Assembly (NCBI RefSeq): GCF_003855255.1
Contig: NZ_CP034072.1
Span: 2,472,430 to 2,536,429 of the forward strand
Length of the DNA: 64,000 nt
Direction of reading: 5' to 3'
Source of the DNA: Mycolicibacterium nivoides
GTDB taxonomy: Bacteria > Actinomycetota > Actinomycetes > Mycobacteriales > Mycobacteriaceae
Within the stretch, counting starts at the first letter, position 1, and every line of letters starts with the position of its first letter. A model generated the notes under the pieces. It saw only the letters and a list, made by a program, of their open reading frames with translations, ran no database searches and was not told where the DNA came from. The position numbers and the translations under genes were made by a program. Shown here piece after piece: positions 1-64,000 of this stretch.

Positions 1-96
1 GCCGCTGAGCGCCAGGTGGCCGACGCGCGCGTCGCTGTGGCCAGCAGCGGTGGTCTGACCCCGAGCGGCGTGCTGCTGATGCGCAGGGACGACTAA
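1..96 (+). CDS. Thiolase-like / lipid-transfer protein, C-terminal end (partial)
   Basis: Only the last 31 codons are inside the window, ending in TAA at 94-96. The visible tail (ASSGGLTPSGVLLMRRD) resembles the end of thiolase-fold lipid-transfer proteins (SCP-x thiolase type), which take part in CoA-linked side-chain degradation. It is followed after 3 nt by the ATG of the alpha/beta hydrolase gene, so it probably belongs to the same operon. The identity rests on a short tail and could be wrong. The active-site part lies outside the window. Confidence 0.5.
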   Translation, partial: AAERQVADARVAVASSGGLTPSGVLLMRRDD

Positions 97-99
97 GCC

Positions 100-969
100 A
101 TGAGCAAGGCCGATCCGCACCCCAGGGTGGTGATGGTCGACGGCGTCCCGATGTCGGCCCTGGTCGCCGAGTCCCCTGCCCCGCGCGCCGTCGTCGTCGC
201 ATTGCACGGCGGGGCCACCACGTCTGCTTACTTCGACTGCCCCGGGCACCCGGAGCTGTCGCTGTTGCGCATCGCCGTCGACCAGGGGTACACCGTGATC
301 GCGCTGGATCGCCCCGGCTATGGCGCGTCGGCGGCCTACCCGGACGCCATGGCACGGCCCGAACAACGGGTCGCGCTGGCGTTCGGCGCAATCCAGCGCA
401 TCGCCGGTGCGGCGGACCTGTTCGTTCTGGGCCATTCGATGGGCTGCGAGCTGGCACTGCACCTGGCGGTGCAACGGCCCGAGGTACTCGGCGTGTCACT
501 GGCCGGCACCGGCCGCCGGTATCACCCGGGTGCACAGGACCTGCTGAAGGACGCCTCACCCGTGAACCGGCCGCGCGGTCTGCGTGAGCTGCTGTGGGAG
601 CCGGCCCGGCTCTACCCGTCGGACGTGGTCGGCGCCGGATTGTCGGCGGGTGGCACCGCTTACGAGGGTGATGTCATCAAAACCTGGTCTCGGCAGGACT
701 TTCCGGCGCTGGCCGGCCAGACGAAAGTGCCTGTGCAGTTCCTCGCCGGCGAGTTCGAGAACGTCTGGCAGTCCGATGCCGAGGCACTGGCCGCGATCGG
801 CGCGATGTTCACCGCCGCGCCCCGGGTCCAGACCGGTGAGCTCGCCGATAGCGGGCACAACCTCAGTGTGGGGCTGACCGCCGCGAGTTATCACCGCAAG
901 GTGTTGTCGTTCGCCGATGAGTGCGTCGCCGACAGTGCGCGCACCGAAGTGGAAGTGGAGGCAGGTTGA
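100..969 (+). CDS. Alpha/beta hydrolase
   Basis: A 289-residue cytoplasmic alpha/beta-hydrolase-fold protein. The oxyanion strand (VVVALHGG, about 31-38) is followed by the nucleophile elbow GHSMG with Ser113, and a late His sits in ADSGHNLS near residue 252, so a catalytic triad is plausible. No signal peptide is seen. The start is the ATG three bases after the stop of the thiolase-like gene, and the stop overlaps the next start (TGATG), so the genes are translationally coupled. The family covers esterases, thioesterases and C-C hydrolases; the substrate cannot be assigned. The context, two hydroxyacid dehydrogenases downstream, suggests a CoA ester or ester of a degradation intermediate. 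Confidence 0.8.
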   Translation: MSKADPHPRVVMVDGVPMSALVAESPAPRAVVVALHGGATTSAYFDCPGHPELSLLRIAVDQGYTVIALDRPGYGASAAYPDAMARPEQRVALAFGAIQRIAGAADLFVLGHSMGCELALHLAVQRPEVLGVSLAGTGRRYHPGAQDLLKDASPVNRPRGLRELLWEPARLYPSDVVGAGLSAGGTAYEGDVIKTWSRQDFPALAGQTKVPVQFLAGEFENVWQSDAEALAAIGAMFTAAPRVQTGELADSGHNLSVGLTAASYHRKVLSFADECVADSARTEVEVEAG

Positions 970-1787
970 TGCGAGTCGGATTTATCGGGCTGGGCAGCCA
1001 GGGCGCGCCGATGGCCCGGCGGATTGTCGAAGGCGGCTTCGAGACGACCCTGTGGGCCCGGCGCCCGGCGTCCCTGGAACCCTTCGCCGACACCGCGGCC
1101 AAGACCGCCGGTTCCCCCGCCGAACTGGCCGCCGCCAGTGATCTGGTCTGCCTGTGTGTGGTCGGCGACGACGACGTCCGCCAGGTGCTCGACGGCGAGA
1201 ACGGTGTGCTGGCCGGACTCGCGCCCGGCGGCGTCATCGCCATTCACTCCACGGTGCACCCCGACACCTGTCGGGAGATCGCAGAAAAGGCTGCCGCCCA
1301 GGGTGTTTCTGTCGTCGACGCCCCGGTGAGCGGTGGCGAGCCCGCCGCCTCAGCGGGCACCCTGCTGGTGATGCTCGGCGGCGACGAGGAAGTCGTCGAA
1401 CGGGTGCGGCCGGTGTTCGCCACCTATGCCGACCCGATCGTGCACCTCGGCGGCATCGGTGCCGGCCAGGTCGCCAAGATCCTGAACAACCTGCTGTTCA
1501 GCGCCAACCTGGGTTCCGCCATGAGTGCGCTGGAACTCGGTGAGGCGCTTGGCGTTCCGCGCCAGGCGTTGTGCGAGGTGATCTCGCGCGGCTCGGCCAC
1601 CAGTAAGGCTCTCAACAGCATCGCCATGTTCGGCGGGACGCTGGACAACCTGGCACCGATCGCGGGGGCGCTGCTGCAGAAGGACTGCCGCCATGCCGCC
1701 AGCCTGGCCGACGATGCCTCGGCCCCCCAGGGGGCGGTGTTTGACGCGGCGGACAACGCCCTGGCGATCATGAACCATCCCCGCTGA
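969..1787 (+). CDS. NAD(P)-dependent 3-hydroxyisobutyrate dehydrogenase-like oxidoreductase, copy 1
   Basis: A 272-residue beta-hydroxyacid dehydrogenase. It shows the N-terminal Rossmann motif GFIGLGSQGAPMARR, the substrate-binding segment DAPVSGG (about 118-124) and the catalytic lysine in GAGQVAKILNN (Lys170), all standard for the 3-hydroxyisobutyrate dehydrogenase/tartronate semialdehyde reductase family. An upstream in-frame extension exists, but the ATG at 969 starts directly at the Rossmann strand and overlaps the preceding stop, so it is preferred. The next gene is a paralogue overlapping by one base. The family oxidises short 3-hydroxy acids to semialdehydes; the true substrate is unknown. 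Confidence 0.85.
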   Translation: MRVGFIGLGSQGAPMARRIVEGGFETTLWARRPASLEPFADTAAKTAGSPAELAAASDLVCLCVVGDDDVRQVLDGENGVLAGLAPGGVIAIHSTVHPDTCREIAEKAAAQGVSVVDAPVSGGEPAASAGTLLVMLGGDEEVVERVRPVFATYADPIVHLGGIGAGQVAKILNNLLFSANLGSAMSALELGEALGVPRQALCEVISRGSATSKALNSIAMFGGTLDNLAPIAGALLQKDCRHAASLADDASAPQGAVFDAADNALAIMNHPR

Positions 1788-2575
1788 TGCATATCGGTTT
1801 CATCGGGGCAGGCCGGATGGGCGCTCCGATGGTGCGCCGCCTGACCGACGCCGGACACCAGGTGCGAGCCTTGGGCCGCGACGACGAAAAGCGCGCTGCG
1901 ATAGCCGAACTCGGCGCTGAGCCGGTGGATTCGGCGAGCGCTGCCGTCGCCGATGCCGGCGTCACGATCGTCTGCGTGTTCACCGACGATCAGGTCCGGG
2001 AACTCTGCCCGGATCTGATCGACGAGATGCCGGCCGGTTCTGTGCTGGTGCTGCACACCACCGGCAGCCCCCGCACTGCCGAGGCCCTCGCCGAGCGCGG
2101 GGCCGCCCGCGGCATCGCCGTCGTCGACGCACCGGTCAGCGGCGGACCGCATGACATCGCGGCCGGCACCGTCACGGTGTTCGCCGGCGGTGACGACGAC
2201 GCGGTCGCTCGCGCCCGCGAGGTGCTGACCTCCTATGCCGATCCGGTACTGCACGTCGGCCCGGTCGGCGCCGGACAACGGGTGAAGTTGGTGAACAACG
2301 CGTTGTTCGCCGCGCAGATCGGCGCCGTGGCCGAGGGCGTGCGCCTGGGCGATCGACTGGGCATCGACGAGGCGACGCTACTGACCGCACTCACCCACGG
2401 CAGTGCGGCAAGTCGCGCGCTGGGCGGTATCGCCGCCACCGGCTCCGCAGACGCATTCATCGCCCGGGTCGGCGAATTCATCGGCAAGGACGTGGCCGTG
2501 GTCCGCAGAACAGCCTCTGAGCTGGACAGCGACCTGGGCCGACTCGAGGACCTGCTCGACGCTGCACTCAAGTGA
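1787..2575 (+). CDS. NAD(P)-dependent 3-hydroxyisobutyrate dehydrogenase-like oxidoreductase, copy 2
   Basis: A 262-residue paralogue of the preceding gene with the same layout: GFIGAGRMGAPMVRR nucleotide-binding loop, DAPVSGGPHD substrate loop and catalytic Lys167 in GAGQRVKLVNN. It starts at the A of the previous stop (TGATG). Two adjacent, clearly diverged copies could form a heteromer or act on successive intermediates; that is inference. It is the last gene of this operon, and a short hairpin with a T-run lies at about 2601-2620. Confidence 0.85.
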   Translation: MHIGFIGAGRMGAPMVRRLTDAGHQVRALGRDDEKRAAIAELGAEPVDSASAAVADAGVTIVCVFTDDQVRELCPDLIDEMPAGSVLVLHTTGSPRTAEALAERGAARGIAVVDAPVSGGPHDIAAGTVTVFAGGDDDAVARAREVLTSYADPVLHVGPVGAGQRVKLVNNALFAAQIGAVAEGVRLGDRLGIDEATLLTALTHGSAASRALGGIAATGSADAFIARVGEFIGKDVAVVRRTASELDSDLGRLEDLLDAALK

Positions 2576-2640
2576 GCCGGCCCGCCGTCACGACCTGATC
2601 AGCACCCATTTTGTGCTTTTCAAACACTCCCAAAGGGTTT

Positions 2641-2657
2641 ACTGTTAGCGTTACAGT
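2641..2657. promoter_or_regulatory. Possible operator before P450 gene
   Basis: An imperfect palindrome, ACTGT-tAgcgTt-ACAGT, lies 66 bases upstream of the P450 start. Five outer base pairs and one inner pair match. It is unlike the GAGAAT-type operator found elsewhere in the window, so this P450 operon may answer to another regulator. It is the only clear dyad in this intergenic stretch. Weak evidence. Confidence 0.3.
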
Positions 2658-2723
2658 TCAACAGATTCCCGTAACGTTTCACAGCACTTCCGGCCCAGCC
2701 CGCCGCGAAGGAGGAGCCAGCCA

Positions 2724-3926
2724 ATGACCAAGGCCCAGGTGATTTTCGATCCGTTCTCCGAGGAGTTCTTCAACAACCCGTTCGACATGTACCGGCGGAT
2801 GCGCCAGGACGCGCCGCTCTACTACAACGAGGACTCCGACTTCTATGCCCTGACCCGGCATGAGGACGTGTCGGCGGCGCTGAAGGATCACGAGGCGTTC
2901 TCCTCGTCGCGCGGCTGCGATCTGGCCATGGTGCAAAGCGACGAGCCGCCGCAGAAGTCGATCATCTTCATGGACCCGCCCGATCACCGGCACATGCGCA
3001 GCCTGCTGAACAAGGCGTTCACCCCGCGCATGATCCAGTCGCAGCGCGACACGGTGGTGGAACAGATCGACCACCACCTCGGATTGATCAAGTCCGACGA
3101 ATTCGATGTCGTCCAGGATTTCTCGGGCCCGTTCCCCGTCGAGGTCATCACCCGGATGGCCGGCGTCGACCCGGAGTACCGCCAGCAGGTCCGGCACTGG
3201 ATCGACACCAGTCTGTCCCGTGAACCCGGCCAGATCGGCTACTCAGAAGCCGGAATGCAGGCCAACATCGATACCGGCATCTACTACTACGGGTTGGTGC
3301 AGAAACGCCGGGAAGACCCGCAGGACGACATGATCAGCCGGCTCATCGCCGCCGAGATCCCCGGCGAGGACGGCCAGATGCGCCGCCTCGACGACATCGA
3401 GATCACCGGGTTCGCCACCCTGCTGGGCGGGGCCGGAGCCGAGACCGTCACCAAACTCATCGGCACCGCCATGGTGCTGTTCGCGCGCAACCCGGAGCAG
3501 TGGCAGAAACTCCTCGACGACCGCGAGAAGATCCCGGCCGCCGTCGAGGAATTGCTGCGCTACGAGGGCCCGGTGCAGTACAACGTGCGCTACACCCTCA
3601 AGGAAGCCCACGTGCCCAGTGGCACCATCCCGGCGGGCAAGGCGGTGTTCCTGATCAGTGCCGCGGCCAACCGCGATCCCAACGCGTTCACCGACGCCGA
3701 CGCCTTCGACATCGAGCGCGACCGCACGGAGGCACAGAACCTGGGGCTGGGCTACGGCATCCACAGCTGTCTCGGGGCCGCACTGGCCCGTATGGAGAGC
3801 GCCGTCGCGCTGGAGAAGCTGCTCGACTTCATGCCCCGCTACGAGGTGAAATGGGATGAGCTGCAGCGGGTTCACATGCAGAATGTGGCGGGCTACTCGC
3901 ACGTGCCGGTGAAGGTGTTGAGGTGA
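2724..3926 (+). CDS. Cytochrome P450 (bacterial class I)
   Basis: A 400-residue soluble P450. It has the I-helix oxygen-binding motif GGAGAETVTK, the ExxR motif in VEELLRYEG, and the heme loop GYGIHSCLGAALAR with the cysteine ligand Cys349. The start ATG has a strong ribosome site (AAGGAGGAG) 7 bases upstream. It would hydroxylate a hydrophobic or carboxylated substrate using electrons from a small ferredoxin, and a [3Fe-4S] ferredoxin gene follows after about 30 nt, with an alpha/beta hydrolase after that. It resembles the P450 at 12571 in its N-terminal region (both have DAPLYYNE/EAPLYYNE), suggesting related substrates. The CYP family number cannot be assigned by eye. Confidence 0.92.
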   Translation: MTKAQVIFDPFSEEFFNNPFDMYRRMRQDAPLYYNEDSDFYALTRHEDVSAALKDHEAFSSSRGCDLAMVQSDEPPQKSIIFMDPPDHRHMRSLLNKAFTPRMIQSQRDTVVEQIDHHLGLIKSDEFDVVQDFSGPFPVEVITRMAGVDPEYRQQVRHWIDTSLSREPGQIGYSEAGMQANIDTGIYYYGLVQKRREDPQDDMISRLIAAEIPGEDGQMRRLDDIEITGFATLLGGAGAETVTKLIGTAMVLFARNPEQWQKLLDDREKIPAAVEELLRYEGPVQYNVRYTLKEAHVPSGTIPAGKAVFLISAAANRDPNAFTDADAFDIERDRTEAQNLGLGYGIHSCLGAALARMESAVALEKLLDFMPRYEVKWDELQRVHMQNVAGYSHVPVKVLR

Positions 3927-3957
3927 TGAGCGCTTGCGCGAAGAACAGAGGGCGCTG

Positions 3958-4158
3958 ATGACCAAGAAGGTTCACGTCGATTTCGAGATCTGCGAGAGCA
4001 ACGCGGTCTGTATGGGGATCATCCCCGAAGTGTTCGACCTCGACGATCAGGACTACCTCCACATCCTTCAGGAGGATGTGACGCCCGAGAACGAGGCGCT
4101 GATCCGCGAAGCGGTGCGCCAGTGTCCCCGGCAGGCTATCTCGATCAAGGACGAGTAG
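3958..4158 (+). CDS. [3Fe-4S] ferredoxin, P450 partner
   Basis: A 66-residue ferredoxin with Cys12, Cys18 and a late Cys56-Pro, the C-x5-C...CP pattern of the [3Fe-4S] ferredoxins that feed actinobacterial P450s. The position of the fourth cysteine of [4Fe-4S] relatives is not a cysteine. The ATG at 3958 is preferred over a TTG eight codons upstream because it begins the conserved MxxxVDFExC segment. It lies just after the P450 gene and two bases before the GTG of the hydrolase. No ferredoxin reductase is encoded in the window, so a shared genomic reductase is presumably used. Confidence 0.9.
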   Translation: MTKKVHVDFEICESNAVCMGIIPEVFDLDDQDYLHILQEDVTPENEALIREAVRQCPRQAISIKDE

Positions 4159-4160
4159 GC

Positions 4161-4928
4161 GTGCGGTTCGTCTTCGTACACGGCGGTTTTCACGCGGCCT
4201 GGTGTTGGGAGCGGACCGTCGCCGAGTTGCAGAGCCTGGGTCACGACGGCGTCGCCGTGGACCTGCCCGGACATGGCGCCCGGGTAGCCGAGGAATCAAC
4301 CCTGGCCAACCGGCGGGCCGCGATCGTCGAGGTGATGCAGCCCGGCGATGTGCTGGTCGGACATTCCGGCGGCGGGTTCGACGCGACCCTGGCCGCCGAT
4401 GCGGCCCCGGAACTGGTGGGCCACATCGTGTATCTGGCCGCGGCGCTGCCCAGAGAGGGCCGGACCTATCCCGAAGCCATGGCCATGCGTTCGGCCGAGG
4501 ACCAATTGGGCGGCGAATTCGACGGTGATGTCGGCGAGATGCTGGGCTACCTGCATTTCGACGAGGAAGGCGCCATGCACTTCGCCGACTTCGACGGCGC
4601 GTGGCGTTACTTCTACCACGACTGCGACGAGGCAACGGCGCGTTGGGCTTTCGATCGCCTCGGCCCCGAGCGATTCGGCGACACCACGGTCACGCCGGTG
4701 TCTGTGCCGCAGTTCTGGGGGGCCGATCTGCCTCGCAGCTTCATCCGCTGTCTGCAGGACCGCTCGATGCCGCAATGGCTGGCCGACACCGTCACCCAAC
4801 GCCTCGGTGTCGAACAGCTGACCATCGACGCATCGCACTCGCCGTTCCTGAGCCGCCCGCGCGAGCTGGCCGAGCTACTCGTGCACGCCACGACCACCAC
4901 GCCGATTGCCGCGTTGACGCCGGCCTGA
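4161..4928 (+). CDS. Alpha/beta hydrolase
   Basis: A 255-residue alpha/beta hydrolase starting at GTG 4161, two bases after the ferredoxin stop. It has FVFVHGGFHAAWCWE at the N-terminus, the nucleophile elbow VGHSGGG with Ser69, and a C-terminal His in DASHSPFLS, a layout seen in the plant-esterase/hydroxynitrile-lyase-like branch (HGxxHxxWCW near the start). The likely job is hydrolysis of an ester or lactone formed after P450 oxidation; this is inferred from position only. It runs head-on into the LLM gene, which ends one base beyond it on the other strand. Confidence 0.82.
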   Translation: MRFVFVHGGFHAAWCWERTVAELQSLGHDGVAVDLPGHGARVAEESTLANRRAAIVEVMQPGDVLVGHSGGGFDATLAADAAPELVGHIVYLAAALPREGRTYPEAMAMRSAEDQLGGEFDGDVGEMLGYLHFDEEGAMHFADFDGAWRYFYHDCDEATARWAFDRLGPERFGDTTVTPVSVPQFWGADLPRSFIRCLQDRSMPQWLADTVTQRLGVEQLTIDASHSPFLSRPRELAELLVHATTTTPIAALTPA

Positions 4929-4929
4929 T

Positions 4930-5850
4930 CTATGCGGCGGAGATAACCGTCTTCCCGAATTCCTCGGCGGCCTCCAGCGCATGCGCCAGACTGTCGCCGG
5001 GCAGAGTCACGTGCAGCCAGGTCACCCCCAGCGCGGCGAGCTTGTCCACACCGGCCAGATAGGCCTCGGCATCGAAGTCATCGTCGCCGGGGCTACCGCC
5101 CTCAAAGTTGTTGAACACGATGTCGATTGCTTCCGGATCGCGACCGGCCGCGGCCAGCCGCGCCCGCAGATCCTCGATGCCGGTAGCCAAGGCGTCCAGT
5201 GAATCGATCGCTGCCGTACCCGCGGTCTTGGCCAGACCCGCCGGCGCGGCGAACGGGCACCAGCCGTCGCCGTGTTTGGCCACGCGGGCGCGCGCGGCAG
5301 ACGTGTTGCCGCCGATCCAGATCGGAGGATGCGGGCTCGCCGCCGGCCGGGGGTGCGCCGTGATACCCCGGGCGCTGAAGCTCTTCCCCTCGAAGGTGTA
5401 GTCGTCGGTGGTCCAGACGCCGCGGATCACCTCGAGCGCCTCGTCGAAGAGTGCAGCGCGCTCATCGTAGGAGACCCCGAGCGCACCGAATTCCCGCTTG
5501 AGGTAACCGACTCCGACGGCCAGGGTGAACCGGCCGCCGGACAGCACGTCGAGGGTGGCACCGGATTTGGCCACCACGAACGGATTTCGATACGGCAGCA
5601 CCACAATGTTGGGCACCAGGCGCAGGGTCGTGGTGTGTGCCGCGGCGAAGGCCATGGCCACGAACGGATCCAACGCATCGTGACCGCCGGCGTCAAGCCA
5701 GCGTTGCGACGGGGCGGGATGGTCGGTGAACCCGAAGCCGTCGAAACCCGCCGCTTCAGCCGCAGCCGCCATCGCCGCAACTCCGCTGCCGCTCACCAGA
5801 TCCGGGTGGTAGGGGTGAGTGTGCATCGGGTAGGTGATGCTGTAACGCAC
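4930..5850 (-). CDS. LLM-class (luciferase-like) flavin-dependent oxidoreductase
   Basis: A 306-residue TIM-barrel enzyme of the bacterial luciferase superfamily. The segments GFDGFGFTDHPAPS, LRLVPNIVVLPYRNP, SGGRFTLAVGVGYLKREF and PPIWIGGN are those of the F420-dependent probable oxidoreductase branch common in mycobacteria, so coenzyme F420 or FMN is the cofactor. It is the last gene of the P450-ferredoxin-DUF1330 operon, 12 nt after the DUF1330 gene. Oxidation of an alcohol or ketone, or monooxygenation, of the P450 product is possible. Substrate unknown. Confidence 0.85.
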   Translation of the reverse strand: MRYSITYPMHTHPYHPDLVSGSGVAAMAAAAEAAGFDGFGFTDHPAPSQRWLDAGGHDALDPFVAMAFAAAHTTTLRLVPNIVVLPYRNPFVVAKSGATLDVLSGGRFTLAVGVGYLKREFGALGVSYDERAALFDEALEVIRGVWTTDDYTFEGKSFSARGITAHPRPAASPHPPIWIGGNTSAARARVAKHGDGWCPFAAPAGLAKTAGTAAIDSLDALATGIEDLRARLAAAGRDPEAIDIVFNNFEGGSPGDDDFDAEAYLAGVDKLAALGVTWLHVTLPGDSLAHALEAAEEFGKTVISAA

Positions 5851-5862
5851 TGCGGCCGCCGA

Positions 5863-6159
5863 TCAGGAAGGGAAGCCGGAGATGATGATGCCGTTGCACT
5901 CCGCCGCGCCCTGACGGACCTTGGCGGCTGCCTGGTAGGCGTCGGAGTAATACCATTCCCGCGCGGCGTCGACGGACTCGAACTCCAGCACGACGGTCTG
6001 GGTGCCGTGCCAGGCGCCCTCGATGACCTCCGGCTTCTGGTCGACGGCCACGATGGTGGCACCGCCCATGGCCTTCGACGCCAGCTTCGCGTACTCCCCC
6101 ATCCCGGCCGGGTCCTTGATGTCCTCGGTGATGATCACATATCCCTTGGCAACTGCCAT
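5863..6159 (-). CDS. DUF1330 family protein
   Basis: A 98-residue protein of the DUF1330 family, a dimeric alpha/beta-barrel (ferredoxin-like) fold. Visible family marks are the N-terminal KGYVIITEDI strand, the middle EGAWHGTQTVVLEFES and AREWYYSDAYQAA, and ending ECNGIIISGF. A ribosome site (GAAGGAG) precedes the start. DUF1330 genes often sit in catabolic operons but have no firmly established activity. Here it lies between ferredoxin and LLM oxidoreductase genes, so a small isomerase or oxygenase-helper role is only a guess. Confidence 0.85.
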   Translation of the reverse strand: MAVAKGYVIITEDIKDPAGMGEYAKLASKAMGGATIVAVDQKPEVIEGAWHGTQTVVLEFESVDAAREWYYSDAYQAAAKVRQGAAECNGIIISGFPS

Positions 6160-6174
6160 GTCCGAACTCCTTCT

Positions 6175-6369
6175 CTAGCCTTCGATTTCGCTGATTGCCC
6201 GCTCCGGGCAATTCTGTATCGCCTCGCGTGCCGCATCCTCAAGTCCTGCCGGAACCTCTTCCGGATCGGCCACCGCCCAACCGTCGTCTGACATCTCGAA
6301 GACCTCGGGACACAGCGTCAGGCACATGCCATGGCCGGCACAACGGTCCTCGTCAACCCGGACCCGCAT
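6175..6369 (-). CDS. [3Fe-4S]-type ferredoxin, P450 partner
   Basis: A 64-residue acidic ferredoxin with Cys10, Cys16, Cys20 and Cys54-Pro. The C-x2-H-x2-C spacing (CAGHGMC) is typical for P450-linked [3Fe-4S] ferredoxins; His13 occupies the usual fourth-ligand position and Cys20 is an additional cysteine. Its start overlaps the stop of the upstream P450 gene by one base (TGATG), so the two proteins are made together, as expected for an electron donor and its P450. Confidence 0.92.
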   Translation of the reverse strand: MRVRVDEDRCAGHGMCLTLCPEVFEMSDDGWAVADPEEVPAGLEDAAREAIQNCPERAISEIEG

Positions 6370-7649
6370 CAGCTGTCGAACTCCAGGTGCAGTTCGGTCA
6401 GCCCACGCAGGATGAAGGTGGGGATGTAGTTGTAGCGACGGTCGCCGTCCGAACCGTGCTCGGCCTCGGAGATCCGGATGTCGGTGGTCCGGTCCAGCAA
6501 CCGCTCGATACCGACCCGGGTCTCGGCACGTGCCAACGGGGCACCGGGGCAGCTGTGGATGCCGCGGCCGAAAGCCAGGTGCTGGCGGGCATTCTTGCGC
6601 GCCGGGTCGAAGATGTCGGGATCCTCGAAGCGCCGCGGATCGCGGTTGGCCGCACCGTTGAGCACCATCACCGTGGTACCGGCATTCAACTCGGTGTCGC
6701 CGATCGTCACCGGGCAGCGCGACAGCCGGAAGTCGCCCTTGACCGGGCTCTCGATGCGCAGCGCCTCCTCGATGAAGTTCGGGATCAGGCTGCGGTCGGC
6801 CCGAAGCCGCTGCTGGATCTCCGGCTGTTCGCCCAAGACCTTCAACGCGGTGCTGAGCAGGCGCACCGTGGTCTCCTGTCCGGCCGAGAAGACATTCGTC
6901 GCCACCCGCGCGACATCGCCGACGTCGGGGATGCTGCCGTCCGGGAACGTGGCCTCCGCCAGCCCGGTGAGGACGTCATCGCGCGGGTTGGCCCGGCGGT
7001 CCGACACGTAGTCGGAGAACTGGCCGTAGAGGAACTCCAGCGGGCTGTGGGACAGCGATTCCTTGCTTGTGCTGCCGATGCCGCCGCCGGAATGCTGCTT
7101 GATGCCGTTGACGAAGCCTTCCCGATCCTCTGGCGGGATACCGAGCAGGTCGGCGATCACCAGGAGCGTGAACGGACCGGCGAAGCCTTTGATGAACTCG
7201 CCGCCGCCGGGCGCCAGGTAGCTGTCGAGCACCTCGTCGGCCAGCTGCCACATGGCGTCCTCGTTCTCCTTGAGGCGCTTGGGCGTGATCAACCGCATCA
7301 ACAGCGACCGGTGATCGGTGTGGGTGGGCGGATCCAGCGTCGGCAGCTGATCGCTGAACGGCAGATCGTTGCGGTGCTTGTCGATGAGCGCGGTCACGTC
7401 CTCGGCACTGCGCCCCTCCAGCGGGACCGGGAACCCCGGGAACGGCCCGGTGACCGACAGGCAGGACGAGAAGGTCTCCTCGTCGTTGTAGACCTGCACG
7501 GCCTCGTCCCAGCCGGTCACCATGGTCACGTTGTAGTGGTCTTCACGGGTGACCGGGCACTTGTTCCGCAGCGCCTCGAAGAATGGGTACGGGTTGTCGA
7601 CCAATCGTTCATCGCGGAAAAAATCGATACCGGTTGGGTCGATCGCCAT
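6369..7649 (-). CDS. Cytochrome P450
   Basis: A 426-residue P450 with I-helix FSAGQETTVRLL, ExxR in EEALRIESP and the heme loop AFGRGIHSCPGAPLAR with Cys367. The ATG at 7649 (MAIDPTGIDFF) is chosen because GGGAG lies six bases upstream; a start 15 codons further up would run into the operator at 7678-7692. It heads the P450-ferredoxin-DUF1330-LLM operon. Two copies of the window-wide GAGAAT palindrome lie 29 and 118 bases upstream, so the gene is probably under the same repressor as the Rieske and Mhp-type operons. Confidence 0.92.
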   Translation of the reverse strand: MAIDPTGIDFFRDERLVDNPYPFFEALRNKCPVTREDHYNVTMVTGWDEAVQVYNDEETFSSCLSVTGPFPGFPVPLEGRSAEDVTALIDKHRNDLPFSDQLPTLDPPTHTDHRSLLMRLITPKRLKENEDAMWQLADEVLDSYLAPGGGEFIKGFAGPFTLLVIADLLGIPPEDREGFVNGIKQHSGGGIGSTSKESLSHSPLEFLYGQFSDYVSDRRANPRDDVLTGLAEATFPDGSIPDVGDVARVATNVFSAGQETTVRLLSTALKVLGEQPEIQQRLRADRSLIPNFIEEALRIESPVKGDFRLSRCPVTIGDTELNAGTTVMVLNGAANRDPRRFEDPDIFDPARKNARQHLAFGRGIHSCPGAPLARAETRVGIERLLDRTTDIRISEAEHGSDGDRRYNYIPTFILRGLTELHLEFDS

Positions 7650-7677
7650 CAGCTGCTCCCGTTCCAGCCACTCATAT

Positions 7678-7692
7678 GAGAATGTGGCTCTC
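7678..7692. promoter_or_regulatory. GAGAAT-type operator, site A
   Basis: The sequence GAGAATGTGGCTCTC matches the recurrent palindrome GAGAATnnnATTCTC at 10 of 12 defined positions and is embedded in the perfect dyad ATGAGA-n7-TCTCAT at 7676-7694. It ends 29 bases before the P450 start, where a bound repressor would cover the promoter. A further 5-5-5 dyad (TCTAC-GAATA-GTAGA) follows immediately at 7694-7708. Confidence 0.6.
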
Positions 7693-7766
7693 ATCTACGA
7701 ATAGTAGATTTCCACAGCACCGGTTTCGCGTCAACGCCGCACCCCGACCTATCAGCGACAAGCAGC

Positions 7767-7781
7767 AAGAATAGTATTCTC
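7767..7781. promoter_or_regulatory. GAGAAT-type operator, site B
   Basis: AAGAATAGTATTCTC differs from the consensus GAGAATnnnATTCTC at one position only; the inner 13 bases AGAATA-G-TATTCT are a perfect palindrome. It lies 118 bases upstream of the P450 start at 7649, just beyond the visible end of the SDR remnant. It may be a second P450 operator or the old operator of the deleted gene. Confidence 0.6.
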
Positions 7782-8006
7782 TACCAGCCACCGCGCATCC
7801 TCAGTCTGCCGTCGACAGCGATCAACTGGCCCGGTGATGAAGCCCGCTCCGTCGCCGGCCAGAAACACCAGAACCGGCCCGAGGTCGCGGGCCGGATCCC
7901 CCAGCGCGCGACCTCGGGCCCGAGGAATTCCGATACCCCAGGAGCCGCCGGTGACCAGGATCCGACGGCCATCCAGGGATTGGCCCACAGGGAGATAGTT
8001 AGACAA
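7781..8006 (-). pseudogene. Short-chain dehydrogenase remnant with internal deletion and frameshift
   Basis: The minus strand still encodes an SDR N-terminus (SLDGRRILVTGGSWGIG, the Rossmann TGxxxGIG motif) joined after about 26 residues to an SDR C-terminus: DPARDLGPVLVFLAGDGAGF then ITG, and, after a shift to another frame, QLIAVDGR. A normal SDR is about 250 residues, so roughly 180 central residues including the Ser-Tyr-Lys active site are gone. No function is possible. Operator site B lies just beyond its end and the TetR gene at 8053 diverges from its start. Confidence 0.75.
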
Positions 8007-8016
8007 ACGTCAACTA
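7996..8016. promoter_or_regulatory. Possible operator between SDR remnant and TetR gene
   Basis: A dyad with 5-base arms, TAGTT-n11-AACTA, overlaps the start of the SDR remnant and ends about 36 bases before the TetR start at 8053. Position and symmetry fit an autoregulatory TetR site, but the arms are short and AT-rich, so this is a weak call. Confidence 0.3.
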
Positions 8017-8052
8017 TTTTCAAGAGCCGAATCCGTTGTTAAAGTGCCGTAT

Positions 8053-8709
8053 ATGCCCAAGGGAACCACGACAGATACTGCTGACAGCAGTCAACGTCGC
8101 GCGTCGTTCCAACGGGCCCGCTCGCACCGGACCAAGCGCGATCTGGTGCAGGCCGCGATGGCGCTCTGGCGCACCAACGGCTACGCGAAGACCACCGTCG
8201 CCGACATTTGCCGGGCCGCAGGGGTGTCCCGCGCCCTGTTCTACTTCTATTTCCCGGCCAAAGAGGACGTACTGTTCGAGGTGGGCCTGACCTCCACCCG
8301 GCTGGCACAGAAGCGGGTGAAATCGCTGCTGGTCGGCGACTACGACATGACGGCCGTCATCACCGAGGCACTGCGCAGCCTCGAGCGGTCGATGGCGCGC
8401 AACCCACCCGAGCTGATCGTCGAGACGATCCTGGAGGGGTACCGGCACGAACACCGGATCCTGGCCGGCGACGTCGACCCGGATACCCAGGACGCCGACA
8501 TGTTCGGCGAGTTGTTCAGCCGGGCCCAGACCGACGGCAAGCTCGGCGCCCACGTCGACGTGTCCCACCTGTCCCGGCTGGCCCAAATCCTGGTCAGCGA
8601 GGGCGTCCGGCACTGGGCCGGCGGGGGTTTCGGCAACCGCTCGTTCACCGACGTCGTCGCGCGCGACATCAGCGCGATGATCACCGGCTTCAACTCCACC
8701 AACAACTAG
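8053..8709 (+). CDS. TetR/AcrR family transcriptional regulator
   Basis: About 218 residues; the N-terminal helix-turn-helix region TTVADICRAAGVSRALFYFY (about residues 51-70) is a clear TetR DNA-binding domain, followed by a helical ligand domain without recognisable specificity. Start choice is uncertain: ATG 8053 or GTG 8044, neither with a strong ribosome site. It is the first gene of an operon with the acyl-CoA dehydrogenase, the kinase and the reductase, so it most likely represses that operon in response to a CoA ester. It is a separate regulator from the one at 31062. Confidence 0.88.
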   Translation: MPKGTTTDTADSSQRRASFQRARSHRTKRDLVQAAMALWRTNGYAKTTVADICRAAGVSRALFYFYFPAKEDVLFEVGLTSTRLAQKRVKSLLVGDYDMTAVITEALRSLERSMARNPPELIVETILEGYRHEHRILAGDVDPDTQDADMFGELFSRAQTDGKLGAHVDVSHLSRLAQILVSEGVRHWAGGGFGNRSFTDVVARDISAMITGFNSTNN

Positions 8710-8723
8710 ATCGGAGGACCCCG

Positions 8724-10025
8724 ATGGCGTGGGATTTCGAGACCGACCCGCAGTATCAGGAACTACTGGACTGGGCCGACGAATTCGTCACCGAGCAGGT
8801 CGAGCCGCTCGATCTGGCCTTTCCGCACCTGCAGTTCACGCAGCTGGAGGGCAAGCGTCGCGAGGCGATCGATCCCCTCAAGGCGCAGGTGCGCGAAAAG
8901 GGTCTGTGGGCAACGCATCTCGGTCCGGATCTGGGCGGCCAAGGCTACGGACAGCTCAAGCTGGCATTGCTGAACGAGATCCTCGGCCGCTCTCAGTGGG
9001 CTCCGATCGTGTTCGGCTGTCAGGCCCCCGATACCGGAAACGCCGAGATCATCGCGCATTACGGGACAGAGGAGCAGAAGAAGAAGTACCTGCATCCGCT
9101 GCTCGAGGGTGAGTTGTTCTCCTGCTATTCGATGACCGAACCGCACGCCGGTGCAGACCCGACGCTGTTCACCACCAGCGCGATACGCGACGGGGACGAC
9201 TGGGTGATCAATGGGTGGAAGTTCTTCTCCTCCAACGCCGCAACGGCCTCGTTCCTGATCGTCATGGTGGTCACCAACCCTGAGGTCAGCGCCTACCAGG
9301 GCATGTCGATGTTCCTGGTGCCCACCGACACCCCCGGCGTCGAGATCGTCCGCAACGTCGGGCTGTACGGCGAAGCGGACAACCACGGCAGCCATGCGCT
9401 GATCCACTATGACAACGTCCGGGTACCGGCCGAGGCCCTCCTGGGCGGCGAGGGACAAGCCTTCGTCATCGCCCAGACCCGGTTGGGCGGCGGCCGGATT
9501 CACCACGCGATGCGCACGATCGGCCTGGCCCAGAAGGCGCTCGACATGATGTGCGAGCGCGCTCTCAGCCGTGAGACACAGGGCAGCAGGCTGTCCGACA
9601 AGCAATTCGTCCAGGGCTACATCGCCGACTCCTACGCTCAGCTGCTGCAGTTCCGGCTGATGGTGCTCTACACCGCGTGGGAGATCGACAAGTACAACGA
9701 CTACAAGAAGGTCCGCAAGGACATCGCCGCGGTCAAGGTGGCCATGCCCACCGTGCTGCACGACATCGCCTGGCGCGCAATGCAGGTCCACGGTGCGCTC
9801 GGCGTCACCAACGAGATGCCGTTCCTGGGCATGGTCACCGGCGCCGCGGTGATGGGACTGGCCGACGGTCCGACCGAGGTGCACAAGACCACCGTCGCCC
9901 GGCAGGTGTTGCGGGACTACCAGCCGACCACCGACACGTGGCCCACCGAGTGGATACCCCGCAAGCGCGACGCCGCCAAGGCGAAGTACGCCGAGTACCT
10001 GGAGGCCGAGGTGGGCAACCTGTGA
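8724..10025 (+). CDS. Acyl-CoA dehydrogenase, ACAD10/11-like
   Basis: A 433-residue flavoprotein. It has the FAD/substrate motif CYSMTEPHAGADP (about 134-146), the W-FFSSNA FAD strand, and the C-terminal AMQVHGALGVTNEMPF. Where most family members carry the catalytic Glu in YEGTxEIQ, this protein has LADGPTEVHK, as in vertebrate ACAD10/11 and bacterial LvaC-type enzymes. Start ATG 8724 has GGAGG eight bases upstream. It overlaps the kinase gene by 4 nt. In the ACAD10/11 and levulinate pathways such proteins act on 4-phosphorylated acyl-CoA; a similar role here is inferred from the kinase neighbour. Confidence 0.88.
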   Translation: MAWDFETDPQYQELLDWADEFVTEQVEPLDLAFPHLQFTQLEGKRREAIDPLKAQVREKGLWATHLGPDLGGQGYGQLKLALLNEILGRSQWAPIVFGCQAPDTGNAEIIAHYGTEEQKKKYLHPLLEGELFSCYSMTEPHAGADPTLFTTSAIRDGDDWVINGWKFFSSNAATASFLIVMVVTNPEVSAYQGMSMFLVPTDTPGVEIVRNVGLYGEADNHGSHALIHYDNVRVPAEALLGGEGQAFVIAQTRLGGGRIHHAMRTIGLAQKALDMMCERALSRETQGSRLSDKQFVQGYIADSYAQLLQFRLMVLYTAWEIDKYNDYKKVRKDIAAVKVAMPTVLHDIAWRAMQVHGALGVTNEMPFLGMVTGAAVMGLADGPTEVHKTTVARQVLRDYQPTTDTWPTEWIPRKRDAAKAKYAEYLEAEVGNL

Positions 10026-11047
10026 GCGAGATAGATACCGCGCGCCTTGCCGACTGGATGGACAACGCCGGGCTCGAGGGCAAGGGCGAGCCGCTCGAGG
10101 CCCGCTTCCTGTCCGGCGGAACCCAGAACGTCATCTACGAGATCCGCCGCGGCGAGCACAACTGCGTCCTGCGGATGCCGCCGGCCGGGGCCCCGCCGGA
10201 CCGGGACAAGGGCATCCTGCGGGAGTGGCGCATCATCGAGGCGCTCGACGGCACGGAGGTCCCGCACACCGCCGCGGTCGGGGTGTGCGCCGATCCCGAG
10301 GTGCTGGGCCGGCCGTTCTATCTGATGGGTTTCGTCGACGGCTGGTCCCCGATGGATACCCACGGTCGCTGGCCCGAGCCGTTCGACTCCGATCCGAGCA
10401 CCCGCCCCGGGCTGAGTTATCAGCTGGCCGAAGGCATCGCGCTGCTGTCCAAGGTCGACTGGCAGGCCAAAGGGCTGGGTGACCTCGGTCGGCCCGACGG
10501 CTTCCACGAACGCCAGGTCTCCCGCTGGATCGGTTTCCTCGACCGGATCAGGAACCGCGAGTTGCCCGGGCTGGAGGTCGCCACGGACTGGCTGCGGGCC
10601 CACAAGCCGCTCGATTTCATCCCGGGACTGATGCACGGGGACTACCAGTTCGCCAATGTCATGTACCGCCACGGCGCTCCGGCCGACCTGGCCGCCATCG
10701 TGGACTGGGAGATGGGCACCGTGGGTGATCCGAAGCTGGACCTGGCCTGGATGGTCCAATCGTGGCCCTCCGATCCGGACAACCCCGAGCCGTCAGAGAT
10801 GGGCTATGTGGACATGCGCGGCATGCCGTCTCGCGACGACGTCGTCGCGCACTACGCGAAGGTGTCCGGACGCCAGGTCGACGACCTCGACTACTACCTG
10901 GTGCTGGCCAAATGGAAGCTGGCGATCGTGCTGGAGCAGGGTTTTCAGCGGGCCGGCGACGACGAGAAGCTGCTGGCGTTCGGGCCGGTGGTGACCGACC
11001 TGATGGCCTCGGCCGCCGAACTCGCCGAATCCAGCGACTACCGGTGA
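10022..11047 (+). CDS. APH-type phosphotransferase (kinase of an acyl-CoA or small acid)
   Basis: A 341-residue protein-kinase-like fold of the aminoglycoside-phosphotransferase family. The nucleotide lobe contains LSGGTQNVIYEI and CVLRMPP; the catalytic loop is LMHGDYQFANVMY (His205-Gly-Asp) and the metal-binding motif is IVDWEMGTVGDPKLDL (Asp228). The GTG start overlaps the acyl-CoA dehydrogenase stop (GTGA). A resistance role is unlikely in this setting. Fusions or pairs of this kinase with an ACAD11-like dehydrogenase phosphorylate 4-hydroxyacyl-CoA in levulinate catabolism (LvaA) and in vertebrate ACAD10/11, which is the preferred hypothesis. Confidence 0.85.
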   Translation: MSEIDTARLADWMDNAGLEGKGEPLEARFLSGGTQNVIYEIRRGEHNCVLRMPPAGAPPDRDKGILREWRIIEALDGTEVPHTAAVGVCADPEVLGRPFYLMGFVDGWSPMDTHGRWPEPFDSDPSTRPGLSYQLAEGIALLSKVDWQAKGLGDLGRPDGFHERQVSRWIGFLDRIRNRELPGLEVATDWLRAHKPLDFIPGLMHGDYQFANVMYRHGAPADLAAIVDWEMGTVGDPKLDLAWMVQSWPSDPDNPEPSEMGYVDMRGMPSRDDVVAHYAKVSGRQVDDLDYYLVLAKWKLAIVLEQGFQRAGDDEKLLAFGPVVTDLMASAAELAESSDYR

Positions 11048-12045
11048 GGGCCGCGGTCTGCCCCGAGTACGGGCCACCGGAGGTGGTCCGTCTCGAGGAA
11101 CTCCCCGCTCCCCCGATCGCGTCCGGCCAGGTGCGTGTCCAGGTCGGCGCGGCCGCGGTGAACTTTCCGGACGTGCTGTTGGTCGCCGATCAGTACCAGA
11201 TCACGGTGCCTGTACCGTTCATCCCGGGTAGCGAGTTCGCCGGGGTGGTGACCGAAGTAGCCGGTGACACCGACGGTTTCGCCGTCGGCGACCGGGTGAC
11301 CGGCACCGGGTTGTTCGGGGCGTTCGCCGAACAGGTGTGTGTCGCGACCGCCGGACTGGCCCGGATCCCCGACGGCGTGGACGACCGCACCGCGGCGGCT
11401 TTCGGAGTGGCCCACCGCACCGCCTATCACACGCTCCGGTCGGTGTCCCGGACCCGACCGGGCGACGACGTGATCGTGCTCGGAGCCGGCGGCGGAGTGG
11501 GCCTGGCGGCCGTGCAGCTCGCGACGGCGCTCGGTGCCCGGGTCACCGCGGTCGCATCGTCGGACGAAAAGCTCTCCACTGCAGAACAATACGGTGCAGT
11601 CTTGCTCGTCAACCACACCCGGGGCGACCTGCGCGCCACCCTACGAGAGGCGCTCCCTGACGGTGCCCACGCGGTACTCGACCCGATAGGCGGCGACCTC
11701 TCCGAGCCGGCGTTGCGCGCGTTGCGCCGCGGCGGCCGATTCGTGACGATCGGCTACGCCTCGGGCGTCATCCCCCGGATTCCGCTGAACCTGGTGCTGG
11801 TAAAGGGAATTGAGGTCCTCGGCTTCCAGTTCCAGGACATCGACCCGGACGAGTTCGCCCGCAATGAAGCGGAATTGCGGGAGTTGTTGGCCGGCGGGAC
11901 CGTTCGGCCACACATCGGTGCGGTCTATCCGCTGACCGAGACCACCGCGGCGCTGCGTGAAGTGGCCTCCGGGAAAGCGGTCGGTAAGGTCGTGATCGAA
12001 CTCAGGACTCCTTCGGCGGATAGAAGTACTCCCGCCAGGCCGTGA
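11044..12045 (+). CDS. Zinc-independent quinone oxidoreductase-like reductase (MDR family)
   Basis: A 333-residue medium-chain dehydrogenase/reductase. It has the GroES-like N-domain (VNFPDVLLVADQYQ, PFIPGSEFAGVV) and an NADPH-binding Rossmann loop VLGAGGGVGLAAVQLA near residues 150-165; the zinc-ligand residues of alcohol dehydrogenases are absent, placing it with NADPH:quinone/enoyl reductases. GTG 11044 overlaps the kinase stop by 4 nt. Its last 44 bases overlap the convergent epoxide-hydrolase-like gene. It probably reduces an enone or enoyl intermediate in the same pathway as the kinase and dehydrogenase. Confidence 0.87.
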   Translation: MRAAVCPEYGPPEVVRLEELPAPPIASGQVRVQVGAAAVNFPDVLLVADQYQITVPVPFIPGSEFAGVVTEVAGDTDGFAVGDRVTGTGLFGAFAEQVCVATAGLARIPDGVDDRTAAAFGVAHRTAYHTLRSVSRTRPGDDVIVLGAGGGVGLAAVQLATALGARVTAVASSDEKLSTAEQYGAVLLVNHTRGDLRATLREALPDGAHAVLDPIGGDLSEPALRALRRGGRFVTIGYASGVIPRIPLNLVLVKGIEVLGFQFQDIDPDEFARNEAELRELLAGGTVRPHIGAVYPLTETTAALREVASGKAVGKVVIELRTPSADRSTPARP

Positions 12046-12358
12046 TCTTCTCGTCCCGCACCTCATAGGCGCCCATCACCGGCCAGCTCATCTGCTTACC
12101 GTCCACGATCCAGTGATCGCGCCGTTCCATCAGCACGACGTCCCCGGCCACGGCGAGGTGCAGGATCTCAAGGTCTACGCAGTTCCCGCCGGCGAAGAAC
12201 ACCTTCATCATGTCGTGGATCGCGTCGCGCCCCGAGAGCTTCGGCCAGTCGGGCCCGATGTCGAAGGTGGCATCCTCGGCGAAGTGACTCATGACTTCGT
12301 CGACGTCGTTGCGCCCCCATGCCGCGATCTCGGCCCGCACGATCTCCTCAGCGGTCAT
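12002..12358 (-). CDS. Limonene-1,2-epoxide hydrolase-like protein (NTF2/SnoaL fold)
   Basis: A 118-residue NTF2-fold protein. The strand LMERRDHWIVDG keeps the R-x-D pair of limonene-epoxide hydrolase (Arg99/Asp101), and ITAWREYFYP matches its ITxWRDYFD strand, but the third catalytic residue Asp132 is Glu here and the Tyr53/Asn55 water-binding pair is not visible. ATG 12358 is chosen for its GGAGG site; an ATG eight codons earlier lacks one. It may be an epoxide hydrolase with altered chemistry or a non-enzymatic binding protein. It converges with the reductase gene and diverges from the P450 at 12571. Confidence 0.75.
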   Translation of the reverse strand: MTAEEIVRAEIAAWGRNDVDEVMSHFAEDATFDIGPDWPKLSGRDAIHDMMKVFFAGGNCVDLEILHLAVAGDVVLMERRDHWIVDGKQMSWPVMGAYEVRDEKITAWREYFYPPKES

Positions 12359-12406
12359 CAGTCCTCCATCGGCCGTTGTCACTGATTTACAGTAGCCCGG
12401 CCGAGT

Positions 12407-12430
12407 GTAATTCCGATAGACAAGAATTAC
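12407..12430. promoter_or_regulatory. Dyad in the P450/epoxide-hydrolase-like divergent promoter
   Basis: A perfect inverted repeat with 7-base arms, GTAATTC and GAATTAC, separated by 10 bases. It lies 49 bases upstream of the epoxide-hydrolase-like start (12358) and about 140 bases upstream of the P450 start (12571). Symmetry and position fit a TetR- or MarR-type operator. It differs from the GAGAAT palindrome, so the divergent pair is probably controlled separately. Confidence 0.5.
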
Positions 12431-12570
12431 GGACCGACTCGCACTTCAATCTGCAACGGCCAGTTTCGAATCCGCCCGAAACCGGACGCTATCGGCCGAT
12501 TCCTTGACCGGGCCACCTTCGGCCTGCTAAGCAGATGCACAGCCCATTCAATCTGGTCAGGAGATCAGCC

Positions 12571-13749
12571 GTGCCAACTTCGACCGAAGCCGATCTGTAC
12601 TACGACCCGTACAACATCGAACTCAACATGAACCCGTACCCGGTCTTCGCCCGGATCAGGGAGGAAGCCCCGCTCTACTACAACGAGCAGCACGACTTCT
12701 ACGCGTTGAGCCGCTTCGACGATGTCAACAAGGGCGTCATCGACCACGAGACATTCATCTCCGGTCGCGGTGCGCTGCTCGAGATCATCAAGTCCGGCAT
12801 GGAGATCCCGCCCGGTACGTTGATCTTCGAGGATCCGCCGATCCACAACATCCACCGCAACCTGCTGTCGCGGGTGTTCACACCGCGCAAGGTGCTCGCG
12901 CTCGAACCGCAGATCCGCGAGTTCACCGCACGCTGCCTGGATCCGCTGGTCGGGACGGACAAGTTCGACTTCGTCAACGATCTCGGCGAGCAGATGCCGA
13001 TGCGGGTCATCGGCATGCTCCTGGGCATCCCGGAAGACCGGCAGCGGGCCATCACCGATCACGGTGAAGAGACGCTGCAGGGTCAGACTGTCGATGCGCT
13101 GGCCACCGGTGAGGTGTTCGCGGAGTTCATCGACTGGCGGGCCGAACACCCGTCCGACGACATCATGACCGACCTGCTCAACGCCGAGTTCACCGATGAG
13201 ACCGGCACGGTGCGCACGCTGCGCCGCGACGAGCTGCTGCTCTACCTGACCGTGATCGCCACCGCGGGCTCCGAGACCACAACCCGACTGATCGGCTGGG
13301 CCGGCAAGACGCTGGCCGAATATCCCGATCAGCGCCGCGATCTCGTGAACAGCCCGGACCTGATTCCCGATGCGATCGAGGAGATCCTGCGCTGGGAGCC
13401 ACCGGCCCTACAGATCGCCCGCTACGTCTCCCGCGACGTCGAGAACTACGGCCAGACCGTGCCGGAGGGTTCGGCGATGCTGATGCTCGTCGGCGCGGCC
13501 AACCGCGATCATCGCCGGTTCGCGCCCGACGGCGACGTGTTCGACATCCACCGGGAACATCACTCGCACATGACTTTCGGTGCGGGAACGCATTTCTGCA
13601 TGGGCAACGCGCTTGCGCGCCTGGAAGGCCGCATCGCCATGGAGGAGATCCTCAAACGCTTCCCCGAGTGGGAGGTCGACTGGGCCAACGCCAAGCCATC
13701 GGAAACCGCGGCGGTGCGGGGCTGGGCCGCTATGCCCACCTTCGTCTAA
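12571..13749 (+). CDS. Cytochrome P450 without adjacent ferredoxin
   Basis: A 392-residue P450. I-helix ATAGSETTTRLIG, ExxR in EEILRWEPP and heme loop TFGAGTHFCMGNALAR with Cys343 are all intact. GTG 12571 (VPTSTEADLYYDPYN) with AGGAG eight bases upstream is preferred over ATG 12535, which lacks a ribosome site. It resembles the P450 at 2724 at the N-terminus. Unlike the other three P450 genes it has no ferredoxin neighbour, so it must borrow one. It pairs divergently with the epoxide-hydrolase-like gene, which could make and open an epoxide; that link is inference. A strong hairpin follows its stop. Confidence 0.9.
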   Translation: MPTSTEADLYYDPYNIELNMNPYPVFARIREEAPLYYNEQHDFYALSRFDDVNKGVIDHETFISGRGALLEIIKSGMEIPPGTLIFEDPPIHNIHRNLLSRVFTPRKVLALEPQIREFTARCLDPLVGTDKFDFVNDLGEQMPMRVIGMLLGIPEDRQRAITDHGEETLQGQTVDALATGEVFAEFIDWRAEHPSDDIMTDLLNAEFTDETGTVRTLRRDELLLYLTVIATAGSETTTRLIGWAGKTLAEYPDQRRDLVNSPDLIPDAIEEILRWEPPALQIARYVSRDVENYGQTVPEGSAMLMLVGAANRDHRRFAPDGDVFDIHREHHSHMTFGAGTHFCMGNALARLEGRIAMEEILKRFPEWEVDWANAKPSETAAVRGWAAMPTFV

Positions 13750-13767
13750 CGTTCGTCCAATGCCGAA

Positions 13768-13815
13768 ACTGCGTACAGATCGCGAATTTGGCGATTTTCG
13801 CGATCTGTACGCAGT
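13768..13815. terminator. Perfect 19-bp inverted repeat between convergent genes
   Basis: Two exactly complementary 19-base arms (13768-13786 and 13797-13815) flank a 10-base loop. The arm begins ACTGCGTACAGATCGCG. It sits between the P450 stop (13749) and the stop of the convergent small secreted-protein gene (13837), the classical place for a bidirectional terminator. There is no long T-run, as is common in mycobacteria. The arms are longer than a terminator needs, so it may also be a copy of a dispersed repeat. Confidence 0.7.
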
Positions 13816-13836
13816 GTCGACGAGCTGTGCGCAGGC

Positions 13837-14007
13837 TCAGAACGGAAGGTCCACAAAGCCGTTCGTGGTGTTGACCTCGTCGTGGTCGTCGACGCTGTAG
13901 TGCGGCCCGACGGGGGTGCCAGGGTCGGCTTGAGCCGGCGCGGCGAAGCCGAACACGGCAGCGGTCAGACCGCCGGCGATCAGGGTGGCGACTCCGATCT
14001 TCTTCAT
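13837..14007 (-). CDS. Small secreted protein, 56 residues
   Basis: A short gene with a textbook Sec signal peptide: MKKIG start, a hydrophobic stretch (VATLIAGGLTAAVFGFAA) and an AQA-DP cleavage site after about residue 27. The mature peptide of about 29 residues is acidic, has no cysteine and ends in FVDLPF. A ribosome site (GAAGAGGG) lies upstream of the ATG. Mycobacteria carry many short exported proteins of this style with unknown roles. It converges on the P450 gene across the 13768-13815 hairpin. The function is unknown. Confidence 0.72.
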   Translation of the reverse strand: MKKIGVATLIAGGLTAAVFGFAAPAQADPGTPVGPHYSVDDHDEVNTTNGFVDLPF

Positions 14008-14174
14008 GGTGATGCCCTCTTCCGATGTGTTCTCAGGTGGCGTCGAGCATCGCGCTACGGCCCCACAGGTCGGCGATCTGGTACTGCGTTTCGCCGGTCT
14101 GTTCCATCAAACATCGAGGTCAGAGGGTTAATTCCGCTGGCAGAAATTGATCTGCGGTTGGCAGGAACGTTCCG

Positions 14175-14678
14175 TCAGCTGGCCGGAGTCAGGTCTGCGG
14201 GCACCGAGCGGCTGATCATCGTGCCGCACCGGAATGCCTCGGTGGTCCCGACGACCTTGGCCTCGGGATCGTTGACCGCCGCGAGTGCCTGCGCCTTGAA
14301 AGCGCGTGCGGCAGCGGATAGTTCGTGATGTACGGGGCCGACGCTCAGGTCCGCCGGACACTCGTCGCCCCACAATGTCACTTCGGTGTGACCCTGCTCC
14401 AGCGCGCCCAGGACGCCGCGCCGAACCCGCTCGTCGGTGTTGAACAGATCGGCGGCCACCGCGACGGTCTGCGGGTGCGGGCGGTCTTCCCAGGACTCCA
14501 GGACAGACTCCAGGGGCATCGTCTCCACCCCGAGAATCGCCAGCGGACGGACATCTTCGTCGGCACCGATCAGCACCGTGACGTCCCACCCCGCCATCAC
14601 CCGGTCGACCAGCCAGCCACCGGCGAACCGGACCGCGTCGACCACGCAGGGGGCGACCACATCAAGCCGATACCGCAT
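14175..14678 (-). CDS. Conserved hypothetical protein
   Basis: A 167-residue protein starting at ATG 14678 with a GGAGG site seven bases upstream. The sequence begins MRYRLDVVAPCVVDAVRFAG, then VMAGWDVTVLIGADEDVRPLAILG, an alternating strand/helix pattern of a soluble alpha/beta protein. No catalytic motif, signal peptide or membrane segment is seen. I believe similar proteins occur in other mycobacteria next to TetR and acyl-CoA dehydrogenase genes, but the function is not known to me. It follows the TetR gene by 14 nt and is probably cotranscribed with it. Confidence 0.75.
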   Translation of the reverse strand: MRYRLDVVAPCVVDAVRFAGGWLVDRVMAGWDVTVLIGADEDVRPLAILGVETMPLESVLESWEDRPHPQTVAVAADLFNTDERVRRGVLGALEQGHTEVTLWGDECPADLSVGPVHHELSAAARAFKAQALAAVNDPEAKVVGTTEAFRCGTMISRSVPADLTPAS

Positions 14679-14692
14679 GTCGTCCTCCAATC

Positions 14693-15346
14693 TCACTGGC
14701 CGGCCGCCCCGTTGCGGCCGCCCGGCTGCTCGATTTCCCGCCCCAGCATCTCGGCGTAGCTCTTGAACACGTCCGTCAACGGGAGCGAGGGATCGAGTAG
14801 CCATGAGGTCTCCATTCCATTGATGAATGCCAGGATCTCCACGGCCTTGGTGGCCGCGTCGAAGTCGGAGCGGTAGCGACCGTCGAGCTGGCCGCGAGTG
14901 ATGATGTCCGCGACGATGTCGCGCGCATCCTGTTGCCGTTTGAGCAAACGATCGTGCAGTGGAGCGTCGGGTTGGATGTTCTCGACCAGCAGCACTGTGA
15001 ACGTGCCGACCAGCTCGGGCGCCCGTACGAACCGGTCGGCCACCCGCTTGATCTCGTCTGCGAGGTTCCCCGACCGATCCGCGTGGGTGTCGTCGTCGTG
15101 GTCGCGCGCGTCGAGCACGGCGTTGAGCAGTTGCTCCTTGGATTCGAAATGGTGGAGCAGACCGGCCGGCGTGACCCCGGCTTCCCGGGCGATCTGGGCC
15201 AGCGAGGTGTTGCGCCACCCATTGCGGGCCAGCAGCTTCTCAGCCACAGAAAGTATCCGCTGCCTGCGGTCTTCCCCCTTGGCCAGGAGCGTCGCGTAGG
15301 GCCGCGCGCCCCCAGAAGACGCCTCTGCACCTGCAACCGAAGCCAC
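14693..15346 (-). CDS. TetR family transcriptional regulator
   Basis: A 217-residue regulator starting at GTG 15346 with AAGGAG five bases upstream. The helix-turn-helix region TSLAQIAREAGVTPAGLLHH (about 46-65) is followed by FESKEQLLNAVLDARD, as in other TetR proteins. A longer reading frame exists but would cross the palindrome at 15362-15393, which is more likely its own operator. The downstream gene is the conserved unknown at 14175. The next operon upstream on the same strand ends at 15464, so this gene has its own promoter. Confidence 0.88.
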   Translation of the reverse strand: MASVAGAEASSGGARPYATLLAKGEDRRQRILSVAEKLLARNGWRNTSLAQIAREAGVTPAGLLHHFESKEQLLNAVLDARDHDDDTHADRSGNLADEIKRVADRFVRAPELVGTFTVLLVENIQPDAPLHDRLLKRQQDARDIVADIITRGQLDGRYRSDFDAATKAVEILAFINGMETSWLLDPSLPLTDVFKSYAEMLGREIEQPGGRNGAAGQ

Positions 15347-15361
15347 CGGACTCCTTCGTCG

Positions 15362-15393
15362 AACCAACCTAGTGAACACACAGTAGGTTGGTT
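15362..15393. promoter_or_regulatory. Autoregulatory operator of the 15346 TetR gene
   Basis: Two perfectly complementary 10-base arms, AACCAACCTA and TAGGTTGGTT, separated by 12 bases, end 16 bases before the GTG start of the TetR gene. The arms and the position over the promoter are typical for TetR autorepression. No second copy was noticed in the window, so this regulator seems local. Confidence 0.65.
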
Positions 15394-15463
15394 TGACCGT
15401 CTGTGACAAGTGTCTCAGAGAAAGAAATTCCCGGCGGCCGTCACAACCGCCGGGAGCGCCCGG

Positions 15464-16612
15464 TCAGAGCCCCAGCGACTTGGCGATGATCACCTTCATG
15501 ACCTCGCTGGTCCCGGCGTAGATTCGGGCCACCCGGGCATCCGTGTAGAGCCGCGCGATGGGGTACTCCATCATGTAGCCGTACCCGCCGAAGAGCTGCA
15601 GGCAACGATCGATGACCCGCGCCTGCATCTCCGTGCAGAACAGTTTCACCCGGGCTGCGTCGGCACCGGACAGCTCGCCGTCGACGTGCAGCGCCACCGC
15701 CCGGTCGAGCATCGCCTGGGCCGCTTCGACCTCTGTCGAGCATGCCGCCAGTTCGAACTTGGTGTTCTGAAAGGACGCGACCGGCTGGCCGAACGCTTTG
15801 CGGTCCTTGGTGTAGCCGATCGCCGCGGCGATGGCCGAGCGGGCCTGTGCCACCGACCCCACGGCCACGGTGAGGCGCTCCTGGGCCAGGTTGTGGCCGA
15901 GGTAGCTGAATGCCTCGCCCTCCTCCCCCAGCACGTTGGCCACCGGCACCCGCACATCGCTGAATGACAGCTCCGCGGTGTCCTGCACCTTGCAGCCCAT
16001 CTTCTCCAGCTCGCGGCCCCGCTCGAAGCCCGCCATCCCGTCCTCGACGACCAGCAGGGTCAATCCCTTGCGCCGATTTTCCGGGTCGGTGGACGTCCGG
16101 GCCACCACGACCACCAGATCGGCCTGGATGCCACCGGTGATGAACGTCTTCGCGCCGTTGAGCACGTACTCGTCACCGTCGCGTACCGCGGTGGTGCGCA
16201 TGCCGGCCAGGTCCGATCCGGTGCCCGGTTCGGTCATCGCGACCGCGGTCAGCAGCGTGCCCGCCGCCAGCCCGGGGAACCAACGCTGCCGCTGCTCTTC
16301 GTTCGCGTAGTGCAGGAAGTACGGCAGGATCACCTCGAGCTGCGTGCGCACCGTCGACAACGTCACCAGGGCGCGGGCGGCCTCCTCCTGGAGCACCACG
16401 TTGTACCGATAGTCGTCGATGCCGGCGCCGCCGTACTCCTCGGGAATCGCCATACCGAGCATGCCGAGTTCACCCATGTGCTTGAAGACGTCACGGGGCA
16501 TCCGGCCGCCCTTCTCCCACTCGGGATAGGCAGGGACGACTTCCTTTTCGATGAAGTCGCGCGCGAGCGCGCGGAAGGCCTCATGGTCCTCGGTGAACAG
16601 ATTGCGTTGCAC
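15464..16612 (-). CDS. Acyl-CoA dehydrogenase
   Basis: A 382-residue FadE-type flavoprotein. It shows AMTEPGTGSDLAGM (FAD contact) and FITGGIQADLVVVVART, and ends LFGGYGYMMEYPIARLYTDA then IYAGTSEVMK. The Glu of the usual IYEGTSE is Ala, while NLAQERLTVAV carries a Glu at the alternative catalytic-base position used by isovaleryl- and long-chain-type enzymes. It introduces a 2,3-double bond into an acyl-CoA. It is the last gene of the operon that starts at 22330, 15 nt after the thiolase gene. Confidence 0.9.
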   Translation of the reverse strand: MQRNLFTEDHEAFRALARDFIEKEVVPAYPEWEKGGRMPRDVFKHMGELGMLGMAIPEEYGGAGIDDYRYNVVLQEEAARALVTLSTVRTQLEVILPYFLHYANEEQRQRWFPGLAAGTLLTAVAMTEPGTGSDLAGMRTTAVRDGDEYVLNGAKTFITGGIQADLVVVVARTSTDPENRRKGLTLLVVEDGMAGFERGRELEKMGCKVQDTAELSFSDVRVPVANVLGEEGEAFSYLGHNLAQERLTVAVGSVAQARSAIAAAIGYTKDRKAFGQPVASFQNTKFELAACSTEVEAAQAMLDRAVALHVDGELSGADAARVKLFCTEMQARVIDRCLQLFGGYGYMMEYPIARLYTDARVARIYAGTSEVMKVIIAKSLGL

Positions 16613-16627
16613 TACTTCTCCCTAGCG

Positions 16628-17785
16628 TCAGTCGATGAGCTCGACCAGCGTGGCGTTGGCGGTACCGCCGCCCTCACACATGGTCTGCAGGCCGTACCGA
16701 ATTCCGTTGTCGCGCATGTGATTGATCATCCGGGTCATCAGCACCGCGCCCGACGCCCCGAGCGGGTGCCCCAGCGCGATGGCGCCGCCGAGCGGGTTCA
16801 GCTTGGCCTCGTCGGCGCCCGTCTCGGCGAGCCACGCCATGGGCACCGGGGCGAAGGCCTCGTTCACCTCGAACACGCCGACCTCGTCGAGACGCACGCC
16901 GGCCTTGTGCAACACCTTCTCGGTGGCCGGGATCGGCCCGGTCAGCATCAGCACCGGATCGGCTCCCGTCACCGCACCCGCGCGGTACCGCGCGATCGGC
17001 GAAAGGCCCATCGTCACAGCACGTTCCTCGGTCATCACCAGCAGCGCCGCGGCGCCGTCGGAGATCTGAGACGAGTTGCCCGCGTGGATCACGCCGTCCT
17101 CGGCGAAGGCCGGCTTGAGACCGGCAAGCTTCTCCACCGTGGTGCCCCGGCGCACCCCTTCGTCGGCGACCACCGGGTCCAGCTGATCGGCCGGGTCGGG
17201 AAACACGGTGATCATCTGGTTCTCGAAGGCACCGCGGTCCTGGGCCGCCGCGGCCCGCTCGTGCGAGGCGACGGAGTACTCGTCCAGCTGGGTCCGGCTG
17301 AAACCCCACTTCTGCGAGATCATCTCGGCCGAGATGCCCTGATTGAACGCAAAGTCCTTGTACCGCTGGAACACCTTCGGACCGTATGGCGTACCGGTGG
17401 CCCGGGCCGCGCCCAGCGGGACCTGGCTCATCACCTCCACCCCGCCCGCGACGACCACGTCCTGCTGGCCCGACATGACGGCCTGGACCGCGAAATCCAG
17501 TGCCTGCTGGCTCGATCCGCACGCCCGGTTGACCGTGGTCCCCGGGATGTGTTCGGGCCAGCCGGCGGCCAGCACCGAGTAGCGGCCGATATTGCTTGAT
17601 TGATCGCCGACCTGCGAGACGCAGCCCCAGACCACGTCGTCGACGATGTCGGGGCTGATGCCCGCCCGCTCCACGAGCGCATTGAGCACCAGTGCCGACA
17701 GGTCGGCGGCGTGGAATCCGGACAGCCCGCCGTTACGCTTACCCACAGGGGTACGGACGGCCTCGACGATGACGGTTTCGCGCAT
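16628..17785 (-). CDS. Acetyl-CoA acyltransferase (thiolase II family)
   Basis: A 385-residue thiolase. Nucleophile Cys89 lies in TTVNRACGSSQQALDFA; GHPLGASGAV contains the catalytic His, and the second cysteine is in MCEGGGTANATLVE. EVNEAFAPVP supplies the NEAF motif. It cleaves 3-ketoacyl-CoA to acetyl- or propionyl-CoA and a shortened acyl-CoA, completing the beta-oxidation round begun by the neighbouring dehydrogenases. Within the operon it lies between CaiB (18 nt upstream) and the 15464 dehydrogenase. Confidence 0.93.
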   Translation of the reverse strand: MRETVIVEAVRTPVGKRNGGLSGFHAADLSALVLNALVERAGISPDIVDDVVWGCVSQVGDQSSNIGRYSVLAAGWPEHIPGTTVNRACGSSQQALDFAVQAVMSGQQDVVVAGGVEVMSQVPLGAARATGTPYGPKVFQRYKDFAFNQGISAEMISQKWGFSRTQLDEYSVASHERAAAAQDRGAFENQMITVFPDPADQLDPVVADEGVRRGTTVEKLAGLKPAFAEDGVIHAGNSSQISDGAAALLVMTEERAVTMGLSPIARYRAGAVTGADPVLMLTGPIPATEKVLHKAGVRLDEVGVFEVNEAFAPVPMAWLAETGADEAKLNPLGGAIALGHPLGASGAVLMTRMINHMRDNGIRYGLQTMCEGGGTANATLVELID

Positions 17786-17803
17786 TGCGATTCTCCTCTG
17801 GAA

Positions 17804-19024
17804 TTAAGACTGGTAGGCCGGGCCGATTGCGCCCTGCTCCCGCAGGGCGTCGATTTGCTCGGCACTCAGGCCGATCCCGGCCAGGATGGCATCGGTGTGC
17901 TCGCCGAGCCCCGGCACCGCACCCATACCCAACTCCATGCCGCTGATCACCGGCGGCGGCAACAGGGCCGAGATCTGCCCGTTGGGGGTGCCCACCTGAC
18001 GCCACCGGTCCCGCGCCTTCAGGTGCGGGTGTGCGATGACCTCACTGGGCAGGTTGTAGCGCGAATTGCCGATCCCGGCGTCATCTGCGGTCTGCTGAAT
18101 GTCATCGAGATCATGTAGGGCGCACCAGGATTCGATGGCCTTGTTCAGTTCGTCCCGATGCGCGCAGCGATCGGAGTTGGTGGCGAAACGCGGGTCGTCG
18201 GCCAGATCGGGCCGCTGGATGATCTCGCGGGCCAACCGCTGCCATTCCCGGTCGTTGGTGGTTCCCAGCACCACCGTCTGCCCGTCGCGGGTGTCGAACG
18301 CACCGTAGGGAGCCACCGCCGGCGAACTCATCCCCAGCGGAACCTGGTCGATGCCGGAGTGCTGGGTGTAGGCCAGCTGGTATCCCATGATGTCGGTCAT
18401 GGTGTCGAACAGGCTGACGGCCACGGCCGGTGCGGCACCGGTGTCGCCCTTGCGCGCCCGGCCGAGCAACAGCGCCATGATCGACAGCGCCGAATACAGC
18501 CCCGTGGTGATATCCGCTACCGCCGCACCGGGTTTGGCCGGCATCCCGGCATAGCCGGTCGACGCGCACGAACCGGACTCGGCCTGCACCAGCAGGTCGT
18601 AGGCGCGTTTGTGCGACAGAGGCCCACCGGGTCCGTAACCATCGATCTCCACGGGGATCACCTGGGGATGGCGCACCTTGAGGTCCTCGGGCCCAAGCCC
18701 CAGGCGCGCGGTGGCGCCGGGAGCGAGGTTGGACACGAAGGCGTCGGCACCGTCGAGCAACCGGTGCAGGACCTCCATGCCCTCCGGCGACTTCAGATTG
18801 AGGGTGATCGATTCCTTGCCCCGGTTGGCCCAGACGAAATGGGCCGCCTGCCCCAGCACGACATCGTCGTAGTCGCGGGCGAAATCTCCACCCTTGGGAT
18901 TCTCGATCTTGACCACCCTGGCGCCGAAGTCGGCGAGCACCCTGGTGCACATCGGCGCGGAGACCGCCTGCTCCATCGCGATGACGGTGATACCGGCCAA
19001 CGGGCCGTCTTGAGCTGCACTCAC
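17804..19024 (-). CDS. CaiB/BaiF family CoA-transferase
   Basis: A 406-residue type III CoA-transferase starting at GTG 19024, four bases after the SDR stop. Family marks are LAGITVIAMEQAVSAPMCTR, DFGARVVKIENPKGGDFAR and the catalytic Asp in AAVADITTGLYSAL. Such enzymes move CoA from an acyl-CoA donor to a carboxylic acid via an aspartyl-CoA anhydride; here it would activate the pathway acid or pass CoA from a product. There are frequent mycobacterial paralogues, including the double-length one at 34740. Confidence 0.9.
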   Translation of the reverse strand: MSAAQDGPLAGITVIAMEQAVSAPMCTRVLADFGARVVKIENPKGGDFARDYDDVVLGQAAHFVWANRGKESITLNLKSPEGMEVLHRLLDGADAFVSNLAPGATARLGLGPEDLKVRHPQVIPVEIDGYGPGGPLSHKRAYDLLVQAESGSCASTGYAGMPAKPGAAVADITTGLYSALSIMALLLGRARKGDTGAAPAVAVSLFDTMTDIMGYQLAYTQHSGIDQVPLGMSSPAVAPYGAFDTRDGQTVVLGTTNDREWQRLAREIIQRPDLADDPRFATNSDRCAHRDELNKAIESWCALHDLDDIQQTADDAGIGNSRYNLPSEVIAHPHLKARDRWRQVGTPNGQISALLPPPVISGMELGMGAVPGLGEHTDAILAGIGLSAEQIDALREQGAIGPAYQS

Positions 19025-19028
19025 GAAT

Positions 19029-19787
19029 TCACATAACCATGCCGCCATCGACCGGCAGAACCTGCCCGGTGATGTACGACGCGGCATCGGAGGCCAGGAA
19101 GACGAACGCGCCCGCGACCTCGTCGGCCTCGGCCCATCGCTTGAGCGGGATGCGGTTCATCATGTTGGCCGCGAACTTCTCGTTGGTCCGGATGGTCTCG
19201 GTCATCGGCGTGGCCGCCAGCGGCGCCAGCGCGTTGACCATGATGTTCTTGGCCGCCAGTTCCCGTGCCAGCGATTTGGTGAACCCGATCAGGCCTGCCT
19301 TGGCCGCCGAGTAGTTGACCTGCCCCAGGGTGCCGGTGATCCCGGCCGACGAGGTGACGTTGATGACGCGGCCGGTCCCGTCGGTCGGCATGTGCGGCAG
19401 GGCGGCCTGGGTGACGTGGAAGGTGCCCATCACGTGAATGTCGAAAGTGACCCGGAACGTCTCGTCCGTCAGTTTCGGAAACATCGCCGGGGAGGTGACG
19501 CCGGCGTTGTTGACCACGATGTGCAGGTTGCCCTCACCCAGCGCGGCGGCCTGCGCGGCGGCAGCCACCGCGGCATCACGGTCGCTGACGTCCAGCGCGG
19601 CACTGTCGGCCTTGCCACCGCCCGTATTGATCCGGTCGGCGACCGCGGCCGCGGCGTCACCGCTGATGTCGGTGACCAGTACCGAGGCGCCGGCCGCGGC
19701 GAGCGCCTCGGAAACCGCCGCGCCGATCCCGGCACCGGCGCCGGTCACCAGCGCCGAACGTCCGGTCAGGTCGAAATAGGTCCTCAT
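19029..19787 (-). CDS. Short-chain dehydrogenase/reductase
   Basis: A 252-residue classical SDR: VTGAGAGIGAAVSEALA cofactor loop, VNNAGVTSP, catalytic Ser in VTSSAGITG and YSAAKAG with Tyr and Lys, and the C-terminal YITGQVLPVDGGMVM. The Asp at the end of the second strand (VLVTDISGD) points to NAD(H). In a beta-oxidation operon it most likely oxidises a 3-hydroxyacyl-CoA. It ends four bases before the CaiB start. Confidence 0.9.
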   Translation of the reverse strand: MRTYFDLTGRSALVTGAGAGIGAAVSEALAAAGASVLVTDISGDAAAAVADRINTGGGKADSAALDVSDRDAAVAAAAQAAALGEGNLHIVVNNAGVTSPAMFPKLTDETFRVTFDIHVMGTFHVTQAALPHMPTDGTGRVINVTSSAGITGTLGQVNYSAAKAGLIGFTKSLARELAAKNIMVNALAPLAATPMTETIRTNEKFAANMMNRIPLKRWAEADEVAGAFVFLASDAASYITGQVLPVDGGMVM

Positions 19788-19803
19788 GGATCTGGATATC
19801 TCC

Positions 19804-20994
19804 TCAGTAGCTCTTGGGCAGGCCGAGAACGTTGGCGGCGAGGAAGTTCAGGATCATCTCCTGGCTCACCGGTGCGATCTTCATCAGCCGGGACTCGCGG
19901 AAGAACCGCGAGATGTTGTATTCCTCGGAGTAACCCATCCCGCCGTGGGTCTGCAGCGCACGGTCGGCCGCACCGAATCCGGCATCGGCACACAGATACT
20001 TGGCCATGTTGGCCTCACGTCCACAGGGCTTGCCGTTGTCGTAGAGCCAGGTGGCCTTGCGCAGGACCAACTCGGCGGCGTCGAGCCGGGCCAGCGAGTC
20101 GGCCAGCGGGAACTGGATGCCCTGGTTCATGCCGATCGGCCGGTCGAACACCACCCGCTCGTTGGCGTACTTCACCGCACGGTCGAGCGCCACCCGGCCG
20201 ATGCCGAGCGCCTCGGCCGCGATCAGCATCCGCTCCGGGTTGAGCCCGTGCAGGATGTACTTGAACCCCTTGCCCTCCTCGCCGATGCGGTGCTCGGCCG
20301 GCACCCGCAGATCGTCGATGAACAACTCGTTGGAGCTCACCGCGTTCCGGCCCATCTTGTTGATGGGCCGGATCTCGACGTGATCGCGGTCGAGGTCGGT
20401 CAGGAACAGCGTGAGACCCTCGGTCGGCTTCCCTCCGCGTTTCTCCACATCCTCACGGGACTCGGTACGAGTGAGCAGCAGGATCTTCTCGGACTCAAGC
20501 GCTTTGGAGATCCAGACCTTGCGGCCGTTGACCACATAACCGTCGCCGTCCTTCTTGGCGAACGTGGTGATGCGCGAGGTGTCCAGGCCGGCGCCGGGTT
20601 CGGTGACGCCGAAGCACACATGCAGATCTCCGTTGACGATGCGCGGTAGCGTCGCCTTCTTCATCTCCTCGGAGCCGAACACCACCACCGGCTGCATCCC
20701 GAAGATCGACATATGGATCGCGCTGGCGGCGTTCATGGCTCCGCCGGACCGCGCCACTTCCTCGGCCAGGATGGTGGCCTCGGTGATACCGAGGCCGTGC
20801 CCGCCGTACTCCTCGGGGATGGTCATCCCGAGCCATCCCCCACCGGCGATGGCGTCGTAGAACTCCTGCGGGAACTCGTGGGCCTGGTCCTTGGTCATCC
20901 AATAGTGATCGTCGAACTTGCCCGCCAGCTCCGCAACGGAATTGCGGATCAGCTGCTGGTCCTCGGTCAGCTCGAAGTTCATACCGCCCGACAC
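19804..20994 (-). CDS. Acyl-CoA dehydrogenase
   Basis: A 396-residue FadE-type enzyme. GTG 20994 (VSGGMNFELTEDQQLIRNS) has GGAGAG six bases upstream and is preferred over a longer frame. It has CFGVTEPGAGLDTSR, VVNGRKVWISKALESEK and, near the end, QTHGGMGYSEEYNISRFFRE. The usual C-terminal IYEGTSE is replaced by IAPVSQEMI, whereas LNPERMLIAAEALG offers a Glu at the alternative catalytic position. It sits between the amidohydrolase and SDR genes in the 22330-15464 operon and differs clearly from the last gene of that operon, so the two probably act in different rounds. Confidence 0.9.
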   Translation of the reverse strand: MSGGMNFELTEDQQLIRNSVAELAGKFDDHYWMTKDQAHEFPQEFYDAIAGGGWLGMTIPEEYGGHGLGITEATILAEEVARSGGAMNAASAIHMSIFGMQPVVVFGSEEMKKATLPRIVNGDLHVCFGVTEPGAGLDTSRITTFAKKDGDGYVVNGRKVWISKALESEKILLLTRTESREDVEKRGGKPTEGLTLFLTDLDRDHVEIRPINKMGRNAVSSNELFIDDLRVPAEHRIGEEGKGFKYILHGLNPERMLIAAEALGIGRVALDRAVKYANERVVFDRPIGMNQGIQFPLADSLARLDAAELVLRKATWLYDNGKPCGREANMAKYLCADAGFGAADRALQTHGGMGYSEEYNISRFFRESRLMKIAPVSQEMILNFLAANVLGLPKSY

Positions 20995-21034
20995 TGTGTG
21001 CTCTCCTATTTTTCTCGGCCGATCGTCTCGGCGT

Positions 21035-22330
21035 TCAGTCTCGCGCGCCGGCAACAGCTTTGGCGTTGGCCTGGAAGTCGGCGAAGGTGGTGCCGGTCTT
21101 CTCCTTGTGGCTCAACGCGCGGATGGAGACATCGTGCCCCTCGGCCTGCTTACGCAGCGCACCGACGGTCGCCTGCTCCTTGGGGACGTGGACGAACGGA
21201 TCGAAGTGGTACAGCCGCATGGCGTTCTCGTGGGTGATCTTGTTGATCTCGTCGTCGGGAACTTCGTAGGTCTCGAACACCGCGCTCAACTCCTCGGGGG
21301 CCCCGGGCCACATCGAGTCGCTGTGCGGGTAGTCCATCTCCCAGCAGATGTTGTCCACCCCGATCTCGTGGCGGTTCTTCACACCGACGGGGTCGGAGAT
21401 GAAGCAGGTCATGAAGTGCTCCCGGAACACCTCCGAGGGCAACTTGTCGCCGAAGTCCTGGTGCGTCCACGTCGAGTGCATGTCGTAGGTGCGGTCCACC
21501 CGGTCCAGGAAGTACGGAATCCACCCCGTGCCGCCTTCGGACAGCGCGATCTTGAGGCCGGGGTATGCCTTGATCGGTGCTGACCACAGCAGGTCGGCCG
21601 CGGCCTGCACGATGTTCATCGGCTGCAGGGTGATCATCACGTCCATCGGGGCATCCGGGGCGGTGATCGCCAGCTTTCCCGACGATCCGATGTGCACGTT
21701 CATCACGGTGTCGGTGTCGACCAGGGCCTCCCACAACGGCTTCCAGTACTCCAGGTCGTGGAAGGACGGGTAGCCCAGTGTCGACGGGTTCTCGGTGAAG
21801 GTCAGCGAGTGCACGCCCTTCTTCGATACCCGGCGCACCTCGTCGGCGCACAGCTGCGGATCCCAGATCGCCGGAATGGCCATCGGAATGAACCGCCCGG
21901 GGTTGGATCCGCACCACTCGTCGATGTGCCAGTCGTTGTACGCCTGCACCAGCGCCAGCGAGAACTCCGCATCCTCGGTGGCGAACAACCGCGCCGCGAA
22001 ACCCGGGAACGAGGGGAAGTTCATGGTGGCCAGCACGCCGCCGGCATTCATGTCCTTGACCCGCTCGTTGGGGTCGTAGCAACCCTTGCGGATCTCATCG
22101 AGCCCCTGGGGCTCCAGTCCGTACTCCTCCTTGGGCCGGCCCGCCACCGCGTTGAGCGCCACATTTGGGATCACCGTGTCGCGGAACTGCCAGGTGTCAC
22201 TGCCGTCGGGGTTGTGCACCAACCGTGGCGCCTCGTCGCGGTATTTCTCCGGAAGGTGGTTCTTGAACATGTTCGGCGGTTCGATGATGTGGTCGTCGAC
22301 GCTGATCAAGATCATGTCGTCTTTGTTCAC
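21035..22330 (-). CDS. Amidohydrolase family protein (amidohydrolase_2 type)
   Basis: A 431-residue metal-dependent TIM-barrel hydrolase/decarboxylase related to ACMSD-like enzymes. N-terminal ISVDDHIIEPPNMF gives the D-x-H metal pair, MNVHIGSSG a further His, and WEMDYPHSDSMWPGAPEEL the late Asp-His region. It may decarboxylate or hydrolyse a ring-derived acid. It is the first gene of the six-gene minus-strand operon. An operator-like dyad lies 43 bases upstream in the divergent promoter shared with the Rieske operon. A paralogue is at 40502. Confidence 0.87.
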   Translation of the reverse strand: MNKDDMILISVDDHIIEPPNMFKNHLPEKYRDEAPRLVHNPDGSDTWQFRDTVIPNVALNAVAGRPKEEYGLEPQGLDEIRKGCYDPNERVKDMNAGGVLATMNFPSFPGFAARLFATEDAEFSLALVQAYNDWHIDEWCGSNPGRFIPMAIPAIWDPQLCADEVRRVSKKGVHSLTFTENPSTLGYPSFHDLEYWKPLWEALVDTDTVMNVHIGSSGKLAITAPDAPMDVMITLQPMNIVQAAADLLWSAPIKAYPGLKIALSEGGTGWIPYFLDRVDRTYDMHSTWTHQDFGDKLPSEVFREHFMTCFISDPVGVKNRHEIGVDNICWEMDYPHSDSMWPGAPEELSAVFETYEVPDDEINKITHENAMRLYHFDPFVHVPKEQATVGALRKQAEGHDVSIRALSHKEKTGTTFADFQANAKAVAGARD

Positions 22331-22372
22331 TGCCTCGCTCCGTCCCGTTGGCTGTCACATCGGTTCTCTATG

Positions 22373-22391
22373 TGAGAAAACTAGCTTCTCA
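22373..22391. promoter_or_regulatory. GAGAAT-type operator, site C (longer spacer)
   Basis: TGAGAA and TTCTCA arms form a perfect inverted repeat around a 7-base spacer. The arms are those of the window-wide palindrome but the spacer is two bases longer than in the perfect copy at 30924. It lies 43 bases upstream of the amidohydrolase start, on its side of the divergent intergenic region. Confidence 0.6.
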
Positions 22392-22508
22392 TCTAGCGAG
22401 AATCAATGTCTGATGCCCTTGACGAGGAGATTTAGCCAGGTCAACGCACAACCTGGCACATCCTTGTTGACCATCGCCGCAAAAGATGGAAACCTCTTAG
22501 TCGGAAAT

Positions 22509-22523
22509 GAGAACCTGATTCTC
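22509..22523. promoter_or_regulatory. GAGAAT-type operator, site D
   Basis: GAGAACCTGATTCTC has perfect 5-base arms around a 5-base spacer, preceded by T, so it matches TGAGAAnnnnnTTCTC. It ends 45 bases before the GTG start of the carboxymuconolactone-decarboxylase-like gene that leads the Rieske operon. Together with site C it gives each arm of this divergent promoter its own operator. Confidence 0.65.
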
Positions 22524-22567
22524 GTCACCGAGAGTCAGCCATGGTTCATCGAGAGGAGAACCGCCTC

Positions 22568-23098
22568 GTGCGCCTGCCCCCGTTGCCCGCCGAGGAGTGG
22601 GACGACGACGTGCGACGAGCACTGTCGGTCATGCTTCCGGAGGAGCGGCTCAACCCCGAGGGTGCGGGAACCGCGCTGTCGACCCTGGCCCGCCACCCCG
22701 CACTGACCAAGGCGTTCCTACGCTTCAGCAATCATCTGCTGTTCCGCTCGACGCTGGAACCGCAGATGCGGGAGCTCGCCATCCTGCGGATCGCCCATCG
22801 CAAGAAATGCGAATACGAGTGGGCGCACCACGCATTCATCGGCAAGTCCGAGGGCCTCACGGATGAGCAGATCGCGAGTAGCACGAGCGGCGACGGTTCC
22901 TCCCCCCTCGACCAATTGGTGCTCGACTCCGTCGACGAACTCGACGGGCAATCGGAGATCTCGGACGGCACCTGGACCGCCCTGAGCGAGCACCTCGATG
23001 AGCGCCAGCGCATGGACCTGGTCTTCACAATCGGCGGCTACGGCCTGATGGCCATGGCCTACAACACCTTTGGAATTGCGCCGGAATCCGGCCACTAA
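22568..23098 (+). CDS. Carboxymuconolactone decarboxylase-family protein
   Basis: A 176-residue AhpD/CMD-fold protein. The family helix is LAILRIAHRKKCEYEWAHH, with a Glu-x2-His pair but no CxxC, so it is not an AhpD peroxidase. The start is taken as GTG 22568 (VRLPPLPAEEWDDDV) with AGGAG upstream; ATG 22541 would add nine residues. It heads the operon carrying the Rieske oxygenase. Family members decarboxylate or open lactones of ring-cleavage products, or are uncharacterised; the exact role is open. Confidence 0.85.
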   Translation: MRLPPLPAEEWDDDVRRALSVMLPEERLNPEGAGTALSTLARHPALTKAFLRFSNHLLFRSTLEPQMRELAILRIAHRKKCEYEWAHHAFIGKSEGLTDEQIASSTSGDGSSPLDQLVLDSVDELDGQSEISDGTWTALSEHLDERQRMDLVFTIGGYGLMAMAYNTFGIAPESGH

Positions 23099-23123
23099 CT
23101 CAAGAAGAAAGTAGAGGTAGATG

Positions 23124-24473
23124 ATGGCGTTCTTCCCGAAGCCGGCCGCCGGCAGCTGGACCGAGAACTGGCCCGAACTGGGCACCGGCCCGGTCAACTA
23201 CGAGGATTCAATCGATCCTGAGCAGTGGAAACTGGAGCAGCAGGCCATCTTCCGCAAGACCTGGCTCCAGATGGGCCGGGTGGAGTTGATTCCCAAGAAG
23301 GGCCGATACATCACCCGTGAGCTGCCGTCGGTCGGCCCCGGCACCTCGATCATCATCGTCAACGACGGTGAGCAGATCCGCGCCTTCTACAACCTGTGCC
23401 GCCACCGCGGCAACAAGCTGGTCTGGAACGACTACCCGGGCGAAGAGGTCTCCGGCAGCTGCAGGCAGTTCGTCTGCAAGTACCACGCCTGGCGTTATGA
23501 CCTCAAGGGCGACCTGACCTTCATCCAGCAGGAGCAGGAGTTCTTCGACGTCGACAAGGCCGACTACCCGCTCAAGCCCGTGCGCTGCGAGGTGTGGGAA
23601 GGCTTCATCTTCGTCAACTTCGACGACGACGCGGTGTCGCTTGAGGAGTACCTGGGTGAGTTCGCCGAGGGCCTCAAGGGTTATCCGTTCCACGAGATGA
23701 CCGAGCACTACAGCTACCGCTCCGAGATCAAGGCCAACTGGAAGCTGTTCATCGACGCGTTCGTCGAGTTCTACCACGCGCCGATCCTGCACATGAAGCA
23801 GGCGGAGAAGGAGGAAGCCGAGAAGCTGGCCAAGTTCGGCTTCGAGGCGCTGCACTACGACATCAAGGGTGATCACTCGATGATCTCGTCCTGGGGTGGC
23901 ATGAGCCCGCCGAAGGATCTGAAGATGGTCAAGCCCATCGAGCGCATCCTGCACAGTGGCCTGTTCGGGCCGTGGGATCGCCCCGACATCAAGGGCATCC
24001 TGCCCGACGAACTGCCGCCGGCGATCAACCCCGGCCGGCATTCGACGTGGGGCCAGGACTCGTTCGAGTTCTTCCCGAACTTCACCCTGCTCTTCTGGGC
24101 GCCGGGCTGGTATCTGACCTACAACTACTGGCCAACCGGTGTGGACAGCCACATCTTCGAGGCCGACCTGTACTTCGTGCCGCCGAAGAACCTGCGCGAA
24201 CGGCTGTCCCAGGAACTGGCCGCAGTGACGTTCAAGGAGTACGCGTTCCAGGACGCCAACACGCTGGAAGCCACCCAGTCGCAGATCGGCACGCGCGCCG
24301 TACTCGACTTCCCGCTGTGCGACCAGGAGGTCCTGCTGCGCCACCTGCACCACACCGCTCACAATTACGTCGACCGGTACAAAGAAGCCAAGGCCAACGG
24401 GAATGGTTCAACGAACGGCAATCACGCCGCTCCAAGTGAGAAGGCCGCAGAAAAGGATGCCGCAAATGTCTAA
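23124..24473 (+). CDS. Rieske non-heme iron oxygenase, alpha subunit
   Basis: A 449-residue ring-hydroxylating oxygenase large subunit. The Rieske [2Fe-2S] site is Cys92-x-His94 (NLCRHRGNK) with Cys118-x2-His121 (CKYHAW); the 23-residue gap between the two pairs is longer than the common 15-17. The catalytic Fe(II) site is in FIDAFVEFYHAPILH, giving Glu-x2-His-x4-His. Two ATGs are in tandem (23121, 23124); the second has better spacing to GAGG. The tail (NGNGSTNGN) is low-complexity. No beta subunit, ferredoxin or reductase gene adjoins; the small unknown at 24466 overlaps its end. Confidence 0.92.
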   Translation: MAFFPKPAAGSWTENWPELGTGPVNYEDSIDPEQWKLEQQAIFRKTWLQMGRVELIPKKGRYITRELPSVGPGTSIIIVNDGEQIRAFYNLCRHRGNKLVWNDYPGEEVSGSCRQFVCKYHAWRYDLKGDLTFIQQEQEFFDVDKADYPLKPVRCEVWEGFIFVNFDDDAVSLEEYLGEFAEGLKGYPFHEMTEHYSYRSEIKANWKLFIDAFVEFYHAPILHMKQAEKEEAEKLAKFGFEALHYDIKGDHSMISSWGGMSPPKDLKMVKPIERILHSGLFGPWDRPDIKGILPDELPPAINPGRHSTWGQDSFEFFPNFTLLFWAPGWYLTYNYWPTGVDSHIFEADLYFVPPKNLRERLSQELAAVTFKEYAFQDANTLEATQSQIGTRAVLDFPLCDQEVLLRHLHHTAHNYVDRYKEAKANGNGSTNGNHAAPSEKAAEKDAANV

Positions 24474-24795
24474 GTTGCCTGAAGAATTCGCCGACCTGGA
24501 GCGGTTCAGCGACTGGTGCCTGCCCACCGAGGAGGAGCGCTATCAGAAGCGTCTCAACTCGTCGATGGACGAGATGCAGGAACTGTACGACGCAGGCATG
24601 GCACGCCTCGAGGACATCATGGTCTACGTCGATGCCCGCTTCCCGCTGGCGAGCATGCCGGACGACGCCAAGGCGCTGGTGCATCTCGGTCAATCCGTCG
24701 TCATGGTGAGCTTCCCGATCGAGGTGTGGAAGCAACCGCGGGTGCTCGACAGCGGTGCGGCCTACATCAATCTCATCAAGGAGCCGGTGGTCTGA
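24466..24795 (+). CDS. Unknown small protein coupled to the Rieske oxygenase
   Basis: A 109-residue soluble protein starting MSKLPEEFADLERFSDWCLP, with an AAGG site nine bases upstream of ATG 24466. It overlaps the oxygenase stop by 8 nt and precedes the amidohydrolase GTG by two bases, so it is tightly coupled. The first half is predicted helical and charged (TEEERYQKRLNSSMDEMQEL), the second half beta-like (VVMVSFPIEVW, AAYINLIKEPVV). It has one cysteine, no metal motif and no resemblance I can see to oxygenase beta subunits. An accessory or assembly role for the oxygenase is a guess. Confidence 0.75.
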   Translation: MSKLPEEFADLERFSDWCLPTEEERYQKRLNSSMDEMQELYDAGMARLEDIMVYVDARFPLASMPDDAKALVHLGQSVVMVSFPIEVWKQPRVLDSGAAYINLIKEPVV

Positions 24796-24797
24796 TC

Positions 24798-26024
24798 GTG
24801 CTGACCCTCAAAGCTGCGGGTCTGGTCGACGTCGATGCCGGGACGATCATTCGTCCCGGCATTGTCCGTGTCGACGGGGACCGAATCGTAGGTATAGGCG
24901 GGCCGATTCCAGAAGATTCCGACGTGATCGATCTGGGCGACTCCATCCTGCTGCCCGGACTGATGGACATGGAAGTCAACCTGTTGATGGGTGGCCGGGG
25001 TGAGAACCCGGGCCTGTCCCAGGTTCAGGACGATCCCCCGACCCGCGTCCTGCGTGCGGTGGGCAACGCCCGCCGGACGCTGCGCGCCGGGTTCACCACG
25101 GTGCGCAACCTCGGGTTGTTCGTCAAGACCGGCGGATATCTGCTCGACGTCGCCCTGGGCAGGGCCATCGATGCCGGGTTGATCGATGGTCCGCGCATCA
25201 TCCCCGCCGGCCACGCCATCACCCCTACCGGCGGGCACCTGGATCCGACGATGTTCGCGGCGTTCATGCCGGGCGTGCTGGAGCTGACCATCGAGGAAGG
25301 CATCGCCAACGGGGTCGATGAGATCCGCAAGGCGGTCCGCTACCAGATCAAGCACGGGGCTCAGCTGATCAAGGTGTGCTGCTCGGGCGGTGTCATGTCC
25401 CTCACCGGTGAGGCTGGCGCACAACACTATTCGGACGAGGAATTGCGCGTCATCGTCGACGAGGCGCATCGGCGCGGACTGCGGGTCGCGGCCCACACCC
25501 ACGGCGCCGAGGCGGTCAAACATGCCGTGGACTGCGGCATCGACTGCATCGAGCACGGTTTCCTGATGGATGACGAGGCCATCCAGAAGCTGGTCGACAA
25601 CGACCGGTTCCTGGTCACCACCCGCCGGCTGGCACAGGCCATGGACGTCTCGAAGGCACCGAAGGTGCTGCAGGACAAAGCAGCCGAGATGTTCCCCAGG
25701 GCCGAGACCTCCATCAAGGCGGCCTACGAGGCCGGGGTGAAGATCGCTGTGGGTACCGACGCGCCGGCCATCCCGCACGGCAAGAACGCCGACGAACTCG
25801 TCACGCTGGTCGAGTGGGGCATGCCGCCGGCCGCGGTGCTGCGGTCAGCCACCACGATCGCCGCCGATCTGATCAACGTCACCGACCGGGGCCGGCTGGC
25901 AGAAGGGCTGCTCGCCGACATCATCGCGGTGCCGGGCAATCCACTCGAGGACATCACCGTTACACAACATGTGGATTTTGTAATGAAAGGCGGTAAGGTC
26001 TTCCGCAATGAGCACATCAACTGA
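24798..26024 (+). CDS. Metal-dependent amidohydrolase (imidazolonepropionase-like)
   Basis: A 408-residue PF01979-type hydrolase starting at GTG 24798. An N-terminal beta-sandwich (GIVRVDGDRIVGIGG) precedes the barrel; metal-site and catalytic residues are visible in LIKVCCSGGVMS, AAHTHGAEAVKHAVD, CIEHGFLMDDE and AVGTDAPAIPHG, and the C-terminal segment LINVTDRGRLAEGLLADIIA is standard. The first metal motif (HxH) reads MEVNLLMG here, so the His pair appears changed. It may open a lactone or amide ring. Its last 17 bases overlap the SnoaL-like gene. Confidence 0.85.
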   Translation: MLTLKAAGLVDVDAGTIIRPGIVRVDGDRIVGIGGPIPEDSDVIDLGDSILLPGLMDMEVNLLMGGRGENPGLSQVQDDPPTRVLRAVGNARRTLRAGFTTVRNLGLFVKTGGYLLDVALGRAIDAGLIDGPRIIPAGHAITPTGGHLDPTMFAAFMPGVLELTIEEGIANGVDEIRKAVRYQIKHGAQLIKVCCSGGVMSLTGEAGAQHYSDEELRVIVDEAHRRGLRVAAHTHGAEAVKHAVDCGIDCIEHGFLMDDEAIQKLVDNDRFLVTTRRLAQAMDVSKAPKVLQDKAAEMFPRAETSIKAAYEAGVKIAVGTDAPAIPHGKNADELVTLVEWGMPPAAVLRSATTIAADLINVTDRGRLAEGLLADIIAVPGNPLEDITVTQHVDFVMKGGKVFRNEHIN

Positions 26025-26454
26025 TTCCCCGACGCGGACCGAGGATCTGATCGAGATCCAGCAGGTGCTCGCCAAATACGCGGTGACCATCACCCAGGGC
26101 GACATCGACGGTCTGATCAGTGTTTTCACCCCCGACGGCACGTACAGCGCATTCGGCGAGACCTACACGCTCAATCGCTTCCCGGTACTGGTGGACGCCG
26201 CGCCCAAGGGCCTGTTCATGACCGGCACCGCCCTGATCGACCTGGTCGAAGGGGCCGACACCGCGTCAGGCACACAGCCGCTGTGCTTCATCGAGCACTC
26301 CAAGCACGACATGCGCATCGGCTACTACCGCGACACCTACCAGCGGACCGCCGAGGGTTGGCGACTGAAGACCCGCGCGATGACCTTCATCCGGCGCAGT
26401 GGCGATCACGACCACGGCCGGCCGCACGCGATCGGTAGGCCGGAAGCAGGATGA
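26008..26454 (+). CDS. SnoaL/NTF2-like domain protein
   Basis: A 148-residue protein with the NTF2-like fold: helix EDLIEIQQVLAKYAVTITQGD, then VFTPDGTYSAFGE and the closing strands YYRDTYQRTAEGWRLKTRAM. This layout is typical of SnoaL_4 proteins in aromatic and steroid catabolism, which act as dehydratases, isomerases or have no known activity. No clear catalytic pair can be named. It overlaps the amidohydrolase end by 17 nt and the next gene start by 4 nt. Confidence 0.82.
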   Translation: MSTSTDSPTRTEDLIEIQQVLAKYAVTITQGDIDGLISVFTPDGTYSAFGETYTLNRFPVLVDAAPKGLFMTGTALIDLVEGADTASGTQPLCFIEHSKHDMRIGYYRDTYQRTAEGWRLKTRAMTFIRRSGDHDHGRPHAIGRPEAG

Positions 26455-27602
26455 GCGAGCGCAGCGAGCGAATCGCAGATCTATTCGAACCAGCGGCTTT
26501 CCGCACGGCGCTGCAGGATTGGCTCGCCGAGAATGACCTGACGCCACCCGATGACCATTCGCTGGAAGGTCATATGCGCCAGTTCGCCCGCGTGCAGAAG
26601 GCACTTTACGACGGCGGCTGGAGCCGCTACGGCTGGCCCGAGCACGCCGGTGGACTGGGTGGTCCGGAGATGCTGCGCGCCATCGTCGGCGAGGAGGTCG
26701 TGGGCCGCAGGCTGGCCGAACCCGGCCCCTACTCGATGCTCGAAGTGCTGGCGCCGACGATGATCGACTACGCGCCCAAGGAACTGGCCGCCGAGATGGT
26801 GCCGAAACTGCTGTCCGGCGAAGAGCAATGGTGCCAAGGGTTCTCCGAACCCGGCTCGGGCAGCGACCTGGCATCACTGACCACACGCGCGGTACAGCAT
26901 CCAACGGAGGGTCACCGCTACATCATCAATGGCCAGAAGGTCTGGACCAGCTTCGCGCAATACTCGCACCGGTGCATCCTGCTCACCCGCACCGGCGATG
27001 CGGACACCCCCAACCACCAGGCGATCACCGCGTTCTTCGTCGACACCGACTCCCCCGGCATCACGGTCCGGCCGTTGCGCACCATGCACGATGTCGATGA
27101 GTTCTGCGAGGTGTACTTCGACGATGTCGAGGTCGACGCGAGCCGGATGCTCGGCAAGCCCGGCGACGGCTGGCAGCTGGCGATGGACCTGCTGCCCTAC
27201 GAGCGTTCGACCTGCTTCTGGCAGCGCATCGCCTACCTGTACTCACGGTTCGACGCACTGGTCGAAGCGGTGAAACGGCAAGGGCAGGTGGTGGATCCGG
27301 ACCTCGGAGAGGTCTACCTTGCGCTGCACACTCTGCGCTGCCGTTCGGCGGCAACCCAGCACCGGCTGGCCCAGGGTCACAAGCTCGGACCCGACACCTC
27401 GATCGACAAGGTGCTGCTGGCGACTGCCGAACAGCTGCTCTACGACACCGCCCGCAATCTGATGCCCGGCGTCATCGAACTCGAAGACTCCGAATGGCGC
27501 ACCGAGTACCTGTATTCACGAGCGTCGACAATCTACGGCGGCACGGCCGAAGTGCAACGCAACATCATCGCGCGTCGCCTGCTGGACCTAGGGAAGGAGT
27601 GA
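26451..27602 (+). CDS. Acyl-CoA dehydrogenase, alpha-type subunit of a heteromeric pair
   Basis: A 383-residue FadE-like subunit with GFSEPGSGSDLASL, IINGQKVWTSFAQYS and, at the end, RASTIYGGTAEVQRN, where the usual catalytic Glu of YEGT is Gly. It begins MSERSERIADLF, encoded by a repetitive GAGCGAGCGCAGC start region. It is directly followed (3 nt) by a second, shorter acyl-CoA dehydrogenase gene. In mycobacteria such adjacent unequal FadE genes encode alpha2beta2 heterotetramers used on bulky CoA esters such as steroid side-chain or ring intermediates (for example FadE26-FadE27). Confidence 0.88.
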   Translation: MSERSERIADLFEPAAFRTALQDWLAENDLTPPDDHSLEGHMRQFARVQKALYDGGWSRYGWPEHAGGLGGPEMLRAIVGEEVVGRRLAEPGPYSMLEVLAPTMIDYAPKELAAEMVPKLLSGEEQWCQGFSEPGSGSDLASLTTRAVQHPTEGHRYIINGQKVWTSFAQYSHRCILLTRTGDADTPNHQAITAFFVDTDSPGITVRPLRTMHDVDEFCEVYFDDVEVDASRMLGKPGDGWQLAMDLLPYERSTCFWQRIAYLYSRFDALVEAVKRQGQVVDPDLGEVYLALHTLRCRSAATQHRLAQGHKLGPDTSIDKVLLATAEQLLYDTARNLMPGVIELEDSEWRTEYLYSRASTIYGGTAEVQRNIIARRLLDLGKE

Positions 27603-27605
27603 GGC

Positions 27606-28412
27606 GTGACCGATTTGGATACCGAATCACTCGGCCTGCTCGAAGACACCCTGCGCAAGACCATGCTGTCGGCCTCGGGAGCCAAGCTGGATGCCGCGCT
27701 GGCCGAACTCGGCTGGGCCGAGATGCTGTCCGACATGCCAGAGGTGGCCATGCCTCTCGTGTTCCGCCTGCTGGGCGAAACAGGTTCGCACGCGTCGATT
27801 CTCAACGATGTGCTGCTTGAGACGATCGGTGGCCTTCCCGGCGGTACGCCGCCGATGCCCTATGCCGGTGGCATCTGGGTGGTGTGGGAACGCGAGGATC
27901 AGCCTGCCGGCGGCAACCCGACAATGGGCGGCCTGCCGCTGCGGGAAGTGCCCGACGGCCAGTTGCTGCGGATATCGGAGGCGCGCCGCGCGCTGGGCTG
28001 GTGGCTGGTCGGCTCGGCCCGCGGGATGCTGGCCCTCGCCCGACAGCACGCACTGGACCGGGTCCAGTTCGGCAAGCCGATCTCGTCCTTCCAGGCCGTG
28101 CGGCACCGGCTGGCCGAGACACTCGTGGCCATCGAAGGTGCCGAGGCGACGCTGAGCCTGCCTGGTGCGGACAACGTCGATCTGAACTCGCTGCTGGCCA
28201 AGGCCGCCGCGGGCAAGGCCGCGCTGACCGCGGCCAAGCACTGCCAACAGGTGCTCGGGGGCATCGGTTTCACCGCCGAGCACGAGCTGCACAACCACGT
28301 GAAGCGGGTTCTGGTGCTCGACGGGTTGCTCGGCAGCTCAAGGGAACTCACCCGCAAGGCCGGATCCGGTCTGCGGGCCCGCGGGACCGTCCCACGCTTG
28401 GCCCAGCTGTAG
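27606..28412 (+). CDS. Acyl-CoA dehydrogenase, short beta-type subunit
   Basis: A 268-residue acyl-CoA dehydrogenase-like protein, about 100 residues shorter than the family norm; the N-terminal helical and middle beta domains are reduced, while the C-terminal helical domain is clear (ALDRVQFGKPISSFQAVRHR, CQQVLGGIGFTAEHELH). This matches the beta subunits of heterotetrameric mycobacterial FadE pairs, in which the FAD and active sites are split between partners. GTG start, three bases after the alpha subunit stop. It is the last gene of the Rieske operon; a strong terminator follows. Confidence 0.85.
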   Translation: MTDLDTESLGLLEDTLRKTMLSASGAKLDAALAELGWAEMLSDMPEVAMPLVFRLLGETGSHASILNDVLLETIGGLPGGTPPMPYAGGIWVVWEREDQPAGGNPTMGGLPLREVPDGQLLRISEARRALGWWLVGSARGMLALARQHALDRVQFGKPISSFQAVRHRLAETLVAIEGAEATLSLPGADNVDLNSLLAKAAAGKAALTAAKHCQQVLGGIGFTAEHELHNHVKRVLVLDGLLGSSRELTRKAGSGLRARGTVPRLAQL

Positions 28413-28433
28413 CGTTTCCTGCCGAGCAGACAT

Positions 28434-28469
28434 AAAACTGCCCCTTTTCGTTCGAAAAGGGGCAGTTTT
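28434..28469. terminator. Bidirectional rho-independent-type terminator
   Basis: Two exactly complementary 17-base arms (28434-28450 and 28453-28469) around a TT loop; the outer arm starts AAAACTGCCCC and ends in TTTT, so there is a T-tract on each strand. It sits 22 bases after the beta-subunit stop and 38 bases beyond the end of the convergent cyclase gene, so it can stop transcription from both sides. Confidence 0.88.
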
Positions 28470-28506
28470 GCTGGGGGTCCCACCCGCTTGCGGGGGACTG
28501 CTCGCG

Positions 28507-29988
28507 CTAGGGGGTGACGGGCTCGGCGAAGACCGTGGCCGTCGAACGGCCACGCAACACCGTCGAACCGCGCACCACCCAGTGCTCGCCTTCGTCGGCA
28601 TCGGCATGGGCCAGCGCGCTTCCCGAGCACAACACCGTCGACTCGCGGTCCTTGGCGTGGTCGGCCAACCGCGCTGCCTCGTTGACCGCGTCGCCGATCA
28701 CGGTGTACTCGTAGCGGTTCTCGGCGCCGATGTTCCCCGCGAACACCGAGCCGCACGAAATGCCAACGCCGAACTCCACATCCGGTAGCTCGTGGAGCCG
28801 CGGCACCAGTGCCCGCGCTGTGGCCAGCGCCGAGGAAGCCGGGTTGTCCAGCCGTAGCGGCGCACCGAAGACGGCCAGCACGGCATCGCCCTCGAACTTG
28901 TTGATCAGGCCGTGATGGCGCTCGACCGTGTCCACCACGATCTTGAAGAATCCGTTCAGCAGCTGCGCCACCTCCTGCGGCGGACGCGAGGCACCCAATG
29001 CAGTCGAGCCGACCAGGTCGACATACAGCACTGCTGCCTCCCGCACATCGCCGGTGACCGCCGCGCCCTGCTCCAGGGCATGGCGGGCCACGTCGACGCC
29101 GACATACCGCCCGAACAGGTCTCGCAACCGGTTCCGCTCCGCCAGGCCGGCCAGCATTCGGTTGAATCCGTATTGGAGTCGGCCGATCTCGGACGACTCA
29201 TACACCTTGACCGAGACACCCGACCAGCCTCTTTCGACGGCTTTCATGGCCAGCACGACTTCCCCGATCGGGTCGGAGACAGAGCGCGCAACCAGAAACA
29301 TCGACCGCAGACCGAAGATCAGCGAAACGATGGCCAGCACGAGCACCGCGGCCTCGACCGGCGCCGTCTTCTGCACGAACCAGCCATTGGAGCGGGCCAG
29401 CACGATCAACGCTATTCCCAATATGGGCAGCCCACTGAACAGTGTCCAGATGGTGATCAGGCGGGCCAGCACACCGGGCATCCGGACGATCGCGGCCGAG
29501 GACGCGGTCAACGACGCCGCCACGATCGGCCGCAACATCCGTTGCGTCACCAGGAATCCCATACAGGCGGCCGCTATGCCGCCGAAGAGGATCGCACCCC
29601 CCATCACATACGCGACACCTCCCCCGGCATCGAGGTTGAGGAGGGTGTACACCAGGGCGCTCACCGCCCACGTGGTGAACTGGATGATGGTCTGACGCGG
29701 CGCGATACGCATGGCGGCGCGCTGCTGTTGCGGCGTCGGATTCTCGCCCGCGGCATACCATTTGAAGGTCGGATGGACGTTGACCCAGCCGACGACGGTG
29801 TCGACGATCGCCGCCGCGACCATCAGAGCGATCAGCGCGACCAGGTTCGCCTGGGTCATCAGCTGGCGCGCGTCACCGACGGTGTTGCGGCTCAGTGCGA
29901 GCACCACGAGCGTCACCGCCGCCGCGGCGGTGGTCTGCGCATAGATCTGCCTGGCCGCGTAACTCACACTGAGCCGGATCGCCCCCAT
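28507..29988 (-). CDS. Membrane adenylate cyclase with HAMP domain (Rv1318c-like)
   Basis: A 493-residue integral membrane class III nucleotidyl cyclase. Six hydrophobic helices occupy about residues 15-250, a HAMP linker follows (SDPIGEVVLAMKAVERGWSG), then the catalytic domain. Metal Asp residues are in VLYVDLVGS and KFEGDAVLAVFG, the purine-selecting Lys is in INKFEGD, and the transition-state Asn and Arg are in IGDAVNEAARLADH, so it should be active. Architecture matches the M. tuberculosis Rv1318c/Rv1319c/Rv1320c/Rv3645 group. It is a housekeeping-type gene between catabolic operons and converges on the Rieske operon. Confidence 0.92.
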   Translation of the reverse strand: MGAIRLSVSYAARQIYAQTTAAAAVTLVVLALSRNTVGDARQLMTQANLVALIALMVAAAIVDTVVGWVNVHPTFKWYAAGENPTPQQQRAAMRIAPRQTIIQFTTWAVSALVYTLLNLDAGGGVAYVMGGAILFGGIAAACMGFLVTQRMLRPIVAASLTASSAAIVRMPGVLARLITIWTLFSGLPILGIALIVLARSNGWFVQKTAPVEAAVLVLAIVSLIFGLRSMFLVARSVSDPIGEVVLAMKAVERGWSGVSVKVYESSEIGRLQYGFNRMLAGLAERNRLRDLFGRYVGVDVARHALEQGAAVTGDVREAAVLYVDLVGSTALGASRPPQEVAQLLNGFFKIVVDTVERHHGLINKFEGDAVLAVFGAPLRLDNPASSALATARALVPRLHELPDVEFGVGISCGSVFAGNIGAENRYEYTVIGDAVNEAARLADHAKDRESTVLCSGSALAHADADEGEHWVVRGSTVLRGRSTATVFAEPVTP

Positions 29989-30004
29989 CCTCAGAGGCCC
30001 AGGC

Positions 30005-30787
30005 CTACTTGATGTTCTGCTTCATTCCGTCGATATCCATGAGCACCGGCCATCCGCTGACGCTAAGCGCATTGCCGTGCCCGGTCTGGTGAATATCGAA
30101 CACCGATTGGATCGCGGCGTAGAAGCCCTGTACGTCGAGGGTCTGATTGACCGCGCGCTTGGCCTGACGGAGCGCGAACGCGGGCATCTGCGCGATCTGC
30201 GCGGCCAGCTCAGCAGCCTGGGCGTCGAGTTCGTCACGCGGCACCACCCGGTTGACCATGCCGGTGCGCTCGGCCTCCTCGGCGGTCAAGGCCCGGCCGG
30301 TGAACAGGATCTCCTTGGCCTTGCGGGCACCGAGCTCCCAGGTGTGGCCGTGGTATTCGACGCCGCCGATGCCCATCAGGGCCACCGGATCGGAGAACAG
30401 CGCGTCATCTGCGGCCAGGATCAGGTCGCACGGCCAGCAGAGCAGAAGACCGCCCGAGATGCATCGTCCCTGTACCGCCGCGATCGACGGCTTGGGCACG
30501 TTGCGCCACCGCAACGTGTACTCCAGATAGCGCCGCGACTCGTGCTCGATGAGGAATTCCAGCGTGATCTTGTCGGGCACCGGCCCACCGCCGCGCAGGT
30601 CATGTCCCGCGGAGAAGTGCTTGCCATTGGCCCGCAGCACGATCACTTTCACATCGCGGTCATCGGCAGCCCTGGTCCACGCGGCGTCGAGCTCATCGAG
30701 CAGTTCCGGGTTCTGCGCATTGGCCGCTTCGGGCCGGTTGAGCGTGATCGTGGCGATCGAATCGGCAACGTCGTAGTCGATGTACAC
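30005..30787 (-). CDS. Enoyl-CoA hydratase/isomerase family protein
   Basis: A 260-residue crotonase starting at GTG 30787 with AAGGAAA just upstream; a longer frame runs into the promoter and is not supported. IATITLNRPEAANAQN and FSAGHDLRG form the CoA-binding and oxyanion region. The canonical catalytic Glu pair is not found: the GGGxE segment reads SGGLLLCWPCDL and the second Glu region reads DPVALMGIGGVEYHG. It may therefore be an isomerase, a hydrolase or a hydratase with altered catalytic residues. It diverges from the TetR gene across a perfect palindrome at 30924-30940. Confidence 0.87.
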   Translation of the reverse strand: MYIDYDVADSIATITLNRPEAANAQNPELLDELDAAWTRAADDRDVKVIVLRANGKHFSAGHDLRGGGPVPDKITLEFLIEHESRRYLEYTLRWRNVPKPSIAAVQGRCISGGLLLCWPCDLILAADDALFSDPVALMGIGGVEYHGHTWELGARKAKEILFTGRALTAEEAERTGMVNRVVPRDELDAQAAELAAQIAQMPAFALRQAKRAVNQTLDVQGFYAAIQSVFDIHQTGHGNALSVSGWPVLMDIDGMKQNIK

Positions 30788-30923
30788 GTGTTTCCTTCTG
30801 TTCACAGCTGCCACACGACAGCCGCCTCCGCGACCGCGGCAGCCGCCCGCAAACAGCAACCCAGGACGGCGCCAGATTTGATGTGAAACCCTTCTTCTCA
30901 AAGGACTTCTATAATTCCCACCA

Positions 30924-30940
30924 TGAGAATACTATTCTCA
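30924..30940. promoter_or_regulatory. GAGAAT-type operator, site E (perfect 17-bp palindrome)
   Basis: TGAGAATACTATTCTCA is a perfect 8-1-8 palindrome and the best copy of the motif that recurs ten times in the window. It lies in the divergent region between the crotonase (137 bases) and the TetR gene at 31062 (122 bases). Because the strongest copy sits in front of a regulator gene, that TetR protein is the prime candidate for binding all copies. Confidence 0.8.
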
Positions 30941-31061
30941 CAGTACGAAAGTTACAATCTCCGACACGTTGGCCGCGAGGGGGTCTGGCACCACAATGGC
31001 AAGGCGTTCTCCGGTACAGTCAGTTCATGTTCTCCCCACTCGACAAGCGTCGGAGCCGCCA

Positions 31062-31715
31062 GTGACTACCGCTGGCGAAGAACCCGCGTGGAAGCAACGA
31101 GCTGTCGAGCGGTCGATCAAAACCGCAAAGTTGCGCGCGGCCCAGCGTGTGCAACGTTTCCTGGACGCGGCCCAGGCGATCATCATCGAAAAGGGCAGCA
31201 CCGACTTCACCGTGCAAGAGGTCGTCGACCGCTCCCGCCAGTCACTGCGGAGCTTTTACCTGCAGTTCGACGGTAAGCACGAGCTCCTGCTCGCGTTGTT
31301 CGAGGACGCATTGAGCCGGTCGGCCGACCAGATCCGGGCCGCCACCTCGACCCAGGGCGAGCCGATCGAGCGGCTCAAGGTCGCCATCCAGCTGCTTTTC
31401 GAGTCGTCTCGGCCCGATCCGGCCGCCAAGCGCCCGCTGTTCACCGACTTCGCGCCGCGTTTGCTGGTGTCGCACCCGTCGGAGGTCAAAGTCGCCCACG
31501 CACCGCTGCTGGCCCTGCTCACGGAGCTCATGGAGGAGGCCTCGGAGGCCGGCCAGCTGCGCACGGGGATCAACCCGCGGCGGATGGCCGCGATGACCAT
31601 GCAGACGGTGATGTTCGTCGCACAATCCAGCGGCGGCGCCGATGAGGCATCGGTCCACCCGATCACCGCCGACGAGGTCTGGGACTTCGTCGCCAACGGA
31701 TTCGCCGCCAGCTAG
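31062..31715 (+). CDS. TetR family regulator, candidate master repressor of the GAGAAT regulon
   Basis: A 217-residue TetR protein; GTG 31062 (VTTAGEEPAWKQRAVERS) has GGAG seven bases upstream and is preferred over ATG 30996. The DNA-binding region is FTVQEVVDRSRQSLRSFYLQ, with QFDGKHELLLALFEDAL as the linker helix typical of TetR. The ligand domain contains SRPDPAAKRPLFTDFAPRLL; the effector is unknown, probably an acyl-CoA. The palindrome TGAGAATACTATTCTCA lies in its promoter and similar sites precede most operons in the window, suggesting autoregulation and control of the regulon. Binding is inferred, not shown. Confidence 0.85.
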   Translation: MTTAGEEPAWKQRAVERSIKTAKLRAAQRVQRFLDAAQAIIIEKGSTDFTVQEVVDRSRQSLRSFYLQFDGKHELLLALFEDALSRSADQIRAATSTQGEPIERLKVAIQLLFESSRPDPAAKRPLFTDFAPRLLVSHPSEVKVAHAPLLALLTELMEEASEAGQLRTGINPRRMAAMTMQTVMFVAQSSGGADEASVHPITADEVWDFVANGFAAS

Positions 31716-31717
31716 CT

Positions 31718-31732
31718 GAGAATTTCGTTCTC
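31718..31732. promoter_or_regulatory. GAGAAT-type operator, site F
   Basis: GAGAATTTCGTTCTC, with T before it, matches TGAGAAnnnnnTTCTC with perfect 5-base arms. It starts three bases after the TetR stop and ends 33 bases before the start of the DapB-like remnant, whose promoter it must have controlled. The surrounding 30 bases resemble those around site G. Confidence 0.65.
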
Positions 31733-31764
31733 CTAGAGGCAGAATTCTCCTTACGCTCAGGCGT

Positions 31765-32158
31765 GTGCCCGATCTCCGGACTCACCGCCATCGCGTCGCG
31801 CAATGGGCGACCGGCACCATCGGAACCCACGCGCTGCGCTCGATCATCGAGCACCCACATCTGGAGCTGAGCGGTGTTCACGTCTTCGGCGCCGGCGAGG
31901 TCGGAACCGACGCGGGCGACCTGTGCGACTTGGCCCCCACCGGCGTCACCGCCACCGACCGTATCGAGGCGATCCTCGACGCCGCGCCCGACTGTGTGCT
32001 CTACATGCCCGCGGCCCCATTCCACTCGATCGGATGGCTGCGGCATCCCCGGCTATACAGCGAACCGCGCGGTCAACGCGGTGCCCTTCGTCTGCGCCGC
32101 CGCGCCGGGAATCCGCGCGACTCTGGACCTGCCGCAGATCGTCGCCGAATTGAGTTAG
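31765..32158 (+). pseudogene. DapB-like NAD(P)-dependent dehydrogenase, internal deletion remnant
   Basis: The first 90 or so residues are intact: RVAQWATGTIGTHALRSIIE gives the Rossmann strand and loop, then GVHVFGAGEVGTDAGDLCDL. After ADRIEAILD..DCVLYMPA the frame is lost near 32045 and a different frame gives the family C-terminus (GYTANRAVNAVPFVCAA then IRATLDLPQIVAEL). The intact family (dihydrodipicolinate-reductase-like, often called amine dehydrogenase or misnamed diacylglycerol kinase in mycobacteria) is about 350 residues, so over 200 are missing. Operator site F precedes it and site G follows it. Confidence 0.75.
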
Positions 32159-32172
32159 AGAATTTCATTCTT
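32158..32172. promoter_or_regulatory. GAGAAT-type operator, site G
   Basis: GAGAATTTCATTCTT keeps one perfect half and a second half with one mismatch. It begins right at the stop of the DapB-like remnant and lies 136 bases upstream of the mycofactocin-type SDR start. Together with flanking bases it closely resembles site F, as if the promoter block had been duplicated. Confidence 0.5.
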
Positions 32173-32307
32173 CTAAGCGGAGAGTATAAATGGCCATAAA
32201 CGTATCTGTCATTGACACGGCAGGCGACCCGATGACAGAGTTGCTGAGCAGGTGCACAGAACTTCACCGAGCATGTGGCAGACACGAAAACAGAACTGGG
32301 GTAATCA

Positions 32308-33153
32308 ATGACTGGACGGGTGGAAGGCAAGGTCGCGTTCGTCACCGGCGCGGCCCGCGGCCAGGGACGTAGCCACGCGGTGCGGCTGGCGCAAGAGGGC
32401 GCCGACATCATCGCGATCGACATCTGTGGACCGATCCGGCCCGGCGTGGAGACCGCCATCCCGGCCTCCACCTCTGATGACCTGGCCGAGACCGCCAACC
32501 TCATCAAGGGACTCAACCGCCGCGTCGTCACCGCCGAGGTCGACGTGCGCGACGCCGACGCGATCAAGGCAGCCGTGGACAGCGGCGTCGAGCAGTTGGG
32601 CCGCCTCGACATCATCGTTGCCAACGCCGGCATCGGCAACGGCGGCGACGTGCTGCACGAGACCAGCCAGCTCGACTGGGACGAGATGATCGACATCAAC
32701 CTCTCGGGTGTCTGGAAGTCGGTCAAAGCCGGTGTGCCGCACCTGATCGAAGGCGGCCGCGGCGGCTCGATCATCCTGACCAGCTCGGTCGGTGGCCTCA
32801 AGGCCTACCCGCACTGCGGTAACTATGTCGCCGCCAAGCACGGCGTCGTCGGCCTCATGCGCGGCTTCGCCGTGGAGCTGGGTCAGCACAACATCCGTTG
32901 CAACACCGTGCATCCCACGCATGTGGCGACCCCGATGCTGCACAACGACGGAACGTTCAAGATGTTCCGGCCCGACCTGGAGAACCCGGGCCCCGACGAC
33001 ATGGCGCCGATCTGCCAGCTGTTCCACACCCTGCCCATCCCGTGGGTCGAGGCCGTGGACATCAGCAACGCGGTGCTGTTCCTGGCCTCCGACGAGGCGC
33101 GTTACATCACCGGCGTGACCCTGCCGGTCGACGCGGGAAGCTGCCTCAAGTAA
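32308..33153 (+). CDS. Mycofactocin-type SDR family oxidoreductase
   Basis: A 281-residue SDR with the signature of the mycofactocin-coupled subfamily: GRVEGKVAFVTGAARGQGRS at the N-terminus, IIAIDICGPI after the second strand, and long insertions compared with classical SDRs. Active-site Ser lies in ILTSSVGG and Tyr/Lys in NYVAAKHG; the end is YITGVTLPVDAGSCLK. Members hold NAD tightly and pass electrons to the redox peptide mycofactocin, so it would oxidise an alcohol of the pathway. No mycofactocin biosynthesis genes are in the window. Confidence 0.88.
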   Translation: MTGRVEGKVAFVTGAARGQGRSHAVRLAQEGADIIAIDICGPIRPGVETAIPASTSDDLAETANLIKGLNRRVVTAEVDVRDADAIKAAVDSGVEQLGRLDIIVANAGIGNGGDVLHETSQLDWDEMIDINLSGVWKSVKAGVPHLIEGGRGGSIILTSSVGGLKAYPHCGNYVAAKHGVVGLMRGFAVELGQHNIRCNTVHPTHVATPMLHNDGTFKMFRPDLENPGPDDMAPICQLFHTLPIPWVEAVDISNAVLFLASDEARYITGVTLPVDAGSCLK

Positions 33154-33164
33154 GTCCGGATCCC

Positions 33165-33977
33165 CTAGCCCGGACCGAGTGTGGCGGCGCCGGTCTGCGG
33201 GTGGCGGTACCAGCCACCCGCAGCCCGAGTGCCACCGTCGACGTGAATCGTCTGCCCGGTGACATAGCCCGACAGGCTCGAAGCCAGAAAAACTGCCGTA
33301 CCGGCGATTTCGTCGACATGTCCAGCCCGACCCAGCGGGATGGCGTCAGCGATACCCGAGGGCGGACCATCCGGTGACAGAGCCATGAGTCCCTCTGTGA
33401 TGGTGAGGTCGGGTGCGATCGCGTTGACGCGGATGTTGTGCGGGGCGAGCTCGAACGACGCGGTCTGCGTGTAGTTGATGACGCCGGCCTTCGCGGCCGC
33501 GTACGCGGCATACCCCGGGGCGGCGCGCACCCCCTCGATCGACGTGAGATTGATGATGCTGCCCGGTAATTCATCGGCGACCAATCGGCGCGCCACCCGC
33601 TGTGTACACAACAGCACGTGGCGCAGATTGCTCTTGTACAGCGCGTCCCAACCGTTCTCACTCGTCTCCAACAGCGCCGAGGCGAACACCCCACCGGCAT
33701 TGTTGACCAGGATGCGCACGGGACCCAACTCGCCGGCGGTCTGCGCCAACGCGGCATCGACCTGCTCGGCGTCACGCACATCGGTGACGATGCCAAGGGC
33801 ACCGATGGATTCGGCGGACTCCGCACAGCTGCCCGCGTCACGTTCCCAGATAGCCACCGAGGCACCGAAAGCCGCGAGGCCGGCAGCGATGCCCCGGCCG
33901 ATACCGGTGCCACCGCCGGTGACAACTGCCACCTGTCCGGTGAGCAGAATGTCAGAAGGATTGATGGCCATGATCAT
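33165..33977 (-). CDS. Short-chain dehydrogenase/reductase
   Basis: A 270-residue classical SDR: VVTGGGTGIGRGIAAGLA, VNNAGGVFAS, Ser in NLTSIEGVRA, YAAAKAGVINY, and YVTGQTIHVDGGTRAAGG near the end. The start is MIMAINPSD or the second Met; neither has a strong ribosome site. The C-terminus carries a tail of about 18 residues after the usual end. It stands alone on the minus strand, convergent with the mycofactocin-type SDR (11 nt apart) and divergent from the kinase remnant. The likely reaction is oxidation of a secondary alcohol or 3-hydroxyacyl-CoA. Confidence 0.87.
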   Translation of the reverse strand: MIMAINPSDILLTGQVAVVTGGGTGIGRGIAAGLAAFGASVAIWERDAGSCAESAESIGALGIVTDVRDAEQVDAALAQTAGELGPVRILVNNAGGVFASALLETSENGWDALYKSNLRHVLLCTQRVARRLVADELPGSIINLTSIEGVRAAPGYAAYAAAKAGVINYTQTASFELAPHNIRVNAIAPDLTITEGLMALSPDGPPSGIADAIPLGRAGHVDEIAGTAVFLASSLSGYVTGQTIHVDGGTRAAGGWYRHPQTGAATLGPG

Positions 33978-34010
33978 TCAGGCTAGTGGCGAGACGGGTG
34001 ATGAGGCTAG

Positions 34011-34739
34011 ATGCAGCGCTGGATGATCGGAGACGGAACCGGGCTTGAATTTCCCGCTGATCCGGACACGCTCCGTAGTGCCGGCCCAGCCTTCCTCACC
34101 ACAGCCCTGCACGCCTTCGGTGCGCTCCCCCAGAGCAATCGGATCACGGCCATCACCCGCTTCCAGGAATGCCCCGGGGACAGTACCGGACGCAAGACAC
34201 TGCTCGATGTCCGTTACGCGCGTCCGGCCGACGGGCTGCCCACTGAACTGTTCGTGAAGTTCTCCCGCGACTTCGACGACTCCCGGCGGGAGCGGGCCTG
34301 AACCGGACCGGACGTTGGGGGTGCGGGTTGATGGACTGGGGCCGCGTCAGCGGGATGAATGTCGCGATGGCCCTGTGGGGTTCGCTGTGCAGCGCCGAGA
34401 CAGAAGTATGGGAACAGCATCTCGACGGGCTGCCGGCCCACTTCGCCGCCGAGTTTCACGCCGCCGGCGGGCCCGTGCTCGACATTGCGCGTGCTATGCG
34501 TTCAGCTCATGCTCTACGCCGCCGTGATGGGAGTGACCTGGCTCCTCGGTGCGCCTGCCCACTTCACGGCTGCACTGCCCGATCGGCACATCGACCGCTT
34601 CGATCCGCGGATCGCCGACAACGAGCCGGTGCGGGCCCACCTGCGGATGCTCAGCAACGTCCTTCACCTCTGGGAAACCCAGGATTTCGGTGCGTTGCTC
34701 GACGAGTTCGAGAGCCGCTGGGGTTGGCCCGCGGCTCGC
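34011..34739 (+). pseudogene. APH-type phosphotransferase remnant, deleted and frameshifted
   Basis: Three pieces in successive frames resemble one mycobacterial phosphotransferase: 34011-34301 encodes the N-lobe (RITAITRFQECPGD, ELFVKFSRDFDDSRR) and stops; 34331-34490 encodes MDWGRVSGMNVAMALWGSL, the region after the catalytic loop; and 34490-34739 encodes LMLYAAVMGVTWLLGAP, RIADNEPVRAHLRML and LHLWETQDFGALLDEFE. The central part with the HGD catalytic loop is missing. No active kinase can result. It runs into the end of the convergent CoA-transferase gene. Confidence 0.75.
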
Positions 34740-37157
34740 TCAGCGAGCCGCTTTGCGGCGTCCGCCGACCCCGGGTTCGGTGCCGATCACCCCGTCTGTG
34801 GCCAGCGCGGTGATCTCGTCGTCGGATAGCCCCAGTTCGGCCAGCAGCTCGTGATTGTGCTCGCCGAGCAGCGGCGCCGCCTGCCGGTGCAGCGCCCGTG
34901 GCCCGTTGGCCAGCGAGACAGGCAGGGTGCTGTGCAGTGCGGGGTTGTTCACCGGATGCCCGACATGTTCGAAGAAGCGCCGGAACCGCAACTGCGGCAG
35001 CTCCAACTGCCGGTGCGGCTGCATCACCTTGGCCACCGGAACACCCAGCGGCCACAGGGTTTCGACGATCTCGTCACCGGTGCGCGGTAGGCACCAGGCG
35101 GCCAGCTCCTCGTCGATCAGGTCATGCTGAACCTTCCGCCCATCGGCGGATTCCAACGCCGGATCCATCGCCCATTCCGGCTGCCCGATCGCCACGCGCA
35201 GTGCGGCCCACTGGGCGTCGGTGCTCACCGCGATGGCCACCCAACTGTCTGCTCTGCCGAACTCGTCGGTCTCGGCACTCTGGTAGATGTTCTGCGGCGC
35301 CGCGGCAGGCCCGCGGTTGCCGTCGCGCTGCAGCAGCACGCCGTAGGCCGAGTACTCGATGACCTGTTCGGCGGCGACATTGAGCGCGGCATCGACCATC
35401 GCGGCTTCTACTAGCACTCCCTGTCCGGTGCGGCGCCGGTGCTCGAGGGCGAGCATCAGCCCCGACAGCGCGTGCACGCCGGCGTTGGGGTCACCGATCG
35501 AATACGGTTCGAACGGAGTGCGATCCGGATAGCCGGTGAGCCAGCTCAACCCGGAAGCGTCCTCGATGATGTACGCGAACGCCGGGTTGTCCCGCCACGG
35601 CCCGTCCAAGCCGAAGCCGGGCATGCGCACCATGATGATGTCCTCGCGCAACGCCCGCAGTGAGTCGAAGTCGAGCCCGATCTGCTCGATCACCCTCGGG
35701 GTGAAGTTCTCCACCACGACGTCGCAGGTCGCGATCAGCCGGCGCAACAGGTCCCGGCCCTGCTCGGTCTGGAAATCCAGGGTCAGGCTCTTCTTGTTCG
35801 TGTTGAGCGCACTGAAGATCGGCGAGCGCTCCCACCACTGCTCCACTGTCGCCGGGATCCCGGCGATCAACCGGGTGCCGTCCGGCCGCAGGGTCGACTC
35901 CAGATGGATCACCTCGGCGCCCAGCATGCCCAGCGGATGGGTGCACGACGGTCCGGCCCAGAACGTCGTCATGTCGAGCACGCGTAACCCGCTGAACGGC
36001 AGCCGATCCCCGCCGGGCATACCGACCGGTACATCGCGCGGGGTCAGTTCCCTGGCCCGGATCTCTTCGGTGTGCTCCCCGAGACGGGGAGCCGGCGCCG
36101 CCTCACGCAACACAGCACCCGACAGCCGGTACGGGGCGGCGGGCTGGGTGAACCCGCGCTGCGGATTGCGGATGAACGCCTGCCGTTGCACGAAATGGTC
36201 CATGGTGGTGACGTTCTCACCGTTGCCGACCGGCGAGTTGGGGATCCGGAACGCCGACGCCAAATCTCGTACGTCGTCCACATTCTGGTTGCGTACCCAT
36301 GCGTAGAGCTCCTCGGCGTGCAGGTTCGCCTGCTCGGTGATCGTGAGTTCCGAGGTCTCGTCGATCCACTCGTCGTGGCCCGACATCGCACACAGGTCCC
36401 ACCACTGCTGGGCGGTACCGCATCCGAGTGCGACCAAACCGTCTGCCGCCTCGGCGACCCCGGGAACCGTGGGCCTGCGCTCGCTGCGCCACGGGCGGCC
36501 CAGCATCTCGAAGTAGGTGACCGGGTAGTACGTCAAGCCCAGAACCTGAGCCTCCAGCGCCGACAGGTCCACCAACTCGCCGTGGCCGTCACGGACTGCC
36601 CGCGCCCGGAACGCCAGCGTCATCGCCGCCGCGTACGCACCGGCGAGCCACTCGCCGACCTGTCCACCGATGGACACCGGCGCCCGGTCCTGCACGCCGC
36701 GCCCGATACCGATCGCGCCACCTGACCACGCCTGCAGGGTGAACTCGGTGGCGGCCCGGCCGCTCCACGGCCCGTCCAACCCGAACGGGGTGATCGTGGT
36801 GACGATCAGATGCGGATGCCGGCGAAAGAGATCCTCGGGAGCGATCGACTGAGCGACAGGCGATTCCGGGGACCAGATCACGGCGTCGGCCGCTGCCACC
36901 AGCCGGTCCAGCAGTCGCGGGTCGTCGGGATGGACGACCACGCTGCGCTTGCCGCCGGCCAGGAAGGCGAACAGCGCGCCGTCCTCGTCCGGGCCGATGT
37001 GCGCACCCGACGCCGACCAGCGGCGCAACGGGTCACCTTCGGGGGCTTCGACCTTGATCACGTCGGCACCGCCATCGGCGAGAAGCTTCGTGGCGTACGC
37101 CCCGGCGATCCCGCTGGACAGGTCGATGACGGTGTAGCCGTCAAGTGGTGAGCTCAT
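34740..37157 (-). CDS. Double-domain CaiB/BaiF CoA-transferase
   Basis: An 805-residue fusion of two type III CoA-transferase domains (about 1-370 and 390-790). Each has the N-terminal VIDLSSGIAGAYATKLL / VLDMTTFWAGPSCTHPL segment and the GGxDVIKVE / GAEVIHLES strand. In domain 2 the catalytic Asp is in SIGDPNAGVHALSG; in domain 1 the matching position is Glu in VGEWLAGAYAA, so domain 1 may be weak or structural. It is the last gene of the minus-strand TetR/P450 operon, four bases after the crotonase. It probably transfers CoA onto the acid made by that operon. Confidence 0.9.
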   Translation of the reverse strand: MSSPLDGYTVIDLSSGIAGAYATKLLADGGADVIKVEAPEGDPLRRWSASGAHIGPDEDGALFAFLAGGKRSVVVHPDDPRLLDRLVAAADAVIWSPESPVAQSIAPEDLFRRHPHLIVTTITPFGLDGPWSGRAATEFTLQAWSGGAIGIGRGVQDRAPVSIGGQVGEWLAGAYAAAMTLAFRARAVRDGHGELVDLSALEAQVLGLTYYPVTYFEMLGRPWRSERRPTVPGVAEAADGLVALGCGTAQQWWDLCAMSGHDEWIDETSELTITEQANLHAEELYAWVRNQNVDDVRDLASAFRIPNSPVGNGENVTTMDHFVQRQAFIRNPQRGFTQPAAPYRLSGAVLREAAPAPRLGEHTEEIRARELTPRDVPVGMPGGDRLPFSGLRVLDMTTFWAGPSCTHPLGMLGAEVIHLESTLRPDGTRLIAGIPATVEQWWERSPIFSALNTNKKSLTLDFQTEQGRDLLRRLIATCDVVVENFTPRVIEQIGLDFDSLRALREDIIMVRMPGFGLDGPWRDNPAFAYIIEDASGLSWLTGYPDRTPFEPYSIGDPNAGVHALSGLMLALEHRRRTGQGVLVEAAMVDAALNVAAEQVIEYSAYGVLLQRDGNRGPAAAPQNIYQSAETDEFGRADSWVAIAVSTDAQWAALRVAIGQPEWAMDPALESADGRKVQHDLIDEELAAWCLPRTGDEIVETLWPLGVPVAKVMQPHRQLELPQLRFRRFFEHVGHPVNNPALHSTLPVSLANGPRALHRQAAPLLGEHNHELLAELGLSDDEITALATDGVIGTEPGVGGRRKAAR

Positions 37158-37161
37158 GTGT

Positions 37162-38121
37162 CTATTCGGGTTTCGCCCTGTTCTTCTTGGACAGCCGGAA
37201 ATCGGGTGGGAACTTGCTGTCGTTGTCGTTGACCGCGGCCGACAGCCCGGAATCGATCGACTCGAACATGTCCAGGTCGTCGTCGCTGTCGTTGGCCACC
37301 CCGTTGCCCATCGACTCGAAGAACGCGCTCAGCAGGCTGCCCATGTATTCGCCCTGCTGCTGTTTGAAGATCTCGAAGAACATCTTCTGCTGGAAGACGG
37401 TGTCCACCGGCCGGTTCCGGGTACAGGCCAGCGCGTACTTCTGCACTTCGTCTTCCAGCTGATCGCGGGCGACCACCTTGTTCAGGAAGTTGCAGTCGTA
37501 CATCTCCGCGGCGGTGAACGGCCGTCCGGTGAAGACCATCTCCTGGAACTTCCGCAGGCCCATCATCTGGACCCACGTCCACATCCGCGGTCCCCAGCCG
37601 TGATACCGGAACGACGGATGCCCGAACAGGGCGTCGTCAGACGAGATCACCAGATCGGCGTCCGCGCACTGGTAGAAATGCCAGCCGTAGCAATAGCCCT
37701 TGGCCTCGACGATGCTGATCTTCTTGAAGTCCTGCAACGCACGGTTGCCGGCCTGGGAGTTGGCGTACCACGAGCTGATCGTCGCGCCGTTGCGGAACGT
37801 GCCCTTGGGCGGGTAGGTCACCTCCCCGACCCCGTCATCTTCGAGCCGCAGTTCCGCCAGACGCGCCGCCGGATTGTCGTTGCCCTCCATGAACTCCGGC
37901 AGATCTGCCCCGCTGCCCAGGTTGTCCCCGACGCCGCGGATGATCACCACCTTCACGTCGTTGTCGGCGTTGGCCGCCCGCAGCACGTCGGCGTAGCGCA
38001 GCCGCGCCATCGAGGTCGGCGCGTTGAGGAACTCCGGCCGGTTGAACGTGATGGTGGCGATCTTGGTCTTGCGGTCCTTCTCGTAGAGGATGATCTCCTC
38101 CGGGGTGGGACGCTCAGGCAT
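37162..38121 (-). CDS. Crotonase (enoyl-CoA hydratase/isomerase) family protein
   Basis: A 319-residue crotonase with a long C-terminal tail rich in Asp and Ser (NDSDDDLDMFES). ATITFNRPEFLNAPT and NLGSGADLPEF form the CoA site. The usual GGGxE and second Glu segments read KGYCYGWHFYQCADADL and FGHPSFRYHGWGPRMWTW, so standard hydratase glutamates are absent and other polar residues (Tyr, His) fill the pocket. A C-C bond hydrolase or isomerase role is possible. ATG 38121 overlaps the upstream M24 gene stop by 8 nt. Confidence 0.85.
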   Translation of the reverse strand: MPERPTPEEIILYEKDRKTKIATITFNRPEFLNAPTSMARLRYADVLRAANADNDVKVVIIRGVGDNLGSGADLPEFMEGNDNPAARLAELRLEDDGVGEVTYPPKGTFRNGATISSWYANSQAGNRALQDFKKISIVEAKGYCYGWHFYQCADADLVISSDDALFGHPSFRYHGWGPRMWTWVQMMGLRKFQEMVFTGRPFTAAEMYDCNFLNKVVARDQLEDEVQKYALACTRNRPVDTVFQQKMFFEIFKQQQGEYMGSLLSAFFESMGNGVANDSDDDLDMFESIDSGLSAAVNDNDSKFPPDFRLSKKNRAKPE

Positions 38122-39247
38122 GTGCCGCCTCACTGTTCGATGGCGCCTGGGTCAGTACCTCGGGACCGTCGGCGCCTATGACGACGGCGTCGCGGGTGAA
38201 CACCGCGCCGATCCCCTGCTCCCAGACATAGCCGGTAACGGCCAGGACCATGCCTTCCTCAAGAATGTCGGCCTCGGCGGTCGCCCGCAGGTTCGTGGAC
38301 ACCACCGGTGGGTCGAATCCCAACCCGAGCCCGTGCGCCACCGGCATCGCCGGCAGCGGTTCGCCGGCCTGCTCGTACGCGTCCAGCAACGCGCTGGTGG
38401 GCTTGCCGGCGCGGCATGCGTCAACCAGCCTGTCCCACAGCTCATCCCGACGCCGATACAGCGATCGAACCGCCTCTGTCGGTTCGCCCACGAACACCGT
38501 GCGCGCCACCTCCGCGACGTAGCCCTCCGCGAGCACACCCGCCGACAGCGCCACCAGGTCGCCCTCGTTCACGCGGCCGTCGCCTTGGGCACGTCGCCAC
38601 GGATGCTCTTTCGAGGTGATCCACGCGGCGTCCTGGGTGGCTGGGGTGCTCACCCCGCCGGCAGCCTCGGCCTCCAATATCGCACCGGCCAGGCGCTTCT
38701 CGGTGGTTCCCGGAACCAGCTCGGCGACGCCCTTTGCCAGCCCCTCCTCGGCGACGGCCAGTGCCCGTCGCAGCGCCACGATCTCCTCGGGCGTCTTCAC
38801 TCGACGCGCGGCCCGCATCGCCTGCTCACCGTCGACCAGCTCGGCATTCGGAAAGGCCATCGGCAGCAGCTTGGCGAAGGTCGGTGTCAGGGCGTCGGTT
38901 CCGATGCGCCATGCTGAATCGGAACCCTTGATGTTCTGCAGTACACCGATCAGAGTCATCGGGTTCCACGCGAAGCCGTACAGATTCTCGTGGGGGATCT
39001 CCTCGGGGATGCCCTCGTCCCACGTGCTGTTCAGGTGGATCTCACCCGTGGCGCGGACGAACGTGCAGATCGGCCCGAAAGGGCGGGTACCCACCACCCA
39101 CAGCTGCGGGGCGCCGGAGATGTACCGAACATTGGCCTGCCTGCCCAGTACCAGCGCGTCGAGGTCATGGGCCTCCATCTGGGTGATGGCGCGCTCTCGA
39201 CGGCTGACGCGCAGTGCCCGGCCGTCGGCCTCGATTTCAATTCCCAC
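38114..39247 (-). CDS. M24 (Xaa-Pro peptidase-like) protein lacking metal ligands
   Basis: A 377-residue pita-bread-fold protein; GTG 39247 with GAGG six bases upstream is preferred over ATG 39259. The creatinase-like N-domain (LDALVLGRQANVRYISG) is followed by the M24 domain. The five metal ligands (D, D, H, E, E) are largely replaced: the VDAG segment reads ALSAG, the second Asp position reads VAEVART, His survives in VAHGLGLGFDPP, and both C-terminal Glu positions are lost (LAVTGYV, AVFTRDAV). It is probably not a metallopeptidase; a creatinase-like or partner role with the intact M24 gene upstream is possible. Confidence 0.85.
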   Translation of the reverse strand: MGIEIEADGRALRVSRRERAITQMEAHDLDALVLGRQANVRYISGAPQLWVVGTRPFGPICTFVRATGEIHLNSTWDEGIPEEIPHENLYGFAWNPMTLIGVLQNIKGSDSAWRIGTDALTPTFAKLLPMAFPNAELVDGEQAMRAARRVKTPEEIVALRRALAVAEEGLAKGVAELVPGTTEKRLAGAILEAEAAGGVSTPATQDAAWITSKEHPWRRAQGDGRVNEGDLVALSAGVLAEGYVAEVARTVFVGEPTEAVRSLYRRRDELWDRLVDACRAGKPTSALLDAYEQAGEPLPAMPVAHGLGLGFDPPVVSTNLRATAEADILEEGMVLAVTGYVWEQGIGAVFTRDAVVIGADGPEVLTQAPSNSEAAHA

Positions 39248-40505
39248 GGGACACCTCATAGGGGTCGTACGGATATGCGGTCAGCGGCATCCAGCCGCCT
39301 TCTGTGACCACCACGATCTCCTCGCCGCGATAGCCGCCGGTGCCGTCCTCCCAGACCACCGGCTCGAACACCAACAGCATGCCCTCCGGGAAGACGAAGT
39401 TGTCGTCCCACTCCTGGCCGAGATCCGTTCCGATCATCGGCATCTCAGCCGCGCTGGTACCGATGCCGTGCCCCAGGTAGAAGTGCGGCAACCACGGCTT
39501 CTGTCCGCCGGCGGCCGCAGTCGCCGCCCGGCCGAGGTCACCACAGGTGGCACCGGCCTTGGTCACCGACAGCACCGCTTCGACGATGCGGCTCCACTTG
39601 TCGAATTGCTTCTGTTGCGCCGGCGTCGGGTCCTGGCCGACGATCCAGGTACGCCCGTGGTCGGAGCAGTAGCCGTGATACGCGATGGACACGTCGGTCC
39701 ACAGCACATCGCCCCGCCGCAACTCGCGCTCGGTGGTGAGCAGGGGCAGGGCGAGATCGCCGGTGGTGGTCCAGGTGCCCTCCGCCTTCGACGCGGGCAT
39801 GGCCTGCCAGATCGAGTCGAACATGTTGGTCGTGGCGCCCAGTTCAAAAGTGCGGCGCACGAATTCGGCAGACAGGTCGATCTGCCGCACACCGGGCGCC
39901 AGCGACTTGTGGATCTCGGCGACGGCCTCTTCGGTGATCTGACAGGCCCGGCGGATAGAGGCGATCTGGTCGATCGTCTTGACGAGCTTCGCCGCACCGA
40001 CCACCGGCGCGGCATCCACCGGTGCGCTGGGGAACAGCGCGCTGCCGGCCAGCCGCATCGCCCCGGTCAACTCGTCGGTCGCGATCGTCGCGCCGGCGGG
40101 TACCAAACCGGCCAGGATCTTCGCGAATTCCGCTACCCCCTCGTCGAATTCGAGATAGACCGGTCCGTGGAGGTGGTCATCGGGCAGCCCTGCCTCCATG
40201 GCCGCACCCTCACGGAACGGCAGGAACAGGTGCGGGTGTTCATCGTCGGCCAGCACCACCGCGATCGGCCGCTCGACATGCGACAGCCCCGCGTCGGCCA
40301 GCGGCCAGGCGATACCGGTGGCGTACATGACGTTGCCGTTGCCGAGCAGCACAAGCGCGTCGACGCCCTGGTCGGCCATCGCGGCGTGCAGACGCGCACC
40401 GACCTCTCGCCGCATCCGGGCGAGGTCGGGCTCGTCGGGAATGTCGAGCGGGGTGAAGCCCGTTCGGGCGATCTGGGTGACGCCCGTTTGAGTGGCCGTA
40501 CTCAC
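39237..40505 (-). CDS. M24 family metallopeptidase-like hydrolase with intact metal site
   Basis: A 422-residue Xaa-Pro aminopeptidase/creatinase-type protein. All five metal ligands are visible: VLWTDVSIAYHGYCSDHGRT (two Asp), LGHGIGTSAAEMP (His), LLVFEPVVWED (Glu) and YRGEEIVVV (Glu). In a catabolic operon it is more likely to cleave a non-peptide amide or C-N bond, as creatinase does, than to act on peptides. GTG start overlaps the amidohydrolase stop by 4 nt; its own end overlaps the degenerate M24 gene by 11 nt, which suggests the two form a heteromer. Confidence 0.87.
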   Translation of the reverse strand: MSTATQTGVTQIARTGFTPLDIPDEPDLARMRREVGARLHAAMADQGVDALVLLGNGNVMYATGIAWPLADAGLSHVERPIAVVLADDEHPHLFLPFREGAAMEAGLPDDHLHGPVYLEFDEGVAEFAKILAGLVPAGATIATDELTGAMRLAGSALFPSAPVDAAPVVGAAKLVKTIDQIASIRRACQITEEAVAEIHKSLAPGVRQIDLSAEFVRRTFELGATTNMFDSIWQAMPASKAEGTWTTTGDLALPLLTTERELRRGDVLWTDVSIAYHGYCSDHGRTWIVGQDPTPAQQKQFDKWSRIVEAVLSVTKAGATCGDLGRAATAAAGGQKPWLPHFYLGHGIGTSAAEMPMIGTDLGQEWDDNFVFPEGMLLVFEPVVWEDGTGGYRGEEIVVVTEGGWMPLTAYPYDPYEVSRGN

Positions 40506-41665
40506 GACAATCCCAGGAAATTCTGGATGTTCGTCGACACGATCTTGACGGCAGCCTCAGACCCGACCGCTTCCACCACGGTGGCCAGCGACTTCTCCGA
40601 GTACCCGAAGGTGCTCTCGTTGTGCGGGTAGTCGCTGGACCACATCACGTTGTCGACACCGATCTCATCGATCAGCCGGAGGCCCAGCGGATCCACCATG
40701 AACGAGGCGCTCATGTGATGGTCCCAGTAGTACCGGACCGGGTGTTGCAGTTCGTGATTGAACATGTGCCGGTAGGAGGCGAGCATGTGCTCGGCGTCTT
40801 GCAATGCGGTGGGCACCCAGGCGATCCCGCCCTCGAACCACCCGATCTTCAGGCTCGGATGCCGATCCAGGATTCCGGAGAACACGTACTTGGCGAACTG
40901 CTCGCGGAACGAGTCGACATTGACCATCATGCCGACTACGACGCTGTTGTTCTGGCACGGCGTCTTGGGCGGGGTCTCACCGATGTGATGGCTGACCGGC
41001 AGGCCGGCGGCCTCGATCTCGTCCCACACCGCGTCCATCTCGGTGCTGCCGTAGTCGTAGATGTTGCCCTCGTCGTCCTTTCCCGGATTCAACGGCAGCA
41101 GGAACGTCTTGAGCCCCAGCGATTTCAGCTGCTCGAGGGTGCTGCGGGTGCCGGCCGGGTCCCACCAGTTGATCAGCCCGACACCGTAGAAGTGGCCATT
41201 GCTGGCCTCCTGCAGCTCGGCCATCACCTCGTTGTAGATCCGGAACACCCGCTCGCGGATTCCCTTGTCCGGATAGTGGAACAGGGCGAGCACAGCGTTG
41301 GGGAACGCCAGCTCCTTGTCGATACCGTCCTCGGCGAGCTCACGGATGCGGGCCGCGATGTTGTTGGTCGCCGCGCCGGCGAGGTCGTCGTACTGCATGA
41401 GCACCCGGCCGAAGTCGCCGCCGGTCCAGGCCTTGCCCTTCATCCCGACCATGTAGGCGCCGTCCTCGTACCAGATCCGGGGAGCGGCACCCTTGAGATC
41501 ATCGGGGAAGCGCTCGTAGAAGATGTCGTCGGCGACCGAGATGTGATTGTCGGCCGAGAAGATCTCCGTGCCCTTGGGAAGCCCGAGGTCACCGCTGGCA
41601 TGGCCCTTGCGGTTCTTCGGTGCACCAAAGCCTTCCGGCGGATACAGGGTCGTGGAAGCGGTCAT
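40502..41665 (-). CDS. Amidohydrolase family protein (amidohydrolase_2 type)
   Basis: A 387-residue metal-dependent TIM-barrel protein; ATG 41665 with GGAG nine bases upstream is preferred over a longer frame. The metal-site segments are FSADNHISVADD, VSHHIGETPP, IGWFEGGIAWVP and MWSSDYPHNESTFGYSEK, the ACMSD/OhyA-like pattern shared with the protein at 21035. The first motif reads DNH, in place of DxH with a second His. It probably decarboxylates or hydrolyses a product of the P450 encoded just upstream in the same operon. Confidence 0.87.
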   Translation of the reverse strand: MTASTTLYPPEGFGAPKNRKGHASGDLGLPKGTEIFSADNHISVADDIFYERFPDDLKGAAPRIWYEDGAYMVGMKGKAWTGGDFGRVLMQYDDLAGAATNNIAARIRELAEDGIDKELAFPNAVLALFHYPDKGIRERVFRIYNEVMAELQEASNGHFYGVGLINWWDPAGTRSTLEQLKSLGLKTFLLPLNPGKDDEGNIYDYGSTEMDAVWDEIEAAGLPVSHHIGETPPKTPCQNNSVVVGMMVNVDSFREQFAKYVFSGILDRHPSLKIGWFEGGIAWVPTALQDAEHMLASYRHMFNHELQHPVRYYWDHHMSASFMVDPLGLRLIDEIGVDNVMWSSDYPHNESTFGYSEKSLATVVEAVGSEAAVKIVSTNIQNFLGLS

Positions 41666-41716
41666 CGTGTGGTACTCCAATCGGGCTGTTGATGCTGAAG
41701 GCCGGTGTGCCGGCAA

Positions 41717-42934
41717 TTACCAGGTCACGGGAAGTTCGTAGACGCCGTAGGCGAGGCGGTCGTGCTTGAAGGGCACCTCGTCGAGCGGAACGGCCAGGCG
41801 CAGGGTCGGGATCCGGCGCAGCAGGGTGTGGAAGACGATCTGCAGTTCGGCGCGCGCGAGCTGCTGACCGACGCACTGGTGGCGGCCGTAGCCGAAGCCC
41901 AATTGCTGGGCGGCGTCGCGGCTGAGGTCGAGTTTGTCGGGCTCCGGGTAGGCCTTGGCGTCCCAGTTGGCCGGGGACAGATCGATGATGACGCCATCAC
42001 CGGCGCGGATGGTCTCGCCGCTGATCTCGATATCCTCCAGTGCCACCCGGCGCTGTCCGGTCTGGATGATGGACAGATAGCGCATCAGTTCCTCGACCGC
42101 GTTGGCGATCGCCTTCGGATCCTCTGCATTACGAAGGAAGTCGGCCTGCTCGGGGTTCTCCAGGAGCGCCAGGATGCCGATGCCGATCATGTTGGCGGTG
42201 GTCTCGTGCCCGGCGATCAGCAGGCCGGTGCCGAGCTGGGCGGCCTCCTTGACGCTGATCTCACCGGCGGTCACCCGCTCGGCCAGATCGGACACCGCGT
42301 CCTCGGACGGGTTCGCCTGCTTCTCCTCGACGAGGTTGATCAGATACTGGTGCAGGCTCATCGCGCCCTTCTGCATGGCGTCTGCCGCGGCATAGCGGGC
42401 CAGGCCGGCGTTGGCATGCTCCTGGAAGAACTCGTGGTCTTCGTAAGGGACACCGAGCATCTCGCTGATCACCACAGTGGGCACCGGCAGCGCCAGCTTG
42501 GCGACGAGGTCGGCGGGCTGCGGGCCGGCCAGGATCTCATCGATGCACTCGTCGGTGACCTTCTGGATGGCCGAGCGCAATCCCTCGACGCGACGGAACG
42601 TGAACGGCTTGGACAGCATTCGGCGAAACCGGGTGTGCTCCTCGGCATCTGAGGTGAACACCGAGCGTGGCCGCTTGTCGACGGTGGAGAGCATGTGCTC
42701 GTTCCAGTGCGGGAAGCCCTCGATGCGATCGTCCACACTGATCCGGGAGTCGGAGAACAGCGCGCGGGCCTCCTCGTGGCCGGTGATCAGCCACGGGGTG
42801 CTGCCGTTCCAGATCTTCACGCGGAACAGGCCTTTGGGGTTGCCCAGCATGGGCGGCGGCGGCGCGAACGGGCACCGCACGTCGCGCTCCATCGGGTATT
42901 CGGGGATGTCGACTTCGGTCAGCGTCTCAGACAT
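41717..42934 (-). CDS. Cytochrome P450
   Basis: A 405-residue P450 with I-helix LIAGHETTANMIG, ExxR in EELMRYLSI and heme loop GFGYGRHQCVGQQLARAE with Cys354. The N-terminus (CPFAPPPPMLG) and the heme region resemble the CYP105-like group of actinobacteria, though no family number can be given by eye. Its ferredoxin gene lies 21 nt upstream, and the TetR gene before that. Downstream are amidohydrolase, two M24, crotonase and CoA-transferase genes, so the oxidation product is probably hydrolysed and then activated to a CoA ester. Confidence 0.92.
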   Translation of the reverse strand: MSETLTEVDIPEYPMERDVRCPFAPPPPMLGNPKGLFRVKIWNGSTPWLITGHEEARALFSDSRISVDDRIEGFPHWNEHMLSTVDKRPRSVFTSDAEEHTRFRRMLSKPFTFRRVEGLRSAIQKVTDECIDEILAGPQPADLVAKLALPVPTVVISEMLGVPYEDHEFFQEHANAGLARYAAADAMQKGAMSLHQYLINLVEEKQANPSEDAVSDLAERVTAGEISVKEAAQLGTGLLIAGHETTANMIGIGILALLENPEQADFLRNAEDPKAIANAVEELMRYLSIIQTGQRRVALEDIEISGETIRAGDGVIIDLSPANWDAKAYPEPDKLDLSRDAAQQLGFGYGRHQCVGQQLARAELQIVFHTLLRRIPTLRLAVPLDEVPFKHDRLAYGVYELPVTW

Positions 42935-42955
42935 ATGGTGGTTCCGTTCCTCAAG

Positions 42956-43150
42956 TCAGTCTTGAATCTCGATGGCCAGGGCTGGGCAGGCCGCCGCCGC
43001 GCGGCGGGCATTGTCGGTTTGGTTCGGAGCGGGTTCGGGTTCCAGCAAGACGACGACACCGTCTTCGTCGCGCTGGTCGAACACCTCGCTGGCGTTGAGC
43101 ACGCACTGCCCCGACGAGACGCACTTGTCCTGATCGACAGTGACTTTCAT
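42956..43150 (-). CDS. [3Fe-4S] ferredoxin, P450 partner
   Basis: A 64-residue ferredoxin with Cys10, Cys16 and Cys55-Pro (CVSSGQC ... AACPALAI), the [3Fe-4S] pattern of P450 donors. The first residues MKVTVDQDKC start at ATG 43150, overlapping the TetR stop (ATGA). It is placed between its presumed regulator and its P450, an arrangement in which repression of the regulator operon also limits electron supply. Confidence 0.92.
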   Translation of the reverse strand: MKVTVDQDKCVSSGQCVLNASEVFDQRDEDGVVVLLEPEPAPNQTDNARRAAAACPALAIEIQD

Positions 43151-43824
43151 ATGAGGTCGCTTTCGTGAGTGACCGGCGCCATCCACAGGCCGACGATCGC
43201 ATCGATCAATCCCGACGCCGCACCCTGCCAGGACGCCCGCGGCACGTTGCCGCCCTGCGCCATCGCTCGTTCACGGTCGGCGCAGCTGTGCATCAACAGG
43301 TTGCGCGCCATGATGTTGCGTTCGGCGCGAACCTCGGCGGGCAGGTCTGGCAGGCAGTTGTTCATCCCCTCGATGACCTGTACCAGCGACTCCGAACTCA
43401 GGGCGTCACGGACCACGATGTTGTGGTAGGCCGGATCGGTCATCACCTGAGCGGCGAACCTGGCGTACCAGGTCGGGTTGCCCAGCGCCGTCAGGTGGTC
43501 GGTGAGCGGCTGCACCAGGCAGGAAACCCAGTCCCGAAGCTCGGACGAATCGCCGGTGTCGGCCACCATCTGCTCGCGCAGGCACTCGATCGGACCGCGG
43601 TGCTTGTGTTCGATCGCGCGGACCAGGTCGGTCTTGGTGCCGAAGTGGTAGCCGACCGCGGCGTTGTTGCCCTGCCCGGCCGCCTCACTCACCTGGCGGT
43701 TGGACACCGCGAACACTCCGTGTTCGGCGTAGAGCCGCTCAGCCGCCTTGAGGATTGCCTCCTGGGTACTGCTCGCCCGGTCGGCACGGGCGGTGCGGTT
43801 GGCTGCTGTCACCGTTACAGTCAA
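43147..43824 (-). CDS. TetR family transcriptional regulator
   Basis: A 225-residue TetR protein; TTG 43824 has AGGAGG a few bases upstream, so the unusual start is well supported (GTG 43812 is the alternative). The helix-turn-helix region VSNRQVSEAAGQGNNAAVGY (about 40-59) leads into HFGTKTDLVRAIEHKHRG. It is the first gene of the ferredoxin-P450-hydrolase-CoA-transferase operon and has its own AT-rich palindrome at 43838-43861, so it probably represses this operon locally. Confidence 0.88.
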   Translation of the reverse strand: MTVTVTAANRTARADRASSTQEAILKAAERLYAEHGVFAVSNRQVSEAAGQGNNAAVGYHFGTKTDLVRAIEHKHRGPIECLREQMVADTGDSSELRDWVSCLVQPLTDHLTALGNPTWYARFAAQVMTDPAYHNIVVRDALSSESLVQVIEGMNNCLPDLPAEVRAERNIMARNLLMHSCADRERAMAQGGNVPRASWQGAASGLIDAIVGLWMAPVTHESDLI

Positions 43825-43837
43825 CGCCCCTCCTGTA

Positions 43838-43861
43838 ATTAAGTCAAGCAGTTGATTTAAT
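43838..43861. promoter_or_regulatory. AT-rich operator of the 43824 TetR operon
   Basis: A 24-base dyad of the form ATTAA-n-TCAA-n4-TTGA-n-TTAAT pairs 9 of 12 positions and ends 14 bases before the TTG start. AT-rich sequence here stands out against the GC-rich background. It is unlike the GAGAAT operator, so this operon seems to answer to its own TetR protein. Confidence 0.65.
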
Positions 43862-43903
43862 CAGGCCAAGGCCCGGCGAGACCCCGCCACAGAGCGCGCC
43901 GAG

Positions 43904-43952
43904 ACTACGGTTTTGGGCGGGATAACCCAGCTAACACGGCAAAAGCCGTAGT
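43904..43952 (-). terminator. Stem-loop after the hydrolase-SDR operon
   Basis: ACTACGG-TTTTG and CAAAA-G-CCGTAGT form a stem of about 12 bp with a one-base bulge around a 24-base loop, starting 15 bases beyond the end of the SDR gene at 43967 on the minus strand. The position fits a terminator; the sequence is not a classical T-tailed one. Confidence 0.5.
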
Positions 43953-43966
43953 GTCGGCGGCCCAGG

Positions 43967-44785
43967 TCAGGCCTGGGGCTTCGGCTTCCGGGCGATTACC
44001 TTGCCCGCGACGGTGCCCCCGTCGATCGGCAACACGGTTCCCGTCACGTACCGCGACCGGTCGGTCGCGAAGTACAGCGCGGCCTCCGCCACGTCCTCGA
44101 CCGTGCCTTCGCGCTTGAGCGGGCGGTCGTTACGCATCGGGGCCCGGATCCCTGCCTCGAACTCTTCGATGCGCTCGCGCTCCTCGGGCGAGGCCGACTT
44201 GGCCACAATCGCCGTGCGGATGTTGCCCGGAGCGATGGCGTTGACCCGGATCTCGTAATGGGCCAGCTCGATCGCCGCGCACTTGGTGAACTGGATGACC
44301 GCGGCCTTGGACGCGCGATACGTCATCACCCCGCCGCCGGCCTGAATGCCGCCGATCGAGGTGAGGTTGAGAATCGAACCACCGCCGTGTTCGGCCATGT
44401 ATCGCGCGGCATCGCGGGTACCGGCCATCACGCCGAGCACGTTGACGCCCATGACCTTGTTGAAGTCGGCGAGATCGTCGTCGAGGAAGCGACGGTGCAT
44501 GGTGCCCGAGACCCCCGCGTTGTTGACCATGACGTCCAGGCCTCCGAAGGTGTCCACCGCGGCCGACACCAGCCGGCCCACCTGTTCGACATCGCCGACG
44601 TCGGTGAACAGGAACCGGGCGTTCTCCCCCAGTTCGTCGGCCAACGCCTTGCCGTGGTCCTCGTCGACGTCACCGATCATCACCTTCGCGCCCTCGGCGG
44701 CGAATCGGCGTACCAACCCCTCACCCAGACCGGACGCGCCTCCGGTGACGACCGCGACTTTTCCGGCCAGCTCGTTGCCTGTCAT
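43967..44785 (-). CDS. Short-chain dehydrogenase/reductase
   Basis: A 272-residue SDR starting at ATG 44785, which overlaps the hydrolase stop (ATGA); a longer frame lies within that gene and is rejected. It has [28 protein letters not shown], Ser in [20 protein letters not shown], and [17 protein letters not shown]. Asp in [10 protein letters not shown] suggests NAD use. It is cotranscribed with the MhpC-like hydrolase and lies under operator site H, so it belongs to the shared regulon. Confidence 0.9.
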
Positions 44786-45612
44786 GAAACCTCTTTCAGG
44801 AATTCCAGCAGCACCGCGATGAGCGCGGCGGGCTGTTCGATCTGCGGGCAGTGCCCGGCACCGGGAATCACCGCACTGCGGGCACCGGCGATCTGGCCGG
44901 CGATTTCGGCCGCCCAACCGGACGGCAGCAGCTTGTCACGATCGCCCTCGATGATCATGGTCGGCACACGGATGCGGCCATATGCCCGTTGCGCCGACGG
45001 CATCGGCGGTGCGTCCAGGCCGGGCCGCCGAAACCGGGCCGCGGCCAAGGTTTCCCATGCGCCCGGCGCGATGCTCGACTCGTACCGCCGCCGCACATAC
45101 GCCTCATCGGCCGGATAGGCCGGATCAGCGAACAGCGCGGTGACGATGCGTCGCATCCCGTCCAGCGTGGCGTCGTAGTCGTACAACGCCGCCGAATGCT
45201 CGTTGCGCTGGATCTCCCCTCCCCCGCAGATCGCGGTGAGCGACCGCACGGGGAGCCGCGGCGCATCCGAGGTGGTGTCGACCAGCAGGTTGATCGCCCC
45301 CATCGAGTTGCCGACGAAATGGGCGTCAGCGACGCCGAGTTCGGCACAGAACCGGGCGATGTGCCGAATCCGCATGCCCCGGCCGTCGTTGAAATCGATG
45401 ACCTTGGCGCTCTCGCCGAAACCCAGCATGTCCGGGGCCAACACCCGGTAGTGCTCGGCGAGCGCGTCGATGGCGCGCTCCCAACCCAATTCGGCACTGA
45501 CGCCGAACTCGCCACCGTGCAACAGGACGACGGGATCACCCTGCCCCGCTTCGAGGTAGCCGGTGGTCAGACCGTCGACATCGATGGTCTTACGTACGAA
45601 GTCCACGGCCAC
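44782..45612 (-). CDS. Alpha/beta hydrolase, MhpC/BphD-like
   Basis: A 276-residue alpha/beta hydrolase; PVVLLHGGEFGVSAELGW provides the oxyanion loop, FVGNSMGAINLL the nucleophile Ser103 in the GNSMG elbow common in meta-cleavage-product hydrolases, and PGAGHCPQIEQP the catalytic His near 256. It may split a C-C bond of a ring-cleavage product. GTG start 45612; operator site H lies 25 bases upstream. A second MhpC-like gene is at 56805, so two different ring products may be handled. Confidence 0.86.
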   Translation of the reverse strand: MAVDFVRKTIDVDGLTTGYLEAGQGDPVVLLHGGEFGVSAELGWERAIDALAEHYRVLAPDMLGFGESAKVIDFNDGRGMRIRHIARFCAELGVADAHFVGNSMGAINLLVDTTSDAPRLPVRSLTAICGGGEIQRNEHSAALYDYDATLDGMRRIVTALFADPAYPADEAYVRRRYESSIAPGAWETLAAARFRRPGLDAPPMPSAQRAYGRIRVPTMIIEGDRDKLLPSGWAAEIAGQIAGARSAVIPGAGHCPQIEQPAALIAVLLEFLKEVS

Positions 45613-45636
45613 ACGATACTGATGTTTTCTGAATTG

Positions 45637-45651
45637 GAGAACATCATTCTC
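45637..45651. promoter_or_regulatory. GAGAAT-type operator, site H
   Basis: GAGAACATCATTCTC has perfect 5-base arms around CATCA and matches the recurrent palindrome. It ends at 45651 and begins 25 bases upstream of the GTG of the MhpC-like hydrolase, where a repressor would block the promoter. Confidence 0.68.
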
Positions 45652-46039
45652 TAGACCGTGACATGACCAGACTGCTTAACCATGCGTCCCGATCATGCGT
45701 AGCGTCATGGCTGTGCTGGAGAAATCGGAGATCCGGTTCCTTCCCTGGCGACCGCCGTATGGCCTACGAGATGCGTTGCGACGGTCCACCGCTGGCGGCT
45801 CCAGCCTGGTGGGCGAGCCACCTCGAACTCGACTGGCAGGTGTTCCGTCGGTGACCCCGAACATGCGCTCGTTCCGACCGGTTTGGCCTCGACGACGCCG
45901 ACGACTGCCTTGTCCAGTGACGCCAGCGATCACACCGTTTCGCGATATTGATGGCGACAGACTAAATCCAGCAATAAATGTGCGACTGCCTTGCCGAGTA
46001 TTAATGCGCAACCGGTCGTATCTCGTGACCTTCTGCCGT
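45652..46039. other. Gene-poor stretch at the edge of the low-GC island
   Basis: These 388 bases hold no convincing gene. Short open frames occur on both strands (for example a plus-strand frame reading MAVLEKSEIRFLPWRPP from about 45707), but coding signals change frame quickly and no family is recognised; it may be decayed coding sequence. Base composition falls toward the right end. No tRNA, integrase or attachment-site repeat was found here. Confidence 0.5.
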
Positions 46040-46543
46040 TCATACCTTTGGTAGCCACCCCGACCATGACGACGACAGGATGAAACCGCGGCCCTGAGGA
46101 TCTTTGCACGCCGTAGTTCCTGAATCGTCAACCCCGCACATCACTCCATCAACCGTGATCGAATGCATCGCAGGCAGTGTCTTGATTTCCGTCGAGCGGT
46201 CATCAGACGGAACGACAGGCTTCAATCCCGAGGAAGTACCGATCCAATTGACACGTGGTGCGCCTTTCGAGGTTGGAGACGCCGGCGGAAGGCCAGGTAG
46301 ATCGTTTCCGATGCACTGCGCTTGTCCCGATAGAAAGTTGCAGGCAACGCCGTCGGGCGTGCGGAAATACACTTGCGTAGAAGGCATTCCGGGTGTCGAA
46401 GCATCTACCGCGTACTCTGCGGCATCGACAGGACTGTAGCCCCCTAGGTCGGGGAACCTCGGAGGATCCGCGTGCGCGCTACAGGCGCTCGTTACAACAG
46501 CAACGAGAACGCCGGTAGTCACAGCAAATGACTTGGCGATCAT
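46040..46543 (-). CDS. Secreted protein with two likely disulfides
   Basis: A 167-residue exported protein. The signal peptide MIAKSFAVTTGVLVAVVTSA is followed by CSAHADPP; cleavage at AHA-DP by signal peptidase I is likely, and the VTSAC segment is only a poor lipobox. Four mature cysteines occur as two pairs (VACNFLSGQAQC and MCGVDDSGTTAC), suggesting two disulfides, and the domain ends SSSWSGWLP. The style is that of small mycobacterial secreted proteins of unknown function. It follows the DUF4185 gene by 42 nt in the same orientation and shares its lower GC. Confidence 0.75.
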   Translation of the reverse strand: MIAKSFAVTTGVLVAVVTSACSAHADPPRFPDLGGYSPVDAAEYAVDASTPGMPSTQVYFRTPDGVACNFLSGQAQCIGNDLPGLPPASPTSKGAPRVNWIGTSSGLKPVVPSDDRSTEIKTLPAMHSITVDGVMCGVDDSGTTACKDPQGRGFILSSSWSGWLPKV

Positions 46544-46585
46544 GTATGTCCTATCGGCGCGAATCGGAAGTGCGTTATCAACGGG

Positions 46586-48220
46586 TCAATCATTCGGGTT
46601 CACCCGGAACTGCCCGACGGTGTACGGGCTGCCTGTGTCAGTGTTCCATTGGCTTACCAGAATATCCATATTGTCTAGTGTGGCGCCGGGCAGTATGTAA
46701 CCGCCATAGTTCTGAGGAAACTTTCCTGGTTCGCCCCAATAGCCACCCTGAGCCACGACGGTCTTCGACGAGTCGGCGAAAATCTGAGTTGGGTCATTAC
46801 CACCACCGATTAGAACTTCAACATTGCCCGTACTTCCGTTGAAGCCAGAAAGCACAGGCCTCCCGTCAACTTCGCGGAAGCTCATTTCTCCGTAACGGTC
46901 AGGCCCGATGGGCGAAGTGGCAACCTCCCCCGGCCGGCCCCAATCCTGCCCGGTCCACGGTTGCCAGGCATCGCGGTTCGTAACTTGATCGGCGTCAACC
47001 CGGTATATGGTGACGCCCTGGTTGCGGTCAAATGTATCGGCTGCGATGTACACATTGCCGTCGTCGGCCTCGAATCCGCTGATCTGCGAGGGAACGCTCC
47101 CCGGCGCACTTGCCCGATGGTCCGGGTCATTCGGTAGTGGCGCGAGAACGGATTTCCATTCTCTCCATGAGTCCTTGCCTCCAGGCACATCGACAGGCAC
47201 CAAGCCACGCCCGTTCGAAAGGTCAGTGCCCTTATTTACCTCCACAAGCCAGGATCCACCTTTGGGGGGCAGGCCTTCGTTTGTATTGGTTCCCACCACC
47301 ATCATGACGGTACGTCCGTCACGCATCTGGATGCTGCCTGAAGGCAGCGCATTGTTGGCGCCCGCCTTAGTCACGGCCTCCGGAAGCGGAAACAATACGT
47401 TGGGACTGCCTTCTGGTCCGGTAATTGGCTTGCCGAAGTGTGGGCGCCCATCCGCGTCGAACGTGACAGGTACTGCGACCGACGGATAATGGACTCCATC
47501 GCCTTGCTTGTCACCTGTGTACGAGTCGCCAAAGATCGCGATCTTCTGACCATTCGGCAGTTCGATGATTTCGCCGAGATCGGCAGCCTTGATGCCAGGG
47601 ATGCCTGGGTAAGCCCCCGTCCCTGCAACAGGCCCCAGGTTGCGGACTTCGCCCTCAGCCAACGGTCCGTCGGATATCCCCGGCAACAGCAGATCTTGCA
47701 ACGTGGTCGGCGTACCTCCAGCAGTGACCCCTGTAGCGGTCGAAATCGCCTGTGCCAGATCACCGTCCACCGTAGCGCCAGCGGTGAGAATCCTTGCGAT
47801 CCGCGCCTGCAGGTCGGTGACCTTGTCAGAAACTTTCTGCGCTGCCTCGGAATCCAGATGCGTTGTGTCCGGTGGTATTACCTGATTCGTATCGGCGTTA
47901 ATCTGTACTGCAGGCGCCTCGGCGGCGTAGTTCAGCAAGTCCCGAACGTTGTTCGCCACCGTCTCAGCTTCAGTTTCGCAGCGGTCCATTGCGTTTGCCG
48001 CTGTCGTTAGTTGTTCAGAAGTGGCTTCGTGAAGTGCAGCCACCATCAACATCGAATTCATCGCGGTACTGGCCGCCTGGCCCTGCCACGTCGAGAGTGT
48101 GCCCAGGGAGCGGTAGAACTCTGAGGAATTTTTGTGGTTGCCCGCCATGTCACGCGTGCCCTTTGTCAGCTCAGCAATCTCTGGCGCGAGGAAGAGCAGC
48201 TCTCGAAGCGTCAGCGACAC
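46586..48220 (-). CDS. WXG-type N-domain fused to DUF4185, likely type VII secretion cargo
   Basis: A 544-residue protein starting at GTG 48220 with GAGG eight bases upstream. Residues 1-100 are helical with a central W-x-G (STWQGQAA), like WXG100/ESX targets. After a linker, residues 190-540 match the DUF4185 beta-propeller-like domain: IIELPNGQKIAIFGDSYTG, SGSIQMRDGRTVMMVVGT, YGEMSFREVDGRPVLSGFN and QNYGGYILPGATLDNM. No signal peptide is present, consistent with type VII export. Its upstream partner is an EspC-like gene. The propeller suggests binding to or cleavage of a glycan, but this is unproven. Confidence 0.75.
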   Translation of the reverse strand: MSLTLRELLFLAPEIAELTKGTRDMAGNHKNSSEFYRSLGTLSTWQGQAASTAMNSMLMVAALHEATSEQLTTAANAMDRCETEAETVANNVRDLLNYAAEAPAVQINADTNQVIPPDTTHLDSEAAQKVSDKVTDLQARIARILTAGATVDGDLAQAISTATGVTAGGTPTTLQDLLLPGISDGPLAEGEVRNLGPVAGTGAYPGIPGIKAADLGEIIELPNGQKIAIFGDSYTGDKQGDGVHYPSVAVPVTFDADGRPHFGKPITGPEGSPNVLFPLPEAVTKAGANNALPSGSIQMRDGRTVMMVVGTNTNEGLPPKGGSWLVEVNKGTDLSNGRGLVPVDVPGGKDSWREWKSVLAPLPNDPDHRASAPGSVPSQISGFEADDGNVYIAADTFDRNQGVTIYRVDADQVTNRDAWQPWTGQDWGRPGEVATSPIGPDRYGEMSFREVDGRPVLSGFNGSTGNVEVLIGGGNDPTQIFADSSKTVVAQGGYWGEPGKFPQNYGGYILPGATLDNMDILVSQWNTDTGSPYTVGQFRVNPND

Positions 48221-48229
48221 TGCAACGCC

Positions 48230-48544
48230 TCACAGGTCAGAACTGGCATCTTCAATCCCTGCGGCGCAACCGCCATCAGTTTGCTCATAACCGATCGCAG
48301 CTTCGCGGTGGCCTTCTGCATGCTTTGTGAACTGCGCCCCAAAGTGGATGCCGTCGTCCACCCAGGCAGTCAGCAACTCCGGCAACGCCGCGGCGGCCAG
48401 ACCAGATCCCAGTGCAGCCTGACCTACCCGTGCCGATGCGCCCCGATGCGTCTCTGCGAAACCAGCGGCGTGGCTGTCTAACCCCTGCGCCGTAGCGTGC
48501 AGGTCCGCCGGATTCACCTGCAACGGTTCATTCGGCTCCGACAT
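48230..48544 (-). CDS. EspC-like type VII secretion-associated protein
   Basis: A 104-residue protein of the EspC/DUF2580 type: LQVNPADLHATAQGLDSHAA at the N-terminus, a helical hairpin, and EGHREAAIGYEQTD near the end, where Y-x-Q-T-D resembles the YxxxD/E export signal. ATG 48544 has GGGGGA upstream. The next gene (9 nt away) encodes the WXG-DUF4185 protein, so the two probably leave the cell as a pair through an ESX system encoded elsewhere. Confidence 0.8.
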   Translation of the reverse strand: MSEPNEPLQVNPADLHATAQGLDSHAAGFAETHRGASARVGQAALGSGLAAAALPELLTAWVDDGIHFGAQFTKHAEGHREAAIGYEQTDGGCAAGIEDASSDL

Positions 48545-48669
48545 CGAAATATCCCCCGTTTAGCAACTAGATGCAGCCGAAGAATACACCCGCTGAGGAC
48601 TCCGGTTACGCAGTTGTTTGAGGCCGAGAGTGCAGCATCGGATATGTCACATCCGGAGCCGGAGCGGAA

Positions 48670-49251
48670 TTACCGCACATCTCCGCCTGCCCGGCCGAAC
48701 GTGAGCAGCTGGGTGGCCAGCATGTCGAGTTGACCGCGCACCGTACCGTCGGCCAATTCACCTGTTTCGGACCAGATCTTGTCCGCGGAGTTGATCGCCA
48801 CCCCCAGCGGGGTGGGCCAGGCCCGCAACGCGTGACCGATGGACCGCAGCTGCCCCAGTGTTCCCACCGCGGCCTGCCAGCCGTAGGCGCAACTGATGCA
48901 GCCCCACGGGGTGTTGTCCAGGTAGACCCGCGGGTCCTCCCGCAGATCCTCGATGTAGTCCAACGCGTTCTTGACCAGACCGGAGATCGCACCGTGATAG
49001 CCCGGCGAACCCACCACCACGGCGTCGGCGTCGCGGAGCGCGGAGACGAACTCCAGGGCCGCGGGCGTGCGCTCCAACGAATGCGGTGCATACATCGGCA
49101 GTTCCAGGTCAGGCCCGGCGAACATCCGGGTCCGGCCGCCCTGCCGTTCCACGGACTCCAGGCAGTACCGGACGGCGCGCTCGGTCGAAGAGTGGGCGCG
49201 TAGGGTGCCGCCGAGCCCGACCACGAACGGCACCTTCTCAGTTGGCGTCAT
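48670..49251 (-). CDS. NAD(P)H-dependent FMN reductase
   Basis: A 193-residue flavodoxin-like reductase (FMN_red family). VVGLGGTLRAHSSTERAVRY provides the phosphate-binding loop and VVVGSPGYHGAISGLVKNALDY the FMN-binding and dimer segment. It is the last gene of the eight-gene Mhp-type operon, 6 nt after the cyclase gene. The likely role is to supply reduced flavin to the LLM monooxygenase encoded at 51131, as in other two-component monooxygenases. Confidence 0.88.
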   Translation of the reverse strand: MTPTEKVPFVVGLGGTLRAHSSTERAVRYCLESVERQGGRTRMFAGPDLELPMYAPHSLERTPAALEFVSALRDADAVVVGSPGYHGAISGLVKNALDYIEDLREDPRVYLDNTPWGCISCAYGWQAAVGTLGQLRSIGHALRAWPTPLGVAINSADKIWSETGELADGTVRGQLDMLATQLLTFGRAGGDVR

Positions 49252-49257
49252 CTTTCC

Positions 49258-50244
49258 TCACTTGATCGCAATGGGATTCACCGGCGAACCGACAGCACCG
49301 GTGATGCGCAGCGGCGGGGCGATGAGCTGGAACTCGTAGACGCCGTCGGCCGCGCAATCGGCCGCCAGTGCGCCGAGGTCCCAGTACTCACCGAGCATCA
49401 GGCCCATGTCCCGCAGACACAGCATGTGCATCGGCAGGAATGTGCCTTCGACACCGTTGGCCGGGTCGGGGTCCTCGACCATCAGGTTGTCCGCCGCCAC
49501 CGCCGCCACCTGGTGGTCGTGCAGCCACGACGCGCAACGCCAATCCAGCCCCGATCCCGGTTCGGCCCCGTCACCGTTCGTCAAAAATCTTGTCCACCAA
49601 CCGGTGTGCACCACCACGATGTCACCGGGCGTGACGGTAACGCCCTGCGCCCTGGCCACCTCGTCGAGCTCGGCCGGCGTGATCGGATTGCCCGGTTCCA
49701 GGAACTGCTCGGCGCCGCGGTGACGGACCACATCCAGCAGTACGCCGCGAGAGGTGATGCCCTTGCCGTCCACTTTGTCGATACCGCAGTGGAAGGCGCC
49801 GAAGCTGGTGACCGAATCCGCCGGGAATCCGTTGTAGAGCTTGTCCTCGTAGTAGACGTGCGACAACGCATCCCACTGAGTGGCGGCCTGCAGCGGCATC
49901 ACGATCATGTCGTCGTTGAAGCGGAACGGGTTGTCCACGAAGAACTCGCTGACCTGGTGGGCCACCGAGTTACGCAGCCACTGCGGGCCGTACTGCGCCA
50001 GTGTGTTGGCGTCGCCGCCGTCCACCGTCATCACATGGGTCGGGTTCTGCCGGAACTGGAACGCCCCCTGCGGGCCGGCCGAGGAGAAGTCCCCGCCGAG
50101 CGAGAACACCTTGCCCTTGGTGACCAGTGACGCACCCTGCACGACCTTGTCGGGGGTGATCAGGTTGAGCGTGCCCAGTTCGTCGGCATCGCCCCAGCGG
50201 CCCCAGTTGCGCACATCGTCGGCGACCTTGCGAAAGTCGCTCAT
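49258..50244 (-). CDS. Cyclase family protein (kynurenine formamidase-like fold)
   Basis: A 328-residue protein of the cyclase/formamidase superfamily: WGRWGDADELGTLNLITPD, GVLLDVVRH and GDIVVVHTGWW are family segments. The metal motif HxGTHxDxPxH reads QAATQWDALSH here, so the first two His ligands are missing and only Asp and the last His remain. It may bind metal differently or be a lactonase/hydrolase of another type. The start could be ATG 50244 or a TTG 12 bases earlier that is better spaced from GAGGAG. It lies between SDR and FMN-reductase genes. Confidence 0.85.
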   Translation of the reverse strand: MSDFRKVADDVRNWGRWGDADELGTLNLITPDKVVQGASLVTKGKVFSLGGDFSSAGPQGAFQFRQNPTHVMTVDGGDANTLAQYGPQWLRNSVAHQVSEFFVDNPFRFNDDMIVMPLQAATQWDALSHVYYEDKLYNGFPADSVTSFGAFHCGIDKVDGKGITSRGVLLDVVRHRGAEQFLEPGNPITPAELDEVARAQGVTVTPGDIVVVHTGWWTRFLTNGDGAEPGSGLDWRCASWLHDHQVAAVAADNLMVEDPDPANGVEGTFLPMHMLCLRDMGLMLGEYWDLGALAADCAADGVYEFQLIAPPLRITGAVGSPVNPIAIK

Positions 50245-50258
50245 CGTCCCGGCCAAGC

Positions 50259-51116
50259 TCAGCTCCTCTGCACCGAGTCGTCGGCGGTGTCGCCGACCGT
50301 TCCGTCTACAGCATCGACCAGAGCCGCCTCCCGCTGGGCCAGAATGCCGCCATCGGCCCAGATCACCTGCCCGGTCACGTAACTGGCGGCCGGGCTGCCC
50401 AGGAACGCCAGCAGCGACGCCTGTTCGGCGGCCTCGGAGTTGCGGCCGAGCGGGGTGGTGAACGAATCGAGGTACTGCTGACCGTAGGCCGAGCGCAGCT
50501 GGTCGAGGATGGGGGTATCTGTGACGCCCGGCCCCGTGCAGTTGATCCGGATGCCGCGGGCACCGAGTTCGGTGGCCCGCCACATCACGTAGAGAATCGT
50601 CGCCTCCTTGGACAGCCGGTAGCCACCGTCGGCCAGAGCATCGGGATGGTCGGCGCACCACCGCAACCCTTCGTCGACCGATCGCGTCCGGATCAATCCC
50701 GCTGTGGTGGCACGGTTTTCGCGGTAGGCCGACGCTGCCAGCGAGGACACCGAGGTGATCGATCCGCCCGGCGCGATGCGCTGTTCCACCGCCTCGGTGA
50801 ACTGTCGCGTTCCCAGGAAGTTGATGCGCACCACGAGCAGTGGATTGCCGATGCCGGAGGACACGCCGGCCACATTGAACAGGGCGTCGACCGACCCGTC
50901 GACCGCGCCGGCGGCACGGTCGACGGACTTCGGGTCCGCCAGGTCGAGTTCGATGAACTCATCGGGCAGGTGATCAGGTGGCCGGATGTCCAGGCCCGTC
51001 ACCCGGGCACCGAGCTCACCCAGGGCACGGGTGACCTCGGCGCCGATGCCCGACCCGCAGCCGGTGACCACGACGTGTTTGCCGTCGTAGCGCACCAACT
51101 CGCTCAGTAGGGTCAC
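50259..51116 (-). CDS. Short-chain dehydrogenase, coniferyl-alcohol-dehydrogenase-like
   Basis: A 285-residue SDR starting at GTG 51116 with GGAG eight bases upstream. VVVTGCGSGIGAEVTRALG is the cofactor loop, LDIRPPDH after strand two, Ser in VSSLAASAY, and the active Tyr/Lys in GGYRLSKEA; YVTGQVIWADGG ends the fold and is followed by a tail of about 30 acidic residues. The missing stretch between the second and third strand and the YRLSKE motif fit the coniferyl-alcohol/3-alpha-HSD-like branch. It probably oxidises a ring or side-chain alcohol in the Mhp-type pathway. Confidence 0.87.
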   Translation of the reverse strand: MTLLSELVRYDGKHVVVTGCGSGIGAEVTRALGELGARVTGLDIRPPDHLPDEFIELDLADPKSVDRAAGAVDGSVDALFNVAGVSSGIGNPLLVVRINFLGTRQFTEAVEQRIAPGGSITSVSSLAASAYRENRATTAGLIRTRSVDEGLRWCADHPDALADGGYRLSKEATILYVMWRATELGARGIRINCTGPGVTDTPILDQLRSAYGQQYLDSFTTPLGRNSEAAEQASLLAFLGSPAASYVTGQVIWADGGILAQREAALVDAVDGTVGDTADDSVQRS

Positions 51117-51130
51117 GTGTGCGGCTCCGC

Positions 51131-52438
51131 TCAACCCGAGGTTTCCCGAGCCGTCTTCTCGGCCTGGGCCGCCTTGACCCGGCCCTCGTTGATCTCGGCC
51201 ATCGCCTCGGGAATCTCACCTGCGGTGAATTTGTCGCGACCGGTGGGCAGCCCACCGAAGGCGTAGGTCTCGTCGAACAACGGGGCGTCCGACGGACGGC
51301 GGCGCGACTCGACCTTCTCGATCACCGGCTCCAGGCGCTTGGCCTTGTCCGCCACCGCCTTTGCGTCCCGCTCGATGAACTCGGGCAGGATCTCCTTGCC
51401 CATGATCTCGATTGACTCCATGGTGCCCTCGTGGCTGCGCGGGTTGAGCAGCAGGATGATCTCGTCGACCCCGCTCGCCTCGTAACCGCGCAGGAATTCG
51501 CGCACGGTGTCGGGCGAACCGATGGCGCCGCGGCCGGGACCATAGGCCAGCGACGGGTCCTCCTTGACCGCCTGCTCGTACCGCTCCCACACCTTGGTGC
51601 GGCCGGGGGTGTGCATGCCGGTCAGGTAGTAGTGCATGATGCCGAACGAGAAGAAGCCGCCGCCGATGCCGAGCCGCTTGAGCGCCTCTTCGTCGGACTT
51701 GGCCACCATCATCGACAGGTCGCCGCCGATGGCCAGGATGTTGGGGTTGATCGCCGGCGTGATCGGAGCACCCTGTTCTTCGAATTCCTTGTAGTACCCG
51801 TCAACCCGCTCCTTGAGCGCCTCGGGACCGGTGTAGGCGAAGCTCAGCGCACCGATGGCCTTCTGGGCCGCCATCTGCACCGACGACGGGCGCGTGCACG
51901 CCACCCAGACCGGCGGGTGCGGTGACTGCAGTGGCTTGGGGATCACATTGCGGGCAGGCAACTCGACGTGCTCGCCCTTGAACCCGGTGAACGGGGCTTC
52001 GGTCATACAGCGGATGGACACCTCGAGGGCTTCCTCCCACATGGTCCGCTTGTCGGCGGGATCGATGTTGAAACCGCCGAGCTCGGCGACCGAGGATCCC
52101 TCACCCGTGCCGAACTCCACTCGACCGCGCGACAAGTGGTCCAGGGTGGCAACCCGCTCGGCGATCCGCGCGGGGTGGTTGATCGGCGGCGGCAGGTGCA
52201 TGACACCGAAGCCGAGCCGAATATCCTTCGTCCGCTGGCTGGCCGCGGCCAGGAACATCTCCGGTGCGGTGGCGTGGCAGTACTCCTCCAGGAAGTGATG
52301 CTCGGTCAGCCAGACAGTCGAAAAGCCGGCCTTGTCGGCGGCCTCCACTTCGTCCAGGCCGTCCTGGAACATCTGGAGTTCATCGTCGTCGGACCACGGG
52401 CGCGGCAGCGCGAACTCGTAGAACAGCGAGATCTTCAT
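51131..52438 (-). CDS. LLM-class flavin-dependent monooxygenase
   Basis: A 435-residue luciferase-family enzyme. [14 protein letters not shown] at the start, TVWLTEHHFLEEYCHATAPE, GVMHLPPPINHPARIAERVA and RVEFGTGEGSSVAE are the FMN-dependent alkanal/alkane-type pattern. The C-terminal region is long (about 90 residues beyond the usual 345) and charged. With the FMN reductase at 48670 it would form a two-component monooxygenase, possibly of Baeyer-Villiger or hydroxylating type. ATG 52438 overlaps the KstD-like stop by 4 nt. Confidence 0.88.
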   Translation of the reverse strand: MKISLFYEFALPRPWSDDDELQMFQDGLDEVEAADKAGFSTVWLTEHHFLEEYCHATAPEMFLAAASQRTKDIRLGFGVMHLPPPINHPARIAERVATLDHLSRGRVEFGTGEGSSVAELGGFNIDPADKRTMWEEALEVSIRCMTEAPFTGFKGEHVELPARNVIPKPLQSPHPPVWVACTRPSSVQMAAQKAIGALSFAYTGPEALKERVDGYYKEFEEQGAPITPAINPNILAIGGDLSMMVAKSDEEALKRLGIGGGFFSFGIMHYYLTGMHTPGRTKVWERYEQAVKEDPSLAYGPGRGAIGSPDTVREFLRGYEASGVDEIILLLNPRSHEGTMESIEIMGKEILPEFIERDAKAVADKAKRLEPVIEKVESRRRPSDAPLFDETYAFGGLPTGRDKFTAGEIPEAMAEINEGRVKAAQAEKTARETSG

Positions 52439-54249
52439 CGATTTCCTCCTGAGGGGTTACTGACGGTGTCCTGGATTTGTTGGTTGGCTGCTTGTGAAAC
52501 TGGTTGCGCGACAGCCTGTTGGGCACTCCGGTCAGCGATGTGTCTGGCCGCCACGTACCCGAATGTCATCGCAGGCCCGATCGTCGCGCCCGCACCGGCG
52601 TAACTGCGGCCCATGACCGCCGCCGAGACGTTGCCCACCGCATAGAGCCCATCGACGGTGGTCTCGTCGGCGCGCAGCACCCGGGCGTGTTCATCGGTGC
52701 GCAGGCCGCCCGAGGTGCCCAGGTCGCCGAGGATGATCTGGAACGCGTAGTACGGCGGCTTGCCGAGCGGGCGCAGATTCGGGTTCGGCAGGGTCGGGTC
52801 GCCGTAGTAGTTGTCGTACGCGCTGTCACCGCGGTTGAAGTCGTCGTCGTGCCCGCCGTGCGCCAGCTGATTGAACCGCTCGGCAGTGGCCCGCAGGTTC
52901 TGCGCGGGCACACCGATCTTTCCGGCCAGCTCCTCCCAGCTGTGCGCCTCGACCACGACACCCGAATCCAGCCAGGCCCGTGGCACCTGGCGCCCGGTGG
53001 GCACCGGAGCGAACGGAATCTTGGGGATGGGCAGGTGCCCGGCCACGACGTACCGGTGGAACGAGTCGATGTCGGTGACCAGCCAGCACGGGATGTGCCC
53101 GATGCCGGACTGCTGGCCCTCGATCATGGCGTGGGCGAAGTCCATGTAAGGGGCGGCTTCGTTGATGAACCGCTTGCCGTCGCCGTTGACGACGAACTGC
53201 GACGGCATCATGCGCTCGTTCAGCATGAACTGCAGCCGGCCGTCGGGCCAGCAGATCGCCGGGAACCACCACGCCTCATCCAGCAGTTCAATGGCGCCGC
53301 CGGCCTTTTGACCGGCCCGGATGCCGTCACCGGTGGCAGCCGGATTGCCGAAGCTCCAGTCCTTTTCGAGCACCGGCAGATGTTCCTTGCGCCACGCCAT
53401 GTCATGGTCGAACCCGCCCGAGGCCAGGATCACGCCCCCGGTGGCCCGGATCCGCAGCGGCTTGCCGTCACGCTCGACGACGGCGCCGAGTACCGCGCCG
53501 TCCGCACCGGTGATCAGCGAGGTCATCGGCGCATCCAGCCACAGCGGGATGTCGTGCTGCTTGAGCGCCAGCCGCATCCGCGCGGCCAGCGACTGGCCGA
53601 TGGCGGCCATCCGGTCACCGAGCACCCGGGCCCGCACCATCCGCCAGATCAGCTTGAGCAGCACGGCCTTGCCGCGCCAGTTCTGCCGGATCTGGTAGAA
53701 GAGCCGAAGATCCTTGGGGGCGAACCAGATTCCCTTGGGCGCCAGGGCCAGCGGGGCGAGCAGCTCCTGCTCGTGCTCACCGAGCTTGCGCAGGTCGATG
53801 GCCGGGACGTTGATGGTGCTCCCCTGCGCCGAGCCGCCGGGCAGTTCCGGGTAGTAGTCGGCGTAGCCGGGTTTCCAGACGAACTCGAACCAATCACTGT
53901 TGTGCTCGAGGAAGTCCATCATCTCCGGCGCGGCCTCGACATACTTGCGGAGCCGGGCGTCGCTGACCGTGCCTTCGGTGATCTGCTTGAGGTAGTCGAA
54001 AACCCCGTCCGGTGAGGGCACATAGCCGGCACGACGCTGCGACGGCGCCCCGGGTACCCAGATCCCGCCGCCCGACAACGCGGTGGAACCGCCGAAGTGG
54101 GAGGACTTTTCGATCACGAGGGTATCGAGACCGGCCGCGTCGGCTGCCAACGCAGCCGTCATGCCGCCGCCGCCGGAGCCGACGACGAGCACGTCGACCG
54201 TTTTGTCGAACGTCTGCTCGGCGGTGTGTGCACTGGTGTCTGAGGTCAT
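52435..54249 (-). CDS. KstD-like FAD-dependent dehydrogenase
   Basis: A 604-residue flavoprotein of the 3-ketosteroid-delta1-dehydrogenase/fumarate-reductase family. It has the FAD loop [37 protein letters not shown], the middle [11 protein letters not shown] and the C-terminal [18 protein letters not shown], where the Tyr and the GxGxTIGP loop match the KstD catalytic Tyr/Gly region. It may insert a double bond into a cyclic ketone and so help to aromatise a ring. In this operon it lies directly next to MhpA- and MhpB-like genes, the order one would expect for aromatisation, hydroxylation and cleavage. Confidence 0.88.
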
Positions 54250-55190
54250 GCTGCGATTCCTACCGCCGTCCTGATTGCGAATCCTGCGATCAATTCCGGT
54301 GCCGCCCGGTAGAAGTGATTCCCCGTCCGGTACGGCCCGTTGACTGCCAGCGCCGCGAATGCGGCCACCCAGGTGCGGATCTCGTGCGCCGAATTGCCCC
54401 CTTCGGCGGCGATGAAGGCGTTGGACCAGCTGTCCAGATCCGTCAGCCGGCCCTCGTCGAAGATCTCCAGCAGACTGTGGTCCCAGTCGGGATTCAGCGG
54501 CCGAAGCGCACTCTGCCCATGGGCGAAGTCGTGGGCGGCCTGGCTCACCGCGGACTGCCGGGCCATGCGCTGTTCAGCGGTCATCGGGACTCCGTGCACG
54601 ATCCGGTCCAGGGCAGCCGGCGGTGCGGTGGCCAGCGTCGGCACCGGTGGGTCGTGCGACAGCCCACCGGAACCCAACACCAGCACCCGCTTGTCGAGGG
54701 TTGCCAGGTAGGCGCCCACCGCCGCCCCCAGCGCGCGGGACCGCGACAGCGGACCCAGCGGGGTGGCAACGGAATTGATGAAGATCGGCACGATGGGACG
54801 CGCGGTCGCCTCGCCGAACAACTCCTGCAGCGGCTGCACGGTGCCATGGTCGACGTCCATGCTCGTCGAGACGGCGACGTCCACCCCGGACTCCCACACC
54901 GCCTCCGCGCACTGCTGGGCGATGTCACCGGCAACGTTCAGCGCACCCAGGTATGTCCCGTAATCCCCCACTCCCGTTGCGGCGGTACCGATGCAGAACG
55001 GGGGCATCAGCCGGTAGAAGAACCCGTTGTAGTGGTCGGGCGAGAAGGTGACGACCAGTTCGGGGTCGTAGTCGGCAACAAACGCGCGAGCACTCCCGAC
55101 CGCTGTTCTGATCTCGTCGAGGAGATCAGCCGACGGTCCCGGAAGATTCAGCAGTGGGCTGTGGGACATACAGCACAGGGCTACTGGCAT
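54246..55190 (-). CDS. Class III extradiol ring-cleavage dioxygenase, MhpB-like
   Basis: A 314-residue LigB-superfamily enzyme, the same length as E. coli MhpB. It begins [15 protein letters not shown], keeps [14 protein letters not shown], the catalytic His in [12 protein letters not shown] and the second His in [11 protein letters not shown]. It cleaves a catechol ring next to the hydroxyls (2,3-dihydroxyphenylpropionate in MhpB). ATG 55190 has GGGAGG nearby; a longer frame is rejected. Its first 65 bases overlap the end of the hydroxylase gene and its stop overlaps the KstD-like gene by 4 nt. Confidence 0.92.
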
Positions 55191-56808
55191 CGTTCGCACC
55201 TCCCTCCAGCACATGCAGTACGTCGAACAGGGCATTGCTCAGTTCCGGGGCACGCTGGGCGATGTCGGCACCGGCTATGCAGCGGTCCGGGCGCAGCACC
55301 AGCACAGATTCCGCGTGCACGTCGAACCAGGCTTTGAGCGCACCCGTGCGGTCACCGACGATCACCACGGAGCCGTCGTCGCTGTCCGCGTCGTGCCCGG
55401 TCCAGAACAACTGGGTCTGCGGGCGGGCCGCGATGAACTTCGCCCCCAGGGCTTTCCAGCGCTGATAGGCCCGCTCGCCGAGCAACGCGCGTGGATTGTT
55501 GTTCCAGCACAGCACCGCGAAGTTCAGCCCGATCACATCGTCGAGCAACACGTTCGACTGCTCGCGGGTGTCCACCCGCGGCTGGATGAACAACGTGCCG
55601 GCCGGAGCATCGGGTGTCGGCGGCTTCGGATGGTAGACCGCACCCTGGTCGTACCGCGGCATCGGCTTGAACCGCATCTCCAGCACGTAGCGCTTGAGCG
55701 CCGGAACCACCGACGCACCGCGAATCAGCTTGTCCCGCACCACCGCGATCTTGCGGTTGGTGGGCGAGATGACCCGCCCCACCAACGTCGACAGGTCGAT
55801 CATGGCCCTGGCGTGCTTGCGGCGCTCGGTGTCGTAGGTGTCCAGGAGTGCGTCGCCGGCCTGCCCGTTGACCACCGCGGCCAGCTTCCAGCCGAGGTTG
55901 GCCGCGTCCCGGATGCCGCTGTTGTAGCCCTGGCCCTGCCACACCGGCATCAGATGCGCGGCATCGCCGGCCAGCAGGAACCGGTCCTTCCGGAAGTTCC
56001 CGGCGATACGGGAATGGTGGGTGTAGACCCGGCGACGGATCACGTCGACCTTGTCGGGATGCGGTACGAACGGAGCGAGCAGCCGCGCGACGAATTCGGG
56101 ATCCTCGGCCTGCTCGTCGGTTTCGTCGGCGTGGATCATGAACTCGAACCGGCGGATGCCGTGCGCGATCGAGATGGAGGCGTACGGCCGATCCGGGTCG
56201 GCACCGACCTCGCTGTTCGGATGTCCCAACGGATCGTTGGCCAGATCGACCACCACCCAGCGGGTCGGCGAAGTGGTGCCGTCGAACGACACCCCCATCA
56301 GGCGGCGGGTGGCGCTCCGGCCGCCATCGCACCCCACCACATAGCGCGCCCGCACCGCGGGCACGTCCGGACCGAACTCGACCGTCACTCCGTCAGCCGT
56401 CTCGACCGCCGCTTCCATCCGGCGACCCCAGGCCACCTGCACATGCTCGAACCGGTCCATCCCGACCAGCAACTGCGCGTCGACCAGCGGCTGGACGAAG
56501 CCGTTGCGCTTGGGCCAGCCGAATCGTGCGTCCGGAGGCGCCATTTCGGCCAGCAGCCGGCGGTGACCGTCGTAGAACCGCAGGATCTGGTTGGGCACGG
56601 TGTGCGGCAGGACCGCCTCGACCAGTCCGATGGACTGGAACGTCCGCAGCGATTCGTCGTCGAGTCCGACTCCCCGGGGGTAGTCGATGAGGGTGTCGCG
56701 TTCTTCCACCACGAGCGTTCGGACACCCTGGATGCCAAGAACATTCGCCAGGGTCAGGCCGACCGGCCCGGCCCCGACGATGATGACGTCGACCTCTTGG
56801 TCGGTCAC
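55126..56808 (-). CDS. FAD-dependent aromatic hydroxylase, MhpA-like
   Basis: A 560-residue class A flavin monooxygenase. [18 protein letters not shown] is the N-terminal FAD loop, [14 protein letters not shown] the DG motif and [18 protein letters not shown] the second FAD motif; the C-terminal thioredoxin-like domain (about 400-560) is as in 3-(3-hydroxyphenyl)propionate hydroxylase. It adds a hydroxyl next to an existing one to give a catechol for the MhpB-like enzyme. GTG start overlaps the MhpC-like stop by 4 nt. Confidence 0.92.
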
Positions 56809-57716
56809 GCCGGCTTCCCCAGCAGGAATTCCAGATGCAACCGGTTGAACGTCTCAGGGTCTTCGTATTGCGGCCAGTGCCCGCAGTCCGGCATCACCTC
56901 GAACCGGGCACCGGGGATCATCGACGCGATGCGCCGGCCCTCGCTGACGTCGGCGGTCGGGTCATCACTGGTCCACAGCACCAGAGTGGGCGCAGTGATC
57001 GCTCCGTATTCCTTCTCCCCCAGCAGGTTCCGCGCGCGGATCTCCGGGTCCTGCAGTGCCATGATGTCGCTCATCGCGGCGACGAAACCGGGCTGGCGGT
57101 ACACCGCCTGGCGACTCGCCACGATGTCGTCGTAATCCTTCGTCTTGTCGGCCATCAGCCACTTGATCCTGGCCTGCACGGTCTCCCAGCTCGGGTTCTC
57201 CGCGGCCGCCATGGACAGCGTGATGATCCGCTTCATCACCTCGGGGTCGGCCTGTGAACCACCGGCGGTGTTGAGCACCAACCGATCGACGCGGTCCGGG
57301 TGATCGGCGGCGGCCCGCGCGGCCACCCAGCCGCCCAGCGATTCACCCGAGATATGGGCACGCTGCGCACCGATCGTGTCGAGGAAGGCGATCAGATGGT
57401 CGACGTAGTGCGCGACCTCCAGCGGATGGCCGGGCTTGTCGGTGTAGCCGTGCCCGAGCATGTCGATCGACCACGTCGAGAAATGCTCGGCATGAGATTC
57501 CAGATTGCGCACATAGGCCTCGGCATGTCCGCCCGACCCGTGCAGCAGAACCAGCACGGGCAGCTTCGGGTCACCGGCATGCAGGTAGCGGGTGCGGATG
57601 CCGCCCACATCGAGGTAACCCTGCGAGAACGCCACGCCCTGCAGGTCAGCCCAGACGCTCTCGTGCTTGGTGGCCGAAACGGAACCGGATGCCGGCCCGG
57701 CGGCAGTGCTTGTCAT
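56805..57716 (-). CDS. Alpha/beta hydrolase, MhpC-like
   Basis: A 303-residue alpha/beta hydrolase: [20 protein letters not shown], nucleophile Ser126 in [10 protein letters not shown], and [12 protein letters not shown] with the catalytic His. It would hydrolyse the C-C bond of the ring-cleavage product. ATG 57716 has GAGGGG five bases upstream; a longer frame would cross operator site I and is rejected. It is the first gene of the eight-gene operon that contains the hydroxylase, extradiol dioxygenase, KstD-like enzyme, LLM monooxygenase, SDR, cyclase and FMN reductase. Confidence 0.88.
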
Positions 57717-57737
57717 GTTCCCCTCTCCGACGGTAAA

Positions 57738-57752
57738 GAGAATGATATTCTC
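57738..57752. promoter_or_regulatory. GAGAAT-type operator, site I
   Basis: GAGAATGATATTCTC is a perfect 6-3-6 palindrome matching the recurrent consensus exactly. It lies 22-36 bases upstream of the MhpC-like start and about 95 bases upstream of the divergent IclR gene. It probably represses the eight-gene operon. Confidence 0.75.
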
Positions 57753-57846
57753 CAAATTTGTAAGCACTTTGCTCATATAGCGCACATCAGAGTGCATTAT
57801 TATCAGAGCATCACTCTCGCGGTTCTATCTGTCAAGGAGGGGCGCG

Positions 57847-58572
57847 ATGCCGGCCAAGGCAACCCAGCCGCAGGCACAAACGAAGACCGACAGCACCCCC
57901 AACGGGGTGCCGGGTTCACAGACGCTGGCGCGCGGATTGAGCGCGCTCGCGGCCATCGCCGCGGCCCCGACCGGGCTCACCGTGCAACAGGTCGCCGACC
58001 ACGTCGGCGCCCATCGCACGATTGCCTACCGGCTGCTGGCCACCCTGAGCCAGTTCCGGTACGTGACAAAGGGTGAGGACGGCCGCTACCGGCCGGGTGC
58101 CGGGCTGGCGGCGCTCGGTTCGTCCTTCGACAACAACATGCGCCAGCTCAGCGTCCCGACCCTGCGCGCACTTGCCGACGAGCTCGGCAGCACGGTGTCG
58201 TTGCTGGTGGCCGAGGGCGATCAGCAGGTGGCGGTCGCGGTGATCGTCCCGACGCAGGTGTTCTACCAGCTGTCCTTCCACGAGGGCAGCCGCCATCCGC
58301 TCGAGCGCGGCGCCGCCGGAGTGGCACTGCTGGCGAGCATGCCGCCGCGTCCCGGCGAACGCGAACTGGTCCGCGAGACCCGCGAACAGGGTTGGGTGAT
58401 CACCCACGGCGAGATCGAACCGGACACCTATGGCCTTGCGGTGCCCGTGCGCCGGCGTCTGCCGTCGCCGCCCACCTGCATCAATCTCATCTCGCACCGC
58501 GAAGACGTCGTGCTGAGCGGCAAGGACGCGGTGGTCCGGGCAGCAAACGAACTATCAGCAATTCTGTACTGA
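57847..58572 (+). CDS. IclR family transcriptional regulator
   Basis: A 241-residue IclR protein. The winged helix-turn-helix (SQTLARGLSALAAIAAAPTG, LTVQQVADHVGAHRTIAYRL) is followed by RYVTKGEDGRYRPG, the wing, and an effector domain with LADELGSTVSLLVAEGDQQ, HPLERGAAGVALLA and YGLAVPVRRR. AAGGAGGGG precedes ATG 57847. It diverges from the MhpC-like operon and precedes the second KstD-like gene (14 nt), so it may activate or repress either side. IclR proteins frequently sense aromatic acids, which suits the location. Confidence 0.9.
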   Translation: MPAKATQPQAQTKTDSTPNGVPGSQTLARGLSALAAIAAAPTGLTVQQVADHVGAHRTIAYRLLATLSQFRYVTKGEDGRYRPGAGLAALGSSFDNNMRQLSVPTLRALADELGSTVSLLVAEGDQQVAVAVIVPTQVFYQLSFHEGSRHPLERGAAGVALLASMPPRPGERELVRETREQGWVITHGEIEPDTYGLAVPVRRRLPSPPTCINLISHREDVVLSGKDAVVRAANELSAILY

Positions 58573-58586
58573 AAGGCGATGCGCAC

Positions 58587-60200
58587 ATGACGGATTGGGA
58601 CAACGAGGTCGACGTCGTCGTACTGGGCAGCGGTGGCGCAGGGCTCACCGCCGCGCTGACCGCGTCGGTCAACGGCGCCTCGGTCGCGATCTACGAGAAG
58701 GCGCCCACGGTCGGCGGCACGACCGCGGTCTCCGGCGGCATCGTCTGGATCCCGGCCCACGACCGCAGCGCCGACGGGCCACTGCCGGTCGCCGACGCGA
58801 TCGACTACCTGCAGGCCCAATCGTTGGGCTACATGGATGCCGATCTGGTCGACACCTTCGTGCGGACCGGCCCGGCAATGCTCGACTTCGTCGAGGAACA
58901 CAGCGAGCTGCGTTTCGCCGTCGCCGAGGGCTTTCCCGATTACAAGCCCGAGCTCCCCGGCGGGCGCCCGGGCGGCGGCCGCTCGCTGAGCGCGGGCCCG
59001 GTGGATCAGGGCAAGCTCGGCGCCTGGCGAGACCGGATCACCTCGTTCCCAGCGGATTTCAGCAACGTCGGCATCGACGCGGAGACTCGCGCCCGCATTC
59101 ACGCCGTCTACGACGATCCCGACGCCGACCTCTGTGTCGCCGGCACCGCACTGATCGCCGGTCTGCTGCGCGGCCTGCTCGATCGCGACATCCAGCCGGT
59201 CACCGAGGCCCGCGCGATCGAACTGGTCGGTGACGCCGACAGTATCGCCGGGGTGCGGATCAGTGTCGATGGCGCCGACGTGACCGTGCGCGCCCGCAGC
59301 GGCGTCGTGCTGGCCACCGGCGGATTCGAGTGGGACGCGAAACTGGTCGAGGCCTACCTGCGCGGCCCCATGCGCGGCGCGGTGTCCCCGCCCAACAACA
59401 CCGGCGACGGGCTGCGGATGGCGATGGCACACGGCGCCGACCTGGCCAACATGGGTGAGGCGTGGTGGGTTCCGATCGTGCAGATCCCCGGTGACACCAT
59501 CGACGGTCATCCCCGTAGCCGCAGCGTGCGACTGGAACGCACCCGGCCGCGCAGCGTCATCGTCAACCGGGCGGGCAAGCGCTTCCTCAACGAGGCAGGC
59601 GAATACAACTCGATGGCGGGCGCCTTCCAGTACCTCGACCCCAAGATCGGCTACGCCAACGACCCGGCCTGGATCGTGTTCGACTCCGTGCACCTGCAGC
59701 GCTACGGCTTCCTCGGCGTCGAACCCGGCGACGCGGTGCCGGACTGGTTCTGCGAATCGGCCACCCTCGCCGAACTCGGCGCCAAGACCGGTATCGACGC
59801 CCAGGGCCTGGCCCAGACCCTGAACCTGTGGAATGACAATGTCTCCCGCGAGGTCGACCCGGACTTCGGCCGCGGATCCAGCGCGTACGACGGTTACTGG
59901 GGCGACAACTCGGCCGCCACCCCGGCAGGCCAGACGCTCGGGCCCCTCGACACCGCGCCGTTCTACGCGGTTCCCGTCAAGATCGGCGCGATGGGCACCA
60001 AAGGCGGCCCGCGCACCGACCGCGACGGCCGGGTCCTGCACGTCAACGGCGCCCCGATCCCCGGCCTGTTCGCCGCGGGCAACGCCATGGGCGGGGTGAC
60101 GGGCAAGGCCTACGGCGGGGCCGGCGGCACCCTCGGTCCCGCAATGGTGTTCGGTTACCGCAGCGGCTATGCCGCGGCTACGGGCAAGTCGGTGAGCTGA
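58587..60200 (+). CDS. KstD-like FAD-dependent dehydrogenase, second copy
   Basis: A 537-residue relative of the protein at 52435: VVVLGSGGAGLTAALTASV FAD loop, VGGTTAVSGGIVWIPAHD, KRFLNEAGEYNSM and, at the end, KAYGGAGGTLGPAMVFGYR with a Tyr and the GGAGGTLGP loop of the KstD-type active site. It is about 65 residues shorter, mainly in the middle. It probably desaturates a cyclic ketone at another position or stage. It is cotranscribed with the IclR gene and separated from the first copy by the divergent promoter. Confidence 0.88.
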   Translation: MTDWDNEVDVVVLGSGGAGLTAALTASVNGASVAIYEKAPTVGGTTAVSGGIVWIPAHDRSADGPLPVADAIDYLQAQSLGYMDADLVDTFVRTGPAMLDFVEEHSELRFAVAEGFPDYKPELPGGRPGGGRSLSAGPVDQGKLGAWRDRITSFPADFSNVGIDAETRARIHAVYDDPDADLCVAGTALIAGLLRGLLDRDIQPVTEARAIELVGDADSIAGVRISVDGADVTVRARSGVVLATGGFEWDAKLVEAYLRGPMRGAVSPPNNTGDGLRMAMAHGADLANMGEAWWVPIVQIPGDTIDGHPRSRSVRLERTRPRSVIVNRAGKRFLNEAGEYNSMAGAFQYLDPKIGYANDPAWIVFDSVHLQRYGFLGVEPGDAVPDWFCESATLAELGAKTGIDAQGLAQTLNLWNDNVSREVDPDFGRGSSAYDGYWGDNSAATPAGQTLGPLDTAPFYAVPVKIGAMGTKGGPRTDRDGRVLHVNGAPIPGLFAAGNAMGGVTGKAYGGAGGTLGPAMVFGYRSGYAAATGKSVS

Positions 60201-60217
60201 TCGGCTACGGTCGAGAC

Positions 60218-60775
60218 GTGCTCGGGAACCCGCGCAGCGCAGCTCAGACCCGCATTCTCGATGCGGCGCTTGAGCTGATCGCCGAGCACGGGGTCAGCGG
60301 CACGTCGTTGCAGATGATCGCCGACGCACTCGGCGTCACGAAAGCCGCTGTCTACCACCAGTTCAAGACCAAGGAAGCCATCGTCATCGCGCTCACCGAG
60401 CGTGAACTCGGCCAGCTCGAGGATGCGCTGGAGGCGGCCGAGGCCGAGGGCTCGCCCACCCGGGCTCGGGAAGTCCTGCTCACCCGGGTGATCGACATGG
60501 CTGTATCGCGTCGACGTGCCGCCAGCACACTGCAGTTCGATCCGGTCGTGGTGCGACTGCTCGCCGAACACGAACCGTTTCAGCAGTTCATCGACCGGCT
60601 CTACTCAGCCATGCTCGGTGACCAGTCCGGCGACGGGGCACGGGTCCATGCGGCGGTGTTGTCCGGCGTGATCAGCGTCGCGGTGATGCACCCGCTGGTG
60701 ACCGACCTCGACGATGACACCCTGCGCGCCGAGTTGCTGCAGACTATGCGACGCGTCCTGGCCCTACCCGGCTGA
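60218..60775 (+). CDS. TetR family transcriptional regulator
   Basis: A 185-residue TetR protein starting at GTG 60218: TSLQMIADALGVTKAAVYHQ is the helix-turn-helix, followed by FKTKEAIVIALTEREL. It has a short ligand domain. The gene follows the second KstD-like gene by 17 nt and probably belongs to its operon. Its end overlaps the convergent MeaB gene by 12 nt. No dyad was recognised in the short upstream gap, so its target is not clear. Confidence 0.87.
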   Translation: MLGNPRSAAQTRILDAALELIAEHGVSGTSLQMIADALGVTKAAVYHQFKTKEAIVIALTERELGQLEDALEAAEAEGSPTRAREVLLTRVIDMAVSRRRAASTLQFDPVVVRLLAEHEPFQQFIDRLYSAMLGDQSGDGARVHAAVLSGVISVAVMHPLVTDLDDDTLRAELLQTMRRVLALPG

Positions 60776-61657
60776 ATCCGCGATCAATTGCGCCGCAGCA
60801 CTGTACGGATCGGTGGTGCCGTCGGCCACGGCGGCAGCCAACCCGTCCAGCTCACCGTGATTGCGAAGCAAGGTCTGGGCTAGCGACAGGATCTGGGTCC
60901 TGGCCCGCGCGGCGCGGCGCGCCGGGGTGTCGGATCGGTGGTGAGCGTCGATGGCATCGACCAGATCGGCCAGCCCCTCCCCTTGAGCCGCAACGAGTTT
61001 GAGCACCGGAACAGTCGCCTCGGCCCGAAGGTCACGCGCAGTCTGATCGGCACCCTCGCGGTCGGCCTTGTTCACCACCACCAGGTCGGCGACCTCCAGC
61101 AGTCCGGCCTTGGCGGCCTGCACGGCGTCACCGGCACCGGGGTTGAGGATCACCACGGTCGGGTCGGCGATGGCGGCGATCTCGATCTCGGACTGCCCTA
61201 CGCCCACCGTCTCCAGCACGATCAGGTCGTAGGCCAGCGCGGCCAGCAGCCGGATCGCCGCGGGTACCGCGGCAGCCAGCCCACCCAGATGCCCACGGGT
61301 CGCCACCGATCGGATCAGCACATCGGGATCGTTGATGTGGGCGGCCATCCGGATCCGGTCCCCGAGTAACGCACCGCCGCTGTACGGCGACGACGGATCC
61401 ACCGCCAGCACCGCGACCCGCAGACCGCGCTCTCGGTAGGCGCCGACGAGCGCGCCGACCGTCGTCGACTTTCCGGCTCCCGGCGGCCCGGTGACCCCGA
61501 TGACGCGCGGAGATGCCGGGCCGAGCACCGCGAGAACCTCGTCGCGACGGTCGCTTTCGACCAGGCTCAGCAATCGCCCGACGGCACGCTGGGACCCGCC
61601 GCGCGCCGCGGTGATGAGCTCCTCGATGCTGGGTGGGCTGGTCATCACAGTCGACAT
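60764..61657 (-). CDS. meaB: Methylmalonyl-CoA mutase-associated GTPase MeaB
   Basis: A 297-residue G3E-family GTPase. Walker A is GVTGPPGAGKSTT, with DPSSPYSGGALLGDRIRM (switch I), ETVGVGQSE (switch II) and VVVNKADREG for guanine binding, all diagnostic of MeaB. It protects and reloads adenosylcobalamin in methylmalonyl-CoA mutase, which is not in the window. ATG 61657 overlaps the thiolase stop (TAATG). Being coupled to a pathway thiolase implies that degradation releases propionyl-CoA or methylmalonyl-CoA. Confidence 0.92.
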   Translation of the reverse strand: MSTVMTSPPSIEELITAARGGSQRAVGRLLSLVESDRRDEVLAVLGPASPRVIGVTGPPGAGKSTTVGALVGAYRERGLRVAVLAVDPSSPYSGGALLGDRIRMAAHINDPDVLIRSVATRGHLGGLAAAVPAAIRLLAALAYDLIVLETVGVGQSEIEIAAIADPTVVILNPGAGDAVQAAKAGLLEVADLVVVNKADREGADQTARDLRAEATVPVLKLVAAQGEGLADLVDAIDAHHRSDTPARRAARARTQILSLAQTLLRNHGELDGLAAAVADGTTDPYSAAAQLIADSAG

Positions 61658-62817
61658 TACGGTGCAGGCACCTCGATGACCGTCGCCGAGCCCATACCGC
61701 CCCCGGCACACATGGCGGCCACGCCGATACCGCCACCGCGCCGGCGCAACTCATGGACCATCGTGGCCAGCATGCGCGCCCCGGTGGCGGCCACCGGATG
61801 GCCCAGCGAGCAACCGCTGCCGCTGACGTTGACGATCTCCGGGTTGATGTCGAGCAGCTTGATAGTGGCCACGCACATCGACGCAAAGGCCTCGTTGATC
61901 TCGAACAGATCCACGTCCGACAACGAAAGGCCTGCCCGGCCAAGTGCTTTGGTGATGGCTTCGACGGGGGCCAGCCCGGTCGAGGCCGGGTCGACGCCCA
62001 CCGAGGACCAGGACTTGATGGTCGCCAGGGCCGGCAGCCCGAGCTTGTCGCTGGCGATGGTCAGCAGTGCGGCCGCGTCGTTGGCGCCGCACGCATTTCC
62101 CGCGGTGATCGAGAACCCGTCGATCTCTGGATGCAGCGGCTTGAGCGCCGCCAGTTTCTCCAGTGTGGTGTCACGACGCGGATGCTCGTCGGTATCGAAC
62201 AGCCCATGGGGAGTTTGGATGGGGACGATCTCCTCCTTGAACCTGCCCTCGTCGATCGCCGCGACCGCCTTGAGGTGCGAGCCCAATGCCCACTGGTCCA
62301 TCTCCTCGCGGCTCACCCCGGCCTTTACCGCGGCGTTCCAACCGACTGTGATCGACATGTCCATATTGGGTGCGTCCGGCCGGTCGGGATGCGTCGGCGG
62401 GAACCAGTTGACCCACTCGGCGTCCTTGGCACTGCTTGTCGCGCGGACGAACCGCGGTGAGGTTGAGGCCGAGTTCACCCCGCCGGCCAGGATCAGCCGG
62501 TCCATCCCGGCGCGGATGCTGGCGGCCGCACTCTGCACGGCCGCCTGACCGGCCGCGCAGTGCCGATTGATCGACGCTCCCGGGACCGTCGTGAGACCGG
62601 CGGTGATCGCGGCGTGGCGGGCGATGACGCCTCCACCGTAGAGACCTTCGCCCAGGATCACGTCGTCGACTGGGACCGTGCCGCGCCCGGCCAGGTCATC
62701 GACCGCAGCGCGCACCACATGGTCAGCGAGCGCGTAGGCGTCCGTATCGCGCAACGTGCCCTTCTTCGCTGTGCCGATAGGAGTACGCAGCGCGGACACG
62801 ATGACGGCTTCAGGCAT
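61657..62817 (-). CDS. Acetyl-CoA acyltransferase (thiolase)
   Basis: A 386-residue thiolase starting at ATG 62817 with GGGAG upstream; a longer frame crosses operator site J and is rejected. Nucleophile Cys87 is in SINRHCAAGQAAVQSAA, NEAF is in FEINEAFASM, the His is in GCSLGHPVAATGAR and the second Cys in MCAGGGMGSATV. It differs from the thiolase at 16628, so it probably handles another chain length or branched 3-ketoacyl-CoA. It is cotranscribed with meaB under operator site J. Confidence 0.92.
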   Translation of the reverse strand: MPEAVIVSALRTPIGTAKKGTLRDTDAYALADHVVRAAVDDLAGRGTVPVDDVILGEGLYGGGVIARHAAITAGLTTVPGASINRHCAAGQAAVQSAAASIRAGMDRLILAGGVNSASTSPRFVRATSSAKDAEWVNWFPPTHPDRPDAPNMDMSITVGWNAAVKAGVSREEMDQWALGSHLKAVAAIDEGRFKEEIVPIQTPHGLFDTDEHPRRDTTLEKLAALKPLHPEIDGFSITAGNACGANDAAALLTIASDKLGLPALATIKSWSSVGVDPASTGLAPVEAITKALGRAGLSLSDVDLFEINEAFASMCVATIKLLDINPEIVNVSGSGCSLGHPVAATGARMLATMVHELRRRGGGIGVAAMCAGGGMGSATVIEVPAP

Positions 62818-62844
62818 TGATCTGCTCCCTGGTTCACCCGGTAA

Positions 62845-62859
62845 GAGAATGCTATTCTC
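62845..62859. promoter_or_regulatory. GAGAAT-type operator, site J
   Basis: GAGAATGCTATTCTC is a perfect 6-3-6 palindrome matching the consensus. It lies between the thiolase (28 bases) and the SDR (38 bases) and could control both divergent transcripts. Confidence 0.75.
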
Positions 62860-62896
62860 GCAGTCAGAGAGTCTCAGTTGCAAGAAGGGGAACCGT

Positions 62897-63661
62897 ATGC
62901 AAATCGCCGGTAGTTCCGCGATCGTCGTCGGCGGTGCGGGTGGCCTGGGTGAGGCGACCGTCCGCCGCCTGCAGGCGGCGGGAGCCAAGGTGGTCGTCGC
63001 GGACCTCGCCGACGAGAAGGGCGCCAGCCTGGAGAAAGAGCTGGGTGTGCGCTATGTGAGCACCGACGCCACCTCCGAGGAGTCGGTACTCGCTGCCATC
63101 GCCGAGGCCGAAGCGCTTGCCCCGCTCCGCATCTCCGTGGACACCCACGGCGGGCCCGCCGCCGGCGGCCGATTGGTCGGCAAGGACGGGTCCCCGCTGG
63201 ACCTCGACGGGTTCAAGAAAACCATCGAGTTCTATCTGACCGCGGTGTTCAACGTGATGCGCTTGTCCGCCGCGGCGATCGCCAAGACCGAACCGCTGGA
63301 GGAAGGCGGTCGTGGCGTCATCGTCAACACAGCTTCGATCGCCGGGTTCGAGGGCCAGATCGGCCAGCTGCCGTACTCGGCGGCCAAGGGCGGCGTGCTC
63401 GGCATGACACTCGTCGCCGCACGCGACCTGTCGCCTCTGGGCATCCGGGTCTGCACCATCGCCCCCGGCACCATCAACACACCCGCCTACGGCAAGGCCG
63501 CCGATCAGCTCGAGCAGTACTGGGGTCCGCAGGTGCCGTTCCCCAAGCGCATGGGCCGCTCGGTCGAGTACGCCCAGTTGGCTCAGAGCATCATCGAAAA
63601 CGACTATCTCAACGGCGAAATCATCCGCCTGGATGGGGCATTGCGCTTCCCGCCCAAGTAA
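62897..63661 (+). CDS. Short-chain dehydrogenase, 3-hydroxyacyl-CoA dehydrogenase type II-like
   Basis: A 254-residue SDR resembling HSD17B10/FadB-type SDRs: [20 protein letters not shown] cofactor loop, [11 protein letters not shown] with the NAD-selecting Asp, Ser in [22 protein letters not shown] and [18 protein letters not shown] precedes ATG 62897. The likely reaction is 3-hydroxyacyl-CoA to 3-ketoacyl-CoA, which suits the divergent thiolase under the same operator. Another SDR gene starts 12 nt downstream. Confidence 0.9.
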
Positions 63662-63673
63662 TAGTCTTTCGCG

Positions 63674-64000
63674 ATGAACCTGACCGGAAAGGTCGCCTTC
63701 GTCGCCGGTGCCAGCCGCGGCATCGGCGCGACGATCGCTGCCGCACTGGCCGCCGAAGGTGCCGCGGTGGCCGTGGCCGCGCGCTCCGAACAGCCGGGCA
63801 AGCTGCCCGGCACCATCGGCTCGGTGGCGGCGGACATCAACGATGCGGGCGGGCGGGCGATACCGGTCGCCTGTGATGTCACCGACGAGGATTCGGTCAA
63901 CAAGGCTGTCGCCGCGGCGGTTTCGGAGTTCGGCGGTATCGACATCCTGGTCGCCAACGCCGGTGTGCTGTGGCTCGGCCCGGTCGAGACGACACCGCTC
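63674..64000 (+). CDS. Short-chain dehydrogenase, N-terminal part (runs off the window)
   Basis: The first 109 codons of an SDR: NLTGKVAFVAGASRGIGATI is the cofactor loop, IPVACDVTDEDSV the conserved Asp strand, and ILVANAGVLW the NAG motif. The active-site Ser-Tyr-Lys lies beyond the window end. ATG 63674 follows the previous SDR stop by 12 nt, so it is in the same operon and under operator site J. Confidence 0.87.
   Translation, partial: MNLTGKVAFVAGASRGIGATIAAALAAEGAAVAVAARSEQPGKLPGTIGSVAADINDAGGRAIPVACDVTDEDSVNKAVAAAVSEFGGIDILVANAGVLWLGPVETTPL

Follow-up and report, generated by a model that had tools for sequence, protein, structure and literature searches.

The 64,000 nucleotides of Mycolicibacterium nivoides DNA analysed here (the window) carry a palindrome that recurs in promoters of catabolic genes, which raises the question whether it is the operator of one regulon and which regulator binds it. 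From sequence comparison, the TetR-family protein encoded at 30996-31715 very probably has GAGAATNNNATTCTC as its operator and would regulate itself together with a CoA-dependent catabolic regulon.

Operator sites in the window

Nine matches to the palindrome TGAGAATNNNATTCTCA were detected in the window at up to 3 mismatches, compared with 0.82 ± 0.96 expected from 100 shuffles, the highest count of which was 4. An earlier sequence-only reading had judged chance unlikely, and the shuffles together with the genomic clustering described below indeed rule out a chance origin. Of the ten copies that it listed, nine are thus present, that at 30924 exactly as placed and most others one base further left (7677, 7766, 22508, 31717, 32157, 45636, 57737 and 62844); the tenth, at 22373, reads TGAGAA-N7-TTCTCA, is two bases too wide and was not found by the search. 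Its count of three perfect copies holds for the 15-base core, since 30924 is a perfect 17-mer and the sites it placed at 57738 and 62845 have perfect cores. The consensus from 14 sites is GAGAAT-N3-ATTCTC.

7677..7693, no strand: operator site with 2 mismatches, 5' end of the CYP150-like P450 gene
7766..7782, no strand: operator site upstream of the P450 gene, differing from the 17-mer at 3 positions, one of them in the core
22376..22390, no strand: weak off-spacing element (the former 22373), 3 mismatches to the core, doubtful member
22508..22524, no strand: operator between the divergent amidohydrolase gene (-) and CMD/Rieske operon (+)
30924..30940, no strand: perfect 17-mer operator TGAGAATACTATTCTCA between the TetR (+) and enoyl-CoA hydratase (-) genes, beside a conserved TACAAT
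31717..31733, no strand: operator directly 3' of the TetR gene, 40 bases ahead of ORF 31765
32157..32173, no strand: operator site upstream of SDR 32308
45636..45652, no strand: operator site 31 bases ahead of hydrolase 44782-45612
57737..57753, no strand: operator with perfect core between the MhpC-like hydrolase (-) and IclR (+) genes
62844..62860, no strand: operator with perfect core between the thiolase/MeaB (-) and SDR (+) genes

Of 13 loci read, 12 retain the 22376 element with 1-3 differences, and the 13th has the opposite orientation.

Genomic distribution and promoter placement

The genome-wide scan that the earlier reading had proposed located all seven exact cores of the 6.9-Mb genome within 2.215-2.541 Mb. 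With the degenerate pattern RAGAAYNRNRTTCTY, 13 of 15 genome matches fell within 150 kb (2.391-2.541 Mb), and the reversed-pattern control gave 1 match. The regulated region, 2.391-2.541 Mb, reaches beyond the window.

In a 456-kb stretch that is 91% coding by the gene calls made in this analysis, 12 of the 14 centres of cores with at most 1 mismatch are intergenic (binomial p 4e-11); the other two are sites 57738 and 32158. The former is closely followed by an ATG, near 57716, that has a Shine-Dalgarno-like GGAGAGGGG, so that the MhpC-like start called at 57797 probably lies too far upstream. The latter, 143 bases ahead of the SDR start, falls at the 3' end of the 144-aa ORF, which has a weak coding score. 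Once the corrected TetR and MhpC starts are used, 10 of the 14 sites have a start codon at a distance of about 25-65 bases on one side or both; the earlier figure of six copies within 50 bases of a start is about right if starts near 57716 and 7675 are used. Several sites contain -10-like words.

Outside the 150-kb region, a site at korA (genome 2215255) was found with at most 1 mismatch in 5 of 22 carriers of the TetR gene examined (exact core in G000, G020, G034 and G063; 1 mismatch in G004) and at about the same place with 2-3 mismatches in two of eight non-carriers examined (2 in G009, 3 in G002). Given this patchy occurrence, which includes non-carriers, korA is a doubtful core target.

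The TetR-family regulator and its promoter

30996..31715, +: TetR-family regulator, 239 aa, proposed operator binder (start corrected from 31062)

The ATG at 30996 is conserved in 16 aligned upstream stretches, and the 239-aa form is common among homologues. PF00440 (TetR_N helix-turn-helix) matches the 217-aa form (E 1.8e-7; 31.3 bits, cutoff 24); no NCBIfam family was assigned at 1e-10. Plasmid carriage was discarded, as a search of a plasmid collection gave no match at 1e-20. The structure model is nearly all helix and of moderate confidence (pLDDT 74.9); its top PDB matches are TetR regulators, at moderate quality and with poor superposition (rmsd about 8-10 Å). Among the nearest solved folds are acyl-CoA-binding FadR proteins, KstR2 ranking 12th (Foldseek). 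Paralogues with 29-38% identity occur in many genomes, including this one.

An exact core was present upstream of tetR in all 80 named loci compared (the best 80 of 396) and in all 30 genus loci (the best 30 of 60 carriers), two sets that overlap in species. Counted from where the matched 217-aa frame starts, it is positioned at -137 in 66 of these best 80 of 396 named loci, and TACAAT lies within 30 nt of it in 67 of the same 80. Mycolicibacterium vaccae and M. parafortuitum belong to the named carriers. A site also precedes tetR in each of eight relatives (assemblies with 1-3 contigs).

Proposed target genes and operons

6369..7694, -: cytochrome P450 with a possible ATG at 7675; among solved chains closest to CYP150A6 (6dcd)
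21035..22330, -: first gene of a co-directional run that reaches 14175; amidohydrolase-superfamily protein, among solved chains closest to DitZ (8uyr) and next to PtmU3
22541..28412, +: operon for CMD, Rieske oxygenase, 109-aa ORF, amidohydrolase, SnoaL-like protein and two acyl-CoA dehydrogenase-like proteins
30005..30787, -: enoyl-CoA hydratase, divergent to TetR
31765..32199, +: 144-aa ORF with weak coding score, no Pfam match at 1e-5
32308..33153, +: mycofactocin-coupled SDR (TIGR03971, 386.8 bits, cutoff 300)
43967..45612, -: alpha/beta hydrolase and SDR behind site 45637
52435..57716, -: MhpC-like hydrolase, MhpA and MhpB equivalogs, KstD-like flavoprotein; start 57716 inferred
57847..58572, +: IclR-family regulator, probably a target and also a rival candidate for binding
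60764..62817, -: thiolase and MeaB-like GTPase
62897..63661, +: SDR with the site 45 bases upstream

The MhpA and MhpB equivalogs scored above cutoff, the KstD equivalogs below cutoff for the KstD-like flavoprotein. Beyond the window, a split B12-dependent acyl-CoA mutase is encoded at genome 2543461-2545466. Its best solved match is 2-hydroxyisobutyryl-CoA mutase, an assignment that was rejected: where that enzyme has Ile and Gln, the alignment shows Tyr (RQY) and Arg (ASRGTW). In methylmalonyl-CoA mutase, Tyr and Arg at those positions bind the carboxylate, and a carboxylated substrate is therefore the safer guess. Taken together, these enzyme types point to the CoA-dependent breakdown of a cyclic compound that is perhaps terpenoid- or steroid-like.

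Conservation of the proposed target promoters

Comparison of orthologous promoters, likewise proposed earlier, revealed the sites to recur. All eight relatives carry them before two amidohydrolase genes and those of acyl-CoA dehydrogenase, TetR and acyl-CoA ligase. In 7/8, a site precedes the CMD-Rieske operon, and the SDR side of site 62844 is kept in as many and also in other genus labels. Orthologues of site 22508 lie 186-260 bases from the amidohydrolase in 8/8 relatives, and 86 of the 94 sites in the eight genomes adjoin a homologue of a gene from this region. The P450 orthologue carries sites in 4/8 relatives, as does the vicinity of the IclR/Mhp promoter. ORF 31765 has homologues of 48-53% identity in G020 and, at a different genomic position, in G060, both with a site at 36-40 bases; the SDR 32308 orthologue has upstream sites in G020 and G034. 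At hydrolase 44782-45612, none of the eight relatives compared has a site.

Under two other genus labels (g31 and g37), an exact core was found upstream of 6/6 TetR orthologues (71-75% identity), and acyl-CoA dehydrogenase, CMD-Rieske, thiolase-SDR and acyl-CoA ligase genes recur as targets, the reversed-pattern control giving 0 matches in 347.5 kb. Second TetR copies in g31 (56-63% identity) have their own exact site upstream in 3 of 4 cases. Genome clustering, intergenic placement and conservation across species and both genus labels support the regulon proposed earlier.

That its genes form one pathway, as had also been proposed, is plausible because the same promoters recur together; the P450 and IclR/Mhp promoters, each with sites in half of the relatives, are less constant. 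Local promoter spread might instead have given one operator to several unrelated pathways, in line with these variable members and with the presence of TetR 8158, 14693, 43147 and 60218 besides IclR 57847 in the window. We regard such spread as rather improbable against five promoters recurring in 8/8 relatives and three further genes in 7/8, several of them also in other genus labels, and against the CoA-ester or ring-oxidation functions that most recurring targets encode.

Which regulator binds the operator

At least three exact cores occur in 57 of the 60 TetR carriers of the genus but in none of the 11 non-carriers (Fisher test without correction for relatedness, 1.4e-10); the non-carriers hold no exact copy, except for one each in G044 and G070. 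An unlikely alternative is that two related regulators read the palindrome, for instance TetR 30996 at the core operons and a paralogue at korA and scattered sites. The korA site of carriers, with its 2-3-mismatch counterparts in the non-carriers G009 and G002, would agree with this, as would the widespread paralogues and the second copies in g31, but with 0-1 exact copies in the non-carriers a paralogue alone does not maintain the regulon.

Co-occurrence does not identify the binder, since IclR 57847 and TetR 43147 are present in exactly the 57 motif-rich genus genomes and fit this set more tightly than TetR 30996; promoter placement therefore carries the argument. The three remaining carriers (G026, G056 and G063) keep TetR 30996 with 0-1 exact copies and are without IclR and TetR 43147 (absence from G056 scored at 1e-60). 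In G056 a 1-mismatch operator still lies ahead of tetR, in G026 a 3-mismatch remnant, and at the G063 tetR locus no operator site was found. Near IclR, an exact core occurs in 6 of 21 genomes examined (this genome, G020, G065, G011, G039 and G054) and a site with at most 2 mismatches in 16 of 21; in one subset, such a site was present in 11 of 16 upstream stretches. Simple shuffles of IclR upstream stretches reached at most 2 mismatches in 10 of 1000.

That one of these two regulators of the same island is the binder, with TetR 30996 as a target only, is nevertheless highly unlikely: exact cores near IclR in 6/21 genomes contrast with those upstream of TetR 30996 throughout the best 80 of 396 loci; TetR 43147 has no nearby site in this genome and four further stretches (0/5); three of the four second TetR copies in g31 have their own exact site; G056 retains the tetR operator without either rival; and G045 has 8 exact cores with an IclR match that holds two stop codons and is thus apparently interrupted. 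As sole binders, TetR 8158 and TetR 60218 were rejected, being found in 24 and 46 of 119 genomes, respectively, at E<=1e-60 and lacking from many motif-rich ones; TetR 14693, not found at this threshold in motif-rich G041 and G057, is an unlikely binder. The earlier assignment of the operator to TetR, made with the start at 31062 instead of 30996, is thus well supported by comparison across species and genus labels.

Proposed regulation

TetR 30996 most likely binds GAGAATNNNATTCTC as a dimer and would repress its own gene along with CoA-dependent catabolic operons over about 150 kb, i.e. those for amidohydrolases, acyl-CoA dehydrogenases, Rieske oxygenase, acyl-CoA ligase, thiolase with MeaB-like GTPase and SDRs, as well as, in part of the species, the CYP150-like P450 and the Mhp-type ring-cleavage operon. 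Because of the short distances between sites and starts and the -10-like words, bound repressor would block RNA polymerase; its release would be brought about by an intermediate, which is most likely an acyl-CoA thioester. We infer from these data the binding, the repression, the ligand and the membership of the genes in one pathway, whose substrate would be cyclic (terpenoid- or steroid-like).

A bolder version can be put forward tentatively: one TetR regulon, extending from mycobacteria (some lacking it) to other genera of the family, possibly including Nocardia, might run a complete pathway for a polycyclic terpenoid- or steroid-like compound, with DitZ/PtmU3-like amidohydrolase, CYP150-like P450, Rieske oxygenase, KstD-like and Mhp ring-cleavage steps, and a dedicated MeaB together with the split B12-dependent acyl-CoA mutase acting on a carboxylated, branched intermediate, which would be sensed in its acyl-CoA form.

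Through the regulon, many mycobacterial catabolic genes that are otherwise anonymous gain one testable switch and a defined list of members. The natural substrate could be screened for by the growth of a strain lacking tetR or with an operator reporter; the TetR/operator pair could serve as a sensor for bioconversion strains, and the regulon as a marker in the ecology of environmental mycobacteria.

Comparison with known systems

In the literature consulted, mostly titles and abstract openings, no paper was recognised as naming the operator GAGAATNNNATTCTC. Conserved operators of mycobacterial TetR regulators, including BkaR, were predicted by species comparison as here, for 30 regulators that are conserved and divergently oriented and are given by their M. 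tuberculosis gene numbers (PMC4482099); their logos are shown as figures, and TetR 30996 may be one of the 30. Motif X of Mycobacterium sp. VKM Ac-1817D is also a palindrome, located at phytosterol-induced promoters including that of a TetR gene itself (PMC6593523). It is assigned there to another TetR, G155_05115 (Rv0767c orthologue), also precedes a second one, G155_10530, and belongs to operons of scattered gene numbers near P450s and steroid isomerase (PMC6593523). Such scatter was not encountered here, where 13/15 own-genome sites share 150 kb. As the letters of motif X appear in a figure only, the two are set apart by description and may be partly identical.

FadR-type acyl-CoA-responsive TetRs are among the best Foldseek and solved-structure sequence matches of TetR 30996 (by entry code), at about 15-22% identity and with plain fatty-acid oxidation rather than ring/CoA catabolism as target; judging from the modelled fold, TetR 30996 may be an acyl-CoA sensor of this type.

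KstR and KstR2, which control the cholesterol regulons of mycobacteria, are autoregulated TetR-family repressors with a palindromic operator at many promoters of CoA-dependent ring catabolism. Entry 4w97 (KstR2) is missing from the 15 solved-structure sequence matches of TetR 30996 at 1e-3, and so, presumably, is KstR; with KstR2 as only a distant fold match, TetR 30996 is not orthologous to KstR2 and presumably not to KstR. Gene set and genomic place differ as well. As the earlier reading had stated, the operator is unlike the KstR word quoted there, and it presumably also differs from the KstR2 word. Shared are the TetR-type regulator and a palindrome at many promoters of a large CoA-dependent ring-catabolism set, and on these sequence features the system is best described as a KstR-like regulon with a different operator.

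Distribution of the operator

The palindrome is judged to define a real regulon, and the original observation proved largely right. Nine of the ten copies listed in the sequence-only reading match TGAGAATNNNATTCTCA with at most three mismatches (nine in the window versus 0.82 expected; maximum of four in 100 shuffles). The copy at 22373 is off-spacing, with seven rather than five bases separating TGAGAA and TTCTCA and a core at 22376 found only with three mismatches. This element shows one to three differences in 12 of 13 loci read, the thirteenth (L206) being oppositely oriented and uninformative. A 456-kb stretch that includes the window, its genes called by our own script, contains 14 cores (consensus GAGAAT-N3-ATTCTC) with at most one mismatch and none of the reversed control pattern. 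Twelve of the 14 centres fall between genes, in a stretch that is 91 % coding. The other two locate in called genes, which is probably a matter of annotation, since the likely start of the MhpC-like gene, near 57716, comes after the operator site, and the ORF at 31765-32199 is only weakly coding.

All seven exact cores of the genome (G000; single contig, 6,905,961 bases; window at G000:C1:2472430-2536429) locate within 2.215-2.541 Mb. The degenerate pattern RAGAAYNRNRTTCTY, designed to count each site once, yielded 15 matches (control, 1). Thirteen of them fall within 2.391-2.541 Mb, and the other two lie at korA (2215255) and at 4455170; the refuting outcome set by the sequence-only reading, a motif equally common elsewhere, therefore did not occur. 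In a literature search of open-licence papers, none was recognised as naming the operator.

Conservation of target promoters

Promoters were compared in eight relatives (G034, G020, G065, G006, G011, G039, G060 and G004; one to three contigs each) by fetching the sequence on either side of each of the 94 degenerate matches and seeking nearby starts of region homologues at 45 % identity and half coverage, a threshold at which some matched genes are homologues, not orthologues. A homologue of a gene of this region adjoins 86 of the 94 sites and is missing beside the other eight.

Relatives with the operator upstream of the homologous gene (seven-digit coordinates, genome; others, window)
2417699, amidohydrolase: 8 of 8
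2463808, acyl-CoA dehydrogenase: 8 of 8
21035-22330, amidohydrolase: 8 of 8, 186-260 bases away, common to the CMD side
30996-31715, +, TetR: 8 of 8
2539584, acyl-CoA ligase: 8 of 8
CMD gene, first of the Rieske operon: 7 of 8
62897, SDR: 7 of 8
2541098, ferredoxin-like gene: 7 of 8
6369, P450: 4 of 8
57847, IclR: 4 of 8
2213068-2215269, korA-like 2-oxoacid:ferredoxin oxidoreductase gene, preceded in G000 by an exact core at 247 bases: 3 of 8

For DUF899/SDR 2391406 and hydrolase 44782-45612, no site was seen at the corresponding gene of the eight relatives; in G004, one site adjoins a homologue of the hydrolase's neighbour. Membership of korA in the regulon is not firm from its site, which among 30 genomes is exact in four and has one mismatch in one of 22 TetR carriers, and has two and three mismatches, respectively, in G009 and G002 of the eight TetR-less genomes.

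Outside the main cluster, a gene 50-52 % like APH-type kinase 2482451 is preceded by an exact core at 46-49 bases in G006, G060, G004 and G026, the last of which otherwise misses the motif.

Assignment of the regulator

The regulator is, judging from sequence comparison, very probably TetR. Its start was misplaced at 31062; the conserved ATG and reading frame, together with the 239-aa form common among homologues, place it at 30996. An exact core was found upstream of tetR at 30/30 loci (best 30 of 60 carriers) and at 80/80 named loci (best 80 of 396, all Mycobacterium or Mycolicibacterium; species overlap with the former set). From these genus names, the host would be mycobacterial. At the 80 named loci, the core locates at -137 (66 loci) or otherwise -136 to -149 from the matched 217-aa frame start, which puts it about 56-71 bases ahead of the corrected one. 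Of these loci, 78 have ACT or AGT as spacer and 67 have a TACAAT no more than 30 bases further on.

Within the genus, at least three exact cores occur in 57/60 TetR carriers versus 0/11 non-carriers (Fisher, 1.4e-10, overstating independence because the genomes are related). Non-carriers G044 and G070 have one each; the assemblies of G003, G025 and G070 reach only 72-80 % completeness. Outside the family, the 48 genomes of the order include three with one core and none with TetR at 1e-20.

In 397 genomes sampled from the order, TetR (E<=1e-50) was found in 46, six of which (five g31, one g37; 71-75 % identity) carry two other genus labels of the family, at a guess Nocardia or Aldersonia from the names of amidohydrolase homologues; it is absent from at least three g31 genomes. 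All six orthologues are preceded by an exact core, centred 62-65 bases from the corrected start. Further sites occur at divergent acyl-CoA dehydrogenase, CMD, thiolase-SDR and ligase promoters; not all of these are represented in each genome, since the stretches read were limited to 10-80 kb. The reversed control was absent from these 347.5 kb, and a further mycobacterial genome (G439) agrees. Second TetR copies (56-63 % identity) have an exact core upstream in three of four cases. At three g31 loci (L321, L325, L327), such copies (56-60 % identity) diverge from an acyl-CoA dehydrogenase gene and possess their own exact operator, forming a duplicated TetR/dehydrogenase module.

Two other regulators in the window, IclR 57847 and TetR 43147, share the distribution of the motif, each occurring in all 57 motif-rich genomes and in no others of the genus. 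The motif thus co-occurs with the entire island, and promoter placement, not co-occurrence, separates the candidate binders. IclR has an exact core nearby in 6 of 21 genomes examined (G000, G020, G065, G011, G039, G054) and a site with at most two mismatches in 16 (reached by 10 of 1000 simple shuffles), which makes its promoter a probable, less constant target. G045 has eight exact cores though its IclR match (G045:C1:5593133-5593795) holds two stop codons; with one TGA, one TAG and only 65 % identity, this copy looks interrupted. TetR 43147, with homologues also in nine genomes of other families, has no operator nearby in G000 or four further stretches. In the three carriers of TetR 30996 lacking both rivals, the operator has one mismatch (G056), is a three-mismatch remnant (G026) or is absent before tetR (G063).

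Enzymes and possible substrate

Functions were assigned by Pfam, NCBIfam and solved-structure searches.

Enzymes of the region
P450, CYP150A6-like
Amidohydrolase, DitZ-like and PtmU3-like
Rieske oxygenase
SDR, mycofactocin-coupled
MhpA and MhpB, above cutoff
KstD-like flavoproteins, KstD models below cutoff
Thiolase and MeaB-like GTPase
Acyl-CoA ligases, CoA-transferases and several acyl-CoA dehydrogenases
Genome 2543461-2545466 (L030:7062-9067), -, 7-9 kb beyond the window: split B12-dependent acyl-CoA mutase, 533 + 133 aa

DitZ and PtmU3 belong to diterpenoid metabolism. Taken together, these assignments hint at a cyclic substrate, perhaps terpenoid- or steroid-like. That the regulated operons form a single pathway is plausible.

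The split mutase retains Tyr and Arg as in methylmalonyl-CoA mutase and is accompanied by the MeaB-like GTPase of the regulated thiolase operon. Upstream of its gene (2545489-2545664), AAATGAGAATGCCAATACC occurs twice; it joins one operator half to an unlike partner and may be the operator of a different regulator. Also in the regulated region, outside the window, a co-directional run with an Mce-type protein (2427693-2437316, L027; one protein tested, MlaD and Mce4_CUP1 domains) has a two-mismatch site at 2427046. Two adjacent M24 metallopeptidase/creatinase-like genes (window 34740-41665) lie near a double-domain CoA-transferase (805 aa) and an amidohydrolase.

Proposed mode of regulation

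Once the starts of TetR and MhpC are corrected, ten of the 14 sites precede a start codon by about 25-65 bases in at least one direction, and the remaining four are 79-250 bases away; several contain TANNNT words. A bound TetR repressor would occlude RNA polymerase, which fits these distances and words. An acyl-CoA ligand is, because superposition was poor, only a guess from the fold model of TetR (pLDDT 74.9), which is close to the acyl-CoA-binding FadR regulators, with KstR2 ranking 12th.
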